From Croceicoccus sp. YJ47 (GTDB lineage: Bacteria; Pseudomonadota; Alphaproteobacteria; Sphingomonadales; Sphingomonadaceae), in the NCBI RefSeq assembly GCF_016745095.1, contig NZ_CP067087.1, positions 810,501-874,500 on the forward strand: 64,000 nucleotides of DNA, given 5' to 3'. The first letter of the stretch is position 1. Each line of letters begins with the position of its first letter. The position numbers and the translations under genes were made by a program. Below, piece by piece: positions 1 through 64,000 of the stretch. The notes under the pieces were generated by a model, which saw only the letters and a program-made list of their open reading frames with translations, searched no databases and was not told where the DNA came from.

Positions 1-129
1 CGATCAGGATTGCAATGGGTTCCATGCGCCGGAACATACTATGAACGCGTCACGCGGCAAGCCCCCGCGGCCGCTCTCCCGGAACTTATTCCCCGGCATT
101 TCGCTCCTTTATCAAAGGAGAACGTACCC

Positions 130-531
130 ATGTCGATTCAGAAGATGATTTCCGAACACCCCGCCGTCGGCGACGATTACAACGACAGCCTCGGCCTCGC
201 GGTGAAACACGCATTGTATTGCGCCGCGATCTGCAACAGCTGCGCCGATGCGTGCGTGGCGGAGGAGGGCGACATGGCGCGCTGCATCCGCCTGTGCAGC
301 GATTGCAGCGACATCTGCACCGCGACCTACCGCGTCGCCAGCCGCCGGACCGACGAAAACCGCGCCATCATCCGCGACATGCTCGCCCTGTGCATCAAGG
401 CCTGCGAAACCTGCGCGGAGCAGTGCGAGAGCCATGACGATGCGCATTGCCGCCGCTGTGCCGAGATGTGCCGCGAATGCGCACGCGATTGCAAGGCCGC
501 GCTCGACGACCTGCGCAAGGAAGCCGCATAA
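130..531 (+). CDS. Four-helix-bundle copper-storage-type protein (Csp3-like)
   Basis: A 133-residue soluble protein with 17 cysteines, most in CxxxC or CxxC spacing along predicted helices (a YCAAICNSC stretch near residues 30-38, then LCSDCSDIC, and ACETCAEQC further on). This is the pattern of the four-helix-bundle copper storage proteins, where Cys thiolates line the bundle core and bind many Cu(I) ions. No signal peptide is seen, so it would be cytosolic (Csp3-like) and act as a copper sink. The open frame extends upstream to about position 10, but the ATG at 130 is preceded by AAAGGAG with good spacing and starts a normal family N-terminus. No copper regulator or exporter is adjacent. 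It is convergent with def. Confidence 0.85.
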   Translation: MSIQKMISEHPAVGDDYNDSLGLAVKHALYCAAICNSCADACVAEEGDMARCIRLCSDCSDICTATYRVASRRTDENRAIIRDMLALCIKACETCAEQCESHDDAHCRRCAEMCRECARDCKAALDDLRKEAA

Positions 532-536
532 CGAAA

Positions 537-563
537 AAGGCCGGGGTCACATGCCCCGGCCTT
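537..563. terminator. Bidirectional hairpin terminator between two convergent genes
   Basis: A perfect 10-bp inverted repeat (AAGGCCGGGG at 537-546 and CCCCGGCCTT at 554-563) with a 7-nt loop lies just after the stop of the copper-storage gene and before the end of convergent def. A run of A on the left and T bases on the right make it usable in both directions. Confidence 0.75.
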
Positions 564-587
564 CCCCGTTTCACCGACGCGCGGCGA

Positions 588-1163
588 TCAGGCCGCCATG
601 CGCATCTTTTTCAGCTTTTTCAAAGCCATCTGCCGTTTCAGCCGCGACAGGTGGTCGATGAACACGATCCCTTCGAGATGGTCCATCTCGTGCTGCAGAC
701 AGATTGCCATCAGACCGTCCATCTCCTCCTCGTGCACCGTGCCGTCGAGATCCTGCCACCGGGCGCGGATGTGCGAAGGGCGATCCACCTCGGCATAGAT
801 GTCGGGGAGCGAGAGGCAGCCTTCGGAATAGGTCTGCAACTCCTCCGACGGGTCGAGGATTTCGGGGTTGATGAACACGCGCGGGTTCTTCTTCACCGGG
901 CGATGATCGTGGCCGCATCCGTGATCGCCGCAATCCTCCGCCGGCGCATCCTCGTCCGGTTCCTGAAGATCGATGACGAGCACGCGTTTCGGCACGCCGA
1001 CCTGCACCGCGGCAAGGCCGATGCCGGGGGCGGCATACATGGTTTCGAACATGTCCTCGACCAATGTGCGCAATTCATCGTCGAACTGTTCGACGGGGGT
1101 GGACACCTGCTTGAGCAGCGGATCGGGAACTTCGATGATTTCTCGGATAGCCATAGGTGCCAT
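588..1163 (-). CDS. def: Peptide deformylase
   Basis: Removes the formyl group from N-terminal formylmethionine of new proteins, using a metal in the cytosol. All three family motifs are visible: GIGLAAVQ near residues 47-54, EGCLSLP near 113-119 and QHEMDH near 156-161 (metal-binding Cys and two His plus catalytic Glu). At 191 residues it is slightly long because of an acidic His/Cys-rich insertion around residues 70-90 (includes [11 protein letters not shown]), just before the conserved [10 protein letters not shown] strand. Starts at 1163 (MAPM) and 1154 (MAIREII) are both possible; the second resembles the family N-terminus more. Its partner enzyme gene, fmt, lies 700 bp away on the other strand and is broken. 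Confidence 0.95.
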
Positions 1164-1210
1164 TTAGGGCGCCCCGGCCCATCCGGCAAGACGCGCCGCC
1201 GCGAAAGGGA

Positions 1211-1819
1211 TCAAAGCGGCTTGCGCGCCCGCAACGCCTGCGCCAGCGTCCCTTCGTCGAGATAGTCGAGCTCGCCGCCCACCGGCAGACCGTGGGCAAG
1301 CTGCGTCACGCGCACGGGCCGCCCCTCCAGCCGCTCGGCAATGTAATGCGCGGTCGTCTGCCCCTCGAGCGTGGCATTCATGGCGAGCACGACCTCGTCC
1401 ACCCGCACGCCGTCCACACCGTCGCCATCCACGCGGTCGAGCAGCGCGCCGATGGACAGATCCTCCGGCCGCACCCCGTCGAGCGCCGACAATCGCCCGC
1501 CCAGCACGTGATAGCGCCCCGGAAACAGCCGCGCCCGGTCCAGCGCCCACAGATCGGCGACATCCTCCACGACACAGATGCTGGACGCATCGCGGCGCGG
1601 ATCGGCGCAGATACCGCAAGGGTTGCGCGTATCGACATTCCCGCAGACCGTACATTCGACGAGCGTTTCGCGCACCGTCGTAAGGCTGTTCAGCAAATCG
1701 ACGAGCGCGGTTTCGCGCCGTTTCACCAGCCACAGAACCGCCCGCCGCGCCGAACGCGGGCCCAGCCCCGGCAGCCGGGCGAGCGCGCCGGCCAATGCCT
1801 CGATCTCTTGCGATGCCAT
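1211..1819 (-). CDS. recR: Recombination mediator protein RecR
   Basis: RecR works with RecO/RecF to load RecA onto SSB-coated DNA. The 202-residue length is standard. The helix-hairpin-helix lies near the N-terminus ([14 protein letters not shown] near residues 13-26), the four-cysteine zinc finger is seen as CTVCG...CGIC near residues 56-71, and the Toprim domain follows ([11 protein letters not shown] and the VVLAMNAT region). It lies 47 bp downstream of the end of def-side DNA and is divergent from fmt with a 44-bp gap. Confidence 0.96.
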
Positions 1820-1863
1820 GTGGGGGCAGATAGGGACTGCCCCCGGTGATAGGAAGACACAAC

Positions 1864-2769
1864 ATGCGCGTCATATTCATGGGCACCCCGCAATTCTCCG
1901 TTCCCACGCTGGAGGCGGTGATCGCGGCCGGGCACGAGGTGATCGCCGCCTATTCGCAGCCGCCACGCCGCGCGGGCCGGGGCAAGAAGCTGCAAGCCTC
2001 CCCGGTGCAGCAGGCGGCCTAGGCGCATGGCATTCCCGTGCATACGCCCGCCTCGCTCCGCGGCGAGGAGGAGCGCGCCGCTTTCGCAGCGCTCGATGCC
2101 GATGTGGCGGTCGTGGCGGCCTATGGCCTGTTGCTGCCGGTGCCGGTGCTGGAGGCGCCGCGATACGGGTGCCTCAACGTCCATGGCTCGATCCTGCCGC
2201 GCTGGCGCGGGGCGGCGCCGATACAGCGCGCGATCCTCGCCGGCGACCAGACGACCGGCGTCACCATCATGCAGATGGAAAAGGGTCTGGATACCGGCCC
2301 GATGATCGAGAAACGCCGCACGCGGATCGAGCGCAAGACCGCAGGCGCACTGACCGAGGAAATTGCGCGCATGGGGGCTGAGGCGATGGTCGACGTACTG
2401 GCGAAGCTACCCCATGTCCGGCGGGAGGTGCAGCCAACGCTCGGCGTGACGCATGCAGCCAAGATCGACAAGGCGGAGGCCCGGCTCGACTTCACGCAAA
2501 GCGCGGAGCAACTGGGCCGGCAGGTGCGCGCCTTCGCCCCGCGTCCCGGCGCGTTCTTCGAATGGGAAGGCGAGCGGTTCCGCGTGCTGGAGGCCGAGGT
2601 CATCGGGCGCGAGGGGCCGGCGGCGACCGTGCTCGACGATATGCTGACCATTGCGTGCGGCTATGGCGCGCTGCGGCCCACCATGGTGCAGCGCGCGGGC
2701 AAGCCGGCGATGCCCACCGCCGACATGCTGCGCGGCTTTCCCATTGCGGCGGGGACCGAGATCCGGTGA
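1864..2769 (+). pseudogene. fmt: Methionyl-tRNA formyltransferase, interrupted by an in-frame TAG
   Basis: Fmt formylates initiator Met-tRNA from 10-formyl-THF. From ATG 1864 the frame reads a canonical start ([18 protein letters not shown]) and the [13 protein letters not shown] loop, then meets TAG at 2020-2022, codon 53, where the family usually has Glu (GAG). The same frame then continues without gaps through the catalytic NVHGS region (about codons 105-109) and the GLDTGPM motif to the C-terminal domain, ending at 2769. Total length would be 301 residues with the stop read through. The lesion is a single substitution, not an indel. A GTG at 2038 could restart translation, but the product would lack the first Rossmann strand and is unlikely to be active. 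Sequencing error and amber suppression are alternatives. truA overlaps its stop codon. Confidence 0.88.
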
Positions 2770-3512
2770 CGCGCTTTGCCCTGACGCTGGAATTCGACGG
2801 CGGCCCGTTCATGGGCCTGCAACGGCAGAAGCACGGCCCCTCGGTACAGCAGGCGGTGGAGGAGGCGGTGCATGCCATCACGCATCAGCATGCCGCGATG
2901 CATGCCGCGGGCCGCACCGATGCGGGCGTGCACGCCATCGCCATGCGCGCGCATATCGACGTGGACCATCCGCGCGGGGCGGATCATCTTCGCGACGGGC
3001 TGAACGCGAAATTGCGCCCGGCGCCTGTCGCCGTGACCGATTGCGTCGTCGTACCGGATGAATGGCATGCCCGCTTTTCGTGCACCGGACGGCGCTATCT
3101 CTATCGCATCGCCAATCGGCGCGCGCCGCTGACGTTCGACCTTGGGCGGGCGTGGCAGATGGGCATGCCGCTCGATGCGGAGGCGATGCATGACGCCGCG
3201 CAGGTGCTGATCGGGCATCACGATTTCACCACGTTTCGCTCGACCGCGTGTCAGGCGAAGAGCCCGATGCGCACGCTCGACCGCCTCGATGTGGAGCGGG
3301 TGGGCGGCGAAATCCATGTCCACGCCGCCGCGCGCAGCTTCCTGCATCATCAGGTGCGCTCGATGGTCGGGTGCCTCGTGCGCGTGGGCATGGGGCGATG
3401 GACCAGGGGCGATCTGGCCGATGCGCTGGCCGCGCGCGACCGGCAGCGGCTGGCGATGAATGCCCCGCCGCAGGGGCTCTATTTCGTGGACGCGACCTAC
3501 GCCCCGGATTGA
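2766..3512 (+). CDS. truA: tRNA pseudouridine(38-40) synthase TruA
   Basis: Converts U38-U40 in the tRNA anticodon stem-loop to pseudouridine. The 248-residue product contains the catalytic [10 protein letters not shown] motif (Asp nucleophile near residue 53) and the C-terminal [11 protein letters not shown] motif. The GTG at 2766 overlaps the fmt stop (GTGA), indicating translational coupling; the frame is open further upstream, but residues before this GTG match nothing. Its 3' end overlaps the convergent MATE gene by 16 bp. Confidence 0.95.
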
Positions 3513-4900
3513 CCCGCCGCGCTGCCCCTCTTTCGCACCAGCACCCAATATGCCGCCCCCGCCGCAATCGCCCCGCCCACGACATTGGCCGCAAGCTCGG
3601 CGGTATAGACCGCGTCCGCGCCCCACGCGCTCTGCAATATCCACGCCACCGGCACCATGATCGCGAGCACGCGGAGGAGCGATTGCAGCAAGGCCAGCCC
3701 CGCATGGTCCACCGCATTCAACGCCCCGTTCGACGCGATGAGCAGGCCATAGCCGCCATAACCCCACACCCCGATCTCGACATAATCGGTGAGCGCGGCG
3801 ATCACCGCCGGATCGTCGGTGAACAGCCGCGCCAGCGCATCGCGCGCGAGGAACAGGGCCAGCCCCACCGCCGTGCCATAAGCGACGCAGAACCCCGCCG
3901 CCAGCATCGCAGCATGGCGCACCCGCCCATGGCACTCCGCGCCCCAGTTCTGTCCCACGATGGCGCCGATCGCCCCGGAAAGGCCGAGCAGCGGCACCAC
4001 GGCAAAGCTTTGCAGCCGCCCCGCCGCGCCGAACCCGGCAACGGCGGCCTGCCCCTCCGCGGCGAGAAAACCGGTCAGCACGGACAGGCCGATCGGATTG
4101 ATCGAATTGGAAAAGGCCGCCGGCCCGGTCACCCGCGCCAATGCCAGCGCATCGCCCAGGCCCGCGTGGCGCAATGCGGAAACCGACAATCCGATCCGAC
4201 TGCGCGCGAGCAGGACGAGTCCCATCGCCATCGCGCTCGCAAATCCGCCGATGCTGGCATAGGCGGCGCCGGCGATGCCATAGCCCGCCATGCCGAACGC
4301 CCCATTGATGAGCACGGGATCGAGCAGCCAGTTCACCACCGCAAAGGTGATCAATATCGCCATCGAATGCCGCGCCAGCCCCTGCCCACGCAGCGCGCCA
4401 TTGGCGCCCATCATCAACAATTGCAGCGGATAGAACATCGCATAGGGCCGCATATACGCATCGATGAGCGGGAGCAGCGTATCCTGCGCCTGCATCAGCT
4501 CGAACAACGGCACGCGCCCGATGAACAGCGCCGCGGCCAGCACGAGGCCCAGCCCCGCCGCCACGCCGATCCCCATCGCGGCCAGCCCGCGCGCATGGTC
4601 CATGTTCCCCTTGCCCAAGGCGCGGCTCACGACGGAGCTGATCCCCGCCATCACCCCGACACCGAGGCTGGACAGCGCGGTGGTGACGGGAAAGATGAAC
4701 GCCACCGCCGCCAGCGCATCGGCGCCGAGCTGCCCGATGAAATACGCATCGATGATGCCGACCGACATGATCGCCGCAACCCCGACGATCAGCGGCGCGG
4801 TCTGCGTCACCATGTGGCGCGGGATCGACCCCGTGACCAGCCGTGCCTTTTGCGTGCGGCGCGGTTCTGAGGATGCGGTTTCGTCGGCTGTATCGGGCAT
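3497..4900 (-). CDS. MATE-family multidrug/Na+ antiporter
   Basis: A 467-residue inner-membrane protein with about 12 hydrophobic segments in two similar halves, typical of the MATE family, which exports cationic drugs or metabolites against Na+ or H+. The first half opens with the usual [18 protein letters not shown]-like segment near residue 30 and later shows [11 protein letters not shown]. It stands alone on the minus strand, convergent with truA and divergent from the MDR reductase. The substrate cannot be told from sequence. Confidence 0.9.
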
Positions 4901-5059
4901 GCAGTGGCCCTTAACCCGGATTACGGCGGTTGTATGCCCTTCCCGCCATCTTGTCCGCGGGGCGGTCCGGCGCGGCTGTTCGCGTCATGCTCTGGCCAAA
5001 CGGGGCGGGAGCGGCCATGACCATACCCAAACATGGAAAAACACGAAGGAGCCAACCGC

Positions 5060-6175
5060 ATGACCGCGACCACAGCACGGCATATCTATTCGAAACTCGC
5101 AAGTGACGGCACGCTGACCGTCAGCATCGCGGAGGAAAGCCTGCCCGAACCGACCGGCTCGCAGGTTCTGATCGAGGTGGAGGCCGCGCCGGTCAATCCC
5201 TCCGATCTCGGCCTTCTGTTCGGGTCCGCCGATCTTGAAAATGCGGAGTTCGGCGACGGCACGATCACCGCGCAAATGCCCGCCCCCGCCCTGCGCGCGA
5301 TGCAGGGCCGCGTCGGGGAGGCCATGCCCGTCGGGATCGAGGGCGCGGGCCGCGTCGTGGCCGCCGGCGATGACGCCGCGGCACAGGAGCTGATGGGGCG
5401 GCGCGTCGCCTGCGCCGCCGGCGGCATGTATGCGACGCACCGCATCGTAGAGGCGCGCGAATGCATGACGCTTCCCGATGACGTCCCGGCGGAGCTGGGC
5501 GCTGCGTCCTACGTCAATCCGATGACGGCGCTTGGCTTTACCGAAACGCTGCGTGCAGAAGGCGGCAAGGGTATCGTCCATACCGCGGCTGCGTCAAACC
5601 TGGGCCAGATGCTCGTGAAGATCTGTGCCGAGGATGACATTCCGCTCGTCAATATCGTGCGGTCGGACGAACAGGTAAAGCTCCTGCGCGACATCGGCGC
5701 GACGCATGTGGTGAACAGCAGCGACGACGATTTCTTTGCCCGGCTGAAGGACGCGATTGCCGAGACGGGCGCGATGACCGCCTTCGACGCGATCGGCGGG
5801 GGGCGCATGGCCTCCACCATCCTGACCGCGATGGAACAGGTCGCCTCCGCGAACGACGAATACAGCCGTTATGGCAGCAGCACGATGAAGCGGGTGCATG
5901 TCTATGGCGCGCTGGACCTGTCCGTCATCGAACTGACGCGCAGCTTCGGCTTTGTCTGGACGGTTTCGGGATGGCTGCTGATGCCGTTTTTGACGCAGGC
6001 CGGGCGCGACACGGTGGAGCGGATGCGCGGCCGCGTGCGGGACAATCTCACCGGCATGTTCGCAAGCCAGTATTCCGCGCGCGGCGATCTGTCCGCCATG
6101 CTGCGCCGTGAAAATGCGCTGTCCTACAATGCGAAGAAGACGGGCGAGAAATTCCTCGTCACGCCGAACGGCTAA
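5060..6175 (+). CDS. MDR-superfamily zinc-independent reductase (quinone oxidoreductase-like)
   Basis: A 371-residue medium-chain dehydrogenase/reductase. The N-terminal catalytic domain carries the VNPSDLGLLFG signature around residues 42-52 and the nucleotide-binding half holds an AASNLGQML Rossmann turn, followed by VNIVRSDEQVKLL. The structural zinc cysteines of true alcohol dehydrogenases are absent, so a quinone- or enone-reductase-type activity with NADPH is more likely. The ATG at 5060 has AAGGAG nine bases upstream, making it preferable to the in-frame ATG at 5033. Substrate unknown. Confidence 0.85.
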   Translation: MTATTARHIYSKLASDGTLTVSIAEESLPEPTGSQVLIEVEAAPVNPSDLGLLFGSADLENAEFGDGTITAQMPAPALRAMQGRVGEAMPVGIEGAGRVVAAGDDAAAQELMGRRVACAAGGMYATHRIVEARECMTLPDDVPAELGAASYVNPMTALGFTETLRAEGGKGIVHTAAASNLGQMLVKICAEDDIPLVNIVRSDEQVKLLRDIGATHVVNSSDDDFFARLKDAIAETGAMTAFDAIGGGRMASTILTAMEQVASANDEYSRYGSSTMKRVHVYGALDLSVIELTRSFGFVWTVSGWLLMPFLTQAGRDTVERMRGRVRDNLTGMFASQYSARGDLSAMLRRENALSYNAKKTGEKFLVTPNG

Positions 6176-6182
6176 GCGGCGG

Positions 6183-8114
6183 TCAGTTCGCGCCCGGCAC
6201 CGCGCGGATCATGAATTGTCGCCAGATGCGCGCCGGTGCGTCGCCGCCCGAAATGCGGCTGCGGTCGGCGGAGTCCGCATCGGCATAGACCCACACGCCC
6301 GCCACGATCCCCCCGGCCCAGCCGACGAAGACCGCATTGCGGTTTTCCTGGCTGGTGCCGGTCTTGCCGAAATTGGGAATGGGGAGCCGGGCGGCCTGCC
6401 CCGTGCCGCGGTTCACCGTTTCGCGCAGCATCTCGATCATCTCGGCATGGACACGGGGGTCGAGGCGGTAGCGTCCGCCATGGTCCTCCGGCTCGCCGCG
6501 GGCGGGCTGCACCGCATAGGGCCGCACCGGATATTCGCCGCGCGCGATGCCCGCATAGGCGGCGGTAAGCTGCAACAGGGACACATCCGCCGTGCCGAGC
6601 GGCAATGACGTATCCGCCGGGTCCATCGCCGCGTCGATGCCGAAATCCTGCGCGAGCGAGACGACCGCGTCGCCGCCGACCTGATTATAAAGCCGCGTCG
6701 CGACGACATTGCTGGAATGGACGAAGGCATCCTCCAGCGTGATCTGCCCGCGATAGGCATTGCCCGCATTGCGCGGCCCGCCGGGCATTTCGGTATCGCT
6801 CACCATCATGCCGGGGCTCATCCCCTGCTGTAACGCGGCGAGCCAGACGAACAGCTTGAACGTGGACCCCGGCTGCCGCCCGGCCAGCGCGTGGTTGAAT
6901 TGATTCGCGTTGTAATCCTTGCTCCCCACCATGGCGAGCACGGCGCCGTCGGGCCGCATCGCGACGAGCGCGACCTCCGCATCGCCGACATCGACCGAAC
7001 GCACCGCCGCCTCAGCCGCGCGCTGCACCTCCACGTCGAGCGTCGTCGCGATGATCGGCGCATCGGCGCCATAGCCCTCCGCCACGGCGAGCCTTCGGAT
7101 CCAGTTCGTAAAATGGGCATAGCGCGGCGGTTCGCGATTGGATTGCAGGCGCAGCCGCGCATCGGGCATGGCGCGCGCCTCCGCTTGCGTCAGATAGCCT
7201 GCATCGACCATCGCGATCTTTACCACGTCGGCGCGGGCGCGGGCGGCGGCGGCATGGACGCTGGGTGCAAGGCTGCTCGGCGCCTTGGGCAGACCGGCGA
7301 GCAGGATCGCCTCCTGCGGGGCGAGATCCTCCGGCGCCTTCCCGAAATAGCGCATGGACGCCGCGCGCAGGCCATAGGAGCGGTCGCCGAAATAGATCTT
7401 CGAGAGATAGCGTTCGAGGATCTCCTCCTTCGTCAGCCACAATTCGAGCCAGAGCGCCGTCGGCACCTCCAGCAATTTGCGCCCCATCGTGCGGTCGTGA
7501 CTGTAATAGGTGACCTTGGCGAGCTGCATCGTGATGGTCGAGCCGCCCTGCATCGATCCACCGCCCAGATTATGGACGAACGCCCGCGCCACCCCGCGCG
7601 GATCCACGCCCCAGTGGGAGAAAAACCGACGATCCTCGATTGCGAGGAAGGGCTGTATCACATGGGCGGGGAGCATCTCCGCCTCCACCGGGGCGAGCAC
7701 GACGTCGCCGCCGCGCGCGATCGGCTGACCGTCCTGCGACACGAGCACGAAGGGATCGCCATGCGGGTCGAGCGTTTCCGAAACCGGCTTCGTCGCGGCG
7801 AGCCACACGATCGTGAGGCCGAGCAGCACGACGAACGCCACCGCTCCCCATTTGACCAGCCGCGCGGTAAGCGTGAACGGCAGCAGCAGGCACCCGGCGA
7901 TACACCCCCGGCGGCGCGGTTCGTCCGGCGGGGCGGGGTAATATTCCTCCGCATAGGGATCCGCGGCGCCGCCGCCCTGCTCGTCCCAGTCGTGACCAAA
8001 GCCGTAGCCTTGCGATTCTTCGAGATAGCCGGGCTCGTCCGCGATCCTTGCGTCATCGCGGCGCGAACGGCGCCACCACCTGTCCCGGCGCGGCTTTTCG
8101 AAATCATCCGCCAT
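6183..8114 (-). CDS. Class A penicillin-binding protein (glycosyltransferase/transpeptidase)
   Basis: A 643-residue bifunctional peptidoglycan synthase of the PBP1A/1C type. A basic and acidic cytoplasmic tail of about 85 residues precedes a single membrane segment (near residues 90-110). The GT51 domain follows, with ATEDRRFFSHWG-like IEDRRFFSHWGVD near residue 155 and QGGSTITMQLAK near 190. The transpeptidase domain has the serine of QPGSTFKLF near residue 415, SSN near 460 and KTGTS near 585. It is anchored in the inner membrane with both active domains in the periplasm. The C-terminus ends soon after the KTG box, shorter than enterobacterial PBP1A. Confidence 0.93.
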   Translation of the reverse strand: MADDFEKPRRDRWWRRSRRDDARIADEPGYLEESQGYGFGHDWDEQGGGAADPYAEEYYPAPPDEPRRRGCIAGCLLLPFTLTARLVKWGAVAFVVLLGLTIVWLAATKPVSETLDPHGDPFVLVSQDGQPIARGGDVVLAPVEAEMLPAHVIQPFLAIEDRRFFSHWGVDPRGVARAFVHNLGGGSMQGGSTITMQLAKVTYYSHDRTMGRKLLEVPTALWLELWLTKEEILERYLSKIYFGDRSYGLRAASMRYFGKAPEDLAPQEAILLAGLPKAPSSLAPSVHAAAARARADVVKIAMVDAGYLTQAEARAMPDARLRLQSNREPPRYAHFTNWIRRLAVAEGYGADAPIIATTLDVEVQRAAEAAVRSVDVGDAEVALVAMRPDGAVLAMVGSKDYNANQFNHALAGRQPGSTFKLFVWLAALQQGMSPGMMVSDTEMPGGPRNAGNAYRGQITLEDAFVHSSNVVATRLYNQVGGDAVVSLAQDFGIDAAMDPADTSLPLGTADVSLLQLTAAYAGIARGEYPVRPYAVQPARGEPEDHGGRYRLDPRVHAEMIEMLRETVNRGTGQAARLPIPNFGKTGTSQENRNAVFVGWAGGIVAGVWVYADADSADRSRISGGDAPARIWRQFMIRAVPGAN

Positions 8115-8165
8115 GATGCACCGCCCTACCCGATGGCGTGCCCGGCCGCGTCCGGCCGACGCGCA

Positions 8166-9155
8166 TTATCCGGCGCGCGACACGACGCTTTCGGGAAGGT
8201 CGGTGCCGAAGACGCGCTGATAATATTCGGCGACCAGCATGCGCTCGGTCTCGTCGCACTTGTTGAGGAAGGACAGGCGGAAGGCAAAGCCGACATCGTT
8301 GAAGATGCGCGTGTTTTCGGCCCAGCTGATGACCGTGCGCGGCGATGCGACGGTGGAAATGTCGCCATTGATGAACCCTTCGCGGGTCAGGTCGGCGACC
8401 TGCACCATCTTGCGCACGAGGTCGGGTTCGGCGTCCGGCACCTGCGCGCGCACGATGTTCACTTCGGTCGCCTCGGGCAGGTAATTGAGCCCGACGACGA
8501 TGTTCCAGCGGTCCATCTGCCCCTGGTTGATCGCCTGCGTGCCGTGGTAAAGCCCGCTGGTATCGCCGAGGCCGACGGTGTTGGCTGTCGCGAACAGGCG
8601 GAAATGCGGATCGGGGCGGATGACACGGTTCTGATCGAGCAGGGTCAGCTTGCCGCTGGTTTCCAGGACGCGTTGGATGACGAACATGACGTCGGGCCGG
8701 CCCGCATCATATTCGTCGAACACCAGCGCGGTCGGCGTCTGCAGCGCCCAGGGCAGCAGCCCTTCGCGAAACTCGGTGACCTGCAACCCGTCGCGCAGCA
8801 CGATGGCATCGCGCCCGACGAGGTCGATCCGGCTGATATGCGCATCGAGATTGATCCGCACGCAGGGCCAGTTGAGGCGCGCGGCGACCTGCTCGATATG
8901 GGTCGATTTGCCGGTGCCGTGATACCCCTGCACCATGACACGGCGGTTGTGCGCGAACCCGGCCAGGATCGCGAGCGTGGTGTCGGGATCGAACACGTAA
9001 TTGGGATCGGTATCGGGCACGCGCTCGTCCGCGCGGCTGAAGGCCGGGACCTTCATGTCGATGTCGATACCGAAGGTCTTGCGCACGTCCACTTGCGTGT
9101 CCGGCGCGGCCAGTGCGGTTTCGTGGCTGTTCGTGTTCTGGGTAATGTCGGTCAT
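8166..9155 (-). CDS. cobS: Cobaltochelatase-type AAA+ ATPase subunit CobS
   Basis: A 329-residue AAA+ ATPase matching CobS, the small ATPase subunit that drives cobalt insertion during aerobic B12 synthesis. It shows Walker [14 protein letters not shown] near residues 85-97, a CobS-type [13 protein letters not shown] Walker B, and the [22 protein letters not shown] segment. The usual partner CobT is not in the window. The frame is open to 9209, but the ATG at 9155 begins the normal N-terminus. Downstream of a J-domain gene on the same strand (69-bp gap), an arrangement common in alphaproteobacteria. Confidence 0.93.
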
Positions 9156-9224
9156 GGCACCATTGCGGTTAAACATGTGCCGCGGGCGGGGCAACAGGCA
9201 ATCGGCCACGGCGCCGGTTTTGCA

Positions 9225-9830
9225 TCACCCGAACCGGCCCGCGCGGCGAAGATGCTGATACGCGGCGACGACCTGTTGCAGGCGGTTTTCATGGCTGCGG
9301 TCGCCGCCGTTGCGGTCGGGATGATAGCGTCGGACAAGTTCGGAATAGCGGCTTCGCAATTTCTGCCGGTCGGCATCGACGCCAAGGCCCAGCACGTCGA
9401 GCGCGCGGGCATCCTCGCCCGAAACGCCGGCGCGGCGGGCGCGGTCCTCCTCCCGCCATTGTCGTTCGCGGTCCGACCGGCGGGCCCGGGCGCGCGCCGA
9501 AATCGCCTCCAGCGGATCGTCGAAATCGGCCCAGCGCGGCGCACCGTCAATGCCCGCCGTCGGCGAATAGGCCCGCGAATCGCGCCATCCGGACACGGGC
9601 GATTGCGCGTCGAGGATTTCCTCCGCGCTCATGCCTTCGAAAAAATCGTAGCCCGCATTGAACTGCCGCACATGGTCGAGACAGAACCAGCGCCACTCCC
9701 CCGGCCCGTCGAAACCGGGGCCGCGCGCGCCCGGCGCACGAAATTCGCCCGCCTCCTCGCATCCGGGGGCGTGGCAGATCGTGCCGGGATTTTCGTGTCG
9801 TCCATGGAACCGGTCTCGTGGCATCGCCAT
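9225..9830 (-). CDS. J-domain (DnaJ-like) protein
   Basis: A 201-residue protein with a C-terminal J domain (about residues 140-198), including the HPD tripeptide in YHPDRNGG that stimulates Hsp70 ATPase. The N-terminal half has a CxxxxC-type element near residues 18-23 and a WRWFCLDHVRQFNAGYD segment, seen in small alphaproteobacterial J proteins next to cobS. It may be a co-chaperone for DnaK with a specific, unknown client. Divergent from bolA. Confidence 0.9.
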   Translation of the reverse strand: MAMPRDRFHGRHENPGTICHAPGCEEAGEFRAPGARGPGFDGPGEWRWFCLDHVRQFNAGYDFFEGMSAEEILDAQSPVSGWRDSRAYSPTAGIDGAPRWADFDDPLEAISARARARRSDRERQWREEDRARRAGVSGEDARALDVLGLGVDADRQKLRSRYSELVRRYHPDRNGGDRSHENRLQQVVAAYQHLRRAGRFG

Positions 9831-9886
9831 TGAAATGATACGCCCGCCCCGAAATGTGAACCCCCCGATTTGAAAGCACCCCCATC

Positions 9887-10183
9887 ATGCCCCAACCCAA
9901 TTCCCCATCGGGCCCGCTCGAAGCGGAAATCCGTGAACGGCTTACCGCCGCATTCGCGCCCGCCCGGCTGGACGTGAACAACGACAGCGCGACCCATCGC
10001 GGCCACATGGGCGACGACGGCAGCGGCGAATCGCATTTTTCGATCTATATCGAGGCCGATGCATTCAAGGATCGCTCCCGGCTCGAACGGCAGCGCATGG
10101 TCAACCACGCGCTGGGCGACATTCCGGGAGAGCGCGTCCACGCCATTGCGATCAAGGCCGAAGCGCCGGGGATCGTCCCATGA
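9887..10183 (+). CDS. bolA: BolA-family protein
   Basis: A 98-residue BolA/IbaG-like protein. The fold elements are visible as an N-terminal helix (IRERLTAAFAP), a conserved SHRGH-like THRGH near residue 38, the HFSIYIEADAF strand, and RQRMVNHALGDI. BolA proteins pair with monothiol glutaredoxins to bind Fe-S clusters and influence iron sensing and envelope physiology. Its stop codon overlaps the start of the GST gene (ATGA), so the two are co-translated. Confidence 0.9.
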   Translation: MPQPNSPSGPLEAEIRERLTAAFAPARLDVNNDSATHRGHMGDDGSGESHFSIYIEADAFKDRSRLERQRMVNHALGDIPGERVHAIAIKAEAPGIVP

Positions 10184-10905
10184 GCTACGATCTGTGGTAC
10201 TGGCCCGGCCTTCCCGGGCGCGGCGAGTTCGTGCGGCTCGTGCTGGAGGCGGCGGACATCGCCTATGCCGAGCCGGCCCGCGCGTCCGGCCTCTCCACCG
10301 ATGACGGCATGACCAAAGTGGCCGAACATCTCGCCGCGATGAAAAGCCGGCCCGCCTTCGCCGTGCCGCTGCTCGAAACGGCAGGCGAATCGATTGCGCA
10401 GACGCCGAACATCATCGCCTTCCTGACCGAGGAGCACGACATCGGCACGAATGATGCAGCGGCCCGGCGATATATGAATCAGCTGCAGCTCGACATCGCC
10501 GACATGACGGAGGAGGTGCACGGCGTGCATCATCCCATCGCGACCTCGCTGTATTACGAGGATCAGAAGGACGCGGCGATGCAGGCGGCGGAGGATTTCC
10601 GCGAAAACCGCATCCCCAAATATTGCGATCATTTCGAGGCCGCGGTGCAAGCGAACGGCGGCGACTGGGCCATCGGTGACACGTGGAGCGGGCTGGATGC
10701 GTCGCTTGCCTATCTCCTCGACGGGCTGCATTTCATGTTTCCGCAACGCATGGCCGCCCTTGCCGGGGATTATCCGAAGCTGCACGCGATCCGCGACGCG
10801 TTCTTTGCCTTGCCGCGCATCGCCGAATACCGGAAAAGCGACCGGTGCCAGCCTTTCGGCAAGGAGGGCATCTTTCGCAACTATCCCGAACTGGACGCTG
10901 CATGA
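10180..10905 (+). CDS. Glutathione S-transferase family protein
   Basis: A 241-residue cytosolic GST-like protein with an N-terminal thioredoxin-fold domain (YDLWYWPGLPGRGEFVR at residues 3-19, containing the putative catalytic Tyr; VPLLE and ESIAQTPNII further on) and an all-helical C-terminal domain. The RGEF context resembles sigma/alpha-class eukaryote-like GSTs. It is translationally coupled on both sides: ATGA with bolA upstream and ATGA with the pirin gene downstream. Substrate not predictable. Confidence 0.88.
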   Translation: MSYDLWYWPGLPGRGEFVRLVLEAADIAYAEPARASGLSTDDGMTKVAEHLAAMKSRPAFAVPLLETAGESIAQTPNIIAFLTEEHDIGTNDAAARRYMNQLQLDIADMTEEVHGVHHPIATSLYYEDQKDAAMQAAEDFRENRIPKYCDHFEAAVQANGGDWAIGDTWSGLDASLAYLLDGLHFMFPQRMAALAGDYPKLHAIRDAFFALPRIAEYRKSDRCQPFGKEGIFRNYPELDAA

Positions 10906-11795
10906 CCGACCCCATTCTGAAAACCGTCACGCCCGTAAGCCACGATCTCGGCGCGTTCACCGTGCATCGGGCCGTGCCTCAGCAGGCGTGCCGGTCGGTC
11001 GGTCCCTTCGTCTTCGTCGACGAATTCGGGCCGAGCACGCTCGACATCGGGACCGGCATGGACGTCCGGCCGCATCCGCATATCGGCCTGTCGACCGTCA
11101 CCTATCTCCTCGAAGGGGCGATCGAGCACCGCGATCTGCTCGGCAGCAGGCAGGTGATCACGCCCGGCGCGGTCAATCTGATGACGGCGGGGCGCGGCAT
11201 CGTCCATTCCGAACGGTCGCCTGCGGACGAACGCGCCGCCGGCCCGCGCCTGTTCGGGACGCAGACATGGCTCGCGCTTCCCGATGGGCAGGAGAATATC
11301 GACCCGGCGTTCGAATCCATTGCGTCAAAGGATCTTCCCATCGTTGCCGACGGCGGATCGCAGGCGCGGATCATCATGGGCACACTGTGGGGCGAAACCG
11401 CGCCGACCACATGCCATATCGAAACGATCAATGCCGACATCGAACTCGCGCCCGATGGCAAGATGCCGGTCGACGCGGACGTCGCGGAGCGCGCGGTGAT
11501 GCTGCTCGCCGGCGATGCGAGCATCGATGGCATCGCGCTCGACCCGCTGAAGCTCGTCGTGCTTCGCCCCGGCGCGGCGGCGGTGCTGTCCTCGCGCGAC
11601 GGGGGCCGGGTCTTTCTCCTCGGCGGCGAACCGGTGGGCAAACGGCACGTGTGGTGGAATTTCGTGCACAGCAGCCGCGACCGGATCGAGCAGGCGAAGG
11701 AAGACTGGCGCGACGGCAAGTTCCCGCGCGTGCCGGGTGACGAGGCGGAATACATCCCCTTGCCCGACCGGCCAAAGACTGTCAGCTATCCCTGA
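10902..11795 (+). CDS. Pirin-family cupin protein
   Basis: A 297-residue bicupin. The pirin N-terminal domain has the metal-binding HPHIGLSTVTYLLEG motif near residues 53-67 and a second His/Glu pair in GRGIVHSERS near residue 100, which bind Fe(II). The C-terminal pirin domain ends in WWNFVHSSRDRIEQAK. Bacterial pirins act as quercetinase-like dioxygenases or regulators. The ATG at 10902 overlaps the GST stop (ATGA); sequence upstream in the same frame is antithetic to the GST and not coding. Third gene of the bolA-GST-pirin operon. Confidence 0.92.
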   Translation: MTDPILKTVTPVSHDLGAFTVHRAVPQQACRSVGPFVFVDEFGPSTLDIGTGMDVRPHPHIGLSTVTYLLEGAIEHRDLLGSRQVITPGAVNLMTAGRGIVHSERSPADERAAGPRLFGTQTWLALPDGQENIDPAFESIASKDLPIVADGGSQARIIMGTLWGETAPTTCHIETINADIELAPDGKMPVDADVAERAVMLLAGDASIDGIALDPLKLVVLRPGAAAVLSSRDGGRVFLLGGEPVGKRHVWWNFVHSSRDRIEQAKEDWRDGKFPRVPGDEAEYIPLPDRPKTVSYP

Positions 11796-11821
11796 AAGAA
11801 AACGGGGTATGGGACAGACCT

Positions 11822-12747
11822 ATGAAAACGGTGCAGCTGGGTAACGGAATCGAATTGCAGGTTCGCGACGAAGGGCCGCGCGATGCGCCTGCGTTGATCT
11901 TCCTGCACGGTTTTCCCGAATCGCATCGCACCTGGCGGCATCAGATCCCGTATCTGTCCGGGCGTTACCGCTGCGTCGCGCCGGATCAGCGCGGATACCG
12001 CCATTCGTCGAAACCCGGCGGGCCGGAGCATTACCGGGCCAGCCTGCTGGTCGGCGATGTGTTCGCGCTCGCCGATGCGCTCGACATCGGGCAATTCACG
12101 GTCGTCGGGCACGATTGGGGCGGCGCGATCGCATGGGCCGTGGCGATGGCGGGGCAGCCCTGCGCCGATCCGGTCGCGGCAGCCCCCATGCCGGCCGCGT
12201 CACCCGCGCGATTATCGCCAATGCCCCGCACCCCGCGGTGATGCAGCCGCTTTTATATACCGACCGCGAACAGCGCGCCGCCTCCCAGTATATCCGCGTG
12301 TTCCGCGACACGGACAATGACGCGTTGATCGAACAGGGCGGCCTGCTCCCCCTGCTGGCGAAGGCATTTCCGGACCGGGATTCCTCGCCCCGCCCCGAAG
12401 CCGAGGAGCAGGCCGCGCTGATCGAGGACTGGTCCGATCCGGAGCGCGCGTTCGGCATGATCAACTGGTATCGCGCATCGGCCATGGACGTGCCGCCGAT
12501 GGACGCGCCCTTTGCCATTCCCGACGATGCAAAGACGATCGCGATGCCGCAAATCGCCATCCCGACGCTCGTGATCTGGGGGATGGAGGACCATGCGATC
12601 CGGCCCGCCAATCTCGACCGGCTTTCCGATCATGTCGACGATATTTCCATCACGCGCATTGCCGATGCGGGCCATTTCGTCATCTGGGAGCGGCCGGAGG
12701 CGGTGAACGCGGCGATGGACGGGTTTCTCGGCGCGGGCGAACGGTAA
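11822..12747 (+). pseudogene. Alpha/beta hydrolase (epoxide-hydrolase-like), frameshifted
   Basis: The first frame (11822-12241) has the oxyanion HGFPES motif near residue 30 and the nucleophile elbow GHDWGG near residue 98, then becomes nonsense after about 12150. The second frame takes over by about 12195 with TRAIIANAPHP, the expected continuation of an epoxide hydrolase, and runs to 12747 with the acid and histidine (VIWGMEDHAI, ADAGHFVIWERPE). One single-base indel between about 12150 and 12195 would unite both into a protein of about 308 residues. As written the gene is broken; a sequencing error is an equal possibility. The reaction would be hydrolysis of an epoxide or halide through an Asp ester. 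Confidence 0.82.
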
Positions 12748-12791
12748 CGCCCATTGCCAGCCAAGGCCGCGACGCCTAAGTCGCGGCTGTC

Positions 12792-13484
12792 ATGACAAAA
12801 CCGCTCACCTTCGCCATTCCCAAGGGTCGCATCCTCGACGAAGCCCTGCCGCTGATGGCCCGTGCCGGGATCGTTCCCGAACCGGGCTTCCACGACAAGG
12901 CCAATCGCGCGTTGAGCTTTGCGTGCGAGGATCCCTCGATCCGGCTCATCCGGGTGCGCGCGTTCGACGTCGCCACCTTCGTCGCGCACGGCGCCGCGCA
13001 GGCCGGGATCGTCGGGTCCGACGTGATCGAGGAATTCGATTATTCCGACCTCTACGCCCCCGTCGATCTCGACATCGGGCACTGCCACCTGTCCATCGCG
13101 GAGCCGGTGGACGGGGCCGAAGAAGACGGGCGCAGCGCCAGCCACATGCGCGTCGCGACCAAATATCCCAACATCACCCGCCGCTGGTTCGAGGCGAAGG
13201 GCGTGCAGGCCGAATGCGTGAAGCTGAACGGCGCGATGGAACTTGCGCCCTCGCTCGGCCTTGCCAGCCGGATCGTCGATCTCGTGTCGACGGGCCGTAC
13301 GCTGAAACAGAACGGGCTCGTCGAAACGGCGAAAATACTGCCCGTGTCGGCCAGGCTCATCGTCAATCGCGCCGCGCTCAAAACCGACAGCGCCCGGCTC
13401 GGCCCCATGATCGAGGCGTTTCGCGCGCTGGCCGAACACAACCCGGGCCATGAGGCGGCGGGCCTTCCGGCGGGTGCGGTGTAA
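12792..13484 (+). CDS. hisG: ATP phosphoribosyltransferase, short form (HisG)
   Basis: Catalyses the first step of histidine synthesis, ATP plus PRPP. The 230-residue length is the short HisG form, which lacks the C-terminal regulatory domain and needs HisZ, not found in this window. Motifs include the N-terminal [13 protein letters not shown] and the PRPP-binding [14 protein letters not shown] near residue 165. The stop overlaps the start of hisD by one base (TAATG), so it heads the hisG-hisD-DUF1993-nusB-thiL operon. Confidence 0.95.
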
Positions 13485-14788
13485 TGCGCAGGCTGGACGC
13501 ATCGGACGCGGATTTCGACACCGCCTTTGCCGCCATCGTCGCCGACCGGCGCGAGGAGGACGCGGGCGTCGGGCGCGACGTCACCGCGATCCTGGCGCGG
13601 GTGAAAGAAGACGGCGACGACGCACTCATCGCCTATACCGAGAAATTCGATTCCCACACGCTGGCCGGGGACGGCGACGCGGGATGGACCATCGGGGCGG
13701 AGGAATGCCGCGCGGCCTATGACGGGCTGGCCCCGGCGCTGCGCGATGCCCTCGAAACCGCGGCGGCGCGCATTCGCGCCTATCACGCGGCGCAATTGCC
13801 CGAGGATCGCGATTACCGCGACGATGCGGGCGTGCGGCTCGGCGCGAAATGGCGGGCGGTGGATGCCGCCGGGCTTTACGTGCCGGGTGGGCGCGCGGCC
13901 TACCCGTCCTCGCTGCTGATGAATGCGATTCCGGCGAAGGTGGCGGGCGTCGAACGGCTCGCCGTCGCGACGCCGACGCCCGGTGGCGCGGTCAATCCGC
14001 TCGTGCTGGCCGCGGCGCATGTCGCCGGCGTGGACGAAATCTGGCGCGTGGGCGGGGCGCAGGCGATCGCCGCGCTTGCCTATGGCACCGGGCGGATTGC
14101 GCCGGTCGACGTCATCACCGGACCCGGCAATGCCTGGGTCGCGGAGGCGAAGCGGCAATTGTTCGGCGTGGTGGGCATCGACATGGTCGCGGGGCCGTCG
14201 GAAATCCTCGTCATTGCGGACGCGGACAACGACCCGGCGCATATCGCCGCCGATCTGTTGAGCCAGGCCGAGCACGATCCCGTCGCGCAGTCCATTCTCA
14301 TCACCGACGATCCCGGTTTTGCCGCCCGTGTCGCGGACGCGGTGGAGGACGAGCTGGCCCGCCTCCCCGATCCGGGCGTCGCGCGGCAAAGCTGGACCGA
14401 TCATGGCGTCATCATCACCGCTCCGATGGCGCGCGCGGCCGAGCTTGCCAATGCCTTGGCGGCCGAACATGTGGAACTCGCCGTGGCATCGCCCGAACCG
14501 CTGCTGGGCGCGATCCGGCACGCAGGGTCGGTCTTTATCGGTCGCCATGCGCCCGAAGCGGTCGGCGATTACGTGGCGGGGCCGAACCACGTCCTGCCCA
14601 CCGGACGACGCGCCCGGTTCGCCAGCGGGCTGTCCGTGCTCGATTTCATGAAGCGGACGAGTTTCATCGAACTCGACCGCGCGGCGCTTGCCGCCATCGG
14701 TCCCGCCGCCGTCGCACTGGCCGAGGCGGAGGGGCTGCACGCCCATGCCCGATCGGTCGCCATCCGCCTCGAAGGAGAAAATTCATGA
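13484..14788 (+). CDS. hisD: Histidinol dehydrogenase
   Basis: Zinc- and NAD-dependent enzyme for the last two steps of histidine synthesis (histidinol to histidine). The 434-residue protein shows the expected YVPGGRAAYPSSLLMNAIPA segment near residues 128-147, GPGNAWVAEAK near 210, the zinc/catalytic SQAEHDP near 263 and GPNHVLPTG near 366. Translationally linked to hisG upstream and, by an ATGA overlap, to the DUF1993 gene downstream. Confidence 0.97.
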   Translation: MRRLDASDADFDTAFAAIVADRREEDAGVGRDVTAILARVKEDGDDALIAYTEKFDSHTLAGDGDAGWTIGAEECRAAYDGLAPALRDALETAAARIRAYHAAQLPEDRDYRDDAGVRLGAKWRAVDAAGLYVPGGRAAYPSSLLMNAIPAKVAGVERLAVATPTPGGAVNPLVLAAAHVAGVDEIWRVGGAQAIAALAYGTGRIAPVDVITGPGNAWVAEAKRQLFGVVGIDMVAGPSEILVIADADNDPAHIAADLLSQAEHDPVAQSILITDDPGFAARVADAVEDELARLPDPGVARQSWTDHGVIITAPMARAAELANALAAEHVELAVASPEPLLGAIRHAGSVFIGRHAPEAVGDYVAGPNHVLPTGRRARFASGLSVLDFMKRTSFIELDRAALAAIGPAAVALAEAEGLHAHARSVAIRLEGENS

Positions 14789-15309
14789 GCATTTCGCTGC
14801 ACCACGCGCTCGTTCCCCAGTGGATCCAGATGATCGACGGGCTGGAGCGCGTGCTCGCCAAGGCGGACAGCCATTGCGGCGAAACCGAGCGCAGCGAGGA
14901 CGAATTCGTCCAGATGAAGCTTGCCCCCGACATGCTGGATTTCGCGTATCAGGTGAAATCGGTGCGCACCCATTCCATCGGCGCGGTCGAAGGCGTGCGG
15001 GCTGGCGTGTTCAGCCCGGACATGTCCGAAAGCCCGCGCGATTTTGCCGCGATGCGCACGATGCTCTCGCAAACGCGCGACGCGATCAACGCGCTCGACC
15101 CGGCGGAGTTCGAGGGCTTTATCGGCAAGCCCGTGGAATTCCGTTTTCGCGATTTCGTCATGCCGTTCGACGGGGAGGAATTTCTCCTCTCCTTCTCGCA
15201 ACCCAATTTCTATTTCCATGTGACGACGGCCTACGCGATCCTGCGGCAGGCCGGTGTCGCGGTCGGCAAGTTCGACTATCTGGGATCGGTCCGGAAGAAA
15301 GTTTCATGA
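14785..15309 (+). CDS. DUF1993-family protein
   Basis: A 174-residue helical protein matching the DUF1993 family, which resembles the DinB/YfiT four-helix fold. No enzyme activity is established. The start at 14785 has GAAGGAG upstream and overlaps the hisD stop by ATGA; its own stop overlaps nusB in the same way, so it is firmly inside the operon. An HVTTAYAILRQAGV helix near the C-terminus carries the conserved His. Confidence 0.8.
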   Translation: MSISLHHALVPQWIQMIDGLERVLAKADSHCGETERSEDEFVQMKLAPDMLDFAYQVKSVRTHSIGAVEGVRAGVFSPDMSESPRDFAAMRTMLSQTRDAINALDPAEFEGFIGKPVEFRFRDFVMPFDGEEFLLSFSQPNFYFHVTTAYAILRQAGVAVGKFDYLGSVRKKVS

Positions 15310-15758
15310 CTCAAAAAGCCCGTTCGCAATCGCGCTCCGCCGCGCGGCTGGCCGCGGTGCAGGCCCTGTATCAGCACGATATGGAAAAGACGCCGATCAC
15401 GCGCCTGCTCGACGAATTTCATCAGCACCGCCTCGGCCGCGAGATCGAGGAGGCGCAATATGCCGATGCCGAGGTCGCGTTTTTCGACGATCTGGTAAAG
15501 GGCGTCGACGCCCGCCGCGAAGAGATCGACACCCGCATCACCGAGCGGCTGGCAACAGGGTGGTCACTGACCCGGCTCGACCGCACGATGTTGCAAATCC
15601 TGCGCTGCGGCACGTATGAGCTGATGGCCCGCGCCGACGTGCCCAAGGCCAGCGCGATCAGCGAATATGTCGACGTCGCCCATGCCTTTTTCGAAGCACG
15701 CGAGGCAAAATTCGTGAACGGCCTGCTCGACGCGATTGCGAAGGATGTCCGATCCTGA
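15306..15758 (+). CDS. nusB: Transcription antitermination factor NusB
   Basis: A 150-residue NusB, which binds boxA RNA with NusE (S10) and supports rRNA antitermination. The family N-terminus SRSAARLAAVQALYQ (residues 8-22) and the C-terminal ISEYVDVAHAFFE...FVNGLLDAIAK are clear. Starts at an ATGA overlap with the DUF1993 gene and overlaps thiL by 14 bp. Confidence 0.95.
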   Translation: MTQKARSQSRSAARLAAVQALYQHDMEKTPITRLLDEFHQHRLGREIEEAQYADAEVAFFDDLVKGVDARREEIDTRITERLATGWSLTRLDRTMLQILRCGTYELMARADVPKASAISEYVDVAHAFFEAREAKFVNGLLDAIAKDVRS

Positions 15759-16704
15759 AACCTGCGCCGTGACCGGTCCCGGCGACGATAGCGGCGAGGC
15801 GCGTTTCATCGCGGCCATGCGCGCTCTCGCCACCGGGACGGGCGCGCGGGCGCTTTCCGACGATGCCGCGGTCCTCGACACGCATGGGCCGCTCGTCGTG
15901 ACGCATGACATGATGGTGGAGGGCGTGCACTGGCTTCCTTCGCAGGACGCCGCCGACGTCGCTTGGAAACTGGTCGCCTCCAACCTGTCCGACCTTGCCG
16001 CCAAGGGCGCGCGCCCGGTGGCGCTGATCCTCGGCTACATGCTCGGCGATGCGGCGTGGGACGCGGCATTTGCGGCCGGTCTTCGCGCGGTGCTTGCCGC
16101 CCATCCCGCGCCGCTGCTCGGCGGCGATACGGTGGCTGGCCCCTCTCCTGCTGCCACGCGCACGCTCGGCCTCACGGCCATCGGCGCGCCGGTGCGCAAC
16201 CCGCCGCCCGCCAGAGCCGACGCACAGGTGGGCGACCGCGTCTGGGTTACAGGCGTGCTCGGCGCGGCCCTTGCCGGGTTCGAGGCGTTGCAGCGCGGCG
16301 TCGACGATCCCGCGCTGACCGCCGCGTTCCGGCGGCCCGAACCGCAGCTGGCGACCGGCGCGGCGCTGGCGCCGGTGGTGCACGCGATGATGGACGTGTC
16401 CGATGGCCTGCTCATCGATGCGCGCCGGATGGCGGAGGCGAGCCGGACCACGATCGCGATCGACAGCTCGGCGGTGCCCGTCCACCCCGCCCTCGCGGAT
16501 CGGCGGGACGAGGCGATGCGATGGGGTGACGATTACCAGTTGCTCTTCACCATGGCCGATGGGATCGCCCCGCCGGTCGGCGCCTGCTGCATCGGCGCGG
16601 TGCTTCCGGCCGGACGCGAGCCCTTGCTGATCGATCGCGGGCCGCCCGATGGATCGATCCCGCTCGGTTACGCACATGGGCGGGACACGGCGTCCAAGGA
16701 TTGA
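15745..16704 (+). CDS. thiL: Thiamine-monophosphate kinase
   Basis: Phosphorylates thiamine monophosphate to the active pyrophosphate cofactor. The 319-residue protein has the PurM-like layout: DDAAVLDT near residue 38, HDMMVEGVHW near 53, the ASNLSDLAAKGARP metal/ATP-binding helix near 76 and MDVSDGLLIDARR near 216. The ATG at 15745 lies inside the end of nusB; TTG at 15736 in the same frame is less likely. Last gene of the his/nusB/thiL operon. Confidence 0.94.
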   Translation: MSDPETCAVTGPGDDSGEARFIAAMRALATGTGARALSDDAAVLDTHGPLVVTHDMMVEGVHWLPSQDAADVAWKLVASNLSDLAAKGARPVALILGYMLGDAAWDAAFAAGLRAVLAAHPAPLLGGDTVAGPSPAATRTLGLTAIGAPVRNPPPARADAQVGDRVWVTGVLGAALAGFEALQRGVDDPALTAAFRRPEPQLATGAALAPVVHAMMDVSDGLLIDARRMAEASRTTIAIDSSAVPVHPALADRRDEAMRWGDDYQLLFTMADGIAPPVGACCIGAVLPAGREPLLIDRGPPDGSIPLGYAHGRDTASKD

Positions 16705-16762
16705 GGCGCCGCACGACGATGTGCGATTGACCCGGACCACGCCCGGCGGCAGAGGATAGGTC

Positions 16763-17665
16763 ATGACCGAACCGCTCAACCCGCTCGACGACGATATCAC
16801 GCCTGACGAAAGCGTCGCTGGCCTGATCGCGCTGCTCTCCCCGGAACAGGTGGGCGAGGACCGTTTCGTCGGCCCCCGCAAGCCGGGCGGACGCGGACGC
16901 ATATTCGGCGGGCAAGTCATCGGCCAGGCGATCGCCGCCGCGCAGATGACGGCCCCCGAAGGGCGCACCGCCCACTCGCTGCACGCCTATTTCCTGCGTG
17001 GCGGAGACGAGGACCATCCCATCGACCTCATGGTGGAGCGCGATTTCGACGGGGGAAGCTTTTCGAACCGCCGGGTGATCGCCGCGCAGAAGGGGCAACC
17101 GATCCTGAACCTGACGGCCAGCTTTCAGAAGCCGGAGAGCGGGCTTGAGCATCAATTCCCGATGCCGGACGTGAAAATGCCCGAAGATTTGCCCGATGAA
17201 GCCGCGCTCGTCCGCAAGCTGGCCGGGCCGGAACGCGGAGCCATCGCCTTGTTTCACAAAAGCCGCGGGTTCGAGGCGCGCGTACCGCCGGTGCGTTTTT
17301 CCCAAGATGCCGATCCGAAGGATGGCTATATCTGGTTGCGCACGCTGGCCCCCCTTCCCGACGACCCGGCGGTCCATCGCAACGTGCTCGCGCTCTACAG
17401 CGATTACGGCCTGCTCTCGGCCGCGTTGCTGCCGCATGACATGGTGTTCAACAATCGCAAGATCAAAGCGGCGAGCCTCGATCATGCGATATGGTTCCAC
17501 GGCGATGCGCGGATGGATGAATGGGTGCTCTACAGCTTCGATTCGCCATGGGCTGCGAATGCGCGCGGCTTCACGCGGGGCGCGTTCTATACCCGCGATG
17601 GCCGGCTGATCGCCTCCACCACGCAGGAAGGCCTGATCCGCCCGATATCCGTCAAGAGCGCCTAG
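16763..17665 (+). CDS. tesB: Acyl-CoA thioesterase II
   Basis: A 300-residue double-hotdog thioesterase of the TesB family that hydrolyses medium and long acyl-CoA. The N-terminal hotdog has GRIFGGQVIGQAIAAA near residues 44-59 and SLHAYFLRGGD; the C-terminal one has DYGLLSAALLPH and HAIWFHG with the catalytic Asp region before it, and ends in RGFTRGAFYTRDGRLIAST. Separated by 58 bp from thiL, so possibly transcribed alone; convergent with the SPOR lipoprotein gene. Confidence 0.94.
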   Translation: MTEPLNPLDDDITPDESVAGLIALLSPEQVGEDRFVGPRKPGGRGRIFGGQVIGQAIAAAQMTAPEGRTAHSLHAYFLRGGDEDHPIDLMVERDFDGGSFSNRRVIAAQKGQPILNLTASFQKPESGLEHQFPMPDVKMPEDLPDEAALVRKLAGPERGAIALFHKSRGFEARVPPVRFSQDADPKDGYIWLRTLAPLPDDPAVHRNVLALYSDYGLLSAALLPHDMVFNNRKIKAASLDHAIWFHGDARMDEWVLYSFDSPWAANARGFTRGAFYTRDGRLIASTTQEGLIRPISVKSA

Positions 17666-17678
17666 CCGCCGCGGGCCA

Positions 17679-18926
17679 TTATCGCGCGCTCGCCATACGC
17701 GTGGGACGCAGCGGCGTGCCGAGTCGTTCGCGCGCGATGGGCAAACATCCGTGGCCGCCGGCCTTCACCGCCTGGCACATGCGGGCCGCGTCCTGCGCGT
17801 CGAAACCGGCGGCACCCACCCGGTAATAGGTGCGCCCCGCCACGCGCGCGGTCCCGATGGCAGGCATGACACCCCGCAAATTGGCATAGCGCGACTGGAA
17901 CACCGCCCATCCGGCGCGGGCGTCAGCCATGGAAAGGAACGAGCCGAGCTGCGCGACATGGCTTCCCCCCGCGCCGGCCTGCGGCAGGGCGGCGGGCGCA
18001 CGAACGGACACCACGGCTGCAGAGCGCGGCGCAGCTTTGGCCTCCACATTCGGCGCGGCGGAAAGCCCGATCGGCGCAGGCAGGGCCGCCATGGGAGCCG
18101 TCGCGATCGCCGGCGCCTCGAGACGCGGCATATCCGCCGCGCCGTCAGCGTTGAGCGCAATGGCATTCGGCGCAGGCGCATTCGCGAAGGCCGGCGCCTG
18201 CGGTTGTTTGAGAGCGAGTTGCATCGGTTGCCCGCGATCGTTCTCTGCAAGGGTGGTGCCCAGAAGCCCGGCAATCCGCTGCGCCGAAAGATCGGGGCGC
18301 GCCGTCATCGCCCAATGGGTGATGCGCTGATCGAGCCGGTCCGCCGGCACATCCTGCGCCGCCATGATCCGCGCGTCGCGCCAGCGTCCGTCGAGCGCGA
18401 ACGCATAGGCGAGGTTCTGCCGCGCCCGCACGCTATTGTCCCCAGCGCGGATCGCATCGGTCAGGATCTGCACCCCGCGCGCCGTTTCCCCGGCGAGCGC
18501 GAGCGCCAGCCCCCGTTCGCTCGCCGGAATGGCCGTGCCCTGCGCCTCGATCGTGGCGACGGCAATGCGCGGATATCCCGTTCCGATCTGCGCCAGGGCC
18601 AGCATTAATGCCGTGCGCGCCGACCCGTCGCCGAGCGTGACCGCATCGCCCAATGCCTCGCGCGCGGACACCAGCCGTCCGGCGTCGAGATAGGCACGCC
18701 CCAGCATTGCACGCGTCGCCGCATCGTCCGGCCGGGCCAGCACCGCCCCCTCCGCAAGGGCGATCGCCGCGTCGCTCTGCCCCGCGGCGAGGGCGGAGGC
18801 GACCTGGCTTTCGGTGCTTTGCGATGCGGGATAGAATGACGAACACCCCGCCAGCACGGCGGACCCCAGCACCGCGAGGCCGAGTTTTCGCGCGCCGTTT
18901 CGAGTGCGGGCGAACGGGTCGATCAT
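17679..18926 (-). CDS. SPOR-domain lipoprotein with TPR-like repeats
   Basis: A 415-residue envelope protein. A lipobox (LAGC) near residue 28 follows a hydrophobic stretch, so it should be lipidated. Residues of about 45-200 form TPR-like helical repeats (ARAMLGRAYLDAGRLVSAREALGDA-type). An Ala/Pro-rich linker leads to a C-terminal SPOR domain (about residues 320-400, with HVAQLGSFLSMADAR and YYRVGAAGF), which binds denuded glycan at division sites. The likely role is in cell envelope or septal maintenance. GTG/ATG alternatives near the 5' end exist; the chosen ATG precedes a short cytoplasmic leader. Confidence 0.85.
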   Translation of the reverse strand: MIDPFARTRNGARKLGLAVLGSAVLAGCSSFYPASQSTESQVASALAAGQSDAAIALAEGAVLARPDDAATRAMLGRAYLDAGRLVSAREALGDAVTLGDGSARTALMLALAQIGTGYPRIAVATIEAQGTAIPASERGLALALAGETARGVQILTDAIRAGDNSVRARQNLAYAFALDGRWRDARIMAAQDVPADRLDQRITHWAMTARPDLSAQRIAGLLGTTLAENDRGQPMQLALKQPQAPAFANAPAPNAIALNADGAADMPRLEAPAIATAPMAALPAPIGLSAAPNVEAKAAPRSAAVVSVRAPAALPQAGAGGSHVAQLGSFLSMADARAGWAVFQSRYANLRGVMPAIGTARVAGRTYYRVGAAGFDAQDAARMCQAVKAGGHGCLPIARERLGTPLRPTRMASAR

Positions 18927-19011
18927 GAAAGCATCCTCGTGCAGGCGGGTGACTGGCTTGCCGCAGTCTCGCGGCCTATCGCTAATATTCGGTTAAGGGC
19001 TTTGAAAATCC

Positions 19012-20337
19012 GTGCGCAGCATGCAGTGCGGGCCTCATGGCAGACATTCCCGCTTCGCCGTGCACCACCCGTCCGGGCGCCGTCCCGCCCGAAACGGCCG
19101 CCTCTGCCTCCGGATCGATGCGCTCGATCTTGCGCGCGGGATCGCCGTGCTGGGCATCGTCGTCATCAATATGGAGGGCTTTGCCGGGCCTTTCGCGGCG
19201 GTCGGCAATCCCGACTGGAACGGCGAAGCGCGCGTCGCCGATTTCCTCAGCTTTTCGGTCGCCGCGCTTTTTTTCGAAGGGAAGATGCGCGCCCTCTTTA
19301 CCCTGCTGTTCGGCGCGGGGATCGTTTTTTTCGCGGCGCGTCGTTCGCCCGGCGGCGATGCCGGTGACGGGGCGGCAATGGCCCCGCAACTGCGGCGGCT
19401 GGGCTGGCTCGCGGTGTTCGGCTATCTGCATTACCTGGTGTTGTGGCGGGGGGACATATTGTTCCTCTACGCGGTGGCGGGGACCTGTGCGCTGGCGTTT
19501 CTGCGGCTGTCGGCGTTGCGGCTGATCGTGGCGGGACTGCTCAGCACGCTGATCTTCGGTGCCTATTGCACGTGGGGGGTCGGCCCGATCATGATCGCCA
19601 TCGACGCGGCGGCACACGGCCATGCCAGCGCCGAACAGATCGCCTCGCTCTCCGATTATACCGACGGGCTTTCGATCGAGAGCGCCGCCGATCGCGCGCT
19701 GTTTTCCAGCGGCATGGCGGCGCAGATCGGGCATCGGCTGACAAGCGATCCGTTCTATCCGCTGCTATCGCTGAAAATCTCGGTGTTCGAGACGCTTCCG
19801 CTCATGCTTCTCGGCATGGGGCTGGCCAAGGGCGGGTTTTTTACAGGGGCGGTGTCGCGCTCCGAACTGGCGCGGATCGGGTGGGCCGGGTGCCTGCTCG
19901 GGCTGGTATGGGCGGCATTGTCGCTGGCCTGGCTCTTCCATGTCGGGTTCTCGCGCGCGGCGACCCCGTGGCTGTTCTATTATACCGGTCTGCCCGGACG
20001 CATGGCGATGGCGCTCGGCTATCTCGCCATCGTGGTCCGCTATGCGCCGGCGTGGATGGAAACGGCGCTGGGGCGGCGCTTTGCCGCGGCGGGGCGCATG
20101 GCCTTTACCAACTATATCGCGACCAGCCTTGTCATGACATTCGTCTTCCACGGCTGGGGACTGGGCCTGATCGAGCGCGATTTCGGCCATGGGGGGCTGA
20201 TGGTGTTCGCCGGCGCGATGGGGGTTGCGATGCTGACATGGTCGGCGCCGTGGTTGCGGCGATTCGGGTCTGGCCCGCTCGAACTGCTATGGCGCAGGCT
20301 GGCGCTACTCGGAGCATCGCGGCGTAAACGCGACTGA
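19012..20337 (+). CDS. DUF418-family membrane protein (N-terminus uncertain)
   Basis: A polytopic protein of about 440 residues with the DUF418 layout: an opening IDALDLARGIAVLGIVVINM helix, some ten membrane segments and the C-terminal FTNYIATSLVMTFVFHGWG motif. Family members are acyltransferase-3-like inner-membrane proteins of unknown substrate. The first 35 residues in this frame look non-coding (Arg/His-rich), while another frame opening with ATG at 19037 gives a plausible N-terminus (MADIPASPCTTRPG) that would join near 19112. A single-base indel around 19105-19115 is therefore suspected; otherwise the GTG at 19012 or ATG at 19021 is used. Confidence 0.8.
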   Translation: MRSMQCGPHGRHSRFAVHHPSGRRPARNGRLCLRIDALDLARGIAVLGIVVINMEGFAGPFAAVGNPDWNGEARVADFLSFSVAALFFEGKMRALFTLLFGAGIVFFAARRSPGGDAGDGAAMAPQLRRLGWLAVFGYLHYLVLWRGDILFLYAVAGTCALAFLRLSALRLIVAGLLSTLIFGAYCTWGVGPIMIAIDAAAHGHASAEQIASLSDYTDGLSIESAADRALFSSGMAAQIGHRLTSDPFYPLLSLKISVFETLPLMLLGMGLAKGGFFTGAVSRSELARIGWAGCLLGLVWAALSLAWLFHVGFSRAATPWLFYYTGLPGRMAMALGYLAIVVRYAPAWMETALGRRFAAAGRMAFTNYIATSLVMTFVFHGWGLGLIERDFGHGGLMVFAGAMGVAMLTWSAPWLRRFGSGPLELLWRRLALLGASRRKRD

Positions 20338-20353
20338 TTATCAATAGTGCTTG

Positions 20354-20365
20354 CTCTTGCAAGAG
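20354..20365. promoter_or_regulatory. Perfect 12-bp palindrome upstream of bfd
   Basis: CTCTTGCAAGAG lies 49 bp upstream of the bfd start, in an AT-richer intergenic stretch that also holds GATTCGCATTA. Bacterioferritin genes are usually iron-controlled, so this may be an operator for Fur, Irr or RirA-type control; the sequence does not match a Fur box I can assign. Confidence 0.3.
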
Positions 20366-20413
20366 ATTCGCATTACCATCCTTTTCGAACAGCACGGAAA
20401 GGTCCTCGCTCCG

Positions 20414-20584
20414 ATGATTGTCTGCATCTGTAATGCCATCCGCGAAAGCCAGATTCGCACCGCCGCCCGCCATTGCCCCGGCGATGCGGAGGCGGTTTAC
20501 CGGTCGCTCGGCTGCGCGCCGCAGTGCCGCCAATGCCTCGACGATGCGACCGACATTCTCGATGCGGAGCGTTGCGCCGCCTGA
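20414..20584 (+). CDS. bfd: Bacterioferritin-associated ferredoxin
   Basis: A 56-residue protein with four cysteines in the Bfd arrangement (CIC near residues 4-6, and CAPQCRQC near 34-41) that bind one [2Fe-2S] cluster. Bfd donates electrons to bacterioferritin so that stored iron is released. Located 117 bp upstream of bfr in the same direction, as in many proteobacteria. Confidence 0.9.
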   Translation: MIVCICNAIRESQIRTAARHCPGDAEAVYRSLGCAPQCRQCLDDATDILDAERCAA

Positions 20585-20701
20585 TCGGGATGGATGCGCG
20601 CGGTTTCGGCGCCGCATCCGGAAAAACTGCCCGATACGGCTTGCGCGACGGGGCGGTGGGCGCCATCACCCTGGCCTGCCTGATGCAACAAAGGACGCGC
20701 C

Positions 20702-21220
20702 ATGAAGGGTGACACCAAGGTCATCGAATATCTGAACAAGGCCTTGTTCAACGAATTGACCGCCATCAACCAGTACTGGTTGCATTACCGCATGTTCGAC
20801 CATTGGGGCATGGCGAAACTGGCGGAATATGAACGCCACGAATCCATCGACGAAATGAAGCATGCCGACTGGCTTGCCGACCGCATCTTCATGCTCGACG
20901 GACTGCCCAATTTTCAGAATATCGGCCGGTTGAAGGTCGGCGAAACGGTCGAGGAAATCCTCAAGGCCGACCTCGCCATGGAGGAGGAGGCCATCCCTCT
21001 CCTGCGCGAAGCGATCGAGCATTGCGAGAAGGTCAGCGATTTCGTCAGCCGCGAATTGCTCGTCCGCATCCTCGAGAACGAGGAAGAGCATGTCGACCAC
21101 CTCGAAACGCAGTTCGAGATGATCGCGCGCATGGGCCTGCAAAACTACGTGCAGCTGCAATCCGCGCCGATCGGAAGCGAGAAGGACAGCGGCAATTTCT
21201 CGGGGCGCGACCTCGGCTGA
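20702..21220 (+). CDS. bfr: Bacterioferritin
   Basis: A 172-residue haem-containing ferritin. The family start MKGDTKVIEYLNKAL is followed by ferroxidase residues Glu18, Glu51 and His54, and the haem ligand Met52 is present (IDEMKHADWL). Further ferroxidase residues sit in MEEEAIPLL (near 94) and ENEEEHVDHL (near 127-130). It oxidises and stores iron in the cytosol, partnered by Bfd. The C-terminus carries about 15 extra residues compared with the 158-residue E. coli protein. Confidence 0.96.
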   Translation: MKGDTKVIEYLNKALFNELTAINQYWLHYRMFDHWGMAKLAEYERHESIDEMKHADWLADRIFMLDGLPNFQNIGRLKVGETVEEILKADLAMEEEAIPLLREAIEHCEKVSDFVSRELLVRILENEEEHVDHLETQFEMIARMGLQNYVQLQSAPIGSEKDSGNFSGRDLG

Positions 21221-21282
21221 GACCGCATGTTGCGCTGGCGGGGCCGAACGCGGCGCCCGCCAGCCGCGGCATCACGCCTGCG

Positions 21283-22659
21283 TCATTCCTTGGTGTGATA
21301 GGGATTCTTCGGGCTGCGCAAGGTAAGCCGCACCGGGACCGAGCCAAAGCCCAGCTCCCGCCGCAATCCGTTGACGAGATAGCGCCGGTAACTTTCGGGC
21401 AGCTGATCCAGCCGCGTCCCGAACAGCACGAAGCCCGGCGGGCGCGTGCGAACCTGCGTGATATAGCGCAGCTTGATCCGCTTGCCGCCGGGCGCGGGCG
21501 GCGGATTTTGCGCCAGCGCATCGTCGAACCAGCGGTTGAGCGCCGCGGTCGGCACGCGCCGGTTCCAGATGTCGCGCAATTCATGGGCGGCGGACAGCAT
21601 GGCATCGGTCCCCTTCCCCGTGCGCGCCGACACCGCGATGAGCGGAATGCCGCGCGCCTGCGCCAACCCTTCGTCGAGCGCGGCGCGGATGCCATTGAAC
21701 AGGCCCGACGGATCCTCGGCAATGTCCCATTTGTTGATGGCCACCATCAGGGCGCGGCCTTCCTCGATCACATGGCTCGCGATCTTGAGATCCTGATGCT
21801 CCAGCCCCTGTGTCGCGTCGAGGAGCAGCACGACCACCTCGGCAAAGTCCACCGCGTGTTTCGCATCGGCAACGGCCATCCGCTCCAGCTTTTCCGTCAC
21901 GCGCGCACGCTTGCGCATGCCTGCCGTGTCGATCAGCTTGATCGGCATCGTCTCGCCCGATTTCGGGTCCAGCCATTGCCAGTCGACCGCGATCGAATCG
22001 CGCGTGATCCCCGCCTCCGGTCCGGTGAGCAGGCGATCTTCCTGTAGCAGCCGGTTGATCAGCGTGGATTTGCCCGCATTGGGGCGCCCGACGATGGCGA
22101 GCTGCAACGGGCCGAGCGGCCTGTCCTCCCCCTCGTCCAGCGGCGGCGCCTCTTCGGGTTGCAGCGGGTCGAGATGCGGCAGCAGAACCTCGAACAGATC
22201 GGCGACGCCCTCGCCATGTTCGGCGGACAATGCGACCGGATCGCCAAGGCCCAGCGAATAGGCGTCGAAAATGCCCGAATCGCCGGCCTTGCCCTCGGCC
22301 TTGTTGGCGACGACGACCACCGGCACATCCGCCCCGCGCAGCCAGCGGGCGATTTCCTCGTCCAGCGGGGTCAGCCCCGCGCGCGAATCGAACACGAAGA
22401 GCGCCAGCGTCGCGCCCGCAAGCGCCGCCTCCGTCTGCTTGCGCATGCGGCCGGGAAGCGAATGGGGGTCATCGTCCTCCCACCCGGCGGTGTCGACGAT
22501 GGTGAATTTCAGGCCGAGAAGATCCGCCTCGCCAAATCGCCGGTCGCGGGTCACGCCGGGCTGGTCATCGACCAGCGCGAGTTTCTTGCCCACGAGACGA
22601 TTGAAAAGCGTGGATTTGCCCACGTTGGGGCGGCCGATGATGACGACTTCGGGAAGCAT
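21283..22659 (-). CDS. der: Ribosome-assembly GTPase Der (EngA)
   Basis: A 458-residue tandem GTPase essential for 50S maturation. Two complete G domains are present: GRPNVGKS near residue 8 with DTAGWEDDD, and GRPNAGKS near residue 193 with DTAGMRKRA. The C-terminal KH-like domain includes LRYITQVRTRPPGFVLF. The NKAEG and NKWD guanine-specificity motifs are both visible. Convergent with bfr, 62-bp gap. Confidence 0.97.
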   Translation of the reverse strand: MLPEVVIIGRPNVGKSTLFNRLVGKKLALVDDQPGVTRDRRFGEADLLGLKFTIVDTAGWEDDDPHSLPGRMRKQTEAALAGATLALFVFDSRAGLTPLDEEIARWLRGADVPVVVVANKAEGKAGDSGIFDAYSLGLGDPVALSAEHGEGVADLFEVLLPHLDPLQPEEAPPLDEGEDRPLGPLQLAIVGRPNAGKSTLINRLLQEDRLLTGPEAGITRDSIAVDWQWLDPKSGETMPIKLIDTAGMRKRARVTEKLERMAVADAKHAVDFAEVVVLLLDATQGLEHQDLKIASHVIEEGRALMVAINKWDIAEDPSGLFNGIRAALDEGLAQARGIPLIAVSARTGKGTDAMLSAAHELRDIWNRRVPTAALNRWFDDALAQNPPPAPGGKRIKLRYITQVRTRPPGFVLFGTRLDQLPESYRRYLVNGLRRELGFGSVPVRLTLRSPKNPYHTKE

Positions 22660-22735
22660 GCGCGTCAGTTGGCCCGCCTGCGCCGCGAGCGCAAGCGAAT
22701 TGCGGATTCAAAGGCGATTGCGCAGGCTGCGGCGC

Positions 22736-23059
22736 TCAGCCCTTTTTCGCGACCGGAGCGTCGTCGCCGAGATCCTCGTACCATGCCTCGACCGGGCCGT
22801 TCAGCTTGATGGTCAGCGGGTTACCCTTGCGATCCATCGTCTTGCCGGCCTGCACCCGGACCCAGCCTTCGGAGATGCAATATTCCTCGATATCGCGGCG
22901 CTGCGTGCCCTTGAATCGGATCGCGATCCCGCGACGCAGGCGGTCCGCGTCGAAAAATTCGCTGCGCGGATTGATCGCCACGTGGTCGGGCGGCAGCTTT
23001 TCCGCATTGGCTTCGGTTTCGGGGGCTTCGGTTTCGGGCGTGCTGTTGTCATCGGTCAT
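22736..23059 (-). CDS. DUF3297-family protein
   Basis: A 107-residue acidic protein matching the DUF3297 family: LPPDHVAINPRSEFFDA near residues 22-38, then RGIAIRFKGTQRRDIEEYC and a GNPLTIKLNGPVE C-terminus. Function unknown. The frame is open upstream to 23230, but the ATG at 23059 starts the normal Thr/Glu-rich N-terminus. It lies next to der, its common alphaproteobacterial neighbourhood, and 143 bp from the tRNA on the other strand. Confidence 0.8.
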   Translation of the reverse strand: MTDDNSTPETEAPETEANAEKLPPDHVAINPRSEFFDADRLRRGIAIRFKGTQRRDIEEYCISEGWVRVQAGKTMDRKGNPLTIKLNGPVEAWYEDLGDDAPVAKKG

Positions 23060-23202
23060 GCAGCGCGCATGTAATCGCGCGGCGGTGCATGTCAACGAAA
23101 TGCGCTTTTCACCGACACGGCTTGTCAATCGCGGTTCGGTCTGGCAAAGGCGCGCGACACGTTGACGGCACCGTCGGATGATATCCGGCCCGAAGCCGCG
23201 AC

Positions 23203-23277
23203 GGGCGCGTAGCTCAGTGGTAGAGCACACCCTTCACACGGGTGGGGTCGCAAGTTCAATCCTTGCCGCGCCCACCA
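23203..23277 (+). tRNA. tRNA-Val (CAC anticodon)
   Basis: A 75-nt cloverleaf including encoded CCA. Acceptor strands GGGCGCG (23203-23209) and CGCGCCC (23267-23273) pair fully; the D arm is GCTC-AGTGGTA-GAGC. The anticodon stem CACCC/GGGTG encloses loop TTCACAC, giving anticodon CAC (reads GUG, valine). The T arm is GCAAG-TTCAATC-CTTGC. It marks the right edge of the core-like region; everything beyond is accessory. Confidence 0.96.
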
Positions 23278-23866
23278 TCTTTTCAATGACTTAGAAAAGA
23301 CGGTCCGCGTTTCCATGAAAAAAACATGAAAAACTTGGGTGGACGTCCGCGAACATCGGCGGGGATCTCGGCGCGATGAGTCTTCAAGCAATCGCCAACT
23401 CGATCGACCTGCATAGCCGCAGCGAACCAGAGGGTTACCGCATTTTCACGTTTGGCTGACAAAGATGCCCCGTCAAATTCGAGAGAAAGCATGTCAGCCC
23501 ATCAACCAGTCCTTCCGGCCAAGGCCATTGAGCTCGTTAAGTCCAGAAATCTCGAAAAAGCTGATGATTTGTTAGCCGATTTCGCCGCGGCTGGTCTGAT
23601 CAAAACCTATGCTCTCGTGCGAGAAATAAGACCCGTTGGGGGTCCGACCAAGGTAGTGCGCGATGCTCAGATTCCGACCCAAGATTGGGAAAGGATTGTA
23701 GCAACAGAAAAAATTCATGCCGCCCTAAACGGTGGAACAGTTCGGCTAGAAGGATCGCCTCTACAGGGAGGTTTGCCGTCAGTCCTCATAACCGGAATTA
23801 GCTTTTCCGAAGCTGCGCTCATCAAGGTCCTCGATAGATATTGCGCGGATTCACCTGTTCGCGTCT

Positions 23867-24679
23867 CTAGGCTTCGTGGACAAAGGGTATCCAGAGCTTG
23901 ATTGAAGCGAGAGCGACGAAGCCGAGATAGGATTCCTTGGTTTTGTCGTAGCGGGTGGCGACCCTGCGCCAGTTCTTCAGTTTGTTGAACAGGCGCTCGA
24001 CCAGGTTGCGCCAGCGGTATTTAGTCGGGTCATGCGGGACCGGATTGCGGCGATTGCTCTTGGCCGGGATCACCGCTTCAACGCCAGCGGCCGCGATTTG
24101 CTCGCGGATGGCGTCGGCATCGTAGCCGCGATCGGCCAGGAATGCCTCGACCCGCTCGCCGATCATTCGGAACAGGGGCCCAAAGCCCTGCACATCATGC
24201 GTCTGGCCGGGCGTCAGCACGAAGCCGAGCGGGAGGCCCCTCGCGTCGCATCTGGCGTGCAGCTTGGTGGTGAAGCCTCCGCGCGATCGGTAGAGCCTCG
24301 GTTTGCTGAGTCCCCTTTTTATGCCGACTGCACAATGATGTGCCCGGACCACGGTGCTATCGATCATGTCGGCAGCGATATCGCGCCCTGCCAGTTCGGC
24401 CAGCGTCTCGAGCATGGCATCGAACACGCCGGTCGTGACCCATCGTCGATACCGCCTGAAGACGCTGTTCCACTTGCCATACTCGTCCGGCAAATGCCGC
24501 CATTGCGCACCGGTCCGGGCAATCCACATCATGCCCTCGAAATAGCGGCGATTATCCTGTGCAGGGCGGCAGCCACGGCCGCGCTCAGCAGGCAGCAGCG
24601 GCCCGATCAGCGCCCACTCCTCATCCGCTACACCGATCCGCTCGCCCAACGCTGCCTCCAAAAGGTAGCCTTGAATCAA
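23867..24679 (-). CDS. IS5-family transposase
   Basis: A 270-residue DDE transposase. The N-terminal DUF4096-like domain (EEWALIGPLLP, WIARTGAQWRHLPDEYG) precedes the catalytic part: DSTVVRAHH (first Asp near residue 117), a DRGYDADAIR stretch (second Asp near 193) and the NLVERLFNKLKNWRRVATRYDK Glu region near 236. Many IS427-group elements need a -1 frameshift to fuse two frames; here the A5G4 run lies inside one continuous frame. The start is TTG at 24679. The stop codon TAG is completed by the target TA, so the element has no stop of its own. Confidence 0.93.
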   Translation of the reverse strand: MIQGYLLEAALGERIGVADEEWALIGPLLPAERGRGCRPAQDNRRYFEGMMWIARTGAQWRHLPDEYGKWNSVFRRYRRWVTTGVFDAMLETLAELAGRDIAADMIDSTVVRAHHCAVGIKRGLSKPRLYRSRGGFTTKLHARCDARGLPLGFVLTPGQTHDVQGFGPLFRMIGERVEAFLADRGYDADAIREQIAAAGVEAVIPAKSNRRNPVPHDPTKYRWRNLVERLFNKLKNWRRVATRYDKTKESYLGFVALASIKLWIPFVHEA

Positions 24680-24715
24680 GCGCTCAGTCTCAGGTCAAGC
24701 TTTGTCCACGAAGCC
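23870..24715. mobile_element. IS5-family insertion sequence, copy 1 (intact)
   Basis: An 846-bp element bounded by near-perfect inverted repeats (GGCTTCGTGGACAAAG at the left, CTTTGTCCACGAAGCC at the right) and flanked by TA on both sides (23868-23869 and 24716-24717) inside a CTAG target. TA duplication at CTAG is typical of the IS427 group of IS5. One uninterrupted transposase frame fills the element on the minus strand. It splits the gene at 23491-24806. A second, damaged copy lies at 58098-58941 in opposite orientation. Confidence 0.92.
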
Positions 24716-24800
24716 TAGCGCGGCCGCGTTGCCTTCGAAAAGCGATAAAGGGGATGAGATCTTCGCGTACGGAGAGCGTCATGATTCTAGCCCGGTTTAT

Positions 24801-24958
24801 TCATGAGGCCGCAGCAGCGAAGTGGATGGGCCTTGATCTGACGTTGGCGGCGTAGTCCGGGCGAGCGTCTTCGACGGCATTTTTCACCGCGTCAGGATCA
24901 ATGGGCTTTTCGAGGTTGATGGAATGGAGCTCGGAGTTCGGCGGCACAGCCGCACCGC
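24801..24958 (-). pseudogene. 3' remnant of an unknown gene cut by the IS1380-family element
   Basis: On the minus strand an open frame leaves the end of the IS1380 transposase region and reads YLGGAAVPPNSELHS, a KPIDPDAVKNAVEDARPD segment, then NVRSRPIHF before TGA at 24801-24803. Composition and codon choice look coding. It has no start and is probably the C-terminal end of a gene whose 5' part was removed when the IS arrived. Family not recognised. Its last six bases overlap those of the convergent interrupted gene (TCATGA). Confidence 0.45.
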
Positions 24959-26324
24959 CTAAGTAGGTGCAGGCCTGAGATTGGTGGCGATGGCTTTCAA
25001 AACGGAGGCATCGGGACAGGCTGACGCGAAGGCGACACGGATGCGAGTGGCGCTCTCAATGACGCGGGCAGCGACCTTGAGCAGCCTGAGGCGCAACGTT
25101 GCGAACTCGGCGGTCGCGAGCGAGGCTGCCTTGGGGATTTCCTGCTGAATGCGCCACAGGAGCCAGTATGCGGCGGTGTGCAGGATGAGGCGCATCTGAT
25201 TGGCGTTGGGAGAGCGGCACGAGGTGCGATCGCTGGCCAGCTGGGTCTTGTGCAGCTTGATCAGGTTTTCGGCCTGACCGCGCGCGCAGTAGAGCGTATC
25301 ATAGATGTGCTCGAGCCTTCGGTCAGCGAAGTGACGACATAGCGGATGTCCATGCCCATCGTACTGGCCTCGATCCGGGCGACGACGCGGCGCTGGCACT
25401 TCCAGCTTTTGGCCCCGTAGCGGGTCTCGGCATAGGTGCGCAGGACCGGGTACTGGCGCTGAGCGCGTTTGACCGCACAGGCATCGGCGGCAACGACGAT
25501 TTCGGGATCGGCGCGTAGCACGGCGTTGGTCGGCAGGCCGAACACGTAGTCGACGCCGCAACCCTCGCAGACGGCCATGACCTCGGGCCGCCCATAGTGC
25601 CCGTCGCCGCGGATGGTGATGTGCGTTTCGGGCCATTGCCGCGGATGTGGCGCACGAGGCGCCGGATGTGACCGGCAGCTTCAACACCAGACGGTGTCTT
25701 GCCGGTGCGCAGCAGCATCGCCACCGGCCTACCAGTGGCGGTGTCGTAGACATGGATCGGCAGGAAGCAACGCTCGCCATGATGACCATTCCAGAACGAC
25801 AACTGCTGATAGCCATGGACGACATCGCAGGTATCATCGATATCCAGCGTCACCGCCGCCGGCGGGGCCGGATAGCTGGCGCAGTAGATGTCGATCATCG
25901 CGGCCAGCATCTTCGCCAACTCGCGCGTGATCGGTGCATTCTCCCACCGGCTCATCGTCGGTTGGCTGGCCAGCCCCGCGCCCGATCCCGGCAGCTTGCC
26001 CAGGGCCAGGCGGAAGCCCGGATCGTCGCGCAGGGCATCGAGATCGTCGGCATCCTCATAGCCGCAGGCGATCGCGAACACGCGGGCACGCAGGATGTCG
26101 TCGAGGCGATGGATCACCCGCGCAGGATCGCGCGGATCGGCAATGCAAGTCGCAAGCCGCTGGCAGATACCCATCGCGCGCTCGGCCTGCGACAGCAACA
26201 GAACGCCGCCGTCCGAAGTGAGCCGACCACCGTCGAACGCGGCTGTGACTTTCTTGCGGTCGACCGCTGGGAATCGGAAGGGGCTTGCGATATCGTCGTT
26301 CATGGCGGGTGTGGCCTGTGGCAT
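24959..26324 (-). mobile_element. IS1380-family element with a frameshifted transposase
   Basis: A degraded transposase of about 450 residues spread over three frames. The first part (26324 to about 25640) has the IS1380 start (FDGGRLTSDGGVLLL near residue 30), PTMSRWENAP and TLDIDDTCDVVHGYQQLSFWN with the first catalytic Asp. The second frame (about 25637-25315) carries THITIRGDGHYGRPEVMAVCE with the second Asp. The third (about 25310-24959) has LYCARGQAENLIK with the catalytic Glu and LRLILHTAAYWLLW-like QMRLILHTAAYWLL. Two single-base indels, near 25637 and 25312, separate them. Clear terminal inverted repeats and a target duplication were not found. Confidence 0.85.
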
Positions 26325-26670
26325 TTTCTGCCCTGCAGCAGGGCCGGTGTAGACACCCAGTTCCTAATTCAGATCAGAGGCTTATGCCACTCCCGCCAAC
26401 CCTTCGTAGCCAACCCCGTGAATAAGACGGGCTAGACCTCCGTGCGCAGGTCCGACGCTCCTACTTCTTACCAACAGCGCGATCGTCGATAAGATACTGC
26501 TTGCTGCGCGCGGGCGTTCCGGGCGAAGAAGCTAGCTTCCGAAATCATTAGCAAGGGCTATGTCGGTTAGGGGGCCGCTAGCGGTCGGTCTGCTTTCGGA
26601 TAGAGGTAGCCCTAAGCGGACCTAGAATCGCCCGTAGGCCAATCAGAACTAACCCGGAGTGCGGGTACGA
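26325..26670. other. Intergenic stretch without a recognisable gene
   Basis: About 345 bp between the IS1380 transposase start and the end of arsH. It should contain the right end of the IS element (near the CTGCAG palindrome at about 26334), but I cannot place the boundary. The rest shows no open frame with coding character, no tRNA and no clear hairpin terminator. Confidence 0.5.
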
Positions 26671-27428
26671 TCACTTGCCGACCAATCCGGATTTCTCCGC
26701 GTGAGTATCTACCGGCTGGTCCTTGTCTTTCCGCTCGGAATAGCGATCAACCAGTTGCGCGGCGTGCGGACGCAGCAGCACCGTGAACCGAACCAATTCC
26801 TCCATCACGTCGACAATGCGGTCGTAATAGCTTGAGGGCTTCATCCGCCCTGCTTCGTCGAATTCCTCGTAGGCTTTCGCAACCGACGATTGGTTCGGAA
26901 TGGTGAGCATGCGCATCCAGCGGCCCAGCACTCGCATTGTATTGATCGAGTTGAAGCTCTGCGATCCGGCACTGACCTGCATCACCGCAAGCGTGCGCCC
27001 TGCGTCGGCCGAAGCCCCTTGTAAGCGAGTGGGAGGTGATCGATCTGCGCCTTCATGATCCCGGTCATCTGACCGTGGCGTTCGGGGCTGCACCACACCT
27101 GTCCTTCCGACCATAGGGAGTGCTCGCGCAGTTCATGGACCGCCGGATGATCATCGTCCTTCACCTGATCGGGCAATGGGAGGTCGGACGGGTCGAATAT
27201 GCGCGTCTCGCAGCCGAACAACTGCAGCAGGCGCGCGGCTTCCTCTAATGCCAGTCTCGAATAGGAGCGTTCGCGAAGCGAGCCATATAGCAGGAGGATA
27301 CGCGGCGGGGGATCCATTTCGCCAAGCCCGAGTGCAGGGCTGCGGTGGATATACTCCGGCCGCAGTGCAGGAAGATAGGCGGGATCTGACAGGGTGCGGA
27401 GACGGGTCATAAACTCACTTGATTTCAC
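26671..27428 (-). pseudogene. arsH: Organoarsenical oxidase ArsH, frameshifted
   Basis: ArsH is an NADPH-dependent FMN protein that oxidises trivalent organoarsenicals. The first frame (from 27428, GTG overlapping the acr3 stop; ATG alternative at 27410) has [16 protein letters not shown] (FMN phosphate site) near residue 43 and [23 protein letters not shown]. It goes out of frame at about 26995-27000, directly before [16 protein letters not shown], which resumes in another frame and runs to 26671. The junction reads PTQG in one frame and GRTLAVMQ in the other, so restoring one C in the GGGC run repairs a 250-residue ArsH. Either a recent pseudogene or an assembly error. Confidence 0.88.
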
Positions 27429-28495
27429 GAAGTAGGGAAATGGCCGCGTGTGCGGTTCGCGAAGGCCACCAGCGACAGCATCACTGGCACTTCGACCAAC
27501 ACACCGACAACGGTCGCCAGCGCGGCTCCGCTAGTCAGACCGAACAGGCCGATGGCGACTGCAACTGCAAGTTCGAAGAAATTGGAAGTACCGATCATCG
27601 CGCAGGGGGCGGCGATATCGTGCGGCACCTTCCACGCCTTTGCGGCACCATAGGCGACAGCGAAAATACCATAGGACTGGATGATGATCGGTATGGCGAT
27701 CATTACAATCAGCAGCGGATTGGAAATGATGGTTTCGGCCTGAAACGCAAACAGCAGAACCACGGTGGCGAGTAGGCCAATGATAGACCACGGCTTGAGC
27801 CAAGCCGTAAACGCATCGACCGCGGTTTCATCGCCCTCGTGCGAAGCGATGACCTGGCGCCGGGTCATAGCACCTGCCGCCAGCGGGATGACGACATAGA
27901 GCACGACCGACAGCAGCAACGTCTCCCAAGGCACCACGATATCAGTTACGCCCAGCAGCAGCGCCACGATCTGGGCGAAGGCGACGATCATGATCAGATC
28001 GTTCACTGACACCTGCACCAGCGTGTAGGCCGGATCGCCCTTGGTCAGCTGCGACCATACGAACACCATGGCGGTGCAAGGGGCTGCGCCAAGGATGATT
28101 AGTCCGGCAATATATTGGTCGGCGTCGCCCTCCGACATCAGCCCGGCATAGAGATAGTCAAAGAACAATACTGCCAGCGCAGCCATGGTGAAAGGCTTGA
28201 TCAGCCAGTTGACGACCAGCGTGATGATCAGCCCCTTGGGCTTGCGACCCACGTCCTTGATGCTCGAAAAATCGACGCCGACCATCATGGGAAAGATCAT
28301 CGCCCAGATCAGAACCGCGACCACCAGGTTCACCGAGGCGTACTCGAGATCGGCCATGACGCCGACGGCGCCCGGTGCGACCATGCCGAGTGCCAGACCG
28401 GCGAGGATGGCCCCCAGCACCCATAATGACAGGAAGCGTTCGAAAGTGCCGAGCGGCGAGGCCGCCGGCGCGGGTTGTGCAATGGTCCGGGTCAT
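27425..28495 (-). CDS. acr3: ACR3-family arsenite efflux permease
   Basis: A 356-residue inner-membrane carrier with ten predicted helices that exports arsenite by proton exchange. The conserved Cys in helix 4 is seen in [13 protein letters not shown] near residue 140, and [21 protein letters not shown] near residue 70 is a family signature. Fifth gene of the ars operon, 21 bp after the glutaredoxin-type arsC, with GTGA overlap into arsH. Confidence 0.95.
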
Positions 28496-28516
28496 TTTGC
28501 GTGTCCTGTTGTTCGC

Positions 28517-28945
28517 TCAGCGCACGCGCTTTCCTGCTGCGTCCACTACCTGCTCACCATCTTCCTTGGCGAATGCAGCTTGTTGATCAGCCGGAAGGAG
28601 ATCGAGCACCTCTTCTGACGGGCGGCACAATTTCACGCCAAGCGGCGAAACCACCAGCGGGCGGTTGATGAGGATGGGATGCTCCATCATTGCGTCGATC
28701 AGCCGATCATCGGAGAGCTCAGGATTGCTCAGACCCAACTTGGCAAGGGGTGTGCCCTTTTCTCGCAGCAGCTCCCGCGGCGAAATTCCAGCCCGCGCAA
28801 TCAGGCTTTCCAGCATGGCGCGCGAAGGCGGCGTCTTTAAATATTCGATGACATGCGGCTCGATCCCCGCGTTGCGGATCATGGCAAGCGCGTTACGAGA
28901 CGTCCCGCATTCCGGGTTGTGATAGATTACGATGTCGGAGGTCAT
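28517..28945 (-). CDS. arsC: Arsenate reductase, glutaredoxin-dependent type
   Basis: A 142-residue Spx/ArsC-fold enzyme that reduces arsenate to arsenite with glutathione and glutaredoxin. The active-site motif HNPECGTSRN (Cys near residue 13) and the ILINRPLVVSPLGVKLCRP segment with the conserved arginines are present. It overlaps the second arsenate reductase gene by ATGA, giving the operon two reductases of unrelated fold. Confidence 0.94.
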   Translation of the reverse strand: MTSDIVIYHNPECGTSRNALAMIRNAGIEPHVIEYLKTPPSRAMLESLIARAGISPRELLREKGTPLAKLGLSNPELSDDRLIDAMMEHPILINRPLVVSPLGVKLCRPSEEVLDLLPADQQAAFAKEDGEQVVDAAGKRVR

Positions 28946-29460
28946 TCAGCTTCTTTCGCTTTGGAACTGGCGCCTTCTTCCCGCCCGATCGCTGCCAGTT
29001 TTCCGCGCATGGCCATATCGTCGATACTGGCGTGGGGGAGCATCAGGAACAATTCGATCCGGCGCCTCAGATAGCCAAGTGCGTCGACGAATGCCTTTCG
29101 CTGTCCTTCACCTTCGACTGCAGCAGGATCTTCGACACCCCAATGAGCAGTGAGCGGCTTTCCTGGCCAGACCGGGCAGCTTTCGCCCGCGGCGCTGTCG
29201 CACACGGTGAAGATGAAATCGAACTCAGGCGCGTCCGGCCCGGTAAACTCGTTCCAGTTCTTTGAGCGCAGATCCTCGGTCGGATAGCCGAAGCTTTTCA
29301 GAACCTCGATCGTCATCGGGTGCACGTCACACTTCGGCTGACTTCCGGCGCTATAAGCGCGAAAGCGTCCTTCTCCAATCCGGTTTAGCACAGCTTCGCC
29401 GAGGATCGAGCGAGCCGAGTTCCCGGTGCAGAGAAACAAGACTTTGTAGACCGCAGTCAT
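28942..29460 (-). CDS. arsC: Arsenate reductase / low-molecular-weight phosphatase family
   Basis: A 172-residue LMW-phosphatase-fold protein. The P-loop FLCTGNSARS (Cys near residue 11) is followed by AGSQPKCDVHP and a VCDSAAGESCPVWPG region whose cysteines can relay the disulfide, as in thioredoxin-coupled ArsC. The Lys/Ala-rich C-terminal tail (EEGASSKAKEAE) extends beyond the usual 135-140 residues. Stop and start overlap both neighbours (ATGA). Confidence 0.9.
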   Translation of the reverse strand: MTAVYKVLFLCTGNSARSILGEAVLNRIGEGRFRAYSAGSQPKCDVHPMTIEVLKSFGYPTEDLRSKNWNEFTGPDAPEFDFIFTVCDSAAGESCPVWPGKPLTAHWGVEDPAAVEGEGQRKAFVDALGYLRRRIELFLMLPHASIDDMAMRGKLAAIGREEGASSKAKEAE

Positions 29461-29891
29461 GCAGCAGCCTCTCCACAGCAGGAGTCGTTCTCGGCAACAG
29501 CAGATAGATCGACGCTATTTCCGTAAACCGTTGAGCCTCCAGTTGTATGAAATGCCTCCCACAACACCCCGTCGGGATCAGACACCCAGCTTTTCTCCGA
29601 TTTGGCGTAACAGCAGGTCGTGCAGCCCTCTTCTACCAAGGGCCGGTCCGCAGCCTTGAGCCTCCTATAGACTTCGGCCAGCTCAGCCTCCTCATCCACC
29701 TGGATGCCCAGATGCTCCACGCCCTTGTGCGTATTGGCTTCCGAGATCGCGAAGTTCACGCGCGGGTCCTCGAGCATCCACTTGGCATAATCGGGCTTGA
29801 TTACGGTGGGCTTTGCGCCGAGCAAAGTTGAGTAAAAGCCGATCGACTGGTCGAGATCGGCAACGCCGACGTGCACATGTAAGCGTTTCAT
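29457..29891 (-). CDS. arsI: Organoarsenical C-As lyase ArsI (VOC-fold dioxygenase)
   Basis: A 144-residue vicinal-oxygen-chelate protein of the ArsI/CadI type, which cleaves the carbon-arsenic bond of trivalent methyl- and aromatic arsenicals with Fe(II) and O2. Fe ligands are in HVHVGVADLDQ (His near residue 5) and VEHLGIQVD, with Glu near residue 115 in LWEAFHTT. The vicinal Cys pair for MAs(III) is present in GCTTCCYAKSEKSW near residue 96. The ATG at 29891 starts MKRLHVHVG; the frame is open further back into arsR but that part is not homologous. Overlaps both neighbours by ATGA. Confidence 0.88.
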   Translation of the reverse strand: MKRLHVHVGVADLDQSIGFYSTLLGAKPTVIKPDYAKWMLEDPRVNFAISEANTHKGVEHLGIQVDEEAELAEVYRRLKAADRPLVEEGCTTCCYAKSEKSWVSDPDGVLWEAFHTTGGSTVYGNSVDLSAVAENDSCCGEAAA

Positions 29892-30241
29892 GCAGACTTC
29901 CTTTCCGATTGAATAGGTTTGGATTCTCCGGCTTCTGACGAGGTGCAGTCCTCGCCGCCGCAGCAATTCTCCATCAGAAAGCCGACCAAGGCATTCATCG
30001 CCTTATAGTCGGCAGTATAGATCAGCGATCGTCCTTCCCGGCGTTGCTGAATAAGCTCCGCACGCGTGAGATGGGTAAGGTGAAACGAAAGCGAAGAGTT
30101 CGGGATCTTAAGTGCTTCGGCGATTGCGCCTGCAGGCAGGCCATCTTCGCCTGCCTGGACGAGCAATCGGAACACGGCGAGGCGATGTTCTTGCGCAAGG
30201 GCTCCAAGAGCCTCGATGGCTTGGGGTGACTTCATTTCCAT
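29888..30241 (-). CDS. arsR: ArsR-family arsenic-responsive repressor
   Basis: A winged-helix repressor of about 117 residues. The HTH is in AEALKIPNSSLSFHLTHLTRAELI near residues 35-58 and the wing in RREGRSLIYTADY. A vicinal Cys pair lies near the C-terminus (ENCCGGEDC), suggesting the As(III) site is C-terminal, as in the ArsR1/ArsR2 types with tail cysteines rather than in the recognition helix. Starts at 30241 or 30235 are favoured over 30277, because the latter would put the operator inside the gene. First gene of the operon; its own promoter faces the APC gene. Confidence 0.9.
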   Translation of the reverse strand: MEMKSPQAIEALGALAQEHRLAVFRLLVQAGEDGLPAGAIAEALKIPNSSLSFHLTHLTRAELIQQRREGRSLIYTADYKAMNALVGFLMENCCGGEDCTSSEAGESKPIQSERKSA

Positions 30242-30245
30242 GAAA

Positions 30246-30290
30246 ATCGAAATATAGGGCTGCGAAGGCTTGGTCAAGCCATATTTCGAT
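30246..30290. promoter_or_regulatory. Nested inverted repeats, probable ArsR operator
   Basis: A perfect 10-bp inverted repeat ATCGAAATAT (30246-30255) and ATATTTCGAT (30281-30290) encloses a second one, GGCTTG (30267-30272) and CAAGCC (30275-30280). It lies directly upstream of the preferred arsR start. AT-rich symmetrical sites containing ATATTTCGAT-like arms are typical of ArsR-family operators, so autorepression of the ars operon is likely. Confidence 0.6.
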
Positions 30291-30412
30291 AATCATAGAA
30301 ATTTTCGGTGTGACTTCCCGGTATATTGCGGTTTGGTGCTCAACTTATGGTTTGGTGGCCTGGCGTTCGTAATTAGCTCCCCGCTTTACCGCTTCCGCCG
30401 CCCCCCACAGAC

Positions 30413-30470
30413 GGGCGATCGCCCGCTTCTATCTCCTTTTTAGAAGGTGCTGCCTCTCAGCCTGAGAGAC
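30413..30470 (+). other. Structured leader upstream of the APC permease
   Basis: Three adjacent dyads stand 50-107 bp before the permease start: the palindrome GGGCGATCGCCC (30413-30424), CTTCTA/TAGAAG with a T-rich loop (about 30426-30446), and CTCTCAG/CTGAGAG (about 30454-30470). Together they could form a structured 5' leader or the terminator of something lost. I cannot assign a riboswitch class. Confidence 0.3.
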
Positions 30471-30519
30471 GTTCTTCGTGAGGTTGCAAAACTAACGCTA
30501 GCGCTCCACCGTCGCTGCA

Positions 30520-31815
30520 ATGAACCGCCCAGAACCTCGTCGACTTCAGCGTGAGCTCAGGCTTGGCGGCGCGACGATGATGGGGCTCGGCTCCATGGTG
30601 GGCACAGGTGTTTTCGTCGGCATTGGAATCGCAGCCGCCGTTGCAGGTCCCTCTGTCATACTCGCTATTTTTCTCGCCGCAGGCGTCGCAACCTGCAACG
30701 CTCTTTCAAGTGCCCAACTTGCTGCCAGCCATGCTGTCAGTGGCGGCACCTATGAATATGGCTACCGATATTTGAATCCTTCGCTGGGCTTCACCGCAGG
30801 TTGGATGTTCCTGTGCGCCAAGAGTGCTTCTGCGGCTACCGCGGCTCTCGGCTTCGCGGGCTATCTTTTACGGCTCGTCGGCGGCAACTTAGAGCTTACG
30901 ACATGGGTCGCCTTGGCTGCGATCGCATTGTTCACACTGCTGGTCCTCACTGGGATAAAACGCTCAAGCTGGGCGAATATTGCCATCGTTTCCGTCACAC
31001 TGCTCGCCCTTGGCTCATTTGTAGTTCTTGGAATTCCAACCGCGGTGGTCGAGGCTGACGAAAATCTTTCGCCCTTCTTCACGAGCAGCAACGGGAGCCT
31101 GCTGGAGGCATTTTTCTATGCCACCGCTTTGATGTTCGTTGCCTTCACTGGCTACGGGCGGATCGCGACCTTGGGGGAGGAAGTGATGGAGCCCAGACGC
31201 AATATCCCGAGGGCCATTATCATAACGCTAATACTCACTGCCTTCCTTTATGTCTCCGTCGCGGCTGTCGCGATCAGCAGTATTGGCGCCAATACTTTCG
31301 CCAATGCGCCTGGTGCGCAAACAACCCCCCTCGAACATGCAGCTCGCGCGATGGACGCCCAGCTGCTGGCCCGCCTGATCGCAGTTGGAGCGATCACGGC
31401 CATGCTCGGCGTTCTGCTGAATCTCATTCTGGGTCTCTCTCGAGTGTTTCTTGCGATGGGAAGGCAAGGTGACATGCCTCCCGCATTTGGCCGCCTTTCG
31501 GCAGCAGGTGCTGCTCCCGCCGTTGCTGTTATCGCAACGGGCGCCGTGATTGCAGTGATTGCCTCGTTCGGCAGCATTACAACGGCTTGGGCATTCAGCG
31601 CATTTACGGTCTTGGTATACTACGCCATCACCAATCTCGCCGCTTTGCGACTGCCGGCGAGAGAGCGCCTCTATCCACGGTGGATTACTGTCACGGGTCT
31701 CGGCGCTTGTCTCTTTCTGGCTTTTTGGGTTCCAGTCCCAATCTGGCTAGCCGGATTGGGCGTGATTGCTATCGGGCTCTTTTGGAGACGGGTCTTGTCT
31801 CCCGTGTGGAGCTAG
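30520..31815 (+). CDS. APC-superfamily amino-acid/organic-cation permease
   Basis: A 431-residue inner-membrane transporter with about 12 helices. The family's helix-1 glycine motif is seen in MVGTGVFVGIG near residues 27-37 and the helix-6 region in FFYATALMFVAFTGYGRIATLGEEV near residues 195-219, followed by EPRRNIPRAI. The substrate is unknown. It has no close neighbour on its strand and lies between the ars operon and the sigma-factor operon. Base composition is noticeably less GC-rich than in the left core region. Confidence 0.88.
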   Translation: MNRPEPRRLQRELRLGGATMMGLGSMVGTGVFVGIGIAAAVAGPSVILAIFLAAGVATCNALSSAQLAASHAVSGGTYEYGYRYLNPSLGFTAGWMFLCAKSASAATAALGFAGYLLRLVGGNLELTTWVALAAIALFTLLVLTGIKRSSWANIAIVSVTLLALGSFVVLGIPTAVVEADENLSPFFTSSNGSLLEAFFYATALMFVAFTGYGRIATLGEEVMEPRRNIPRAIIITLILTAFLYVSVAAVAISSIGANTFANAPGAQTTPLEHAARAMDAQLLARLIAVGAITAMLGVLLNLILGLSRVFLAMGRQGDMPPAFGRLSAAGAAPAVAVIATGAVIAVIASFGSITTAWAFSAFTVLVYYAITNLAALRLPARERLYPRWITVTGLGACLFLAFWVPVPIWLAGLGVIAIGLFWRRVLSPVWS

Positions 31816-32145
31816 AACTTGGTACCTCGCGGGTGGCGCCGCGACGGTTTTCCACTGTGGGAAGTATGCTGGACATATCGGCGACGCCCAAACGCGGAAT
31901 GGCTCTATCGGGGCCGGTTCCAGACATTCTGCTTCTGGGAGATCTTGTCACAAAGCGGATACGGGAATTAGTTTTCGGGGCTACCGTCGGCGGGGACAAA
32001 GTTTCACTAAATTACCTTTTGCACGCAGCGACCGACAGGGACGGCGCTGCAACATGGATTGCAGGGTTAGCGTGCGACACTTGAGAGCTTCTGGAAGGTC
32101 GAGGCCAAAGGCATGGCAAAAATGCTCGCACCGAGATTCTAATTT
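31816..32145. other. Intergenic stretch without a recognisable gene
   Basis: About 330 bp between the permease stop and the SigF-type promoter. No reading frame on either strand looks coding, and no RNA gene or strong terminator was seen. It may be the remnant of a decayed gene. Confidence 0.5.
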
Positions 32146-32171
32146 GTAACCGAATCCGCTTTCCCAACGAA
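32146..32171 (+). promoter_or_regulatory. SigF-type promoter of the doxX-sigma-nrsF operon
   Basis: GTAACC at 32146-32151, a 16-base spacer, and CGAA at 32168-32171, 67 bp upstream of the doxX-type gene. This equals the motif described for Caulobacter SigF (GTAACC-N16-CGAA). Since the sigma gene is second in the operon it heads, it implies autoregulation. Confidence 0.8.
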
Positions 32172-32238
32172 CATGAGTTGATCCTTGGCAGGTGAACTGC
32201 CGGGAATAGGCGTGCTTCAAGGCGGAGATAGGGACACT

Positions 32239-32694
32239 ATGGCGGCAACGGCGATATATGATTCGGTCGTAAAGACTGCGTCGAGCAAGGCCATAGAGGC
32301 TCTAGTACTCTTGTTCCTCCGCGTAGCTGTAGCCGGTATATTCTGGCGCTCTGGGCGGACTAAAATCGAGGAAGGCAGCGCACTACAGATCAGCGATACA
32401 ACCTACTTCCTGTTCGAGAATGAGTATGCCGGGGTACCCCTACCAAGCGAGTTCGCGGCAATAGCGGCGACAGCCGCAGAACACGTTTTTCCCATTCTAC
32501 TGATCGTGGGTCTCGCCACGCGGGTCTCGGCATTGGCGCTGCTGGGAATGACCATGGTGATCCAGCTTTTCGTCTATCCGGAAGCCTGGTGGACCACACA
32601 TATGCTATGGGCAGCCATGTTGCTCGTACTCATTGTCCGCGGCGGGGGTATGTTTTCGGTCGATCACCTCCTTGCGAAGGACCGCAGCGAATGA
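32239..32694 (+). CDS. DoxX-family membrane protein (BufD-like)
   Basis: A 151-residue protein with four predicted membrane helices; [22 protein letters not shown] near residues 23-44 is the DoxX signature. DoxX proteins often accompany bufferin (DUF2282/DUF692/DUF2063) clusters and SigF-type operons, and can couple to oxidoreductases. The ATG at 32239 starts a normal N-terminus; sequence upstream in frame is not conserved-looking. Its stop overlaps the sigma-factor start by ATGA. Confidence 0.85.
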
Positions 32695-33215
32695 GGTCCG
32701 ATGAACGAACGATGGCGAACCTCACGGCGAGGGCACAGGCTGGAGACCGCGAAGCCTACCGCGCTCTGCTGGTGGAATGCCGGAATTGGCTGGGCGCATA
32801 TTTTGCGGGTAAGGTCCCGCAGCAACTGCGGGACGACCTCATTCAGGACACATTGCTTTCGCTCCATCGGAAACTCGCGACTTATGATTCAAGGCGCGCC
32901 TTTCTACCCTGGTTGGCGGCCATTGCCCGGTACCGATGGGTCGATCAGTTACGCAGTCTCTATCGCAAACCCGAAACCCTCCTCGATGAGAACCACGCGG
33001 CCTGGAACGACGAGCCGGCCATCGCGGCCCGGATAAGTCTGGAGCGCTTGCTCGCGCGCCTTCCCGCCGGGCAAGCGGAGGCCATCGAGCTAGTCAAGAT
33101 CGAGGGCCTTTCCATTTCCGAGGCGGCGAGCGCATCGGGCCAGAGCGAATCCCTCGTGAAAGTAAATATCCATCGCGGACTAAAGCGTCTCGCGGCTTCG
33201 ATTGAAAGTGAATGA
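32691..33215 (+). CDS. sigF: ECF sigma factor, SigF/ECF16 type
   Basis: A 174-residue ECF sigma factor. Region 2 is visible around residues 20-85 ([37 protein letters not shown]) and region 4 around 112-170 ([43 protein letters not shown]). The immediate downstream gene is a DUF1109/NrsF anti-sigma factor, the hallmark of the ECF16 group. In Caulobacter this pair responds to chromate, cadmium and copper/oxidative stress. Translationally coupled on both sides. Six matching promoters are found within 17 kb. Confidence 0.93.
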
Positions 33216-33865
33216 CAATGTCGCAGTATAAGTCCGATACATTGATCGATGAGCTTGTGGGAGATCTTCAGCCGGTCCGTCCCATCAGCGTCACGCGCGG
33301 TCTGATCGTCGCAGGGGCATCGCTCTTTATCACCTTCTTAGCGGCAATCCTGATTACTGGCCTGCGCTGGAATCTTGCGATGCTTGCAGAAAGTCCGGTC
33401 TATGTCATCGCGACGGGCTCGTTTCTGCTTCTCGGATTGATAGCGTCGCTCTCGGTCGTTCTGCAGAGCAAGCCGCGGGTCGGAGCCGATCATTCCGGTT
33501 GGAAATGGGCGGCGTTGATGCTGGCCATCCTTCCCTTGGCTGCCTTGGTGAGCTCTCTCGACAGCTGGCGCACCGATTTCGTTGCGGCTTCCTCTCTCGA
33601 CGGGTTGGGCTGCGTGATGGCAGGGACGCTTTTCGGCCTGCTTACCTTCGCTGCGCTGACCATGTGGCAGCGGAAGGGCGCACCAACGAATCCGGAAAGA
33701 GCGGGTCTCTTGACGGGCATTGCTTCGGGATGTTTCGGGATTGCTGGCTTTTCGCTCAGCTGCGCCCACGCGGACATAATCCATATCGGCATCTGGCATA
33801 CCGGCGCGGTGCTGGCGTGCGCGCTTCTCGGCCGAGTGGTCGTCCCGCCTCTTCTTCGCTGGTGA
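33212..33865 (+). CDS. nrsF: Membrane anti-sigma factor of the NrsF (DUF1109) family
   Basis: A 217-residue protein with six predicted membrane helices after a 30-residue cytoplasmic N-terminus, fitting DUF1109/NrsF, which holds SigF inactive at the membrane. NrsF of Caulobacter needs conserved cysteines for signal sensing; here Cys134 (GLGCVMAG), Cys174 and Cys184 (LSCAHADIIHIGIWH) are candidates. Start overlaps the sigma factor stop and its own stop overlaps the following GTG (GTGA). Confidence 0.9.
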   Translation: MTMSQYKSDTLIDELVGDLQPVRPISVTRGLIVAGASLFITFLAAILITGLRWNLAMLAESPVYVIATGSFLLLGLIASLSVVLQSKPRVGADHSGWKWAALMLAILPLAALVSSLDSWRTDFVAASSLDGLGCVMAGTLFGLLTFAALTMWQRKGAPTNPERAGLLTGIASGCFGIAGFSLSCAHADIIHIGIWHTGAVLACALLGRVVVPPLLRW

Positions 33866-35325
33866 TCGACGAGCTCACCAAGCGCCGCGGGTCCGGAGCC
33901 GACCCGTCGCGGCCTTTGCGCGTGATCCTCGCTGGCGGGGGTCATTCGCATTTGGCCGTCCTGAAAGATTGGCAGCGCGATCCCCTGACGGGAACCGAGC
34001 GTATATTGGTGACGCCTTCGTCCCGCATGACGTATTCCGGGATGCTGCCCGGGTGGATCGAACGCTTGTACCGCCGAAGCGAACTCGAGATCGACATCCG
34101 GTCCCTGGCAGCGGCGACTGGCACTTTGGTGATGGAGGACGAGGTTGCCGCACTGGATGCCGATGCGAAACTGCTCACGCTCTCTTCGGGCAAGATCCTC
34201 GAATACGATGTACTTTCGCTTGGGGTCGGAGGACATCTCGAGCTCTCGGCCTTCTCTGGCGTCAAGTCCTTGCTTCCGGTTCGCCCGATTGATCGGTTCA
34301 TGGAGCGATGGGAGAAATTCGAGAGATCAGTCGCACAATCCGGTCCTTCGCAGATTGCGGTGGTCGGTGGGGGGGCGGCAGGAACAGAACTGGCATTCGC
34401 CGTCGCGTCTCGGTTTCAAGAGAACCCTGTCCCCGCCCGGATTGTTCTGATTACCGGACAGGATGGGCTGCTTGCCGGGCACGCATCCGGCGTCCGGAAA
34501 CGTGTGCGCGCGGCGCTTGAAGGACGCGGCGTGGACATTCAGCTGGCCGACCTCGCGGTGGGAGAAGGCGGACAGCTTGTGCACAATGGCGGTTCCGCCA
34601 GGTTCGACCTGGTGATTGCTGCGACCGGGAGCAACCCTCCTCGCTGGCTCGCCGGCAGCAGCCTGGCGCTCGGCCCCGACGGAGGCGTGTCCATCGGAGC
34701 CGATCTGGAGAGCCGGTCGCATCGCGGGGTCTTTGCCGCAGGCGATGTATCGGAGAGAGCCGACCGTAGACTGGCGCGCTCTGGAGCCCATGCCGTCAAG
34801 GCAGGCCCGATCCTTGCCGCAAACCTGCGTTCGTTCGTCCGGGGGGATAAGCTGCAATCCTATAGTCCGCGAAAGCGGACGCTATATCTACTCTCGATCG
34901 GTCAACGGAATGCGATCCTGTCGTGGGGAAGTCTGTCGGCGCAGGGCTCGTGGGTGTGGCACTTCAAGGACTGGATCGATCGCCGGTTCGTGACACATTT
35001 TCAACGTCTTGCTTTTCTCGGGCCTGCTGAATCGAGGCGAACGACGCTCGCACGTGCGATGCTCTCGCCATCTGTTTTACGCACGGCCTTGCAGGTGTCG
35101 CTTGTCGTCGGCACCTGCCTCAACGCTATCAACCAAGGCGACGAGTTGCTTTCCGGGGAGGCAGTTTCCTGGGGTCGCATCACGCTCAATTACTTTGTGC
35201 CGTTTCTCGTAGCCAGCTTCAGCGGTGCGCGCGCGCGCCAAGCGATGGAGAACGCGTCACCTTCTCGCAGGTCAAAGGCGACAGCAACAAGCCGCTCCGA
35301 CCCACTCGATCAGGAAACCACCTAG
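33862..35325 (+). CDS. FAD-dependent NDH-2-like oxidoreductase fused to an NrtS-type membrane domain
   Basis: A 487-residue protein. The first 380 residues form a two-dinucleotide-binding flavoprotein of the NDH-2/FAD-pyridine nucleotide family: LAGGGHSHLAVLKDW near residue 20 for FAD, VVGGGAAGTELAFAVA near 165 for NAD(P)H, and the GVFAAGDVSE FAD motif near 290. The HSHL wording resembles the domain seen in selenide-dikinase-fused flavoproteins. After residue 405 comes a domain with two hydrophobic helices (VSLVVGTCLNAINQGDELL, LNYFVPFLVASFSGA) that resembles NrtS. GTG 33862 overlaps the nrsF stop. Likely acceptor: membrane quinone; true donor and acceptor unknown. Confidence 0.8.
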   Translation: MIDELTKRRGSGADPSRPLRVILAGGGHSHLAVLKDWQRDPLTGTERILVTPSSRMTYSGMLPGWIERLYRRSELEIDIRSLAAATGTLVMEDEVAALDADAKLLTLSSGKILEYDVLSLGVGGHLELSAFSGVKSLLPVRPIDRFMERWEKFERSVAQSGPSQIAVVGGGAAGTELAFAVASRFQENPVPARIVLITGQDGLLAGHASGVRKRVRAALEGRGVDIQLADLAVGEGGQLVHNGGSARFDLVIAATGSNPPRWLAGSSLALGPDGGVSIGADLESRSHRGVFAAGDVSERADRRLARSGAHAVKAGPILAANLRSFVRGDKLQSYSPRKRTLYLLSIGQRNAILSWGSLSAQGSWVWHFKDWIDRRFVTHFQRLAFLGPAESRRTTLARAMLSPSVLRTALQVSLVVGTCLNAINQGDELLSGEAVSWGRITLNYFVPFLVASFSGARARQAMENASPSRRSKATATSRSDPLDQETT

Positions 35326-37475
35326 TGAAACGCCTTGTCCTCCTGACGGTCCTCTCCCTCGCGCTGTTTTTTTGGTTCGTTTTCGATCTGGGACAATATG
35401 TGAGCCTAGAGGCGATCAAGCAGCATCAGAGCACGATCGCACACTTTTACGAGGACCACCCGGTCCTTGTCCTCGGCGCCTTCTTCCTTGGCTATGTCTT
35501 GCTCACCGCCTTGTCATTTCCCGGAGCGGCGCTGCTGACTCTTCTGGCAGGTGCACTCTTCGGCCTGGTCGTGGGCACCATTGTAGTGTCATTCGCCTCG
35601 ACAATCGGTGCAACTCTGGCGTTTCTGGCAGCGCGATATCTGTTTCGCGACATGGTTCAGTCCCGCTTCGCGCAGCGTCTCAAAGCCATCAATGCAGGTG
35701 TCGAACGCGATGGTGCCTTCTACCTGTTTTCGCTGCGGCTCGTGCCGGTGTTCCCTTTCTTTGCCGTCAATCTCGTGATGGGTCTGACCCCCGTCCGCAT
35801 CTGGACCTATTTTTGGGTCAGCCAGCTCGGCATGCTGCTAGGTACCATCGTGTACGTCAACGCCGGCACCCAGCTCGCCGGTATCGAGAACGTTCGCGAT
35901 ATCGCGACAACTGAATTGCTGCTTTCCTTTGCCGCGCTTGGTTTGCTGCCGTGGATTGGAAAGTTCGTCATGCGCTGGATCAAACGCGGCCAAGTCTATC
36001 GCAAGTGGCAGAGACCTCGCTCGTTCGACCGTAACCTCGTAGTTCTCGGTGCAGGCTCCGCAGGTCTCGTCTCGTCCTACATCGCCGCGACAGTCAAGGC
36101 CAAGGTAACGTTGGTCGAAGCCTCAAAGATGGGCGGCGACTGTCTCAATTACGGCTGCGTCCCTTCCAAGGCGCTCATCAAGAGTGCCAAGGTCGCGCAC
36201 CATATGCGTGAGGCGCAAGAGTATGGCCTTTCAGCGGTGGAGCCGCAGTTCAGTTTTTCCGCGGTGATGGACCGCATTCACCGGATCATTGCCGAAATCG
36301 AGCCCCATGACAGCGTCGAGCGCTATACCGGCCTCGGTGTGGATGTGTTGCAGGGTTATGCCCGGCTAGTCGATCCCTGGACCGTCGAAATAACCGCCAG
36401 CAATGGCAGCACGCATCGGCTTACCACGCGCGCGGTCGTCATAGCGGCAGGGGCCGAACCATTCGTGCCCGACCTGCCCGGCCTTTCTGATACGGGCTAT
36501 CTTACCAGCGATACGCTTTGGGATGAGTTCGCTCGGCTCGAAGAGATACCCCGGCGCATTGTCGTGCTCGGCGGCGGACCGATCGGCTGCGAGTTGTCTC
36601 AGGCTTTCGCGCGGCTCGGAGCGACCGTGACGCAGGTCGAGCGCGGTGATCGGATACTGGCCCGTGAAGATGGCGATGTGTCCGAACTCGCCAAAGCCAG
36701 TCTCGAGGCGTCGGGTGCAACCGTTCTGACCGGTCACGAGGCAATCGGGTTCGAGACCGAACAAGGTGAGAAGATCGCTATCCTGCGCAGCGAGGATGGC
36801 GAATGCCGCATCGGGTTCGATGCCCTGATTGTCGCGATTGGCCGCAAGGCCCGCCTTTCAGGCTACGGGCTGGAAGAACTGGGCATCGGTACTGACAAGA
36901 CGGTCGTCACCGATGATTACCTCGCCACGCTCTATCCCAACATCTACGCGGCCGGAGACGTGGCCGGCCCCTATCAGTTTACCCACACCGCCGCCCATCA
37001 GGCCTGGTTCGCGAGCGTCAACGCCCTGTTCGGGCAGCTCTGGCGCTTCAAGGCCGATTACCGGGTAATTCCTTGGACGACGTTTCTCGATCCGGAAATC
37101 GCCCGGGTCGGTCTCAACGAGAAGGAAGCGAAAGAGAAGGGTATCGACTACGAGGTAACCATCTACCCTATGGATGACCTCGACCGGGCAATCGCCGAAA
37201 GCGAGACGGGCGGCTTCGTCAAGGTGCTGACGCCTCCGGGCAAGGATCGGATCCTGGGAGTTACCATCGTTTCGGCTCACGCTGGCGAGCTGCTTGCCGA
37301 ATATGTGCTCGCAATGAAACATGGCCTTGGTCTCAATAAGATCCTCGGCACGATCCACACCTACCCCACGCTTGCCGAGGCGAACAAGTTTGCTGCCGGT
37401 GAATGGAAAAAGAAACATGTGCCCGAAAGGCTGCTTGCCATCGTCGAGCGATATCATCGCTGGCGGCGCGGCTAG
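35325..37475 (+). CDS. TVP38/TMEM64 membrane domain fused to a mercuric-reductase-like flavoprotein
   Basis: A 716-residue fusion. Residues 1-220 are a TVP38/TMEM64 (SNARE-associated, DedA-like) membrane domain with the FPGAALLTLLAGALFG and LRLVPVFPFFAVNLVMGLT re-entrant motifs. From residue 235 a class I pyridine-nucleotide-disulfide oxidoreductase follows: VVLGAGSAGLVSS for FAD, redox-active GGDCLNYGCVPSKALI near residue 270, GGGPIGCELSQAFARLG for NAD(P)H and the IYAAGDV motif. The C-terminal dimerisation domain has HTYPTLAEA. The Hg(II)-binding C-terminal Cys pair of MerA is absent, so the substrate is probably a disulfide or quinone rather than mercury. GTG 35325 shares one base with the preceding stop. 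Confidence 0.9.
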   Translation: MKRLVLLTVLSLALFFWFVFDLGQYVSLEAIKQHQSTIAHFYEDHPVLVLGAFFLGYVLLTALSFPGAALLTLLAGALFGLVVGTIVVSFASTIGATLAFLAARYLFRDMVQSRFAQRLKAINAGVERDGAFYLFSLRLVPVFPFFAVNLVMGLTPVRIWTYFWVSQLGMLLGTIVYVNAGTQLAGIENVRDIATTELLLSFAALGLLPWIGKFVMRWIKRGQVYRKWQRPRSFDRNLVVLGAGSAGLVSSYIAATVKAKVTLVEASKMGGDCLNYGCVPSKALIKSAKVAHHMREAQEYGLSAVEPQFSFSAVMDRIHRIIAEIEPHDSVERYTGLGVDVLQGYARLVDPWTVEITASNGSTHRLTTRAVVIAAGAEPFVPDLPGLSDTGYLTSDTLWDEFARLEEIPRRIVVLGGGPIGCELSQAFARLGATVTQVERGDRILAREDGDVSELAKASLEASGATVLTGHEAIGFETEQGEKIAILRSEDGECRIGFDALIVAIGRKARLSGYGLEELGIGTDKTVVTDDYLATLYPNIYAAGDVAGPYQFTHTAAHQAWFASVNALFGQLWRFKADYRVIPWTTFLDPEIARVGLNEKEAKEKGIDYEVTIYPMDDLDRAIAESETGGFVKVLTPPGKDRILGVTIVSAHAGELLAEYVLAMKHGLGLNKILGTIHTYPTLAEANKFAAGEWKKKHVPERLLAIVERYHRWRRG

Positions 37476-37518
37476 TGAGCTCATTCGGCACCAGCCAAAT
37501 GATCTGAAAGGAATACCG

Positions 37519-37953
37519 ATGAAACAATTCGCACTGGTAAGCCTGCGTGTCGCAACCGCTCTGCTTCTCGTTGTCTGGGGACTCATTCGCGTGACGGCAC
37601 CCGAAAAAGGCGCCGGGGTGAGCGCGAAATACTATTCCGGACTGGGATCGGCTAAAGTGATTCAGGTCGTCTGGGGCGCGGCACTGCTGATTATCGGCAT
37701 GCTCGTCATCATTGGCCTGTTCCGGCGGTTTGCCCTTGTCGCGCAGGCCGTCGTGCTGGTGTTCGGCGCGCTGACCATCTGGAAATATCTGCTCGATCCG
37801 CTGGGCCTTTATCTGCTGACGCCCGAGACCAGCAATGTCCTCTTCTTCCCCTCGCTCGCACTCGCTTTCGCCAGCCTGCTTCTTGTCGCCATGCGTGACG
37901 AGGACCGCTGGTCGCTCGATTGCTTACTCGAGGCGCGTCGGGCCGGAAAATGA
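37519..37953 (+). CDS. Small four-helix membrane protein (DoxX-like)
   Basis: A 144-residue protein with four predicted helices (about residues 7-25, 48-66, 70-88, 107-124) and an acidic/basic C-terminal tail (RDEDRWSLDCLLEAR). Layout resembles DoxX/DoxD-type proteins, but no signature is decisive. It lies 43 bp after the TVP38 fusion and 49 bp before the TonB receptor. AAAGGAA precedes the ATG at 37519. Role unknown; perhaps a partner of the neighbouring flavoproteins. Confidence 0.65.
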   Translation: MKQFALVSLRVATALLLVVWGLIRVTAPEKGAGVSAKYYSGLGSAKVIQVVWGAALLIIGMLVIIGLFRRFALVAQAVVLVFGALTIWKYLLDPLGLYLLTPETSNVLFFPSLALAFASLLLVAMRDEDRWSLDCLLEARRAGK

Positions 37954-38002
37954 CCCGTCCTTGCCCTTCTTTTGCGACCTGCGATCCGACTGGAACATCT
38001 CA

Positions 38003-41000
38003 ATGCGAATGACTGCTCTCCATCTGGGCGGTGCGGCCTGCGTGGTCGCCCTCTGCACTGCATCGCCCGCTCATGCCCAGCAGGCGGGGATCGCCATTGC
38101 GGTCGTCGATGCGGAGAGCGGTGAGGCAGTTCCCGATGCCGAAATCCGGATAGTCAACGGCAGTATCGGATATGACCGGATCCTCCTCACCGATGCCAAC
38201 GGCCAGGTCCGGATCGAAGGCCTCACCACAGCGGGAAGCTACCGGGTCGTTGTGAAGGGCGATGCCGAGGGAAGCGACGGGGCAGCGTCGCGCGAGGTCG
38301 CGTTGCGGGCAAATTTCACAAGCAGTGTCACGCTTCGCATCAATCGCGCTGACAATACGATCGTCGTGACGGGCCTTCGAGCGGTAACCGGCTTGAATGC
38401 GGTCAATGCGGAAGTGGCGGCCTCCCTCGGCGAGAAGGAGCTTGTGGCTCTCCCGATCGAGGGCCGCGATGTCATTGGAGCGTTGGTGCGCCTCCCGAAC
38501 GTGGTTCCCTCGACCGGCTTCTTTCCCGAGGCGCCTTCGATCTCCATTAACGGCTCGAACAGCCTGAACACCAACTATCTGATCGATGGCCTCGATAATA
38601 ACGAGAACTTTCTCGGCGGACTCAAATTTCCGGTGCCGCTTGGTTTCACGCGGGAAGTCACGGTGCTCGCAAATTCCTATTCGGTCGAATACGGGCGCAC
38701 GGCGAATGGCATCGTCAATTATACCACGCCATCGGGATCGAACGAGTTCCATGGCGAAATCTACGGGCTGGTCCGCCCGGGCCGGCCGTTGGACGCTCGA
38801 TCTGCCTTCCCGAGGCGCGATCTGACCGGCAATCCGGTCGGAGACAGTTTCGAACGCTATCAGGCCGGTGCCAGCCTCGGTGGCCCGATCGCACGCGACC
38901 AAACTTTTTTCTACGCCAATTACGAATTTACGCGCGATCGCAACGTGCAGACAGTCGACGCCCCGCTGCTCGGCGTCGTCGAGAACGTCACGGGAAACAA
39001 TGAATTTCATCTCGGCTCTTTCAGGATCGACCACAGGCTTACCGATGACTGGACGCTTTCGCTGCGCGCCAATATCGGTCGTGTTTCGGTCGATCGTCCA
39101 GGCGGCGCGTTGGGGGGCGGGAATGTTACCTTTCCCTCGGCCGGGTCGCGGCAAGACCGCTTCTCGACTCTGGTTGCAGCGACTGCGACCTTTTCGGGCA
39201 ATGTGTGGAGCTACGACGGGGCACTCCAGTATAGTCGCTTTAGATGGGGTTACGGAAAGCCTATTTCTGGCGCTGGACCGCAGGTTACGATTCAGGGCCC
39301 GAGCGGACTGTCCGCCGGCGTGGTTGGGCATCCCGGCTTCGTTTTCGACAGTCTCGAGGAGACGTGGCAGACGAGCCACCGGGTGCAGCGGTCCATTGGC
39401 GAACATACGCTGACCGTGGGGGTCGATGGGATCAATTCGAATATCGGTCTGCTCGGCGGCGGAAATCCCGATGGAAACTATACCGTACGGCTCACCGATG
39501 CGCAGCTTGGAGCACTTGCTCAGGGCGGTTCGGGTCTTGACCTCGGTGCCAGCGCGGTTCTCGCGCTCGATCCGGCGGTCGTCAACTACGCGGTAGAGCT
39601 GCGCCCGCAGAGCTTCGGCACTGACCAGACGCAGCTCGCCTTCTATGTCGAGGACGAGTGGCAGCTTACGTCACGGCTGACAGCCACGCTGGGCCTGCGG
39701 TATGATTACGACAGTCTCTCCGAAGAAGGCGGCAGCGGCGGCGACTACGATAACATCGCGCCGCGCTTTGCCCTGAATTACCGTCCCGATGCGCGGTCCA
39801 CCCTGCGGTTCGGTGCGGGTCTCTTCTACGGCAAACTGTCCTACGCCGTCGTGTCAGACGCACTCCAGCGCAACACGCGATCGCCGGGGTTCCTGAACCA
39901 GCTCGCGCAATTGCAGTCGCTGGGTCTGCTCCCTGCGCAAGCCGACCTTGCCGAGGTGACCTTCGATGGCAACCTTGCCGTATCGCCTGACTGCGCGACG
40001 GTCTCGCAATGCCCCGCGCCCGATGAGGTACTGCAATTGCGGGATACGTCCGTGATAAACGAAGCCCGTATCCTCAGTCCCGAAGGCTACGACAATCCCT
40101 ATTCGGTGCAGCTGAGCGCTGGCTACCAGTTCCAGGCGACCGACACGATCACCCTAGGCGCCGACCTCGTCTATAGCCGTTCGCACAATCTGGTGCGTCT
40201 ACGCGATCTCAATGCGCCAGCATCGTTCAGTACCGATCTCGCCAATCTGACAGCGGACAATATCGCCCTCTTGCAAGCCGCGCCCGACAATGCCTCGCGC
40301 CTCACCCTTGCGCAGCAACTGGGGCTGGTGCGTTCGCAGGCAGATGCCGATGCGTCGCGGCCAGTCTCGCTGCAGCCCGGCGGCGCGCGGCAGATCACCG
40401 TGTCCGAGACTTCCGGAGAGGCCGAATACACGGCGCTCATCCTGCAGGCAAACAAGGCGAGGGGTGATGATTTCTACGGCTTCCGGCTCGCCTACACGCT
40501 GTCCAGCCTCGAGAACGACACCGACGACATCAACTTTCGAGCTTCCGATGGCAACGACTTCGCTTCCGAATGGGGGCCGTCCGCGAACGACCGGCGCCAC
40601 GTCATTTCCGCAGTGGGCTTTCTCTATCCGACTGACGGTCTAACCCTAACCCTTGCGGGCCTCTTCCAGTCCGGCCAGCCCGTGAACTTCGTGCCCGACG
40701 CGCGGATTTTCGGCACGCAGGACCTCAACGGCGACGGAGCAAGCTTCGGCGAGAACTTTGTCGGAAATTCGGATCGCTATCCCGGGGCGCAAAGGAATTC
40801 AGGGCGTTTACCGTGGTCGGCCACTGTCGATCTTGGCGTACGCTATGCATTGCCGGTTCTTGGCGGGCGGCTCGAGGCAAGTGCCGATGTATTCAACCTG
40901 TTCAATGCCAACAACGAGTCCGGCTTTGCAAACGCCGCCACCACCTCGAACCAGGTGCAGTTTGGCGGCGGTGCATCCTTCGTGCAGCGCAATGCCGGTC

Positions 41001-41041
41001 CGCCCCGCCAGTTCCAGTTCGGCCTGGCCTACAAGTTCTGA
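38003..41041 (+). CDS. TonB-dependent outer-membrane receptor with carboxypeptidase-regulatory N-domain
   Basis: A 1012-residue protein. A signal peptide (cleavage after about residue 26, SPAHAQ) leads to an 80-residue CarboxypepD_reg-like beta-sandwich (VVDAESGEAVPDAEIRI), a plug domain (about 130-250, SISINGSNSLNTNYLIDGLDN) and a 22-strand barrel ending in the aromatic FGLAYKF. This is the Oar-like layout of receptors for larger or unknown ligands. No siderophore genes are adjacent. Being inside the sigma-factor operon, it may import a metal complex or metabolite under the same stress control. Confidence 0.88.
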   Translation: MRMTALHLGGAACVVALCTASPAHAQQAGIAIAVVDAESGEAVPDAEIRIVNGSIGYDRILLTDANGQVRIEGLTTAGSYRVVVKGDAEGSDGAASREVALRANFTSSVTLRINRADNTIVVTGLRAVTGLNAVNAEVAASLGEKELVALPIEGRDVIGALVRLPNVVPSTGFFPEAPSISINGSNSLNTNYLIDGLDNNENFLGGLKFPVPLGFTREVTVLANSYSVEYGRTANGIVNYTTPSGSNEFHGEIYGLVRPGRPLDARSAFPRRDLTGNPVGDSFERYQAGASLGGPIARDQTFFYANYEFTRDRNVQTVDAPLLGVVENVTGNNEFHLGSFRIDHRLTDDWTLSLRANIGRVSVDRPGGALGGGNVTFPSAGSRQDRFSTLVAATATFSGNVWSYDGALQYSRFRWGYGKPISGAGPQVTIQGPSGLSAGVVGHPGFVFDSLEETWQTSHRVQRSIGEHTLTVGVDGINSNIGLLGGGNPDGNYTVRLTDAQLGALAQGGSGLDLGASAVLALDPAVVNYAVELRPQSFGTDQTQLAFYVEDEWQLTSRLTATLGLRYDYDSLSEEGGSGGDYDNIAPRFALNYRPDARSTLRFGAGLFYGKLSYAVVSDALQRNTRSPGFLNQLAQLQSLGLLPAQADLAEVTFDGNLAVSPDCATVSQCPAPDEVLQLRDTSVINEARILSPEGYDNPYSVQLSAGYQFQATDTITLGADLVYSRSHNLVRLRDLNAPASFSTDLANLTADNIALLQAAPDNASRLTLAQQLGLVRSQADADASRPVSLQPGGARQITVSETSGEAEYTALILQANKARGDDFYGFRLAYTLSSLENDTDDINFRASDGNDFASEWGPSANDRRHVISAVGFLYPTDGLTLTLAGLFQSGQPVNFVPDARIFGTQDLNGDGASFGENFVGNSDRYPGAQRNSGRLPWSATVDLGVRYALPVLGGRLEASADVFNLFNANNESGFANAATTSNQVQFGGGASFVQRNAGPPRQFQFGLAYKF

Positions 41042-41052
41042 AAGTGGCAAGC

Positions 41053-42339
41053 ATGATCCCGGACGCATTACTGAATTTGCAGGGCCTGATCGGGCTTGCC
41101 ATCGTGCTCCTCGTCGCTTGGGCGATTTCCGAAGACCGCGCGGCTCGGCCGGGATGGCGCTGGATTGGAGGTGCGCTGGCGCTGCAGTTCGTCATCGCTC
41201 TGGTCGTGACTCGGGTTCCCTTCGTTTGGACACTGGTCGGTTATGCCAACAGCGCGGTCTCGGCGATCGAACGCGCGACGCTGGTCGGGTCGAGCTATAT
41301 GTTCGGCTATACCGGCGGCGCACCCATTCCCTTCGTGCTCAAACCGGGCGCTGATGAGCCGGTCATCGTTGCCTTCCAAATCCTTCCGCTGATCATCGTT
41401 TTCTCCGCTATCGCGGCTCTGCTCTGGCACTGGGGCATCCTGCGCGCTGCAGTCCGCGGATTGTCGTGGGCCCTGCGCAAGACCCTGGGTGTCAGCGGCG
41501 TAGTCGGATTGGGAGCTGGCTCCACGATCTTCCTCGGCGTGGTAGAATCGCCGCTCGTTCTTAAAGCCTGGTTTGCCAGGATGACCCGCCCGGATCTGTT
41601 CGCTATCATGGTGCTGATCATGGCCACGATCTCGGGGGCCATACTGGTGCTCTATGCGACCACCCTGTCGCAGACCGTGCCGAACGCCGTGGGCCACATG
41701 ATCGTGGCCTCGCTGATATCGCTGCCCGCCGCCGTGCTCGTTGCCCGGCTAATGGTCCCCGCCGCAGTGGGCACGACGCCGGACGAGGAAACCGCTGATG
41801 AACCCGAGGCGGGCCTCAAATACGAAAGCAGCATGGATGCTCTGATCAGGGGCACCGCGGATGGCGTGACGCTGGTACTCGCGGTGCTCGGGATCATTAT
41901 CGTTATCTTTGCGCTGGTGAATATCGCAGACCAGATCCTGTTCCTGTTTCCCGGGGTCGACGGCACGCCGCTCACCTTGCAGCGCATCTTCGGCTGGCTG
42001 TTCGCGCCCGCCATGTGGGCTATTGGAGTGCCATGGGACCAGGCTCCCGCAGCGGGTGGTCTCATGGGCACCAAGGCGATCCTCAACGAATATGTCGCCT
42101 ACCTGGAACTCGCCGCACTTCCACCCGGGACGCTCGATCCGCGCACCTTGCTGATCGTGACCTACTCGCTCTGCGGTGTCGCCAACCTCGCCAGTGTCGG
42201 ACTGATCGTCTCGACGGTTGGGACCCTGTGCCCCGAGCGTCGCGGCGATGTCGCGGCTCTTGGCATGAAAAGCTGGCTTGCCGGCAATATGGTTTCGCTC
42301 ATGACAGGCGCGGTCATCGGCATCGTCACCTGGAATTGA
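41053..42339 (+). CDS. Concentrative nucleoside transporter family (NupC-like)
   Basis: A 428-residue inner-membrane protein of the CNT family. The N-terminal three-helix part precedes the gate and core domains: FAFQILP-like VAFQILPLIIVFSAI near residue 112, LGVSGVVGLGAGSTIFLGVVESPLVLK near 145, and the C-terminal GTKAILNEYVAYLEL and YSLCGVANLASVGLIVSTVG. Such transporters carry nucleosides with Na+ or H+. It lies 11 bp after the TonB receptor gene, which suggests that the two handle the same molecule. A GTG at 41044 is an alternative start. Confidence 0.88.
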   Translation: MIPDALLNLQGLIGLAIVLLVAWAISEDRAARPGWRWIGGALALQFVIALVVTRVPFVWTLVGYANSAVSAIERATLVGSSYMFGYTGGAPIPFVLKPGADEPVIVAFQILPLIIVFSAIAALLWHWGILRAAVRGLSWALRKTLGVSGVVGLGAGSTIFLGVVESPLVLKAWFARMTRPDLFAIMVLIMATISGAILVLYATTLSQTVPNAVGHMIVASLISLPAAVLVARLMVPAAVGTTPDEETADEPEAGLKYESSMDALIRGTADGVTLVLAVLGIIIVIFALVNIADQILFLFPGVDGTPLTLQRIFGWLFAPAMWAIGVPWDQAPAAGGLMGTKAILNEYVAYLELAALPPGTLDPRTLLIVTYSLCGVANLASVGLIVSTVGTLCPERRGDVAALGMKSWLAGNMVSLMTGAVIGIVTWN

Positions 42340-42349
42340 GGACCGCGCA

Positions 42350-42967
42350 ATGTTGGATGCCAAACTGCGACCGCTCATAGATCCTCCGCTCGATGCAGCC
42401 GGGAGCTGGATCGCAAGACGAGGGATCGGACCCAACGCGGTCACCCTCATCGGTCTTGTACCGGGCCTGGCTGCCGCAGTGGCGATCGCGCAAGGCGCGT
42501 TCGCCCTCGGGCTCGTCCTGGTTCTACTCAACCGGCTTCTCGATGGTCTCGATGGCGCGGTAGCACGGGCGACCCGACAGACAGATTTTGGCGGCTATCT
42601 CGATATCGTCGCCGACTTTGCTTTCTACGTCGCGGTGCCGCTGGGCTTCGGCTTCGCGGCTCCAGCCAACACGCTTCCCGCGATGGTGCTTGTGGCCGCC
42701 TTCACGCTGACCGGCATCAGCTTCCTTGCTTTCGCGACGCTTGCCGCGAAACGCGGGGTCGCAACCGAGGCGCACGGGCGCAAGAGCTTCTTTTACAATA
42801 CCGGCCTCGCGGAGGGCACCGAGACGATCCTCGTTTTTGTGCTCATGTGCCTATGGCCCGAGCAGTTTGCGCTGTTTGCCTGGATATATGCGGGCCTGTG
42901 CCTGCTGACAGTGATCCAGCGCAGCGCTCTTGCCCACGCGATGTTCCGATCGGATACGACTGAATAG
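42350..42967 (+). CDS. CDP-alcohol phosphatidyltransferase family protein
   Basis: A 205-residue membrane enzyme with the full catalytic signature DG-x2-AR-x8-G-x3-D-x3-D (DGLDGAVARATRQ then GGYLDIVADF, about residues 62-87). Family members move a phosphoalcohol from CDP-alcohol to an acceptor hydroxyl in phospholipid synthesis. The acceptor cannot be told; it is not close to PgsA or PssA in length or neighbours. It follows the nucleoside transporter by 10 bp. Confidence 0.88.
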   Translation: MLDAKLRPLIDPPLDAAGSWIARRGIGPNAVTLIGLVPGLAAAVAIAQGAFALGLVLVLLNRLLDGLDGAVARATRQTDFGGYLDIVADFAFYVAVPLGFGFAAPANTLPAMVLVAAFTLTGISFLAFATLAAKRGVATEAHGRKSFFYNTGLAEGTETILVFVLMCLWPEQFALFAWIYAGLCLLTVIQRSALAHAMFRSDTTE

Positions 42968-42980
42968 AAAGGGTTTCATA

Positions 42981-43583
42981 ATGGGAGTTTTTCCATCGAT
43001 CGAAGGCGAGCCCGGGCTCGACAAGGTCTTCAAGCGCTTTCCTCACAGCGTCGCCCCCTTGCTGGAATATCACGACCGGCTCCTGCGCGACCCGTCGCCG
43101 CTGACCGTCGCCGAGCGCGAGCTTATCGCAGCCTATGTTTCGGGATTGAATTCCTGCACCTACTGCCACGGTGCGCACGTTGTCGCGGCACGCGCTTTTG
43201 GGATCGACGAGGCCTTGTTCGAGACGTTGCTGACCGATCTGGATAACAGCGCGATCGAGGAGAAGTTAAAACCGCTCCTCGCCTATGTCGGCAAGCTGAC
43301 CCGCACGCCTGCGATGATGGTCGAGGCGGATGCCGACCGGGTCTATGCGGCGGGATGGGATGAACGCGCGCTGTTCGACGCAGTCAGCATTTGCGGCTTG
43401 TTCAACCTGATGAACCGGATCGTCGAGGGCTCGGGAATAAAATCTAATCCGCTGGAGGCGGACAAGGCGGAGATGGATGCTCGCCTCGCGCGAATGGGCG
43501 GCAGCACCGACGATCCCCATCGGGGCGAACGAAGCTACACGCGTCTGCTCGGCCTTTGGGATATTTCGCACGACGCCAGCTAG
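42981..43583 (+). CDS. AhpD-like alkylhydroperoxidase / carboxymuconolactone decarboxylase family
   Basis: A 200-residue all-helical protein with the AhpD active-site pattern SCTYCHGAH (CxxC plus His near residues 59-64), as in uncharacterised peroxidase-related enzymes. The two cysteines can reduce peroxides with electrons from a dedicated donor. It is 13 bp downstream of the phosphatidyltransferase and ends the long co-directional operon that starts at the SigF-type promoter. Confidence 0.85.
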   Translation: MGVFPSIEGEPGLDKVFKRFPHSVAPLLEYHDRLLRDPSPLTVAERELIAAYVSGLNSCTYCHGAHVVAARAFGIDEALFETLLTDLDNSAIEEKLKPLLAYVGKLTRTPAMMVEADADRVYAAGWDERALFDAVSICGLFNLMNRIVEGSGIKSNPLEADKAEMDARLARMGGSTDDPHRGERSYTRLLGLWDISHDAS

Positions 43584-43603
43584 CGCTCGCCCCACCGGGA
43601 CGG

Positions 43604-43629
43604 GGAACGTTGGCTCAGAGCGTCGCGTT
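43604..43629 (+). promoter_or_regulatory. Candidate EcfG-type general stress promoter
   Basis: GGAAC at 43604-43608, a 17-base spacer and CGTT at 43626-43629, 35 bp before the haloacid-dehalogenase-like gene. This fits the alphaproteobacterial EcfG consensus (GGAAC-N16/18-CGTT). EcfG and PhyR are not in the window, so this rests on the motif alone. Confidence 0.5.
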
Positions 43630-43664
43630 CAAACCGGTAATGTGTGCATTGGAGAAGGAACGTG

Positions 43665-44327
43665 ATGGCTCGGCCGGTGCTGGTATTCGACGTCAATGAA
43701 ACCCTGCTCGATATCCGGACGCTCGAGCCGCTGTTCGCGCGATGGTTCGACGATGCAGGAGCAATGCGCCGGTGGTTTGCGCAAATGGTGCTCTATTCGC
43801 AATCGCTGACCCTTGCCGGGCGCTATTTGCCTTTCGGAAGCATCGCCAGCGATGTGCTCGGCATGCTGGCAGCAATCGAAGATCGCGCCTTGCCGCAAGG
43901 CGCGGCGAGCGATCTCAAGGCTGCCTCGACACAGCTTCCCGCGCACGGCGACGTCGAAGAGGGGCTGGCATCACTGCTAGAGCAGGGTTTCCGTCTGGTG
44001 ACGCTGACCAACAGCGATTCCGACACGCAGGCGGAGCAGCTTTCCAATGCCGGAATTGCCCGCTTTTTCGAAGCCCAGTTCAGCGTCGATTCCGTGGAGC
44101 AATTCAAGCCTGCCACGGCAACCTATCGCCATGTCGCCACGTCGCTGCAGGTCGATATCTCCCGTCTGGCCATGATCGCCTGCCATTCGTGGGACCTGCT
44201 CGGGGCTGCTGCTGCGGGGATGCAGCCCGTCTTCATCAGGAGAGAGGGAAACAGCCAGCCCGGCTTCGCTTCAGCCGGGGTCCGGGAAGTAGACCGCATC
44301 GGCGAACTTGCGGCGCTCGACTGGTAG
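43665..44327 (+). CDS. Type II haloacid dehalogenase-like HAD hydrolase
   Basis: A 220-residue HAD-superfamily protein with the FDVNETLLD nucleophile motif near residues 7-15 (DxN variant typical of L-2-haloacid dehalogenases), motif II LTNSD near 112, the Lys in FKPATATYRH near 145, and the acidic ACHSWDLLGAAAAGM motif near 170. It would hydrolyse a 2-haloacid or a phosphate ester. Either GTG 43662 or ATG 43665 is the start, after GGAGAAGGA. Not overlapping its neighbours. Confidence 0.85.
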   Translation: MARPVLVFDVNETLLDIRTLEPLFARWFDDAGAMRRWFAQMVLYSQSLTLAGRYLPFGSIASDVLGMLAAIEDRALPQGAASDLKAASTQLPAHGDVEEGLASLLEQGFRLVTLTNSDSDTQAEQLSNAGIARFFEAQFSVDSVEQFKPATATYRHVATSLQVDISRLAMIACHSWDLLGAAAAGMQPVFIRREGNSQPGFASAGVREVDRIGELAALDW

Positions 44328-44450
44328 ATTTTTTGTCGATTTTGCGCCCCGCGGTGAAGGGTGCGCCGGAAAGAAGTCCGCATCATGCGGAACAACGCCA
44401 GTCCAGCCACGTCGTCTCGATATACTGATACAAGAAGTGGAGACGACCAC

Positions 44451-45380
44451 GTGAGAAAGATACTGGCACTGGGAGCGCTAGCGATCGCTACGTCGCTTGC
44501 CGCCAAAAAATGGGTGAAATCCTCCCATCGAGAAGTCCGGGAAGGTTTCATTTCTGGTGAGCGCCACTTTGTCGACGTCGGCGGTATCGACATGTCGTGG
44601 GCGGAACATGGGGAAGGTGTACCCGTAATCCTGCTTCACGGCATACCCACGTCACCGGCGCTCTGGAGACACGTGGTTCCGCGCTTGTCGGGAGTACGCG
44701 CCCTTGCCTGGGAGATGGTCGGCTATGGCGATTCCATGGAGCAAGGCAAGGGCCGGGACATTTCGGTCGCTGCACAGGCCGACCACCTCAAGGCTTGGAT
44801 GAACGAGATCGGTCTAGAGAAGGCCGTAATCGTCGGCCATGACCTCGGCGGCGGCGTCGCCCAGATTTTCGCGGTCCGAAACCCGCACATGTGCAGCGGG
44901 CTATTCCTCACGAACGCGATCGGATATGATTCCTGGCCAATTCCGAGTGTGAAAGCGATGCGCGAGACCGGCGGGCTCGTCAAGCATCTCCCAGATTCCG
45001 CGTTCACCATGCTGTTACTGACGCTTCTCTTGCGCGGCCACGACCGGCTCGATGCGGCCCTCGAAGCCTGGCGGCATCATGCCAGAAAATATCTTGATCA
45101 TGGCGGGGCAGAGGCGATGGTTCGGCAGATCGACGCACTTGACGTGAATGATACCTTGGCTGTCTCCGACCAACTTTCATCACTCGGCATCCCGGCCAGG
45201 CTGGCCTGGGGCGAGGCTGACGGTTTTCAGAAGATCGAATATGGTGAGCGTTTCGCACGTGACCTTGGCGCGCCGCTCAAGAGAATCCCCGGGGGCAAGC
45301 ACTTTACCCCCGAGGATCATCCTGATGTCATCGCCGAGGAGATCATGGCACTTGTCAGGACCGCTCACCCGGAGGCCTAG
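44451..45380 (+). CDS. Haloalkane-dehalogenase-like alpha/beta hydrolase with an N-terminal signal/anchor
   Basis: A 309-residue protein. The GTG at 44451 gives a basic and hydrophobic leader (KILALGALAIATSLAAKKW), suggesting export or membrane anchoring, unusual for the family. The hydrolase core has HGIPTSPALWR near residue 63, the Asp nucleophile in VGHDLGGG near 128 and catalytic His in GKHFTPEDHP near 290. The HGxPTS-xLWR wording matches haloalkane dehalogenases, but substrate specificity is not certain. The haloacid-dehalogenase-like gene lies just upstream. Confidence 0.78.
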   Translation: MRKILALGALAIATSLAAKKWVKSSHREVREGFISGERHFVDVGGIDMSWAEHGEGVPVILLHGIPTSPALWRHVVPRLSGVRALAWEMVGYGDSMEQGKGRDISVAAQADHLKAWMNEIGLEKAVIVGHDLGGGVAQIFAVRNPHMCSGLFLTNAIGYDSWPIPSVKAMRETGGLVKHLPDSAFTMLLLTLLLRGHDRLDAALEAWRHHARKYLDHGGAEAMVRQIDALDVNDTLAVSDQLSSLGIPARLAWGEADGFQKIEYGERFARDLGAPLKRIPGGKHFTPEDHPDVIAEEIMALVRTAHPEA

Positions 45381-45434
45381 TTCCTGGCTCTCGTGCTTCA
45401 CGAGCTCCCACAGCGAACATTCCCACGCTTCAGT

Positions 45435-46010
45435 CTATTGGGGCGCGCTCCATTCGCGTGCCGCAAAGGCCTCGTCGACTTCCGTATGGAAAAGGTGATT
45501 GCTGTAATTGGAGATGACCTTCACGCTGATGGCGAGGATTATCCCGAGGATGTGGGTCTCGGAGTATCCCGCCTCCAGAAACGCCTTGGCCTGAGCAGGT
45601 GAGGGATTACCACGCGTTTCCGACATCACGCGGGTGAACTCGGCGAGCGCGCGCAGCTTGGGTTCGGGGATTTCCTGGTCGCTGCGGATCGCGTCGGTCA
45701 CTTCTGCCGGAACGCCGGACATGGTGTCGGCGAGCGTGCTGTGGGCAGCGACGCAATAATGGCACTCATTTGCGCGGCTGACCGCGAGAAGGATGACCTC
45801 CTGCTCGACGGAAGAAAAACCAGCGTCTTCGCGAAACTTGTCGTATCCGAAGCTGTAGGTCGCCAGCAGAGCCGGAAGATTGGCCATGCCGGCATACATG
45901 TTGGGGACCATGCCCATGGTCTTCTGCGCCTGTTTGAGCGGAGCGCTAACGGCTTCATCCGTATCGTCCGGAGTGCGTAGCGAAAGTTCGATCTGGTAAG
46001 TGTCTGACAT
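45435..46010 (-). CDS. AhpD-like peroxidase-related protein
   Basis: A 191-residue carboxymuconolactone-decarboxylase-family protein. The redox motif ECHYCVAAHS near residue 85 and GMVPNMYAGMANLPALLATYSFGYDKF near residue 33 match the 'uncharacterised peroxidase-related' group. ATG 46010 starts the natural N-terminus; the frame upstream of it is not conserved-looking. It lies 52 bp downstream of the flavodoxin-like gene and shares its SigF-type promoter. Confidence 0.85.
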   Translation of the reverse strand: MSDTYQIELSLRTPDDTDEAVSAPLKQAQKTMGMVPNMYAGMANLPALLATYSFGYDKFREDAGFSSVEQEVILLAVSRANECHYCVAAHSTLADTMSGVPAEVTDAIRSDQEIPEPKLRALAEFTRVMSETRGNPSPAQAKAFLEAGYSETHILGIILAISVKVISNYSNHLFHTEVDEAFAAREWSAPQ

Positions 46011-46062
46011 TGTCAGCTCCCGTGATATTGAAGGAAATGCGAAAAGGCTTGGCGCGTGGCCG

Positions 46063-46782
46063 CTAGCGGTATTCCGGATTGGGATGATCGAAATGGATGC
46101 CGGCTTCCCAAGCGTCCTTCTGGTTGCCCGGAGTGGGGTATCCACCCGCCTGCTTGAGCATCGCGGCCATATGCATCAGGTTCCACGCCATGAACGTCGT
46201 GTTCCGGCGGGTGAAATCGTTGTCGAGCCCGACTTTCCCATCGTCGCCGTAGGAAGGGCCGGGTCCCGCTTCGCCGATCCATCCGGCATCGGCCTGAGGG
46301 GGAACCACGTACCCCAGATGCTGGAGCGAATAGAGCATGTTCATCGCGCAGTGCTTGATGCCATCCTCGTTGCCCGTGATGATACAGCCCGCTGTCCGTC
46401 CGTAATAGACGTATTGCCCCCTCGCATTGGTTTCACCGCTGTATCCGTAGAGCCGTTCTATCGCACGGGTGCATATGGATGACTTGTCACCTAACCAGAT
46501 CGGCGTTCCGAGAACGAGTATGTCGGCGGCCAGGACCTTTTCCTGGATGGCGGGCCAGTCGTCGGCGTCCCACCCATGGTCACGCATATCGGGCTGAACT
46601 CCCGGCGCGATGTCGTAGTCGGCGAGGCGCAAGGATTGCGCGGCGACACCGTTCGCCTCCATGATCGTGATGGCATTATCCATCAGGAGCTGGGTGTGCG
46701 ATTGCTGGTCGGATCGCTTGAGGCTGCAGTTGAGAAAGAGGGCTGAAAGCCCCTGTCCGCTGAATTGGGTTTCGCCTGTCAT
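46063..46782 (-). CDS. NAD(P)H-dependent FMN reductase / flavodoxin-fold protein
   Basis: A 239-residue flavodoxin-fold protein. LFLNCSLKRSDQQSHT near residues 15-30 forms the FMN phosphate loop, LGTPIWLGDKSSICTRAIERL near residue 90 binds the isoalloxazine, and GRTAGCIITGNEDGIKHCAMN follows. Likely an NAD(P)H quinone or flavin reductase of the WrbA/iron-sulfur flavoprotein group without the Cys cluster. First gene of a two-gene operon under a SigF-type promoter 34 bp upstream. Confidence 0.85.
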   Translation of the reverse strand: MTGETQFSGQGLSALFLNCSLKRSDQQSHTQLLMDNAITIMEANGVAAQSLRLADYDIAPGVQPDMRDHGWDADDWPAIQEKVLAADILVLGTPIWLGDKSSICTRAIERLYGYSGETNARGQYVYYGRTAGCIITGNEDGIKHCAMNMLYSLQHLGYVVPPQADAGWIGEAGPGPSYGDDGKVGLDNDFTRRNTTFMAWNLMHMAAMLKQAGGYPTPGNQKDAWEAGIHFDHPNPEYR

Positions 46783-46815
46783 GGTAATCCTTGCTTATGA
46801 TGTGTCCTGGGCGGG

Positions 46816-46841
46816 TTCGTTCGCCCCGTCCGGTAAGTTAC
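46816..46841 (-). promoter_or_regulatory. SigF-type promoter (GTAACT variant) of the flavodoxin/AhpD operon
   Basis: On the minus strand GTAACT (46841-46836), 16 bases, then CGAA (46819-46816), 34 bp before the start at 46782. Only the last base of the -35 hexamer differs from GTAACC. It is arranged back-to-back with another copy on the plus strand. Confidence 0.65.
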
Positions 46842-46871
46842 ATCCGACGACATTTTTTGCGCCGTACCATT

Positions 46872-46897
46872 GTAACCACGCGCCTCTTTTGCACGAA
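46872..46897 (+). promoter_or_regulatory. SigF-type promoter of the small membrane protein gene
   Basis: GTAACC at 46872-46877, 16 bases, CGAA at 46894-46897, 81 bp upstream of ATG 46979. Divergent from the GTAACT copy on the other strand. Confidence 0.75.
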
Positions 46898-46978
46898 TAC
46901 CCCTGAATGAGCCCGCCTCGCCGAACGATCAGATACTGCGGTTGTGAAGGGCCATTTTGACAACAGGGGAGAACGATA

Positions 46979-47455
46979 ATGCGATCGCAATTTCATCTCG
47001 GCGGAGCGCTCAAGGCCTGTGTCATCGCGGCTGTGGTCTTCCTCATGGCCGAAATGGCCATGGTTGCCCTCATCGAGGGTCAGAGTCCGTTCGGCCCACC
47101 CCGCATGATGGCTGCGATCGTGATGGGCCGCGACGTGCTACCGCCACCTGCAACATTCGACCTGGGCATCATGATGGTGGCTATGATGGTGCATCTTGCT
47201 CTGTCCGTCGTCCTGGGGATCATCTGGGGCCTGATCCATTCGACCCTCGGACTTTCGAGATGGGTCGCCGTCGGCGTTGCGGCGGTGTTCGGCTTGCTTG
47301 TCTATGCCGTCAACTTCTACGGATTTACCGCCCTCTTTCCCTGGTTCGAGATGGCGCGCGGCACAGTAAGTGCAGTTGGCCATGCGATCTTCGGAATTGC
47401 ACTCGGGTGGGCCTACGGTGCCTATGTCTGCGAAAGCGATCAAGCACTCGCCTGA
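46979..47455 (+). CDS. Four-helix membrane protein of unknown function
   Basis: A 158-residue protein with four predicted helices (about residues 10-30, 62-84, 92-113, 128-148) and a loop containing PFGPPRMMAAIVMGRDVLPPP. Met-rich segments (GIMMVAMMVH) line one helix, which could suit a copper-related role, but this is inference. I do not recognise the family. AGGGGAG precedes the ATG. It stands alone under a SigF-type promoter and is convergent with the papain-like gene. Confidence 0.7.
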   Translation: MRSQFHLGGALKACVIAAVVFLMAEMAMVALIEGQSPFGPPRMMAAIVMGRDVLPPPATFDLGIMMVAMMVHLALSVVLGIIWGLIHSTLGLSRWVAVGVAAVFGLLVYAVNFYGFTALFPWFEMARGTVSAVGHAIFGIALGWAYGAYVCESDQALA

Positions 47456-47486
47456 TGCCCGAGGACAGGGTTGAATTTGCTTGGTA

Positions 47487-48129
47487 TTAGCAGCCCAACG
47501 AACGCGTGAGTGCGCTTAGACCGCGCGCGGATACTCTGCCCAGTTCACGTGTGATTTGCGGAAGTATGGGATAGCGGATCGATTGGAACGCGCGGGCGAC
47601 CAGCGTCGAGCAGATCGCCATAAAAGGCTCCCCGCTCCCGAGCGCCAGCATCCGTCTGCGCCATCCTGCCGGAACCGGAGGGGTAGGAAAGAGATAGCGA
47701 GCCAGATCGACCACATCGGCCAGATCGTCGGAATCGCCCACCCGTCCTAGCGCGAAATCCGTAACCGCCTTTATATCGTTTTCGTTCAATCCGACCGGAC
47801 GGCAGATACGTGTCTGAAAATTGCTAAACTGCGAAGGGCTGACAACGCGAACCCCTGCGATAGCATCGGCCTCGACGAAGCTGACCTCGCGTTCGGCGCT
47901 GGTATTCTCTGAGGCAACACACAGCGCAGCATGCGACCAAATCGACTGGGGTGAGGTATTTGATGGCCGTGCTGATTCGCTGCTGACCATCGACGAGAAG
48001 CACGTCGCTTGGTCTCAGTTCTCGCGCAAGAGCCATTTCGTCTGTCGGAACGCTAGCAAAGGGCGAGCGCGAGGGACCGGTAAGATAGCGTGCCAGCAGG
48101 CGCCCGATCATGCGCGAGAAGCGGGCCAT
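47487..48129 (-). pseudogene. YiiX-like permuted papain-fold hydrolase, frameshifted
   Basis: The first frame from ATG 48129 reads DVLLVDGQQRISTAIKYLT near residue 40, then breaks. The second frame resumes as QSIWSHAALCVA, which is the usual continuation of YiiX/YebB-like NlpC/P60 relatives (TQSxWSHAAL), and carries on with VEADAIAGVRV and LARYLFPTPP to 47487. Removing one base from the G run at 47948-47951 (C run on the coding strand) repairs a 213-residue protein. These enzymes are permuted papain-like amidases or thioesterases acting on lipid or peptide amides. Second gene of a pair with the CBS protein. Confidence 0.72.
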
Positions 48130-48131
48130 CG

Positions 48132-48585
48132 TCAGCTCGTCAGTGACAACATGCGCCCGCGGGCGATATTGCGCAGTACGCCGGCCTCGAGTCTGGCTTC
48201 CTCCAGCAGGGCCGCAACCAGATCGCCCAGGGAAACCAGGCCGGCGATCGCAAGGTCAGAACTGCGCACCACGCAGTGTCGGAACCGCTGACGCGTCATG
48301 GAGAGCATTACATCGCAAGCCTCCGCATCGCAGCTGCAGAACAGGACCTGACGCCGCATGAATATCAGAGCAGGAAGCTGCAAGGCGTGCGGTCCGCGCT
48401 GGGCAAGCCCCGCCATTAGTTCCTGCTGCGAGACGATTCCTTGTATGTCTGCCGGATTGCTTCCGACAATCCCGACCGATCCGATGCCTTCGTGGTGCAT
48501 TGTCGATACAGCCTCGGAGAGAGTTGCTTTCCCGCACAGTCCGAAAGTCGGTACCCTTGCGGTTCATGATTGCCGCGATTTTCAT
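48132..48585 (-). pseudogene. CBS-domain protein, frameshifted near its N-terminus
   Basis: From ATG 48585 the frame reads MKIAAIMNRKGTDFRTV and is then lost; another frame continues with LSEAVSTMHHEGIGSVGIVG, QGIVSQQELM and a second CBS repeat (MTRQRFRHCVVRSSDLAIAGLVSLGDLV) to 48132. Removing one base from the G run on the coding strand (plus-strand CCC at 48531-48533) joins them into about 150 residues with two CBS motifs, a domain that senses adenosyl nucleotides. A SigF-type promoter lies 35 bp upstream, and the papain-like gene begins just after its stop. Confidence 0.75.
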
Positions 48586-48619
48586 GCCATTTCTCCTGGC
48601 GATGTCCCCTGCCTTTCAA

Positions 48620-48645
48620 TTCGCGCCTCGGCGCCGCGGGGTTAC
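48620..48645 (-). promoter_or_regulatory. SigF-type promoter of the CBS/papain-like pair
   Basis: Minus-strand GTAACC (48645-48640), 16 bases, CGAA (48623-48620), 35 bp upstream of the CBS gene start at 48585. Confidence 0.75.
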
Positions 48646-48790
48646 AAACAACAGGTTCCTGGCTCCGGCCCATGAGCGGTGAGGAGCGCTTTTGCGTAAC
48701 TGTTTTTGGAAAAGGGGTGCGGGCACGGCGGTCGGGACCGCGTGCAATGGATTCCAATTTCTTGCTGGGGGTCGCTGAGGAACGAATAAG

Positions 48791-48859
48791 CCGGTGCCGA
48801 CGCATGCATCGACACCGGTCCAGGCTGGGAGGAAGATCTTGTTATGGTCCGCCCAGCCT
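48791..48859 (-). terminator. Double hairpin after bufA1
   Basis: Two hairpins stand directly downstream of the bufA1 stop: AGGCTGGG/CCCAGCCT (48822-48829 and 48852-48859) and an imperfect stem from CCGGTG to CACCGG (48791-48818), followed on the minus strand by CTTATTCGTTCC. Probably the terminator of the monocistronic bufA1 transcript. Confidence 0.5.
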
Positions 48860-48892
48860 CAAACTTCGCGGGCGGGAAATGCGAGTCGGTGC

Positions 48893-49177
48893 TTAGCGCT
48901 TGATGGGAGTGAGGGATCCCTTGCCCTTGGGGGTTTCGATCTTTACGCACGTACCCTTGGGAACGAGCTTCCAAGCGTTCCCCTGGTAGTCGCGGGTCGA
49001 GGTTCCGGCGCAGCTTGTACCAGGACCGGCGGCGCAGTCGTTCTCGCCAGCCTTGGCGACGCCGTAGCACTTTTCCATTTCCTGCTTCTGGGCGGCTGCT
49101 GGCGTCGCAGCCAGTCCGGCAGCCGCACTCGCTGCGAATGCGAGTCCGGCAATGCGGGCGATCGAGGTCTTGTTCAT
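48893..49177 (-). CDS. bufA1: Bufferin precursor, BufA1/DUF2282 type
   Basis: A 94-residue precursor peptide. A Sec signal peptide (about 29 residues, ending TPAAAQ) is followed by a short core with four cysteines: [17 protein letters not shown] and KGTCVK, the DUF2282 pattern. In characterised bufferin systems a DUF692 (MNIO) enzyme with a DUF2063 partner converts Cys residues to thiooxazole groups, and the exported peptide binds copper. Transcribed away from bufA2-bufB-bufC, each from its own SigF-type promoter. ATG 49177 follows GGAGAAT. Confidence 0.85.
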
Positions 49178-49242
49178 TGTAATTCTCCACTCTCGGATGG
49201 GTCTCACGCACCGCACGGTAGCTCGTGGATGCTGTTTCCGGG

Positions 49243-49268
49243 TTCGGCGCGGCCGCTGCGAAGGTTAC
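49243..49268 (-). promoter_or_regulatory. SigF-type promoter of bufA1
   Basis: Minus-strand GTAACC (49268-49263), 16 bases, CGAA (49246-49243), 65 bp upstream of the bufA1 start. Confidence 0.8.
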
Positions 49269-49291
49269 ACAAAAATGTCTTTCGGGCTGCT

Positions 49292-49317
49292 GTAACCTGG
49301 AGCAGCCTGGCAGCGAA
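49292..49317 (+). promoter_or_regulatory. SigF-type promoter of bufA2-bufB-bufC
   Basis: GTAACC at 49292-49297, 16 bases, CGAA at 49314-49317, 49 bp upstream of bufA2. The two divergent -35 elements are only 23 bp apart. Confidence 0.8.
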
Positions 49318-49366
49318 CTGGGGATGTGCGCCGCATCGAGCGCTGCGTGCATCAGGGAGAATTCTC

Positions 49367-49657
49367 ATGCGACACAATGGTCTCAAGACAGCATCAATCG
49401 CGGCAGCAGCCGCAGCATTTGCGATTTCCGCCGTTCCCGCATTCGCCGTCGACCCGCCGGCCTACAGCCAGGGCCGGGCACTGAACGCCGAAGACACGGT
49501 GCATTGTTATGGCATCAACAGCTGCAGGGGTACTGCGGACTGCGCGACCGCCCTTCACGAATGCAAGGGTCAGAACGCTTGCAAGGGGCAGGGTTTCAAG
49601 GCCCTCAATGCTGGCGAATGCCTTTCTAAGGGCGGAACTATCGGCGATCTTGGCTGA
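49367..49657 (+). CDS. bufA2: Bufferin precursor, BufA2 type
   Basis: A 96-residue precursor with a Sec signal peptide (about 27 residues, ending VPAFA) and a core holding six cysteines: HCYGINSC, ADCATALHEC, CKGQNACKGQGF and GECLSKGG. The repeated CxGxNxCxG wording is that of BufA2-type bufferins. Substrate for the MNIO enzyme encoded next; after export it should bind copper in the periplasm. AGGGAGA precedes ATG 49367. First gene of bufA2-bufB-bufC. Confidence 0.85.
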   Translation: MRHNGLKTASIAAAAAAFAISAVPAFAVDPPAYSQGRALNAEDTVHCYGINSCRGTADCATALHECKGQNACKGQGFKALNAGECLSKGGTIGDLG

Positions 49658-49772
49658 TCAATTCCCTGTCTCGTGCGGAATGTTTCGCGCGGGCTGCGGT
49701 CCGGGACCCGGATTACCTCGTCCCCCCAACCCCAACGGGTGCCGGACCGCTTCTTTTGTCGAGAGATCGGAT

Positions 49773-50609
49773 GTGAGCAAAATCGAACCATTTGCAGGAT
49801 ATGGTCTCGGGTTGAGGTCGACGCACTATCGCGATTTTCTCGAACGGGAGGTGCCGGTCGATTTTGTCGAGGTCATCTCCGAAAATTACATGGTCGATGG
49901 CGGCAAGCCCTTGCGGATCTTGCGCCAGATGCGTGAGCGATATCCTGTCGCTCTGCACGGCGTTTCGCTGTCGGTCGGCTCTGCGGACGGCATCGACCCC
50001 GAATATCTGGCCAGGCTGGCCCAGCTTGCCGAGATGATCGAGCCGTTGTGGGTGTCCGACCACCTGTGCTGGACTCGTACAAGCGCACATAACAGCCACG
50101 ACCTCCTGCCGCTGCCGCTTACCCGGGAAGCGATGCAGGTGGTGTGCGACAACATCGACCAGGCGCAGCAAACGCTCGACCGGCCGATGCTGTTCGAAAA
50201 TCCTTCCAGCTATCTCTCGTTTCCCGAAGACGAGATGCCCGAATGGGTCTTTCTGTCCGAAATGAGCCGCAGGACCGGCTGTTACCTGCTGCTCGACATC
50301 AACAATGTCTATGTCAGTGCCCGCAACCACGGGTTCGATCCTGCGGACTATCTCGATGGAATTCCTGCCGACCGAGTACGCCAGATCCATCTGGCGGGAC
50401 ATACCCCGGGCGAAATCCTGATCGATACCCATGACCGCCCCGTCTGCGATGCCGTCTGGGAACTATACGAACGGGCTATGCGAGACCTTGGATCGGTTGC
50501 CGTGATGATTGAGCGGGACGATGCGATTCCGGAGCTGGACGATCTTCTCGGCGAGCTGGACCGAGCCCGGCATTGTGTCGCACCTGTCGTGTCCCGAGCC
50601 TGCGGATGA
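49773..50609 (+). CDS. bufB: MNIO-family bufferin maturase (DUF692)
   Basis: A 278-residue TIM-barrel multinuclear non-haem iron oxidase. Metal-ligand motifs of the family are clear: HGVSLSVGS near residue 56, SDHLCW near 92, ENPSSYL near 140, LLDINNVYVSARNHG near 173, IHLAGH near 205 and DTHDRPV near 217. With iron and O2 it modifies precursor cysteines. The GTG at 49773 is the probable start; upstream sequence in the same frame overlaps bufA2 and is unrelated. Stop overlaps bufC by ATGA. Confidence 0.93.
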   Translation: MSKIEPFAGYGLGLRSTHYRDFLEREVPVDFVEVISENYMVDGGKPLRILRQMRERYPVALHGVSLSVGSADGIDPEYLARLAQLAEMIEPLWVSDHLCWTRTSAHNSHDLLPLPLTREAMQVVCDNIDQAQQTLDRPMLFENPSSYLSFPEDEMPEWVFLSEMSRRTGCYLLLDINNVYVSARNHGFDPADYLDGIPADRVRQIHLAGHTPGEILIDTHDRPVCDAVWELYERAMRDLGSVAVMIERDDAIPELDDLLGELDRARHCVAPVVSRACG

Positions 50610-51382
50610 TGTCTCTGCGCGAAAGGCAATCCCGGTTCCTGCTCGAGCTGACAGAGCAGGCCGCAACGTCTGAGCCGGGAGACCGGCAGCGTGATATGCG
50701 CATGGATATCTACCGCAACAACTATCGTTCGGCCGTGATCGAGGCGCTGGAGAGCGCGTTCGAACGCACGGCGCGGCTGGCCGGACGCAATGCTTTCCGG
50801 CAGGCCGCAATTCACCACGTCATCGAACATCCTCCTACGAGCTGGACTCTCGATCTAGTGGGCGAGCATTTTCCCCGAACCTGCCGCAGTCTTTTCGCCG
50901 CCGATCCAGACGTTGCGGAGATCGCGTGGCTCGAATGGGCGATGGCGCGGGCCTTCACCTCGCGCGATGCAAGCGTGATGACTTTCGAACGGTTTGCCGC
51001 CGGAACAGCTTTGTACGACGAGGACGGCTGGGCCAATCTCGGCCTGAAGTTCCTTCCCGGAACCGAGATCGCGACAACTAACTTCGATTTGCCGCAGCTA
51101 TGGCGTTCGCTCCAACCCGATGAGCAGGGTGCCGCATTGCATCGGCTAGTCGAGGCTGCGTCCATCGTGGTCTGGCGTGAAGCGGAAACACCCGTGTTCA
51201 AAAGCCTGTCTGGTGAAGAAGGGCGCTGCCTGGAGAAAATGATCGCAGGCAAAAGGTTCGAGAAGATATGCGCCTGGCTGGGTCGCCGGCATGACAAGGA
51301 CGAGGCGGCGCATCGGGCCGGGTCCATGTTGCGGCACTGGCTCGACCTTGGCCTCGTGGAGGGTATTGTAAGAGAAGGCTGA
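50606..51382 (+). CDS. bufC: MNIO partner protein (DUF2063, HvfC/BufC N-domain)
   Basis: A 258-residue protein. The N-terminal DUF2063 domain shows RMDIYRNNYRSAVIEALESAFERTARLAG near residues 34-62 and FRQAAIHHVIEHPPTSWTLDLVGEHF near 66-91; it delivers or recognises the precursor leader for the DUF692 enzyme. The C-terminal part (LKFLPGTEIATTNFDLPQLW) is the usual second domain. ATG 50606 overlaps the bufB stop. No DoxX-type bufD follows it; the DoxX gene at 32239 may supply that role. Confidence 0.9.
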   Translation: MMSLRERQSRFLLELTEQAATSEPGDRQRDMRMDIYRNNYRSAVIEALESAFERTARLAGRNAFRQAAIHHVIEHPPTSWTLDLVGEHFPRTCRSLFAADPDVAEIAWLEWAMARAFTSRDASVMTFERFAAGTALYDEDGWANLGLKFLPGTEIATTNFDLPQLWRSLQPDEQGAALHRLVEAASIVVWREAETPVFKSLSGEEGRCLEKMIAGKRFEKICAWLGRRHDKDEAAHRAGSMLRHWLDLGLVEGIVREG

Positions 51383-51497
51383 CAGCTCCTTTGCCTGGGG
51401 AACGTTCCGATTGGAATCATTTGCGGTGGCCCTGCTTCAGGAACAATCGGAACTGCGTCCCGTAGCTTCCTCAAGACACGTATTTGAGGAAAATCCC

Positions 51498-52010
51498 ATG
51501 AGCAAGATCAAGGCTGGCGCTTCCTTTCCTTCTTTTTCCTGGCCCAAGACAACTGGCGAGACCGTCACTCCGGCAGATCACGGAGGGTGGCGCTTCCTGA
51601 CGATATACCGCGGCAAGCACTGTCCCTTGTGCAAGCAATATCTCACCGAACTTAACGGTATGCAGGAAGACTTCAAAGCGGCGGACATCTCAGTCTGGGC
51701 CCTCTCCGCCGATCCGCTGGAACGAGCGCGGTCGCAAGCCGAAGAGGAGGGCTGGACCATTCCCATACTGGCTGAATTGACCGAGGATCAGATGCGGGCC
51801 ATGAGACTGTATATTTCTTCCCCGCGTTCAGCCGACGAGACTGACCGCAACTTCGCCGAACCGGCAACCTTCGTGATCAATCCGCAAGGTGAAATACAGA
51901 TAGTCGATATCTCCAACGCACCTTTTTCACGGCCGGATCTCACTGGCATTCTTAAGGGCATTCGCTTCGTTGCTGCAAAGGATTATCCGATCCGGGGCAT
52001 TGTTGAATGA
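51498..52010 (+). CDS. Peroxiredoxin-like (AhpC/TSA) protein
   Basis: A 170-residue thioredoxin-fold protein. IYRGKHCPLCKQYLTEL near residues 36-52 replaces the usual PxxxTxxC with a CPLC motif, as in the 'redoxin/peroxiredoxin-like' group, so it may act as a thiol reductase rather than a classical peroxidase. Cytosolic, no signal. It stands 115 bp after bufC; no GTAACC-N16-CGAA site is in the gap, although two GGAAC elements are. Confidence 0.85.
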   Translation: MSKIKAGASFPSFSWPKTTGETVTPADHGGWRFLTIYRGKHCPLCKQYLTELNGMQEDFKAADISVWALSADPLERARSQAEEEGWTIPILAELTEDQMRAMRLYISSPRSADETDRNFAEPATFVINPQGEIQIVDISNAPFSRPDLTGILKGIRFVAAKDYPIRGIVE

Positions 52011-52549
52011 CAGCTGCGCGCGGTTGCATTCCTGATCCCGGAGCTTGGGGTTGTTAATCGTCTCGTTCAATCAAAAGGATTGAACCGCAGGCTGCCGGTT
52101 CGATATTCGCAATTGCTCGGCCCGTGCATCTGGCAGGGGTTCTGCGGTGTGAATTTACTGCATTCCTTCTTCCCCATGTGGGGGGCTCGGACTTTTCGTA
52201 CAGGTGGAGGATCACTTAGCCGTCAACGTCTCACGCGATGATCGCCAAAGCCAGACGTCTTCAAGAGGCGCATGTGAACTCCTCCAGCTCTTCAAGGCTC
52301 GAACGATTGGTCGACAGACGTTAGCGCTTCGAAATGGGCCACGGTGATCGCCATGGCCGTGGGCTGAACTGCGAGGACGCCCCCTGGGGAGCTGGCCGAA
52401 TCTTTTTAACCCGACCTTGCCGTTTCCGCTTTGCATCGCTGGTGACTGAAGCGGACCGCCACTTGTGGACGTTGACGTTGGCAGACTGTCTTGAAATAGC
52501 GTTTTTAAGCACCTTTCTGACATAGCAAGCGCGGTGCTTTCTGCGGAAG
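52011..52549. other. Gene-free stretch with one inverted repeat
   Basis: About 540 bp with no frame of coding character. The only structure seen is a perfect 8-bp hairpin GTTCAATC/GATTGAAC (52065-52085), which may end the peroxiredoxin transcript although no T run follows. The rest may be the relic of a lost gene. Confidence 0.45.
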
Positions 52550-52891
52550 TTAGGTGCTTTCGGCAGCGCACTCTAAGCATTTCACGACCGTTGGACTGTT
52601 GCGAAGACGGCCTTCGGCGATCTCGTCGCCGCATCCGATGCAATAGCCGAACTCCCCCTCCTCAATCCGCTGTAGTGCGGCGGCAATGGCAGCCCGTTCA
52701 GACTTCCGACGCCGTTCCTGCGCAAGTGCCATGGCCTGCACCTGCATCGCATCGATCCGCGAAAGACGGCCAACACTTTCCTGGTCGAGTGCAACTGGGT
52801 CGCGATCGGAAGCTGTGATGCGATCCTGCTCATCTAGATCGCTCAGACGTTGCAGCAACAGGTCGCGGAAGGTGGCTGGATCGATAGACAT
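52550..52891 (-). CDS. DksA/TraR-family zinc-finger protein
   Basis: A 113-residue protein with a coiled-coil hairpin (about residues 8-75, SERAAIAAALQRIEEGEFGYC) and a C4 zinc finger CIGCGDEI...CLEC (residues 84-108). It would bind the RNA polymerase secondary channel and modulate stress promoters. Shorter than full DksA (about 150), so nearer the TraR/short-DksA class. Third gene of the SulP-Usp-DksA operon, its start one base after the Usp stop. Confidence 0.88.
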   Translation of the reverse strand: MSIDPATFRDLLLQRLSDLDEQDRITASDRDPVALDQESVGRLSRIDAMQVQAMALAQERRRKSERAAIAAALQRIEEGEFGYCIGCGDEIAEGRLRNSPTVVKCLECAAEST

Positions 52892-52892
52892 A

Positions 52893-53759
52893 CTATCGCA
52901 CCATCAGCACAGGAGCCTTAACCGTGCGAACCATCTCGGTCGTTGTGCTCCCCACGATCATGCGGCGAATTGGCGAATGGCCATAGGCACCCATGAGTAG
53001 CAAGGCCCGGTCGGTAGAGGCAACCACTCCCGGGATGACCTTTTCGGCCTTTCCGGGTTCCATGACGGCGGTGACCGGGTGGTCTGATGCAAAGGCAGTT
53101 TCGGCCTTCTTCAATTGTTCGCGCTTCGTGTCTCCCTCCGCTTCTGCCATCACGATAGTCACGGGCAGCCCCTCGAATAGCGGAGAATTCGCGAGCTGCT
53201 CCAGCGCACGCTCGGCGGCCGGACTAGCGTCGTAGGCAAAGACGATATGCTTCGGTTCGGAGAACTCCCGCGAGGCTACCAACACAGGTTTGGCACTGGC
53301 CCTGACCACGCGCTCGATGGTCGACCCGATATGGTCTGAAGCATATTCATGCCCCACGCCTCGTTTGCCCATCACGACGACACGAGCATGAGCTTCGCGA
53401 TCGAGGATCGTCTCGATCACACCGCCATGGCGGTGCAGCGTCGAGACATCGGTAATGCCCGCCTCCCGCAGCAGCTGTTCTCCTGCAGCCAGAAGAATGC
53501 GGCCTTTCTCGATCTCGGTGCGGCTTCCTTCTTCCGACAGGCGGACAAGCTCTTCCATCAAGTCGCTTTTGACGCCCAGACCGATGGCACCCGACAGGTC
53601 CTTGCGTGCCGTGATCGGATCCTGCCTTTGAACGATATGAAGCAGTTCGACCGGCAGTGACAGCCGCCTGGCTGCCCATCCGGCATAGCCGCAAACGCTG
53701 GTGGCATACGCCGAGGCGTCGATCGCCGCGAGGACGTACTCCATTGCTGTCTCTCCCAT
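52893..53759 (-). CDS. Tandem universal stress protein (UspA family)
   Basis: A 288-residue protein with two Usp domains. The second has the ATP-binding GSTTTEMVRT-type motif (IVGSTTTEMVRTVKAPVLMVR at the C-terminus) and HIVFAYDASPAAERAL near residue 160; the first carries VLAAIDASAYA near residue 8 and DHIGSTIERVVRASAKPVLV. ATG 53759 shares its A with the SulP stop (TGATG), so the genes are co-translated; ATG 53744 is an alternative. Confidence 0.9.
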   Translation of the reverse strand: MGETAMEYVLAAIDASAYATSVCGYAGWAARRLSLPVELLHIVQRQDPITARKDLSGAIGLGVKSDLMEELVRLSEEGSRTEIEKGRILLAAGEQLLREAGITDVSTLHRHGGVIETILDREAHARVVVMGKRGVGHEYASDHIGSTIERVVRASAKPVLVASREFSEPKHIVFAYDASPAAERALEQLANSPLFEGLPVTIVMAEAEGDTKREQLKKAETAFASDHPVTAVMEPGKAEKVIPGVVASTDRALLLMGAYGHSPIRRMIVGSTTTEMVRTVKAPVLMVR

Positions 53760-55243
53760 CAGTGTCCTCCCAGCTGCGCTTCGGCGCCGGGTTTGTCATG
53801 AATAGCATACCGCTCGATCATCACGGCGCTTTCCTCGTTCAAGCCGAGGACCTCGACCATCGTGCCTTCGCGGCGGAACTTGAGGATGGCCTTGTCCAGC
53901 GTGCCCACCGCCGAGATATCCCAGAAGTGCGCCCGGCTCACGTCGATCACTACACGGTCGAGCACTTCCTTGTAATCGAAAGCTTCCACGAACCGGTCGG
54001 AGGAGGCGAAGAAAACTTGCCCCTCGATGCGATAGGTGCGGGTTGTCCCGTCCGCTGAGAGCTCGGTATTAACCGTGAAGAGCCGCTTCACCTTGCTGGC
54101 AAAGAACAGGCCCGAGAGTATCACGCCAGCGAGAACGCCTTGCGCAAGGTCATGCGTCCATACCACCACGACGACGGTCACGATCATCACGACCGAAGAC
54201 TGCCACGGATTGTAGCGGATGTCCTTGATCGAACGCCATGAGAACGTTCCGATCGAGACCATGATCATGACCGCGACCAGCGATGCCATAGGGATGATTG
54301 CCACCAGCGGCCCGAGCACCAAGAGCAGGAACAGCAGGAAGACACCGGAAACGAAGGTCGACAGCCGCGTCTCGCCGCCCGATTTCACGTTGATGACCGA
54401 TTGGCCGATCATAGCGCAGCCACCCATGCCTCCGAGGAAGCCGGTGCAGAAGTTGGCGATGCCCTGACCCTTCATTTCCTGCTGCTTGTCAGAGCCCGTA
54501 TCAGTAAGATCGTCGACGATCTGCGCAGTTAGCATTGACTCGAGCAAGCCCACTGCCGCCATCGTTGCCGAATATGGCAGGATGATCTGCAGCGTCTCGA
54601 GAGTGAATGGAACGTCGGGGATTAGCCAAGACGGCAGCGAAGAGGGCAGTTCGCCCATGTCGCCCACCGTGCGCACGTCCATGCCCATATAGTAAACGAC
54701 CGCCGTCAGGATCACGATCGCCACCAGCGGCGAAGGGACAGCCTTGGTCAGGCGCGGCAGGAGGTAGATCACTGCCAGACCCGCTGCGACCAGCACATAG
54801 GTCAGCATCGGCACGCCTGTGAGTTCGGGCAATTGTGCGATGAAGATCAGGATCGCCAATGCATTGACGAATCCGGTTATAACCGAGCGCGAGACATACT
54901 GCATCAGCAGGTGTAAACGGAGGAACCCCGCGATGACCTGGATAACGCCCATCAGGATCGTGGCCGCGAATAGATACTCGACGCCATACTGCTGAATGAG
55001 CGGGAGAACGAGCACGGCAATGGCCGCGGTCGCGGCCGAGATCATGCCTGCGCGCCCACCAACAAGCGAGATGATGACGGCGATCGAGAATGATGCGTAG
55101 AGACCGACGCGCGGATCGACCCCCGCGATGATCGAGAAGCCAATCGCTTCAGGAATGAGCGCAAGCGCGACGACGATACCGGCGAGAATGTCGCGCCGGG
55201 GATTAGAAAGCCATTCGCGCTTCAGCGCGGAAATTTCGAACAT
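53759..55243 (-). CDS. SulP-family anion permease with STAS domain
   Basis: A 494-residue inner-membrane transporter with about 12 helices ([27 protein letters not shown] near residue 30, [26 protein letters not shown] near 260) and a C-terminal STAS domain (about 400-480, [23 protein letters not shown]). SulP proteins carry sulfate or bicarbonate. Coupling with Usp and DksA genes suggests use under stress or starvation. ATG 55243 ([12 protein letters not shown]) is preferred to GTG 55264. Confidence 0.92.
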
Positions 55244-55496
55244 GTGAACCCTAACACGACTCACACGACCGGCACGGCGCTTAGCAAGCGCCGCTCAGCC
55301 GCGAACACGATGTGCGGCAATGAAAAGCCGGTCTGGAAGGTTGTCCCGGGGATAGGCGCCGGGCCGAGCCACCCGGCGCGGCCGGGTCCGATGGATGCGC
55401 CGCGAGTAGCCGCAACTTAAAAATGTTGCAAGTGCGAAGTCACGAACTCTGGTCAGGCCTGGGATGTCATCGTAATCATGCCGTGAGAGCGAGAGA

Positions 55497-56708
55497 CTAA
55501 GCTCTCCGACGTTCAGTCGCGATACGCGAAGCCATATAGAGGCCGAAGCTCGCTAGAATTGTCCATCCTGCCATCCAGTAAAGCTGGGTCGGCAGATTTA
55601 CTTCTTGATCAATGAGTGCTCCGGTCAATCCGGGACCCATCGCGGTCGAGAAGACCATGGCTGCAACGATAACGGCCCGGATCGCGCCAAGGTGGCGGGT
55701 CCCGTAAATTTCCGGCCAAAGCGCGCCGAACATGGTCGAAGTCAGACCGTAGCTCACACCGAACATCACCATGAACACGAAAATTCCCCACGACGCGTCT
55801 ATGCTGGCCGCAATCAGTGTCGCAATCGTCAGAGGCACAAGAAAGAACGGTAGCAATCGGACAGCGCCATACCGGTCGATCAATTGTCCTGCCGCAAGAC
55901 CGCAAATGACGGTGGTCCCTGCCATGAGTGGGAATGCACTAGCGAAGGCCAGAGCAGGATAATTACGCAAATCAATTAGGTGAGCCTGATGGAAGAAAAT
56001 GGTCGTGCCGATGAATGCTGGCGCGAGGACACCGATAAGCATGAGGTAGAATACGGAATCCCGTAGCACGTCAGCCCTCGTCCATTGCCGGATCGCTGCT
56101 GGTTCATAGTCGACTGGATCGTGATCAGACGGGACCCGGTCGACGCGAATAAGAAGGTAGATCGCGGGCAAGGCAACGAACAACACCAGCGCGGCTAAAG
56201 CGAACCAGGCTGAGCGCCAACCGCTGGCTATAACGATCACAGCGAACAGGATTGGGAGAACGGCTTCGCCCAGTTGGTGGCCCGGCACAACAAGAGAGAT
56301 CGCGCGGCCACGATTGGCTTCGAACCATCGGCTTACCTCGGTCAGGGCAATATGGGTCATCATGCCCTGACCCATCAAACGAAGCAGATAAATCGCCAAG
56401 GCGAGTATTGGCACGATGGGTGATATAGCCATCAACATGCACGCGAACGCCAAGACAGGCATCACAACAAGGACCATGCGCGCACCGCTCAGGCGGTCCA
56501 CCATTTGGCCCAGCCAAGGCAAGGTCGCTGCACTCGCCAACGTGCAACCCATGTAGAGCAGTCCGAACTCGCCATCCGTAAGTGCGAATTCTTCGAGTAT
56601 GTATCGGCCCGAGAGACCGATGAAGAAGGTCTGCCCGAACGAGGAAAAGAGTGTGAGGAACAACCCGCCGATAAGCCAGCGCGCGTTTCGGGTCAGGAAT
56701 GACAGCAT
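55497..56708 (-). CDS. MFS transporter
   Basis: A 403-residue major facilitator with 12 predicted helices; the loop after helix 2 reads LPWLGQMVDRLSGARM and helix 7 onwards contains AGQLIDRYGAVRLLP, the second copy of the DRxG loop. Resembles oxalate/formate or nitrate-type MFS carriers in length, substrate unknown. ATG 56708 is preferred to the open frame up to 56747. Divergent from the diguanylate cyclase gene. Confidence 0.88.
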   Translation of the reverse strand: MLSFLTRNARWLIGGLFLTLFSSFGQTFFIGLSGRYILEEFALTDGEFGLLYMGCTLASAATLPWLGQMVDRLSGARMVLVVMPVLAFACMLMAISPIVPILALAIYLLRLMGQGMMTHIALTEVSRWFEANRGRAISLVVPGHQLGEAVLPILFAVIVIASGWRSAWFALAALVLFVALPAIYLLIRVDRVPSDHDPVDYEPAAIRQWTRADVLRDSVFYLMLIGVLAPAFIGTTIFFHQAHLIDLRNYPALAFASAFPLMAGTTVICGLAAGQLIDRYGAVRLLPFFLVPLTIATLIAASIDASWGIFVFMVMFGVSYGLTSTMFGALWPEIYGTRHLGAIRAVIVAAMVFSTAMGPGLTGALIDQEVNLPTQLYWMAGWTILASFGLYMASRIATERRRA

Positions 56709-56793
56709 TCGGTTCCGGTAGGGCCGGCGGTAATCTCCGCAAACCAATTAATGCAAACGGCGCTTTAACCTTGGGGTGCTAAAACTCGACGCC

Positions 56794-57732
56794 ATGTTTT
56801 TGGGCAATCATCCTGAAACCCCCGCGCTTGAGACCGGGCGTGGCAACGGTCAGCGATTCGATGGCCGCCGGTTTCTGAAGATGTCGAGATACAGCTTGGT
56901 GGCCGGACTATTGCTGCTGACGTTTTTGCTGTTCGCGTCGGTTCCTACAGTTGCCATGCAGTGCGGATACGTTCTGCTCACAGCCGTCTCATGCTGGCAT
57001 TTTGGCAGCGGGGTATCGCGAGGAGTGACACTAGCAGCCAGCTTGGTTCTGGCTTTATCGGCTTGGTTGCATGGTATGCCTTGGGAAGCCTACTTGCTTG
57101 CCCCAATGGTCGTCATTTCGGGCGAGGGCATGATAAGGTTGAGGGCCCGCTACGATGACGCAGAGTTAGCGGCGAATGTTGATCGGTTGACGGGTGCGCT
57201 TACTCCGCGTGGCTTTGCAAAGATGCTCGGAAGAGAGCTACGGAGCGCTCAAAAACAGAACCGGACGACGGCCCTGATTTTCCTCGATCTGGATCACTTC
57301 AAGCAGGTAAATGATCGGTATGGTCACGCAGAAGGCGATCGAGTGCTGAGCCAAGTGGCGGGGGCTCTGCGTGAAGTCCTTCTGGAAGACGACCACATCG
57401 CTCGCATAGGAGGCGACGAGTTTCTTGTTTTCCTCCGCTTTGCTGACGACCCCGAGCGGCTTGATGATTGCCAGCGTTTGCTTATCCGAGCGATTGACAC
57501 TCTGCCATGGCAAGTCACTGCCAGTGCAGGTGGGATAGTGGTTCCGCCTGGCCAGTATCCTGAGCCCAGCACGCTAATTCGACTGGCCGATAACCTGATG
57601 TATGACGTGAAGCGATCAGGCCGAGGTCGACTGGACTTGCAACACCTATCAGACCTGGATGGGTCTCGCGGTCATTCAACGGCGCTTGAGAGGGCATCGA
57701 ATGCTGAAATTGACGGATTTAAGCCGCGTTGA
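56794..57732 (+). CDS. Membrane diguanylate cyclase (GGDEF domain)
   Basis: An enzyme of about 312 residues that makes cyclic di-GMP from two GTP. Two or three membrane helices near residues 35-110 are followed by the GGDEF domain (about 130-290) with DLDHFKQVNDRYGHAEGD and an intact IGGDEF active site. The I-site RxxD is not clear. Start uncertain: GTG 56776, ATG 56794 or ATG 56881 (MSRYSLVAG). Confidence 0.9.
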   Translation: MFLGNHPETPALETGRGNGQRFDGRRFLKMSRYSLVAGLLLLTFLLFASVPTVAMQCGYVLLTAVSCWHFGSGVSRGVTLAASLVLALSAWLHGMPWEAYLLAPMVVISGEGMIRLRARYDDAELAANVDRLTGALTPRGFAKMLGRELRSAQKQNRTTALIFLDLDHFKQVNDRYGHAEGDRVLSQVAGALREVLLEDDHIARIGGDEFLVFLRFADDPERLDDCQRLLIRAIDTLPWQVTASAGGIVVPPGQYPEPSTLIRLADNLMYDVKRSGRGRLDLQHLSDLDGSRGHSTALERASNAEIDGFKPR

Positions 57733-57826
57733 ATCTCATGTCTGCTCTCGGGGCGGATAATCAGTTCGGTGAATGACCGGAATGAGGGCGCAAAGCGGAC
57801 TTGGGAACCATCGCATTTACTAGCTC

Positions 57827-58111
57827 TCAGGCTACCTTTGTACCGACCAAACGCTCGATGCTTTCGACAGTGATCAGAGTTCGTCTGCCGACCTTTTTCC
57901 GGACCAGCGTGCCATCTCGCATAAGCTTGTCGATTGTTGTCCGGCCCAACCCAGTGGCCTGTTCGGTTTGAGCGACCGACGCGGTAAGATCGCCTGGCCT
58001 GATCGGTTGCACGTCATCCTTCTTTGCCTCGGAAGTTTCGCTGCCTAAAGAGGTGCCTTTCGTCGTAGCATGCGCATCGCAGCCGCTAGACTGTTTAGGC
58101 TTCGTGGACAA
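57827..58111 (-). CDS. Excisionase-like helix-turn-helix protein, 5' end at the IS boundary
   Basis: A 94-codon frame whose C-terminal half is an AlpA/excisionase-type winged HTH: VAQTEQATGLGRTTIDKLMRDG followed by VRKKVGRRTLITVESIERL. The N-terminal start (TTG at 58109-58111) lies within the inverted repeat of IS copy 2, so the native start has been lost or replaced. Read across the IS, its frame is the same as that of the truncated methyltransferase. It may bind DNA as a prophage or island regulator. Confidence 0.6.
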   Translation of the reverse strand: MSTKPKQSSGCDAHATTKGTSLGSETSEAKKDDVQPIRPGDLTASVAQTEQATGLGRTTIDKLMRDGTLVRKKVGRRTLITVESIERLVGTKVA

Positions 58112-58941
58112 AGCTTGACCTGAGACTGAGCGCTTGATTCAAGGCTACCTTTTGGAGGCAGCGTTGGGCGAGCGGATCGGTGTAGCGGATGAGGAGTGGG
58201 CGCTGATCGGGCCGCTGCTGCCTGCTGAGCGCGGCCGTGGCTGCCGCCCTGCACAGGATAATCGCCGCTATTTCGAGGGCATGATGTGGATTGCCCGGAC
58301 CGGTGCGCAATGGCGGCATTTGCCGGACGAGTATGGCAAGTGGAACAGCGTCTTCAGGCGGTATCGACGATGGGTCACGACCGGCGTGTTCGATGCCATG
58401 CTCGAGACGCTGGCCGAACTGGCAGGGCGCGATATCGCTGCCGACATGATCGATAGCACCGTGGTCCGGGCACATCATTGTGCAGTCGGCATAAAAGGGG
58501 ACTCAGCAAACCGAGGCTCTCCGATCGCGCGGAGGCTTCACCACCAAGCTGCACGCCAGATGCGACGCGAGGGGCCTCCCGCTCGGCTTCGTGCTGACGC
58601 CCGGCCAGACGCATGATGTGCAGGGCTTTGGGCCCCTGTTCCGAATGATCGGCGAGCGGGTCGAGGCATTCCTGGCCGATCGCGGCTACGATGCCGACGC
58701 CATCCGCGAGCAAATCGCGGCCGCTGGCGTTGAAGCGGTGATCCCGGCCAAGAGCAATCGCCGCAATCCGGTCCCGCATGACCCGACTAAATACCGCTGG
58801 CGCAACCTGGTCGAGCGCCTGTTCAACAAACTGAAGAACTGGCGCAGGGTCGCCACCCGCTACGACAAAACCAAGGAATCCTATCTCGGCTTCGTCGCTC
58901 TCGCTTCAATCAAGCTCTGGATACCCTTTGTCCACGAAGCC
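58098..58941. mobile_element. IS5-family insertion sequence, copy 2 (decayed)
   Basis: An 844-bp copy of the element at 23870-24715, in inverted orientation, flanked by TA on both sides (58096-58097 and 58942-58943). Ends are identical to copy 1. Compared with copy 1 it lacks one A in the A5G4 run (now A4, near 58495) and one A in the CTCTACCG site (now CTCTCCG, near 58520), so the transposase is out of frame. It truncates the DNA methyltransferase gene on its right. Confidence 0.9.
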
Positions 58942-58944
58942 TAG
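58134..58944 (+). pseudogene. IS5-family transposase, copy 2, two single-base deletions
   Basis: Residues up to DSTVVRAHHCAVGIK match copy 1. After the first deletion the frame reads nonsense (GDSANRGSP) to 58616, while the frame carrying TPGQTHDVQGFG, DRGYDADAIRE and NLVERLFNKLKNW runs to TAG 58942-58944, again completed by target DNA. Both catalytic halves are present but not joined, so the product should be inactive unless frameshifting restores it. Confidence 0.88.
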
Positions 58945-59479
58945 AGTGCGCGCGTCCTGAAGTGTCTTTTTCCGAAGAAAGTGACATTCCATCTTCCGAA
59001 GTCTGCCCGGTCATTCGAAGATAGTTGGTAAGCGCATCTCTATAGTTGTCGGGATAAACGAAATCCGATCCTGTGTTGTATGGTGGGTCGATGTAAATCA
59101 GCTTCACCTTCCCCGCATACGAGCGCCGCAAGAGCTTCAGCACCTCAAGGTTGTCACCCTCGATCATAATATTCTGCGTCGTATCCCAGTCCACGCTGTC
59201 CTCGGGCGCAGGGCGCAGGGTGCCGAGGCTCGGCGTCATGGCAAAGGCACGAGCGCGGCGTTTGCCCTTCCAGTTCAGGCCATAACGCTCCTCGCCTTCT
59301 TCCACCTCGTCGCCCAGCAGCTGGCGCAGCACATCGAAATCGACCTTCCCGTCCGCAACGATCTGCGGGAACAGCGCCTTCAGCCGCTCGATATTCTCGC
59401 GCGCCAGATCGCCGCTCCCCGCCTCATCATCGTCGCGGGTAATCTGCGGGATGGCGGAATTTGATTTTTCGGTGATCAT
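58942..59479 (-). pseudogene. DNA adenine methyltransferase (type III Mod-like), 3' truncated by IS copy 2
   Basis: The first 179 residues of a beta-class site-specific DNA methyltransferase. The catalytic motif IV DPPYNTG is at residues 131-137, with IEGDNLEVLKLLRRSY before it and YLRMTGQTSEDG and TSGRAHS after it. The expected next motif (WLxMMYPRLxLAR) and the whole S-adenosylmethionine-binding FxGxG half are missing, because the frame runs into the IS at 58941. Start at ATG 59479 overlaps the preceding gene (ATGA). Inactive as it stands. Confidence 0.85.
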
Positions 59480-59861
59480 TTCTTCTTCTTTCCTGGCCGC
59501 GCTGCAATTGCGCACACCTTGTCGTTATTCGGATTGGGTCGCCCATTGGGGAGCAGCACCCCTTCGGCGACCAGCTTCTTGAGAATGGGTCCGCGTTTAT
59601 GCGGTTTCGGCGGCAACGGTAACAGGCCGAGACCGGCCAGGACATCCTGCTGTGACAGATTGGACTTCGGGAGTTTATTCCGGGCCCACGCCGGCGTCGG
59701 TTCACCGCAGCTGCTTTCGCGCGAGCACGTCGCGCCGAACGCTTCGATCCCTTCTTCGATGGAACCGATCGCTCTTCCGGTGTGCCGAGGGCGTAGCGCC
59801 GCTCCCAATAGCTGCCCCATCCGATGACGGTTCCGCCACCGTAGTAACTCCCCCTGCTCAT
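59476..59861 (-). pseudogene. Small unknown gene of the helicase/methyltransferase operon, probably frameshifted
   Basis: The N-terminal part from ATG 59861 (SYYGGGTVIGWGSYW) looks coding up to about 59765; the C-terminal part in another frame (EEGIEAFGATC, LSQQDVLAGLGLLPLPP, ending RPGKKKK) looks coding to its stop at 59476, where it overlaps the methyltransferase start. One indel near 59765 would unite them into about 128 residues. Family not recognised. It sits between DUF4391 and the methyltransferase. Confidence 0.55.
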
Positions 59862-59865
59862 CAGC

Positions 59866-60627
59866 CTAGCCCAGCTCCCCCAGTATTCGATCGCGCTCTT
59901 CTTTCAGCTTTCGCGTGCGATTGCCAAGCGTAACCTGTTGCGCCAGCGACTTTTCCTTCTTCGCCGCCGCGCGGGCAGATATCCATTCTGCGTCTGCTTC
60001 CCTGTATCGCCCCAGCGCGTCGCGTCGCGCTTCCGGATCGTCCACGAGGCGATATGGCGAACCCGTCAGCGCGGCAACCTCCAGCGCCTCCAGCCTTTCG
60101 ACGAGGCCAGCATACAAGGCCGAAAGGCTCACCTGCGGAAGGTGTGGAAGCGCCAAGCCGACAATGAACGCCTTGGTCGCCTCCGATCCAGTATCAGTCA
60201 GGTCGGGGGATACTACTAGGCGCTCCACCACCATCTTGTCGCCGACCCTTTCCGCCCTACGGAGCGGCGCGACCGAAACACGGGTGCCCGCATTGGCGGG
60301 AAGCTGCGTCAGCAATATGATCGGCACCGGGATCGAGCGGTGGACCATTGCCAGCAGGCGCTGGGTCGGCTGCTCCCGCGCTGTGAGGGCAAGCAGCTGG
60401 ATTGCGGGAACGGGCCGCTCGCGATCTGTGTCGGCTGCCACGCCGATGGTGGCAGGCGACAGGGTCGCCCACCAGTCCAGCCGCTCGATGACCTTGTCGA
60501 TTGCCTTGCGATCCGCCGCATTCGCCGCCCCATGCTCCGCGAGCACGCCCTTCGGCAACCGCCGAGCAGCCGCTCCGCCGGGAGGCAGCGCGAGAGCGTC
60601 ACGAATATTCTGCGGCGTAACAGTCAT
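59866..60627 (-). CDS. DUF4391-domain protein
   Basis: A 253-residue protein: an N-terminal TPQNIRDALALPPG segment, VIERLDWWATLSPATIGV near residue 46, and a C-terminal coiled coil (RAAAKKEKSLAQQVTLGNRTRKLKEERDRI). DUF4391 genes regularly sit beside helicase and methyltransferase genes of type III-like restriction systems, and no biochemical role is established. Start overlaps the helicase stop by ATGA. Confidence 0.82.
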   Translation of the reverse strand: MTVTPQNIRDALALPPGGAAARRLPKGVLAEHGAANAADRKAIDKVIERLDWWATLSPATIGVAADTDRERPVPAIQLLALTAREQPTQRLLAMVHRSIPVPIILLTQLPANAGTRVSVAPLRRAERVGDKMVVERLVVSPDLTDTGSEATKAFIVGLALPHLPQVSLSALYAGLVERLEALEVAALTGSPYRLVDDPEARRDALGRYREADAEWISARAAAKKEKSLAQQVTLGNRTRKLKEERDRILGELG

Positions 60628-63600
60628 GCCGGAGGCAGGACGGCGAGCCAGGTGATCACCTCCCAGTCGTCCAGCCCGCTATCCCCGCCAGCGCCTTCTA
60701 CGCCGCCGGTGGTGAAGAGGCTTTCGACCGCGCGCTCTTCCGCTTTACCGGTTACGCCGCGAATCGCGGCCGCCAGCAGGCCTTGGTATTTCTCCATCTT
60801 GCTGCCGTCGCGCGTCGCGGCGTTGAGCTGCACCCACGCCTGTTCTTGTTCCTCCGCTGGAGTGGCTGCTGCCAGACGAAGAAGGTCGAGCATTCGCTTC
60901 GGCTGGCTGGGCGGAAGGATCACCCGCTCATCCTCACCGACATAAATCAGCGCATGCGGGAAAATCGGATCGCCCTTTGCCAGCGCGCGTTCGGCATTCG
61001 GCGTGGCAGCCTTCAGCAGAAACAACGCGCCAGGCGGGAAATCATCATTAGCGGGAATAGGCGAATAGGTGCCGATCATCCGCTGGGCGACCGCCTCGCG
61101 TTCGTCGGCTGACAGACGGGCGAGATCCAGCCGGAGGTCATTCAGGGTCATGTCCGTGATGGATACGCCGGAAGACAGGTCTTCCAGATCAATGACCCGA
61201 TCCTGAAGCGATTCCAGCTGGCGGCGGCGGTATTCCAGATCGTTCATCCGATCGCCCGCCTGTGCTTCGATCAGGTTCTCCTCGCCCGTCGCGGAGACGT
61301 CGAGCAGCATCATCTTGCCCGATACGCTGCGCTCAAGGCCGATGTAGCTGTCGAGGTCCATGTTGGGCCAGAAGTTGACGAGCTGGATGACATCGTTTGG
61401 CGAACCGAGCCGGTCTACGCGCCCAAAGCGCTGCACGATCCGGACCGGGTTCCAGTGAATGTCGTAATTCACCACGCAGTCGCAATCCTGGAGGTTCTGG
61501 CCCTCCGAAATACAGTCCGTGGCAATGATCAATTCGACTTCCGGTTCGTCCGCCAGATTCTCCGGTCGTGCGCGCGATTGCGGTGAGAACGCTGTAAGTA
61601 TGGAGCCCAGATCGGGACGGAGACGCGGGTGCGTCGTGCGGTTTCGACCGGAACCCGTCACCAGGGCCATCGGTCGCGGATATTCATCGGCCAGCTGCTC
61701 GTAGAGATACTGCGCCGTATCCGCGAAGGCCGTGAAGACCAGCAGCTTCGTATTGCCCGCGTTGTATGGCGCGCGAAGTTTTTCAGAGATTAGCGCCTTG
61801 AGATCCGCAAGCTTGGCGTCACGCTCTGGGGTGACCTGCCTTGCCTGCCGGAGAAGGCTGGCAAGCCTGTCGCGATCCTCCGCCAGGTCCTGCCGCCAGC
61901 GAACGAGATCCGCGTCGCTGAGCAACACGCGGATGTTCTTGCCGACACCAAGCTGCTCGAATTCGGGATCGTCGTCTTCCAGATCGTCGATCGACGGAGC
62001 GTCAATGCTGTCGTCATGCGCATCGATACGCCCGATCAGCTCTTCCACCGCGGCAAGCTGCCGCTCGATGGTGAGTGCAAGGGCATGCACCGAGCTTTCC
62101 ATCCGCTTGAGCAGGTTCACCCGCATGAGCGCAACGAGGCTTTCTTCGCGGTCGAGCTGCCGAAATACGCTCGCGCCCGAACCCGTCTGCTGGCTGTAAC
62201 GGCGATCGTATGCCTCGCGGCGATCCTCCATCACGTAACGCAATGGAGCGAATGCGGCGAGTTTGAGTAAGCGGATTTCGGTGTTGACCTCGCCTATGGG
62301 CGGGAAGCCGTCGGACAGGTCAACATCCGAATAGATGTTTTTTGGCGCGAGACGTTCGGGGAAGGTCCCGGTTTCTTCGGTGCCGTAGTATTTCTCGATG
62401 TGCTTCCGGCTACGCGCGATAGTGAGCAGATCCAACAGTCGAAAATAGTCGAAGCCAAGCATCTCCAGCAGCCTGGCCGGTGATCGCCGATCGTCGGGCA
62501 AATCCTGCCAGCGGTTAAACTGGCCCTGCGCGATACGCACCGTGCCCGCTATGCTGGGGACGCCGTGGCCAGCCAGTGCACGATCATCGCCTTCGGTTGC
62601 GAAGGCGATCTGGTTCTTGAGGTCGTTCAGCCGGTTATTGACCGGGGTTGCGGACAGCATCAGCACCTTGGTGTCGACGCCAGCCTTCACGACCGCGTTC
62701 AGCAGCTTGTCGTATCGGCTTTCACGCTCACCCTTGCCAGCGGGACGATTTCGAAAGTTGTGGCTCTCGTCGATCACGACGAGGTTGTAATTACCCCAGT
62801 TGATGTGGCTGAGGTCTATCTCCCCGGATTGGCCCTGTTCCCGCGACAGGTCCGTGTGGTTGAGCACATCGAAAGCGAAGCGATCGCCTGCCAACATATT
62901 GCGCACGTCGTTCTGGGTCCACAGCGTCCAGTTCTCGCGAAGGCGCTTGGGCGCCAGCACGAGCACACGGGCATTGCGGAGCTCGTAATACTTGATGACC
63001 GCTAAAGCCTCGAAAGTTTTTCCCAAGCCAACGCTGTCGGCAAGGATGCACCCGCCGAAACGCTGGAGTTTGTCGATGGCCCCTATGACCCCATCCTTCT
63101 GAAACCGGTAAAGTTTCGACCAGACTGTCGTATCCCGGATGCCCGTTGCGGCATCCACGATCTTACTCTCGTCAGTTGCTTCCTCCATTTCGGCAAAGAG
63201 GTGGAACAGCCCTTGGAGATAGACGCTCTGCGCCGGATGAGGCTCTGCTCCATCGCCGACTGCTTTCAATAGCGACTGTACAGCATCGCCCTCGGCATCG
63301 GCATGTATCCATTGGGCGCGAAACCATTGGCGAAGGTGCTCGAGCTCTTCCTCAGTCTCAGTTTCCTGGACGAACCCGAGGGATGCTTGCGGCGCGATCC
63401 CCAGACCAGGGGTCGTCAGCTCGCAGTTTCCAAGGAGCGCAGTCGAAGGCCCTAATACAACCGATTGTGCCGGCGGCAGCGCAGCCTGCCTAACCTGCGC
63501 TCCTTCGAGAATCGAACAGAGTTGGCGGCAAAGCGCGCGTGTTTCGAGGGCATTGCGACGCTGCCGATCGTTCTGGGCTCCCGACAGTTCCTGATGCGAT

Positions 63601-63767
63601 GTCCCAGCGCCAAGAAGGAGACGCTGCAGACGGTTACCTGCATCCGGGGGGAACGCCGCGGACGCTCCGAATACGGAGACGCCGCCCGTGAGGATATCGA
63701 ATTCACCCTTCGCCGTGCAAAGCCGATCAATGACCCGCTCGCCTCCTGAATTCGAAATGATCCGCAA
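60624..63767 (-). CDS. SNF2/DEAD-type helicase with PLD-like N-terminus
   Basis: A 1047-residue superfamily 2 helicase. Residues 1-180 resemble the phospholipase-D-like N-domain of restriction-linked helicases (ERVIDRLCTAKGEFDILTGG). Walker A is CILADSVGLGKTFEAL near residue 243, motif II VVIDESHNFRNRP near 325, motif III LSATPVNNRL near 365. The C-terminal lobe has ATDCISEGQNLQDCDCVVNYD and the NPVRIVQRFGRVDRLG arginine-finger motif near 755. A long coiled-coil insert lies between the lobes. First clear gene of the methyltransferase operon; without nuclease motifs of its own, it would act as the translocating subunit. Confidence 0.9.
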   Translation of the reverse strand: MRIISNSGGERVIDRLCTAKGEFDILTGGVSVFGASAAFPPDAGNRLQRLLLGAGTSHQELSGAQNDRQRRNALETRALCRQLCSILEGAQVRQAALPPAQSVVLGPSTALLGNCELTTPGLGIAPQASLGFVQETETEEELEHLRQWFRAQWIHADAEGDAVQSLLKAVGDGAEPHPAQSVYLQGLFHLFAEMEEATDESKIVDAATGIRDTTVWSKLYRFQKDGVIGAIDKLQRFGGCILADSVGLGKTFEALAVIKYYELRNARVLVLAPKRLRENWTLWTQNDVRNMLAGDRFAFDVLNHTDLSREQGQSGEIDLSHINWGNYNLVVIDESHNFRNRPAGKGERESRYDKLLNAVVKAGVDTKVLMLSATPVNNRLNDLKNQIAFATEGDDRALAGHGVPSIAGTVRIAQGQFNRWQDLPDDRRSPARLLEMLGFDYFRLLDLLTIARSRKHIEKYYGTEETGTFPERLAPKNIYSDVDLSDGFPPIGEVNTEIRLLKLAAFAPLRYVMEDRREAYDRRYSQQTGSGASVFRQLDREESLVALMRVNLLKRMESSVHALALTIERQLAAVEELIGRIDAHDDSIDAPSIDDLEDDDPEFEQLGVGKNIRVLLSDADLVRWRQDLAEDRDRLASLLRQARQVTPERDAKLADLKALISEKLRAPYNAGNTKLLVFTAFADTAQYLYEQLADEYPRPMALVTGSGRNRTTHPRLRPDLGSILTAFSPQSRARPENLADEPEVELIIATDCISEGQNLQDCDCVVNYDIHWNPVRIVQRFGRVDRLGSPNDVIQLVNFWPNMDLDSYIGLERSVSGKMMLLDVSATGEENLIEAQAGDRMNDLEYRRRQLESLQDRVIDLEDLSSGVSITDMTLNDLRLDLARLSADEREAVAQRMIGTYSPIPANDDFPPGALFLLKAATPNAERALAKGDPIFPHALIYVGEDERVILPPSQPKRMLDLLRLAAATPAEEQEQAWVQLNAATRDGSKMEKYQGLLAAAIRGVTGKAEERAVESLFTTGGVEGAGGDSGLDDWEVITWLAVLPPA

Positions 63768-63870
63768 CCCAACCCCCAGTTTCTATCCGCAAGCTTGCTA
63801 GCCGGACCAATCTATGAGGACAACGAATGGTTTGCGGTCAACAAAGGAGGCAAATTGCGTCAATTGAGAC

Positions 63871-63999
63871 CTAGTTAACTAAACGAAGTTGAGGTTTTGC
63901 GCGTGGCACAGGATAGAGAGCCTCTACGTCATTCGACAAAAGTCCAAATATTTCTCCAAGATCATCGACCGAGTAATCTAGTTCTGTCAGGTGAGCTTG
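63871..63999 (-). CDS. C-terminal end of an unknown gene, cut by the window edge
   Basis: On the minus strand an open frame enters at the right edge and reads ELDYSVDDLGEIFGLLSNDV and then YPVPRAKPQLRLVN before TAG at 63871-63873. Codon use looks coding. About 104 bp separate it from the helicase start, so it could be the gene upstream in the same operon. Family not recognised. Confidence 0.4.
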   Translation of the reverse strand, partial: QAHLTELDYSVDDLGEIFGLLSNDVEALYPVPRAKPQLRLVN

Positions 64000-64000
64000 T

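Follow-up and report, generated by a model that had tools for sequence, protein, structure and literature searches.

Extracytoplasmic function sigma factors of the ECF16 type have been described in Brucella (BcrS/AbcS), Bradyrhizobium (EcfF/OsrA) and Sinorhizobium (RpoE7) (PMC8315932, PMC3420878, PMC6180224). For the SigF/NrsF pair of Caulobacter crescentus, copper induction and a copper-sensitive mutant have been reported, and bufferin operons are under SigF control in this organism (PMC3511200, PMC8224329). Caulobacter NrsF carries the cysteines C131 and C181 (PMC3511200), and the promoter consensus is quoted as tGTAACc-N16-CGAA (PMC3420878). Here, we describe a locus of this kind in a window of 64 kb, i.e., the whole stretch of DNA analysed.

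The sigF operon

The sigma factor gene lies within a run of co-oriented genes:

32145..32171, + strand: predicted SigF-type promoter TGTAACC-N16-CGAA before doxX-sigF-nrsF (motif; kept in Sphingomonas sp. AX6)
32239..32694, + strand: doxX (Pfam DoxX, 63.9 bits, cut-off 23.6)
32712..33215, + strand: sigF, ECF sigma factor (Pfam Sigma70_r2, 36.4 bits, and Sigma70_r4_2, 48 bits, both above cut-off)
33212..33865, + strand: nrsF, anti-sigma factor (PF06532/DUF1109, 127 bits, cut-off 26.8)
33862..35325, + strand: Pyr_redox_2 flavoprotein, overlapping the nrsF stop; probable sigF operon member
35325..37475, + strand: VTT-domain/pyridine-nucleotide-disulphide oxidoreductase fusion (Pfam); probable sigF operon member
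37519..37953, + strand: second doxX-like gene, separated from the fusion gene by 43 bp (identity read by eye from the translation)

The assignment to ECF16 rests on sigma regions 2 and 4, an adjoining DUF1109 gene, a cysteine pair and a promoter before the system's own operon. In agreement with an earlier sequence-only reading, a DUF1109 anti-sigma factor is encoded here by a gene that overlaps sigF, and this is the sole NrsF match of the genome; the NCBIfam equivalog NF042994 scored 40 bits, below its cut-off of 300. Residues C134 and C184 are invariant among 13 aligned NrsF sequences, with the same spacing of 50 residues as in Caulobacter. Sphingomonas sp. AX6 has the same promoter, altered at a single spacer position.

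The promoter and genes of the previously proposed doxX-sigF-nrsF operon were thus found, but the operon was probably drawn too short: transcription is likely to continue beyond nrsF into the two flavoprotein genes and the second doxX. The Pyr_redox_2 flavoprotein was placed in the operon because of its overlap with nrsF and the synteny in AX6 and a further relative (G025). Orthologues of the VTT-flavoprotein have a site of their own 15-42 bp upstream in 3 of 9 loci, and NrsF is encoded in the genome of each of these three. The second doxX-like gene had no Pfam match at E 0.001; its place in the gene order is conserved in two further loci (L060 and L366).

Six promoter motifs confined to one region

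The window contains exactly six matches to GTAACY-N16-CGAA, upstream of six transcription units and at the places and on the strands given in the sequence-only reading. Besides the one before doxX, these are:

46816..46842, - strand: predicted SigF-type promoter TGTAACT-N16-CGAA before the FMN reductase (motif; also in AX6)
46871..46897, + strand: predicted SigF-type promoter TGTAACC-N16-CGAA before MetTM, a methionine-rich membrane protein (motif; recurs at homologues)
48620..48646, - strand: predicted SigF-type promoter TGTAACC-N16-CGAA before a broken CBS/C92 unit (motif)
49243..49269, - strand: predicted SigF-type promoter TGTAACC-N16-CGAA before bufA1 (motif; arrangement kept in relatives)
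49291..49317, + strand: predicted SigF-type promoter TGTAACC-N16-CGAA before bufA2 (motif; arrangement kept in relatives)

All six sites are preceded by T, and the motif matches the published ECF16/SigF consensus, as had been claimed for Caulobacter SigF. Their intergenic placement and orientation hold. From CGAA to the start codon we counted 67 bases for doxX (ATG 32239), 33 for the FMN reductase, 81 for MetTM, 34 for CBS, 65 for bufA1 (ATG 49177) and 49 for bufA2, so the range is 33-81 bp and not 34-81 bp. The claim that six such sites would hardly arise by chance was borne out: 100 dinucleotide shuffles of the window gave a mean of 0.11 GTAACY-N16-CGAA matches and a maximum of one, and the window base composition predicts 0.007 TGTAACY-N16-CGAA sites per 17.2 kb and 1.4 per genome.

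Across the genome (3,353,209 bases, one contig), GTAAC-N17-CGAA occurred 13 times compared with 24 occurrences of a reversed control pattern, and the six window sites account for 6 of the 13. Two of the other seven read GTAACY, in each case preceded by C (CGTAACC), and were flagged as lying within long open reading frames. The genome-wide scan that the reading had called for thus confined exact TGTAACY-N16-CGAA sites to the six, with no further copy in 3.35 Mb, although an exact-motif search could miss weaker promoters. Allowing up to one mismatch gave 41 sites (6 exact and 35 with one mismatch) versus 50 for the control, i.e., an excess over control limited to the six exact sites. Of 24 one-mismatch sites inspected among the 35, 22 were flagged inside open reading frames by a crude GC3 test, and none of the 24 was a credible extra target.

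Among 86 genomes of the family, which are not independent of each other, the motif frequency was 10.5 with NrsF and 5.3 without, while the control pattern gave 12.2 and 12.3. Six of the 40 sigF/NrsF or bufferin loci examined had no site. At the three sites shared with AX6, 7 of 48 spacer bases differ and 0 of 33 motif bases. In a Sphingomonas metagenome-assembled genome, the six strict sites of the assembly all share a contig and span no more than 17 kb.

SigF control of msrA in the genome itself was rejected, as neither of its two copies has a coding-strand site within one mismatch in the upstream stretch scanned. Unlike these, MsrA genes of several relatives do carry an upstream site.

Bufferin operons

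Two divergent promoters face the bufferin genes:

48893..49177, - strand: bufA1, Buf1 (DUF2282) bufferin precursor (PF10048, 92.4 bits, cut-off 22.4)
49367..49657, + strand: bufA2, Buf2 bufferin precursor (NF050166, 103.9 bits, cut-off 60)
49773..50609, + strand: bufB, MNIO enzyme (PF05114, 365 bits)
50606..51382, + strand: bufC, DUF2063 partner, start uncertain (PF09836, 62.7 bits)

Precursor, MNIO and DUF2063 genes of a bufferin cluster are all present, with every profile above its cut-off. Of 11 relatives with adjacent bufA1 and bufA2 genes, 10 show the divergent arrangement with a site on each side.

FMN reductase/AhpD pair and a decayed unit

Two further minus-strand promoters precede the following genes:

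46063..46782, - strand: flavodoxin-fold FMN reductase (Pfam FMN_red, 47.6 bits, cut-off 24)
45435..46010, - strand: AhpD/carboxymuconolactone-decarboxylase family protein, encoded downstream of the FMN reductase gene (Pfam CMD)
48132..48585, - strand: CBS-domain gene, broken (frame changes near the start in a three-frame view; one frame matches CBS)
47487..48129, - strand: C92 papain-like gene, broken (internal frame change, C-terminus missing)

The site reported before the flavodoxin/AhpD pair is present, but elsewhere it recurs only in a near-identical block of Sphingomonas sp. AX6: none of 29 orthologue loci outside the own genome had a site upstream (0 of 20 close, 0 of 9 distant). A copy of the bufA1/bufA2 promoter region in the gap between the FMN reductase and MetTM genes was considered and rejected, as the alignment was gapped and not convincing.

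The CBS/papain-like pair had been counted as a regulon member. Its site exists, but both genes are broken and the promoter therefore drives no intact product. A piecewise comparison with nine uninterrupted relatives indicated that the C92 gene is interrupted and truncated, and an intact C92 papain-like amidase was rejected since an uninterrupted gene with the conserved C-terminus was not found. None of the nine C92 relatives had a site upstream, and a search for a plasmid homologue of the CBS fragment gave no match.

The methionine-rich membrane protein MetTM

The remaining promoter precedes a single gene:

46979..47455, + strand: MetTM, a 158-aa methionine-rich membrane protein (AlphaFold model, pLDDT 95.1)

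The model contains four long helices. Conserved features of the protein include a loop reading NFYG-T-FPWF-AR and two histidines that are almost invariant. Neither Pfam nor NCBIfam gave an above-cut-off match for MetTM, and comparison of its model with the PDB found nothing at E <=0.001 (best E 1.7). Assignment to DUF1440 was rejected, as the window protein scored 11.2 bits (cut-off 34.7). Among 33 aligned members, 25 match DUF1440 weakly (best E 4e-5); DUF6789 is matched by 3 of the 33 (best 2.1e-6), and YqhR by some. A methionine-rich periplasmic peptide of the MrpX/BcrX type was also rejected, given the 158-aa length, the four long helices and the lack of an MsrA gene in the block.

The suggestion that this protein is an addition to the regulon gained support. 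A site was found upstream in 6 of 54 homologue loci, five of them besides AX6, and was missing from the other 48; in two of those five genomes it adjoins sigF. NrsF is encoded in 6 of 6 genomes with the MetTM site and in 12 of 42 others (Fisher p 0.0015; the relatives are not mutually independent). As judged from these comparisons, MetTM is the real novelty among the predicted targets, supported by independent genomes. Tentatively, and with somewhat more doubt than confidence, MetTM may found an undescribed ECF16 effector family with a fold unmatched in the PDB, which would protect the envelope against methionine oxidation or handle copper; on the same footing, ECF16 systems might move as closed regulons, i.e., the switch with nearly all of its promoters.

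A probable self-contained envelope-stress regulon

The proposal that one sigma gene and six matching promoters form a local ECF16/SigF regulon is supported by the sequence, the whole genome and the relatives. We observed the motif, its positions, its exclusivity in the genome, its frequency link with NrsF and its recurrence before bufferin, VTT-flavoprotein and MetTM genes. This suggests a self-contained ECF16 (SigF/NrsF) envelope-stress regulon of a known kind, a reading to which we assign a probability of roughly 0.8. By analogy with published Caulobacter and Bradyrhizobium work, from which the release mechanism, inducers and actual promoter use are extrapolated, the membrane protein NrsF, with its invariant cysteine pair, would hold SigF inactive until an envelope stress, most likely copper or a thiol/methionine oxidant, reaches it. 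Free SigF would then direct RNA polymerase to TGTAACY-N16-CGAA promoters. The predicted output comprises SigF, NrsF, DoxX and probably both flavoproteins; the pair of copper-binding bufferin precursors along with the MNIO enzyme and its partner; the FMN reductase with the AhpD-type protein; and MetTM. The sixth promoter would face the decayed CBS/C92 unit.

Alternatively, function might be limited to three promoters, those of sigF and of the two bufferin units, and the FMN reductase, MetTM and CBS/C92 sites would be chance matches or relics. The missing site upstream of the 20 close FMN reductase orthologues, the broken CBS/C92 genes and the 48 MetTM loci without a site fit this view. However, with 0.007 sites expected in 17.2 kb, three extra sites by chance are very unlikely; moreover, the site before MetTM is found again in AX6 and in five further genomes, in two of which it adjoins sigF, and the AX6 comparison places all differences in the spacers. 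We therefore regard this alternative as rather improbable. Less probable still is that the sites are read by, or shared with, another sigma factor and that SigF is not their main user. A further regulator of Caulobacter sigF does act at the sigF promoter region (PMC3511200), but the motif frequency, unlike the control pattern, tracks NrsF, which is also present in every genome with a site before MetTM. It is barely conceivable that composition or a post hoc choice of motif produced the six matches as an artefact: the motif was picked out by eye in the window, yet it had been published earlier (PMC3511200, PMC3420878), and neither reversed controls nor shuffles reproduced the cluster.

The promoter signal of the favored SigF/NrsF regulon appears specific enough to read a whole regulon from sequence, and the locus is a clear case of a sigma factor with all exact sites near its own gene. 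It would also bring a VTT/flavoprotein module and a so far unassigned family of membrane proteins into the copper/oxidant response, beside the bufferins.

Comparison with known systems

The locus shares with Caulobacter crescentus SigF/NrsF the GTAACC-N16-CGAA motif, the two-cysteine NrsF, and two bufferin operons and doxX as (here predicted) targets. Whereas the Caulobacter targets, msrPQ (CC2748 and its neighbour) among them, are scattered around the chromosome, the exact sites here lie within 17 kb; furthermore, doxX heads the sigF operon, and the predicted targets extend to the FMN reductase/AhpD pair, MetTM and, probably, the two flavoproteins. In common with the systems of Brucella, Bradyrhizobium and Sinorhizobium, it combines an ECF16 sigma factor, a DUF1109 anti-sigma factor and (T/C)GTAAC-type promoters. 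Brucella and Bradyrhizobium targets include methionine sulfoxide reductases, whereas none is linked to the motif here.

The perchlorate reduction island (sigF/nrsF, yedYZ, mrpX; PMC4623255) likewise carries an island-borne ECF16 pair and a methionine-rich product. Its mrpX product is a periplasmic peptide, whereas MetTM is a multi-helix membrane protein, and, unlike in that island, no methionine sulfoxide reductase was identified in the window block. With the surveyed bufferin gene clusters (PMC12452194), the locus has in common Buf1 and Buf2 precursors, MNIO, DUF2063, DoxX, a sigma factor and NrsF. That survey reported sigma/NrsF genes for clusters of the Buf1 type and not for those of the Buf2 type; in this locus and in relatives, in contrast, the Buf2 operon is transcribed away from bufA1, and SigF-type sites lie in the gap separating the two.

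Six putative promoters within one region

In the block, genes for DoxX and an ECF sigma factor are accompanied by the only NrsF match in the whole genome; NrsF is the DUF1109 anti-sigma factor of SigF and lies beside sigF, in agreement with the sequence-only reading. The sites of the six matching promoters it had proposed are real and exact: six SigF-type sites (TGTAACY-N16-CGAA) occur in the window, compared with 0.11 expected and a maximum of one in 100 shuffles. They precede doxX-sigF-nrsF, FMN reductase/AhpD, the methionine-rich membrane protein MetTM, CBS/C92, bufA1 and bufA2-bufB-bufC. All six read TGTAAC. They are correctly oriented, as claimed; the measured distance to the start codon is 33-81 bp and not 34-81 bp.

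Across the genome (one contig, 3,353,209 b), GTAAC-N17-CGAA was matched 13 times, compared with 24 for the reversed control pattern, and six of the 13 are the window sites. From base composition alone, 0.007 sites would be expected per 17.2 kb and 1.4 genome-wide. The whole-genome scan suggested earlier found no further exact copy of TGTAACY-N16-CGAA, and near-matches did not exceed the control (41 versus 50 at up to one mismatch); among the 35 one-mismatch sites, 22 of 24 inspected were flagged within ORFs. We infer direct use of the six putative promoters.

By eye, the block is preceded by putative arsenate-reductase-type phosphatase, glyoxalase-family and ArsR-type regulator ORFs (28942-30277) and followed by putative DksA-like, universal-stress-protein and SulP-type genes (52550-55264, from the ORF list).

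The motif and its targets in relatives

NrsF was detected in 45 of 146 genomes searched, our own included, 44 of them above the family cut-off. Among 86 same-family genomes (without our own and G063, a genome with one weak sub-cut-off NrsF match), YGTAAC-N17-CGAA averaged 10.5 in 41 NrsF-positive and 5.3 in 45 NrsF-negative genomes (Mann-Whitney p 3.4e-6, indicative only because the genomes are related), whereas the reversed pattern averaged 12.2 and 12.3 (p 0.86).

We examined 40 loci, namely 38 stretches around NrsF matches (of 50 places) and two plasmid regions; 34 contained at least one site and six none. Where bufA1 and bufA2 are adjacent and divergent (11 loci), a site in each direction lies between them in ten, and a single site in the remaining locus, L081. 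The Sphingobium RAC03 plasmid is annotated with bufC-bufB-bufA2 to one side and bufA1-doxX-sigF-nrsF to the other. The sigF operon of the window lies ~15 kb from bufA1 with its own site before doxX. A single MNIO gene adjoins both the Buf1 and Buf2 precursor genes (48893-51382), and both precursors may therefore share a single enzyme. In Caulobacter, bufferin operons are under SigF and induced by copper, and a sigF mutant is copper-sensitive (PMC8224329); bufferin clusters with sigma/NrsF genes have been surveyed (PMC12452194).

Besides bufferins, genes following strict sites in 15 NrsF-positive relatives encode FAD/NAD flavoproteins (5 genomes), MsrA, MsrB, thioredoxin-like proteins and DoxX. 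Pfam was run on ten downstream proteins, including two of the flavoproteins, a DoxX-flavoprotein fusion and single representatives of MsrA, MsrB and thioredoxin; two small membrane proteins gave no match at E 1e-4. Methionine sulfoxide reductases have been reported in ECF16 regulons (PMC8315932, PMC3420878). Since 27 of 79 distinct strict sites were flagged within long ORFs (the test is crude, and one sigF promoter is flagged by it as well), not all strict sites of relatives are promoters.

The DoxX-Pyr_redox_2 fusion (locus L208, 1604-3001), 23 bp downstream of a strict site, recalls the window operon with its doxX and flavoprotein genes. Two types of small membrane protein recur after strict sites (L168, 1578-2192, also L156, L176 and L218; L186, 1210-1530, also L177, L192 and L219). 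Three genus mates (L172, L201, L203) share a near-identical strict site, TGTAACCGGTTCAGGTT(C/T)CTGAACGAA, with a palindromic spacer.

A probable longer sigF operon

A Pyr_redox_2 gene (33862) overlaps the nrsF stop codon and also the following VTT-flavoprotein fusion gene (35325), with a DoxX-like gene 43 bp further on. Among nine full-length relatives of the fusion, a site lies 15-42 bp upstream in three (L133, L138, L140) and ~0.8 kb upstream in one (L141); these represent four of six relatives in NrsF-positive genomes versus none of three in NrsF-negative ones. The gene overlaps and these sites suggest that all three genes likely belong to the SigF regulon through the operon.

The genes for the VTT-flavoprotein, NupC and a CDP-alcohol phosphatidyltransferase (35325-42967) are also neighbours in L060, L229, L231 and L233-L235, and this neighbourhood is kept in NrsF-negative genomes too.

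MetTM as a probable regulon member

MetTM is rare, with one weak match (26% identity) among relatives (148 genomes, our own included). A scan in which each species was represented by a single genome yielded 55 loci, of which 54 were used (L321 had no match at E 1e-5). The proposed regulon membership of this protein gained support, as a same-strand site recurs upstream of the homologue in six of the 54 loci:

L268 (Sphingomonas sp. AX6), same strand: site 81 bp upstream
L269, same strand: site 31-37 bp upstream, depending on start codon
L271, same strand: site 38 bp upstream
L275, same strand: site 46 bp upstream
L320, same strand: site 49 bp upstream
L285, same strand: site 265 bp upstream

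These are six of only 13 sites on both strands of the 54 loci (620,049 b). NrsF was present in all six genomes with a MetTM site versus 12 of 42 others (Fisher p 0.0015; 48 genomes searched, from 50 of the loci). The divergent neighbour of MetTM is sigF in L271 and L285; in the latter locus, a bufferin operon that has a site of its own comes next. As 48 loci have no upstream site, the MetTM family is not defined by SigF control, which is one of its uses.

The AlphaFold model (31 sequences) is confident and all-helical (mean pLDDT 95.1, pTM 0.88); four of its helices are long and two are short, and Foldseek gave no match in the PDB at E <= 0.001. H72 and H135 are almost invariant; M43 is methionine in 30 of 31 sequences, and each remaining methionine is shared by 3 to 24 of the 31. 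A literature search, with most subscription papers beyond its reach, found no paper on MetTM under this name; a genomic island with sigF/nrsF and a methionine-rich peptide has been described (PMC4623255).

Conservation and decay of the remaining units

Upstream of FMN reductase orthologues, the site was found in 0 of 20 at 60-70% identity and 0 of 9 more distant ones; it is present in Sphingomonas sp. AX6. There, the block from doxX to MetTM shares 87-98% protein identity with the window and contains three sites, in which 0 of 33 motif bases but 7 of 48 spacer bases have changed (Fisher p 0.04). The 6 kb past MetTM contain a 198-bp C92-like fragment and no CBS or bufferin match. AX6 has three further strict sites elsewhere. 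A second AX6 locus (L367) carries another sigF-nrsF pair with its own site and, beside it, a divergent one that precedes the gene of a small exported protein.

The CBS/papain-like unit had been put forward as a regulon addition; its site is present, but both genes are interrupted. The CBS gene has a frame change close to its start, and C92 has an internal one and lacks the C-terminus conserved in nine uninterrupted relatives, a loss that one base error does not explain. None of these nine has an upstream site; elsewhere in the L126 locus there is a CGTAAC form whose spacer is 18 bases long.

A second compact arrangement was found in a Sphingomonas MAG (L269, G149), which may be incomplete: the 2.4-Mb assembly has six strict sites, all within 17 kb on one 37-kb contig, which also carries sigF and NrsF, MetTM, a peroxiredoxin and two bufA1-like genes. 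Seven other genomes compared, AX6 among them, have 1 to 6 strict sites each.

Comparison with known ECF16 systems

The window motif is, as claimed, identical to the Caulobacter SigF promoter GTAACC-N16-CGAA (PMC3511200). It also equals tGTAACc-N16-CGAA, which PMC3420878 quotes as the proposed promoter of ECF group 16; (T/C)GTAAC-N17-CGAA is given in PMC8315932. A Sinorhizobium ECF16 factor is covered by PMC6180224, and the same literature search, with its limited reach into subscription papers, found no paper on a sphingomonad ECF16 regulon. C134 and C184 of NrsF are invariant in 13 aligned sequences, and the same spacing of 50 residues separates C131 from C181 in Caulobacter NrsF and C129 from C179 in OsrA. 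The system in the window is a real, well-delimited ECF16 regulon, known in kind and new in content.
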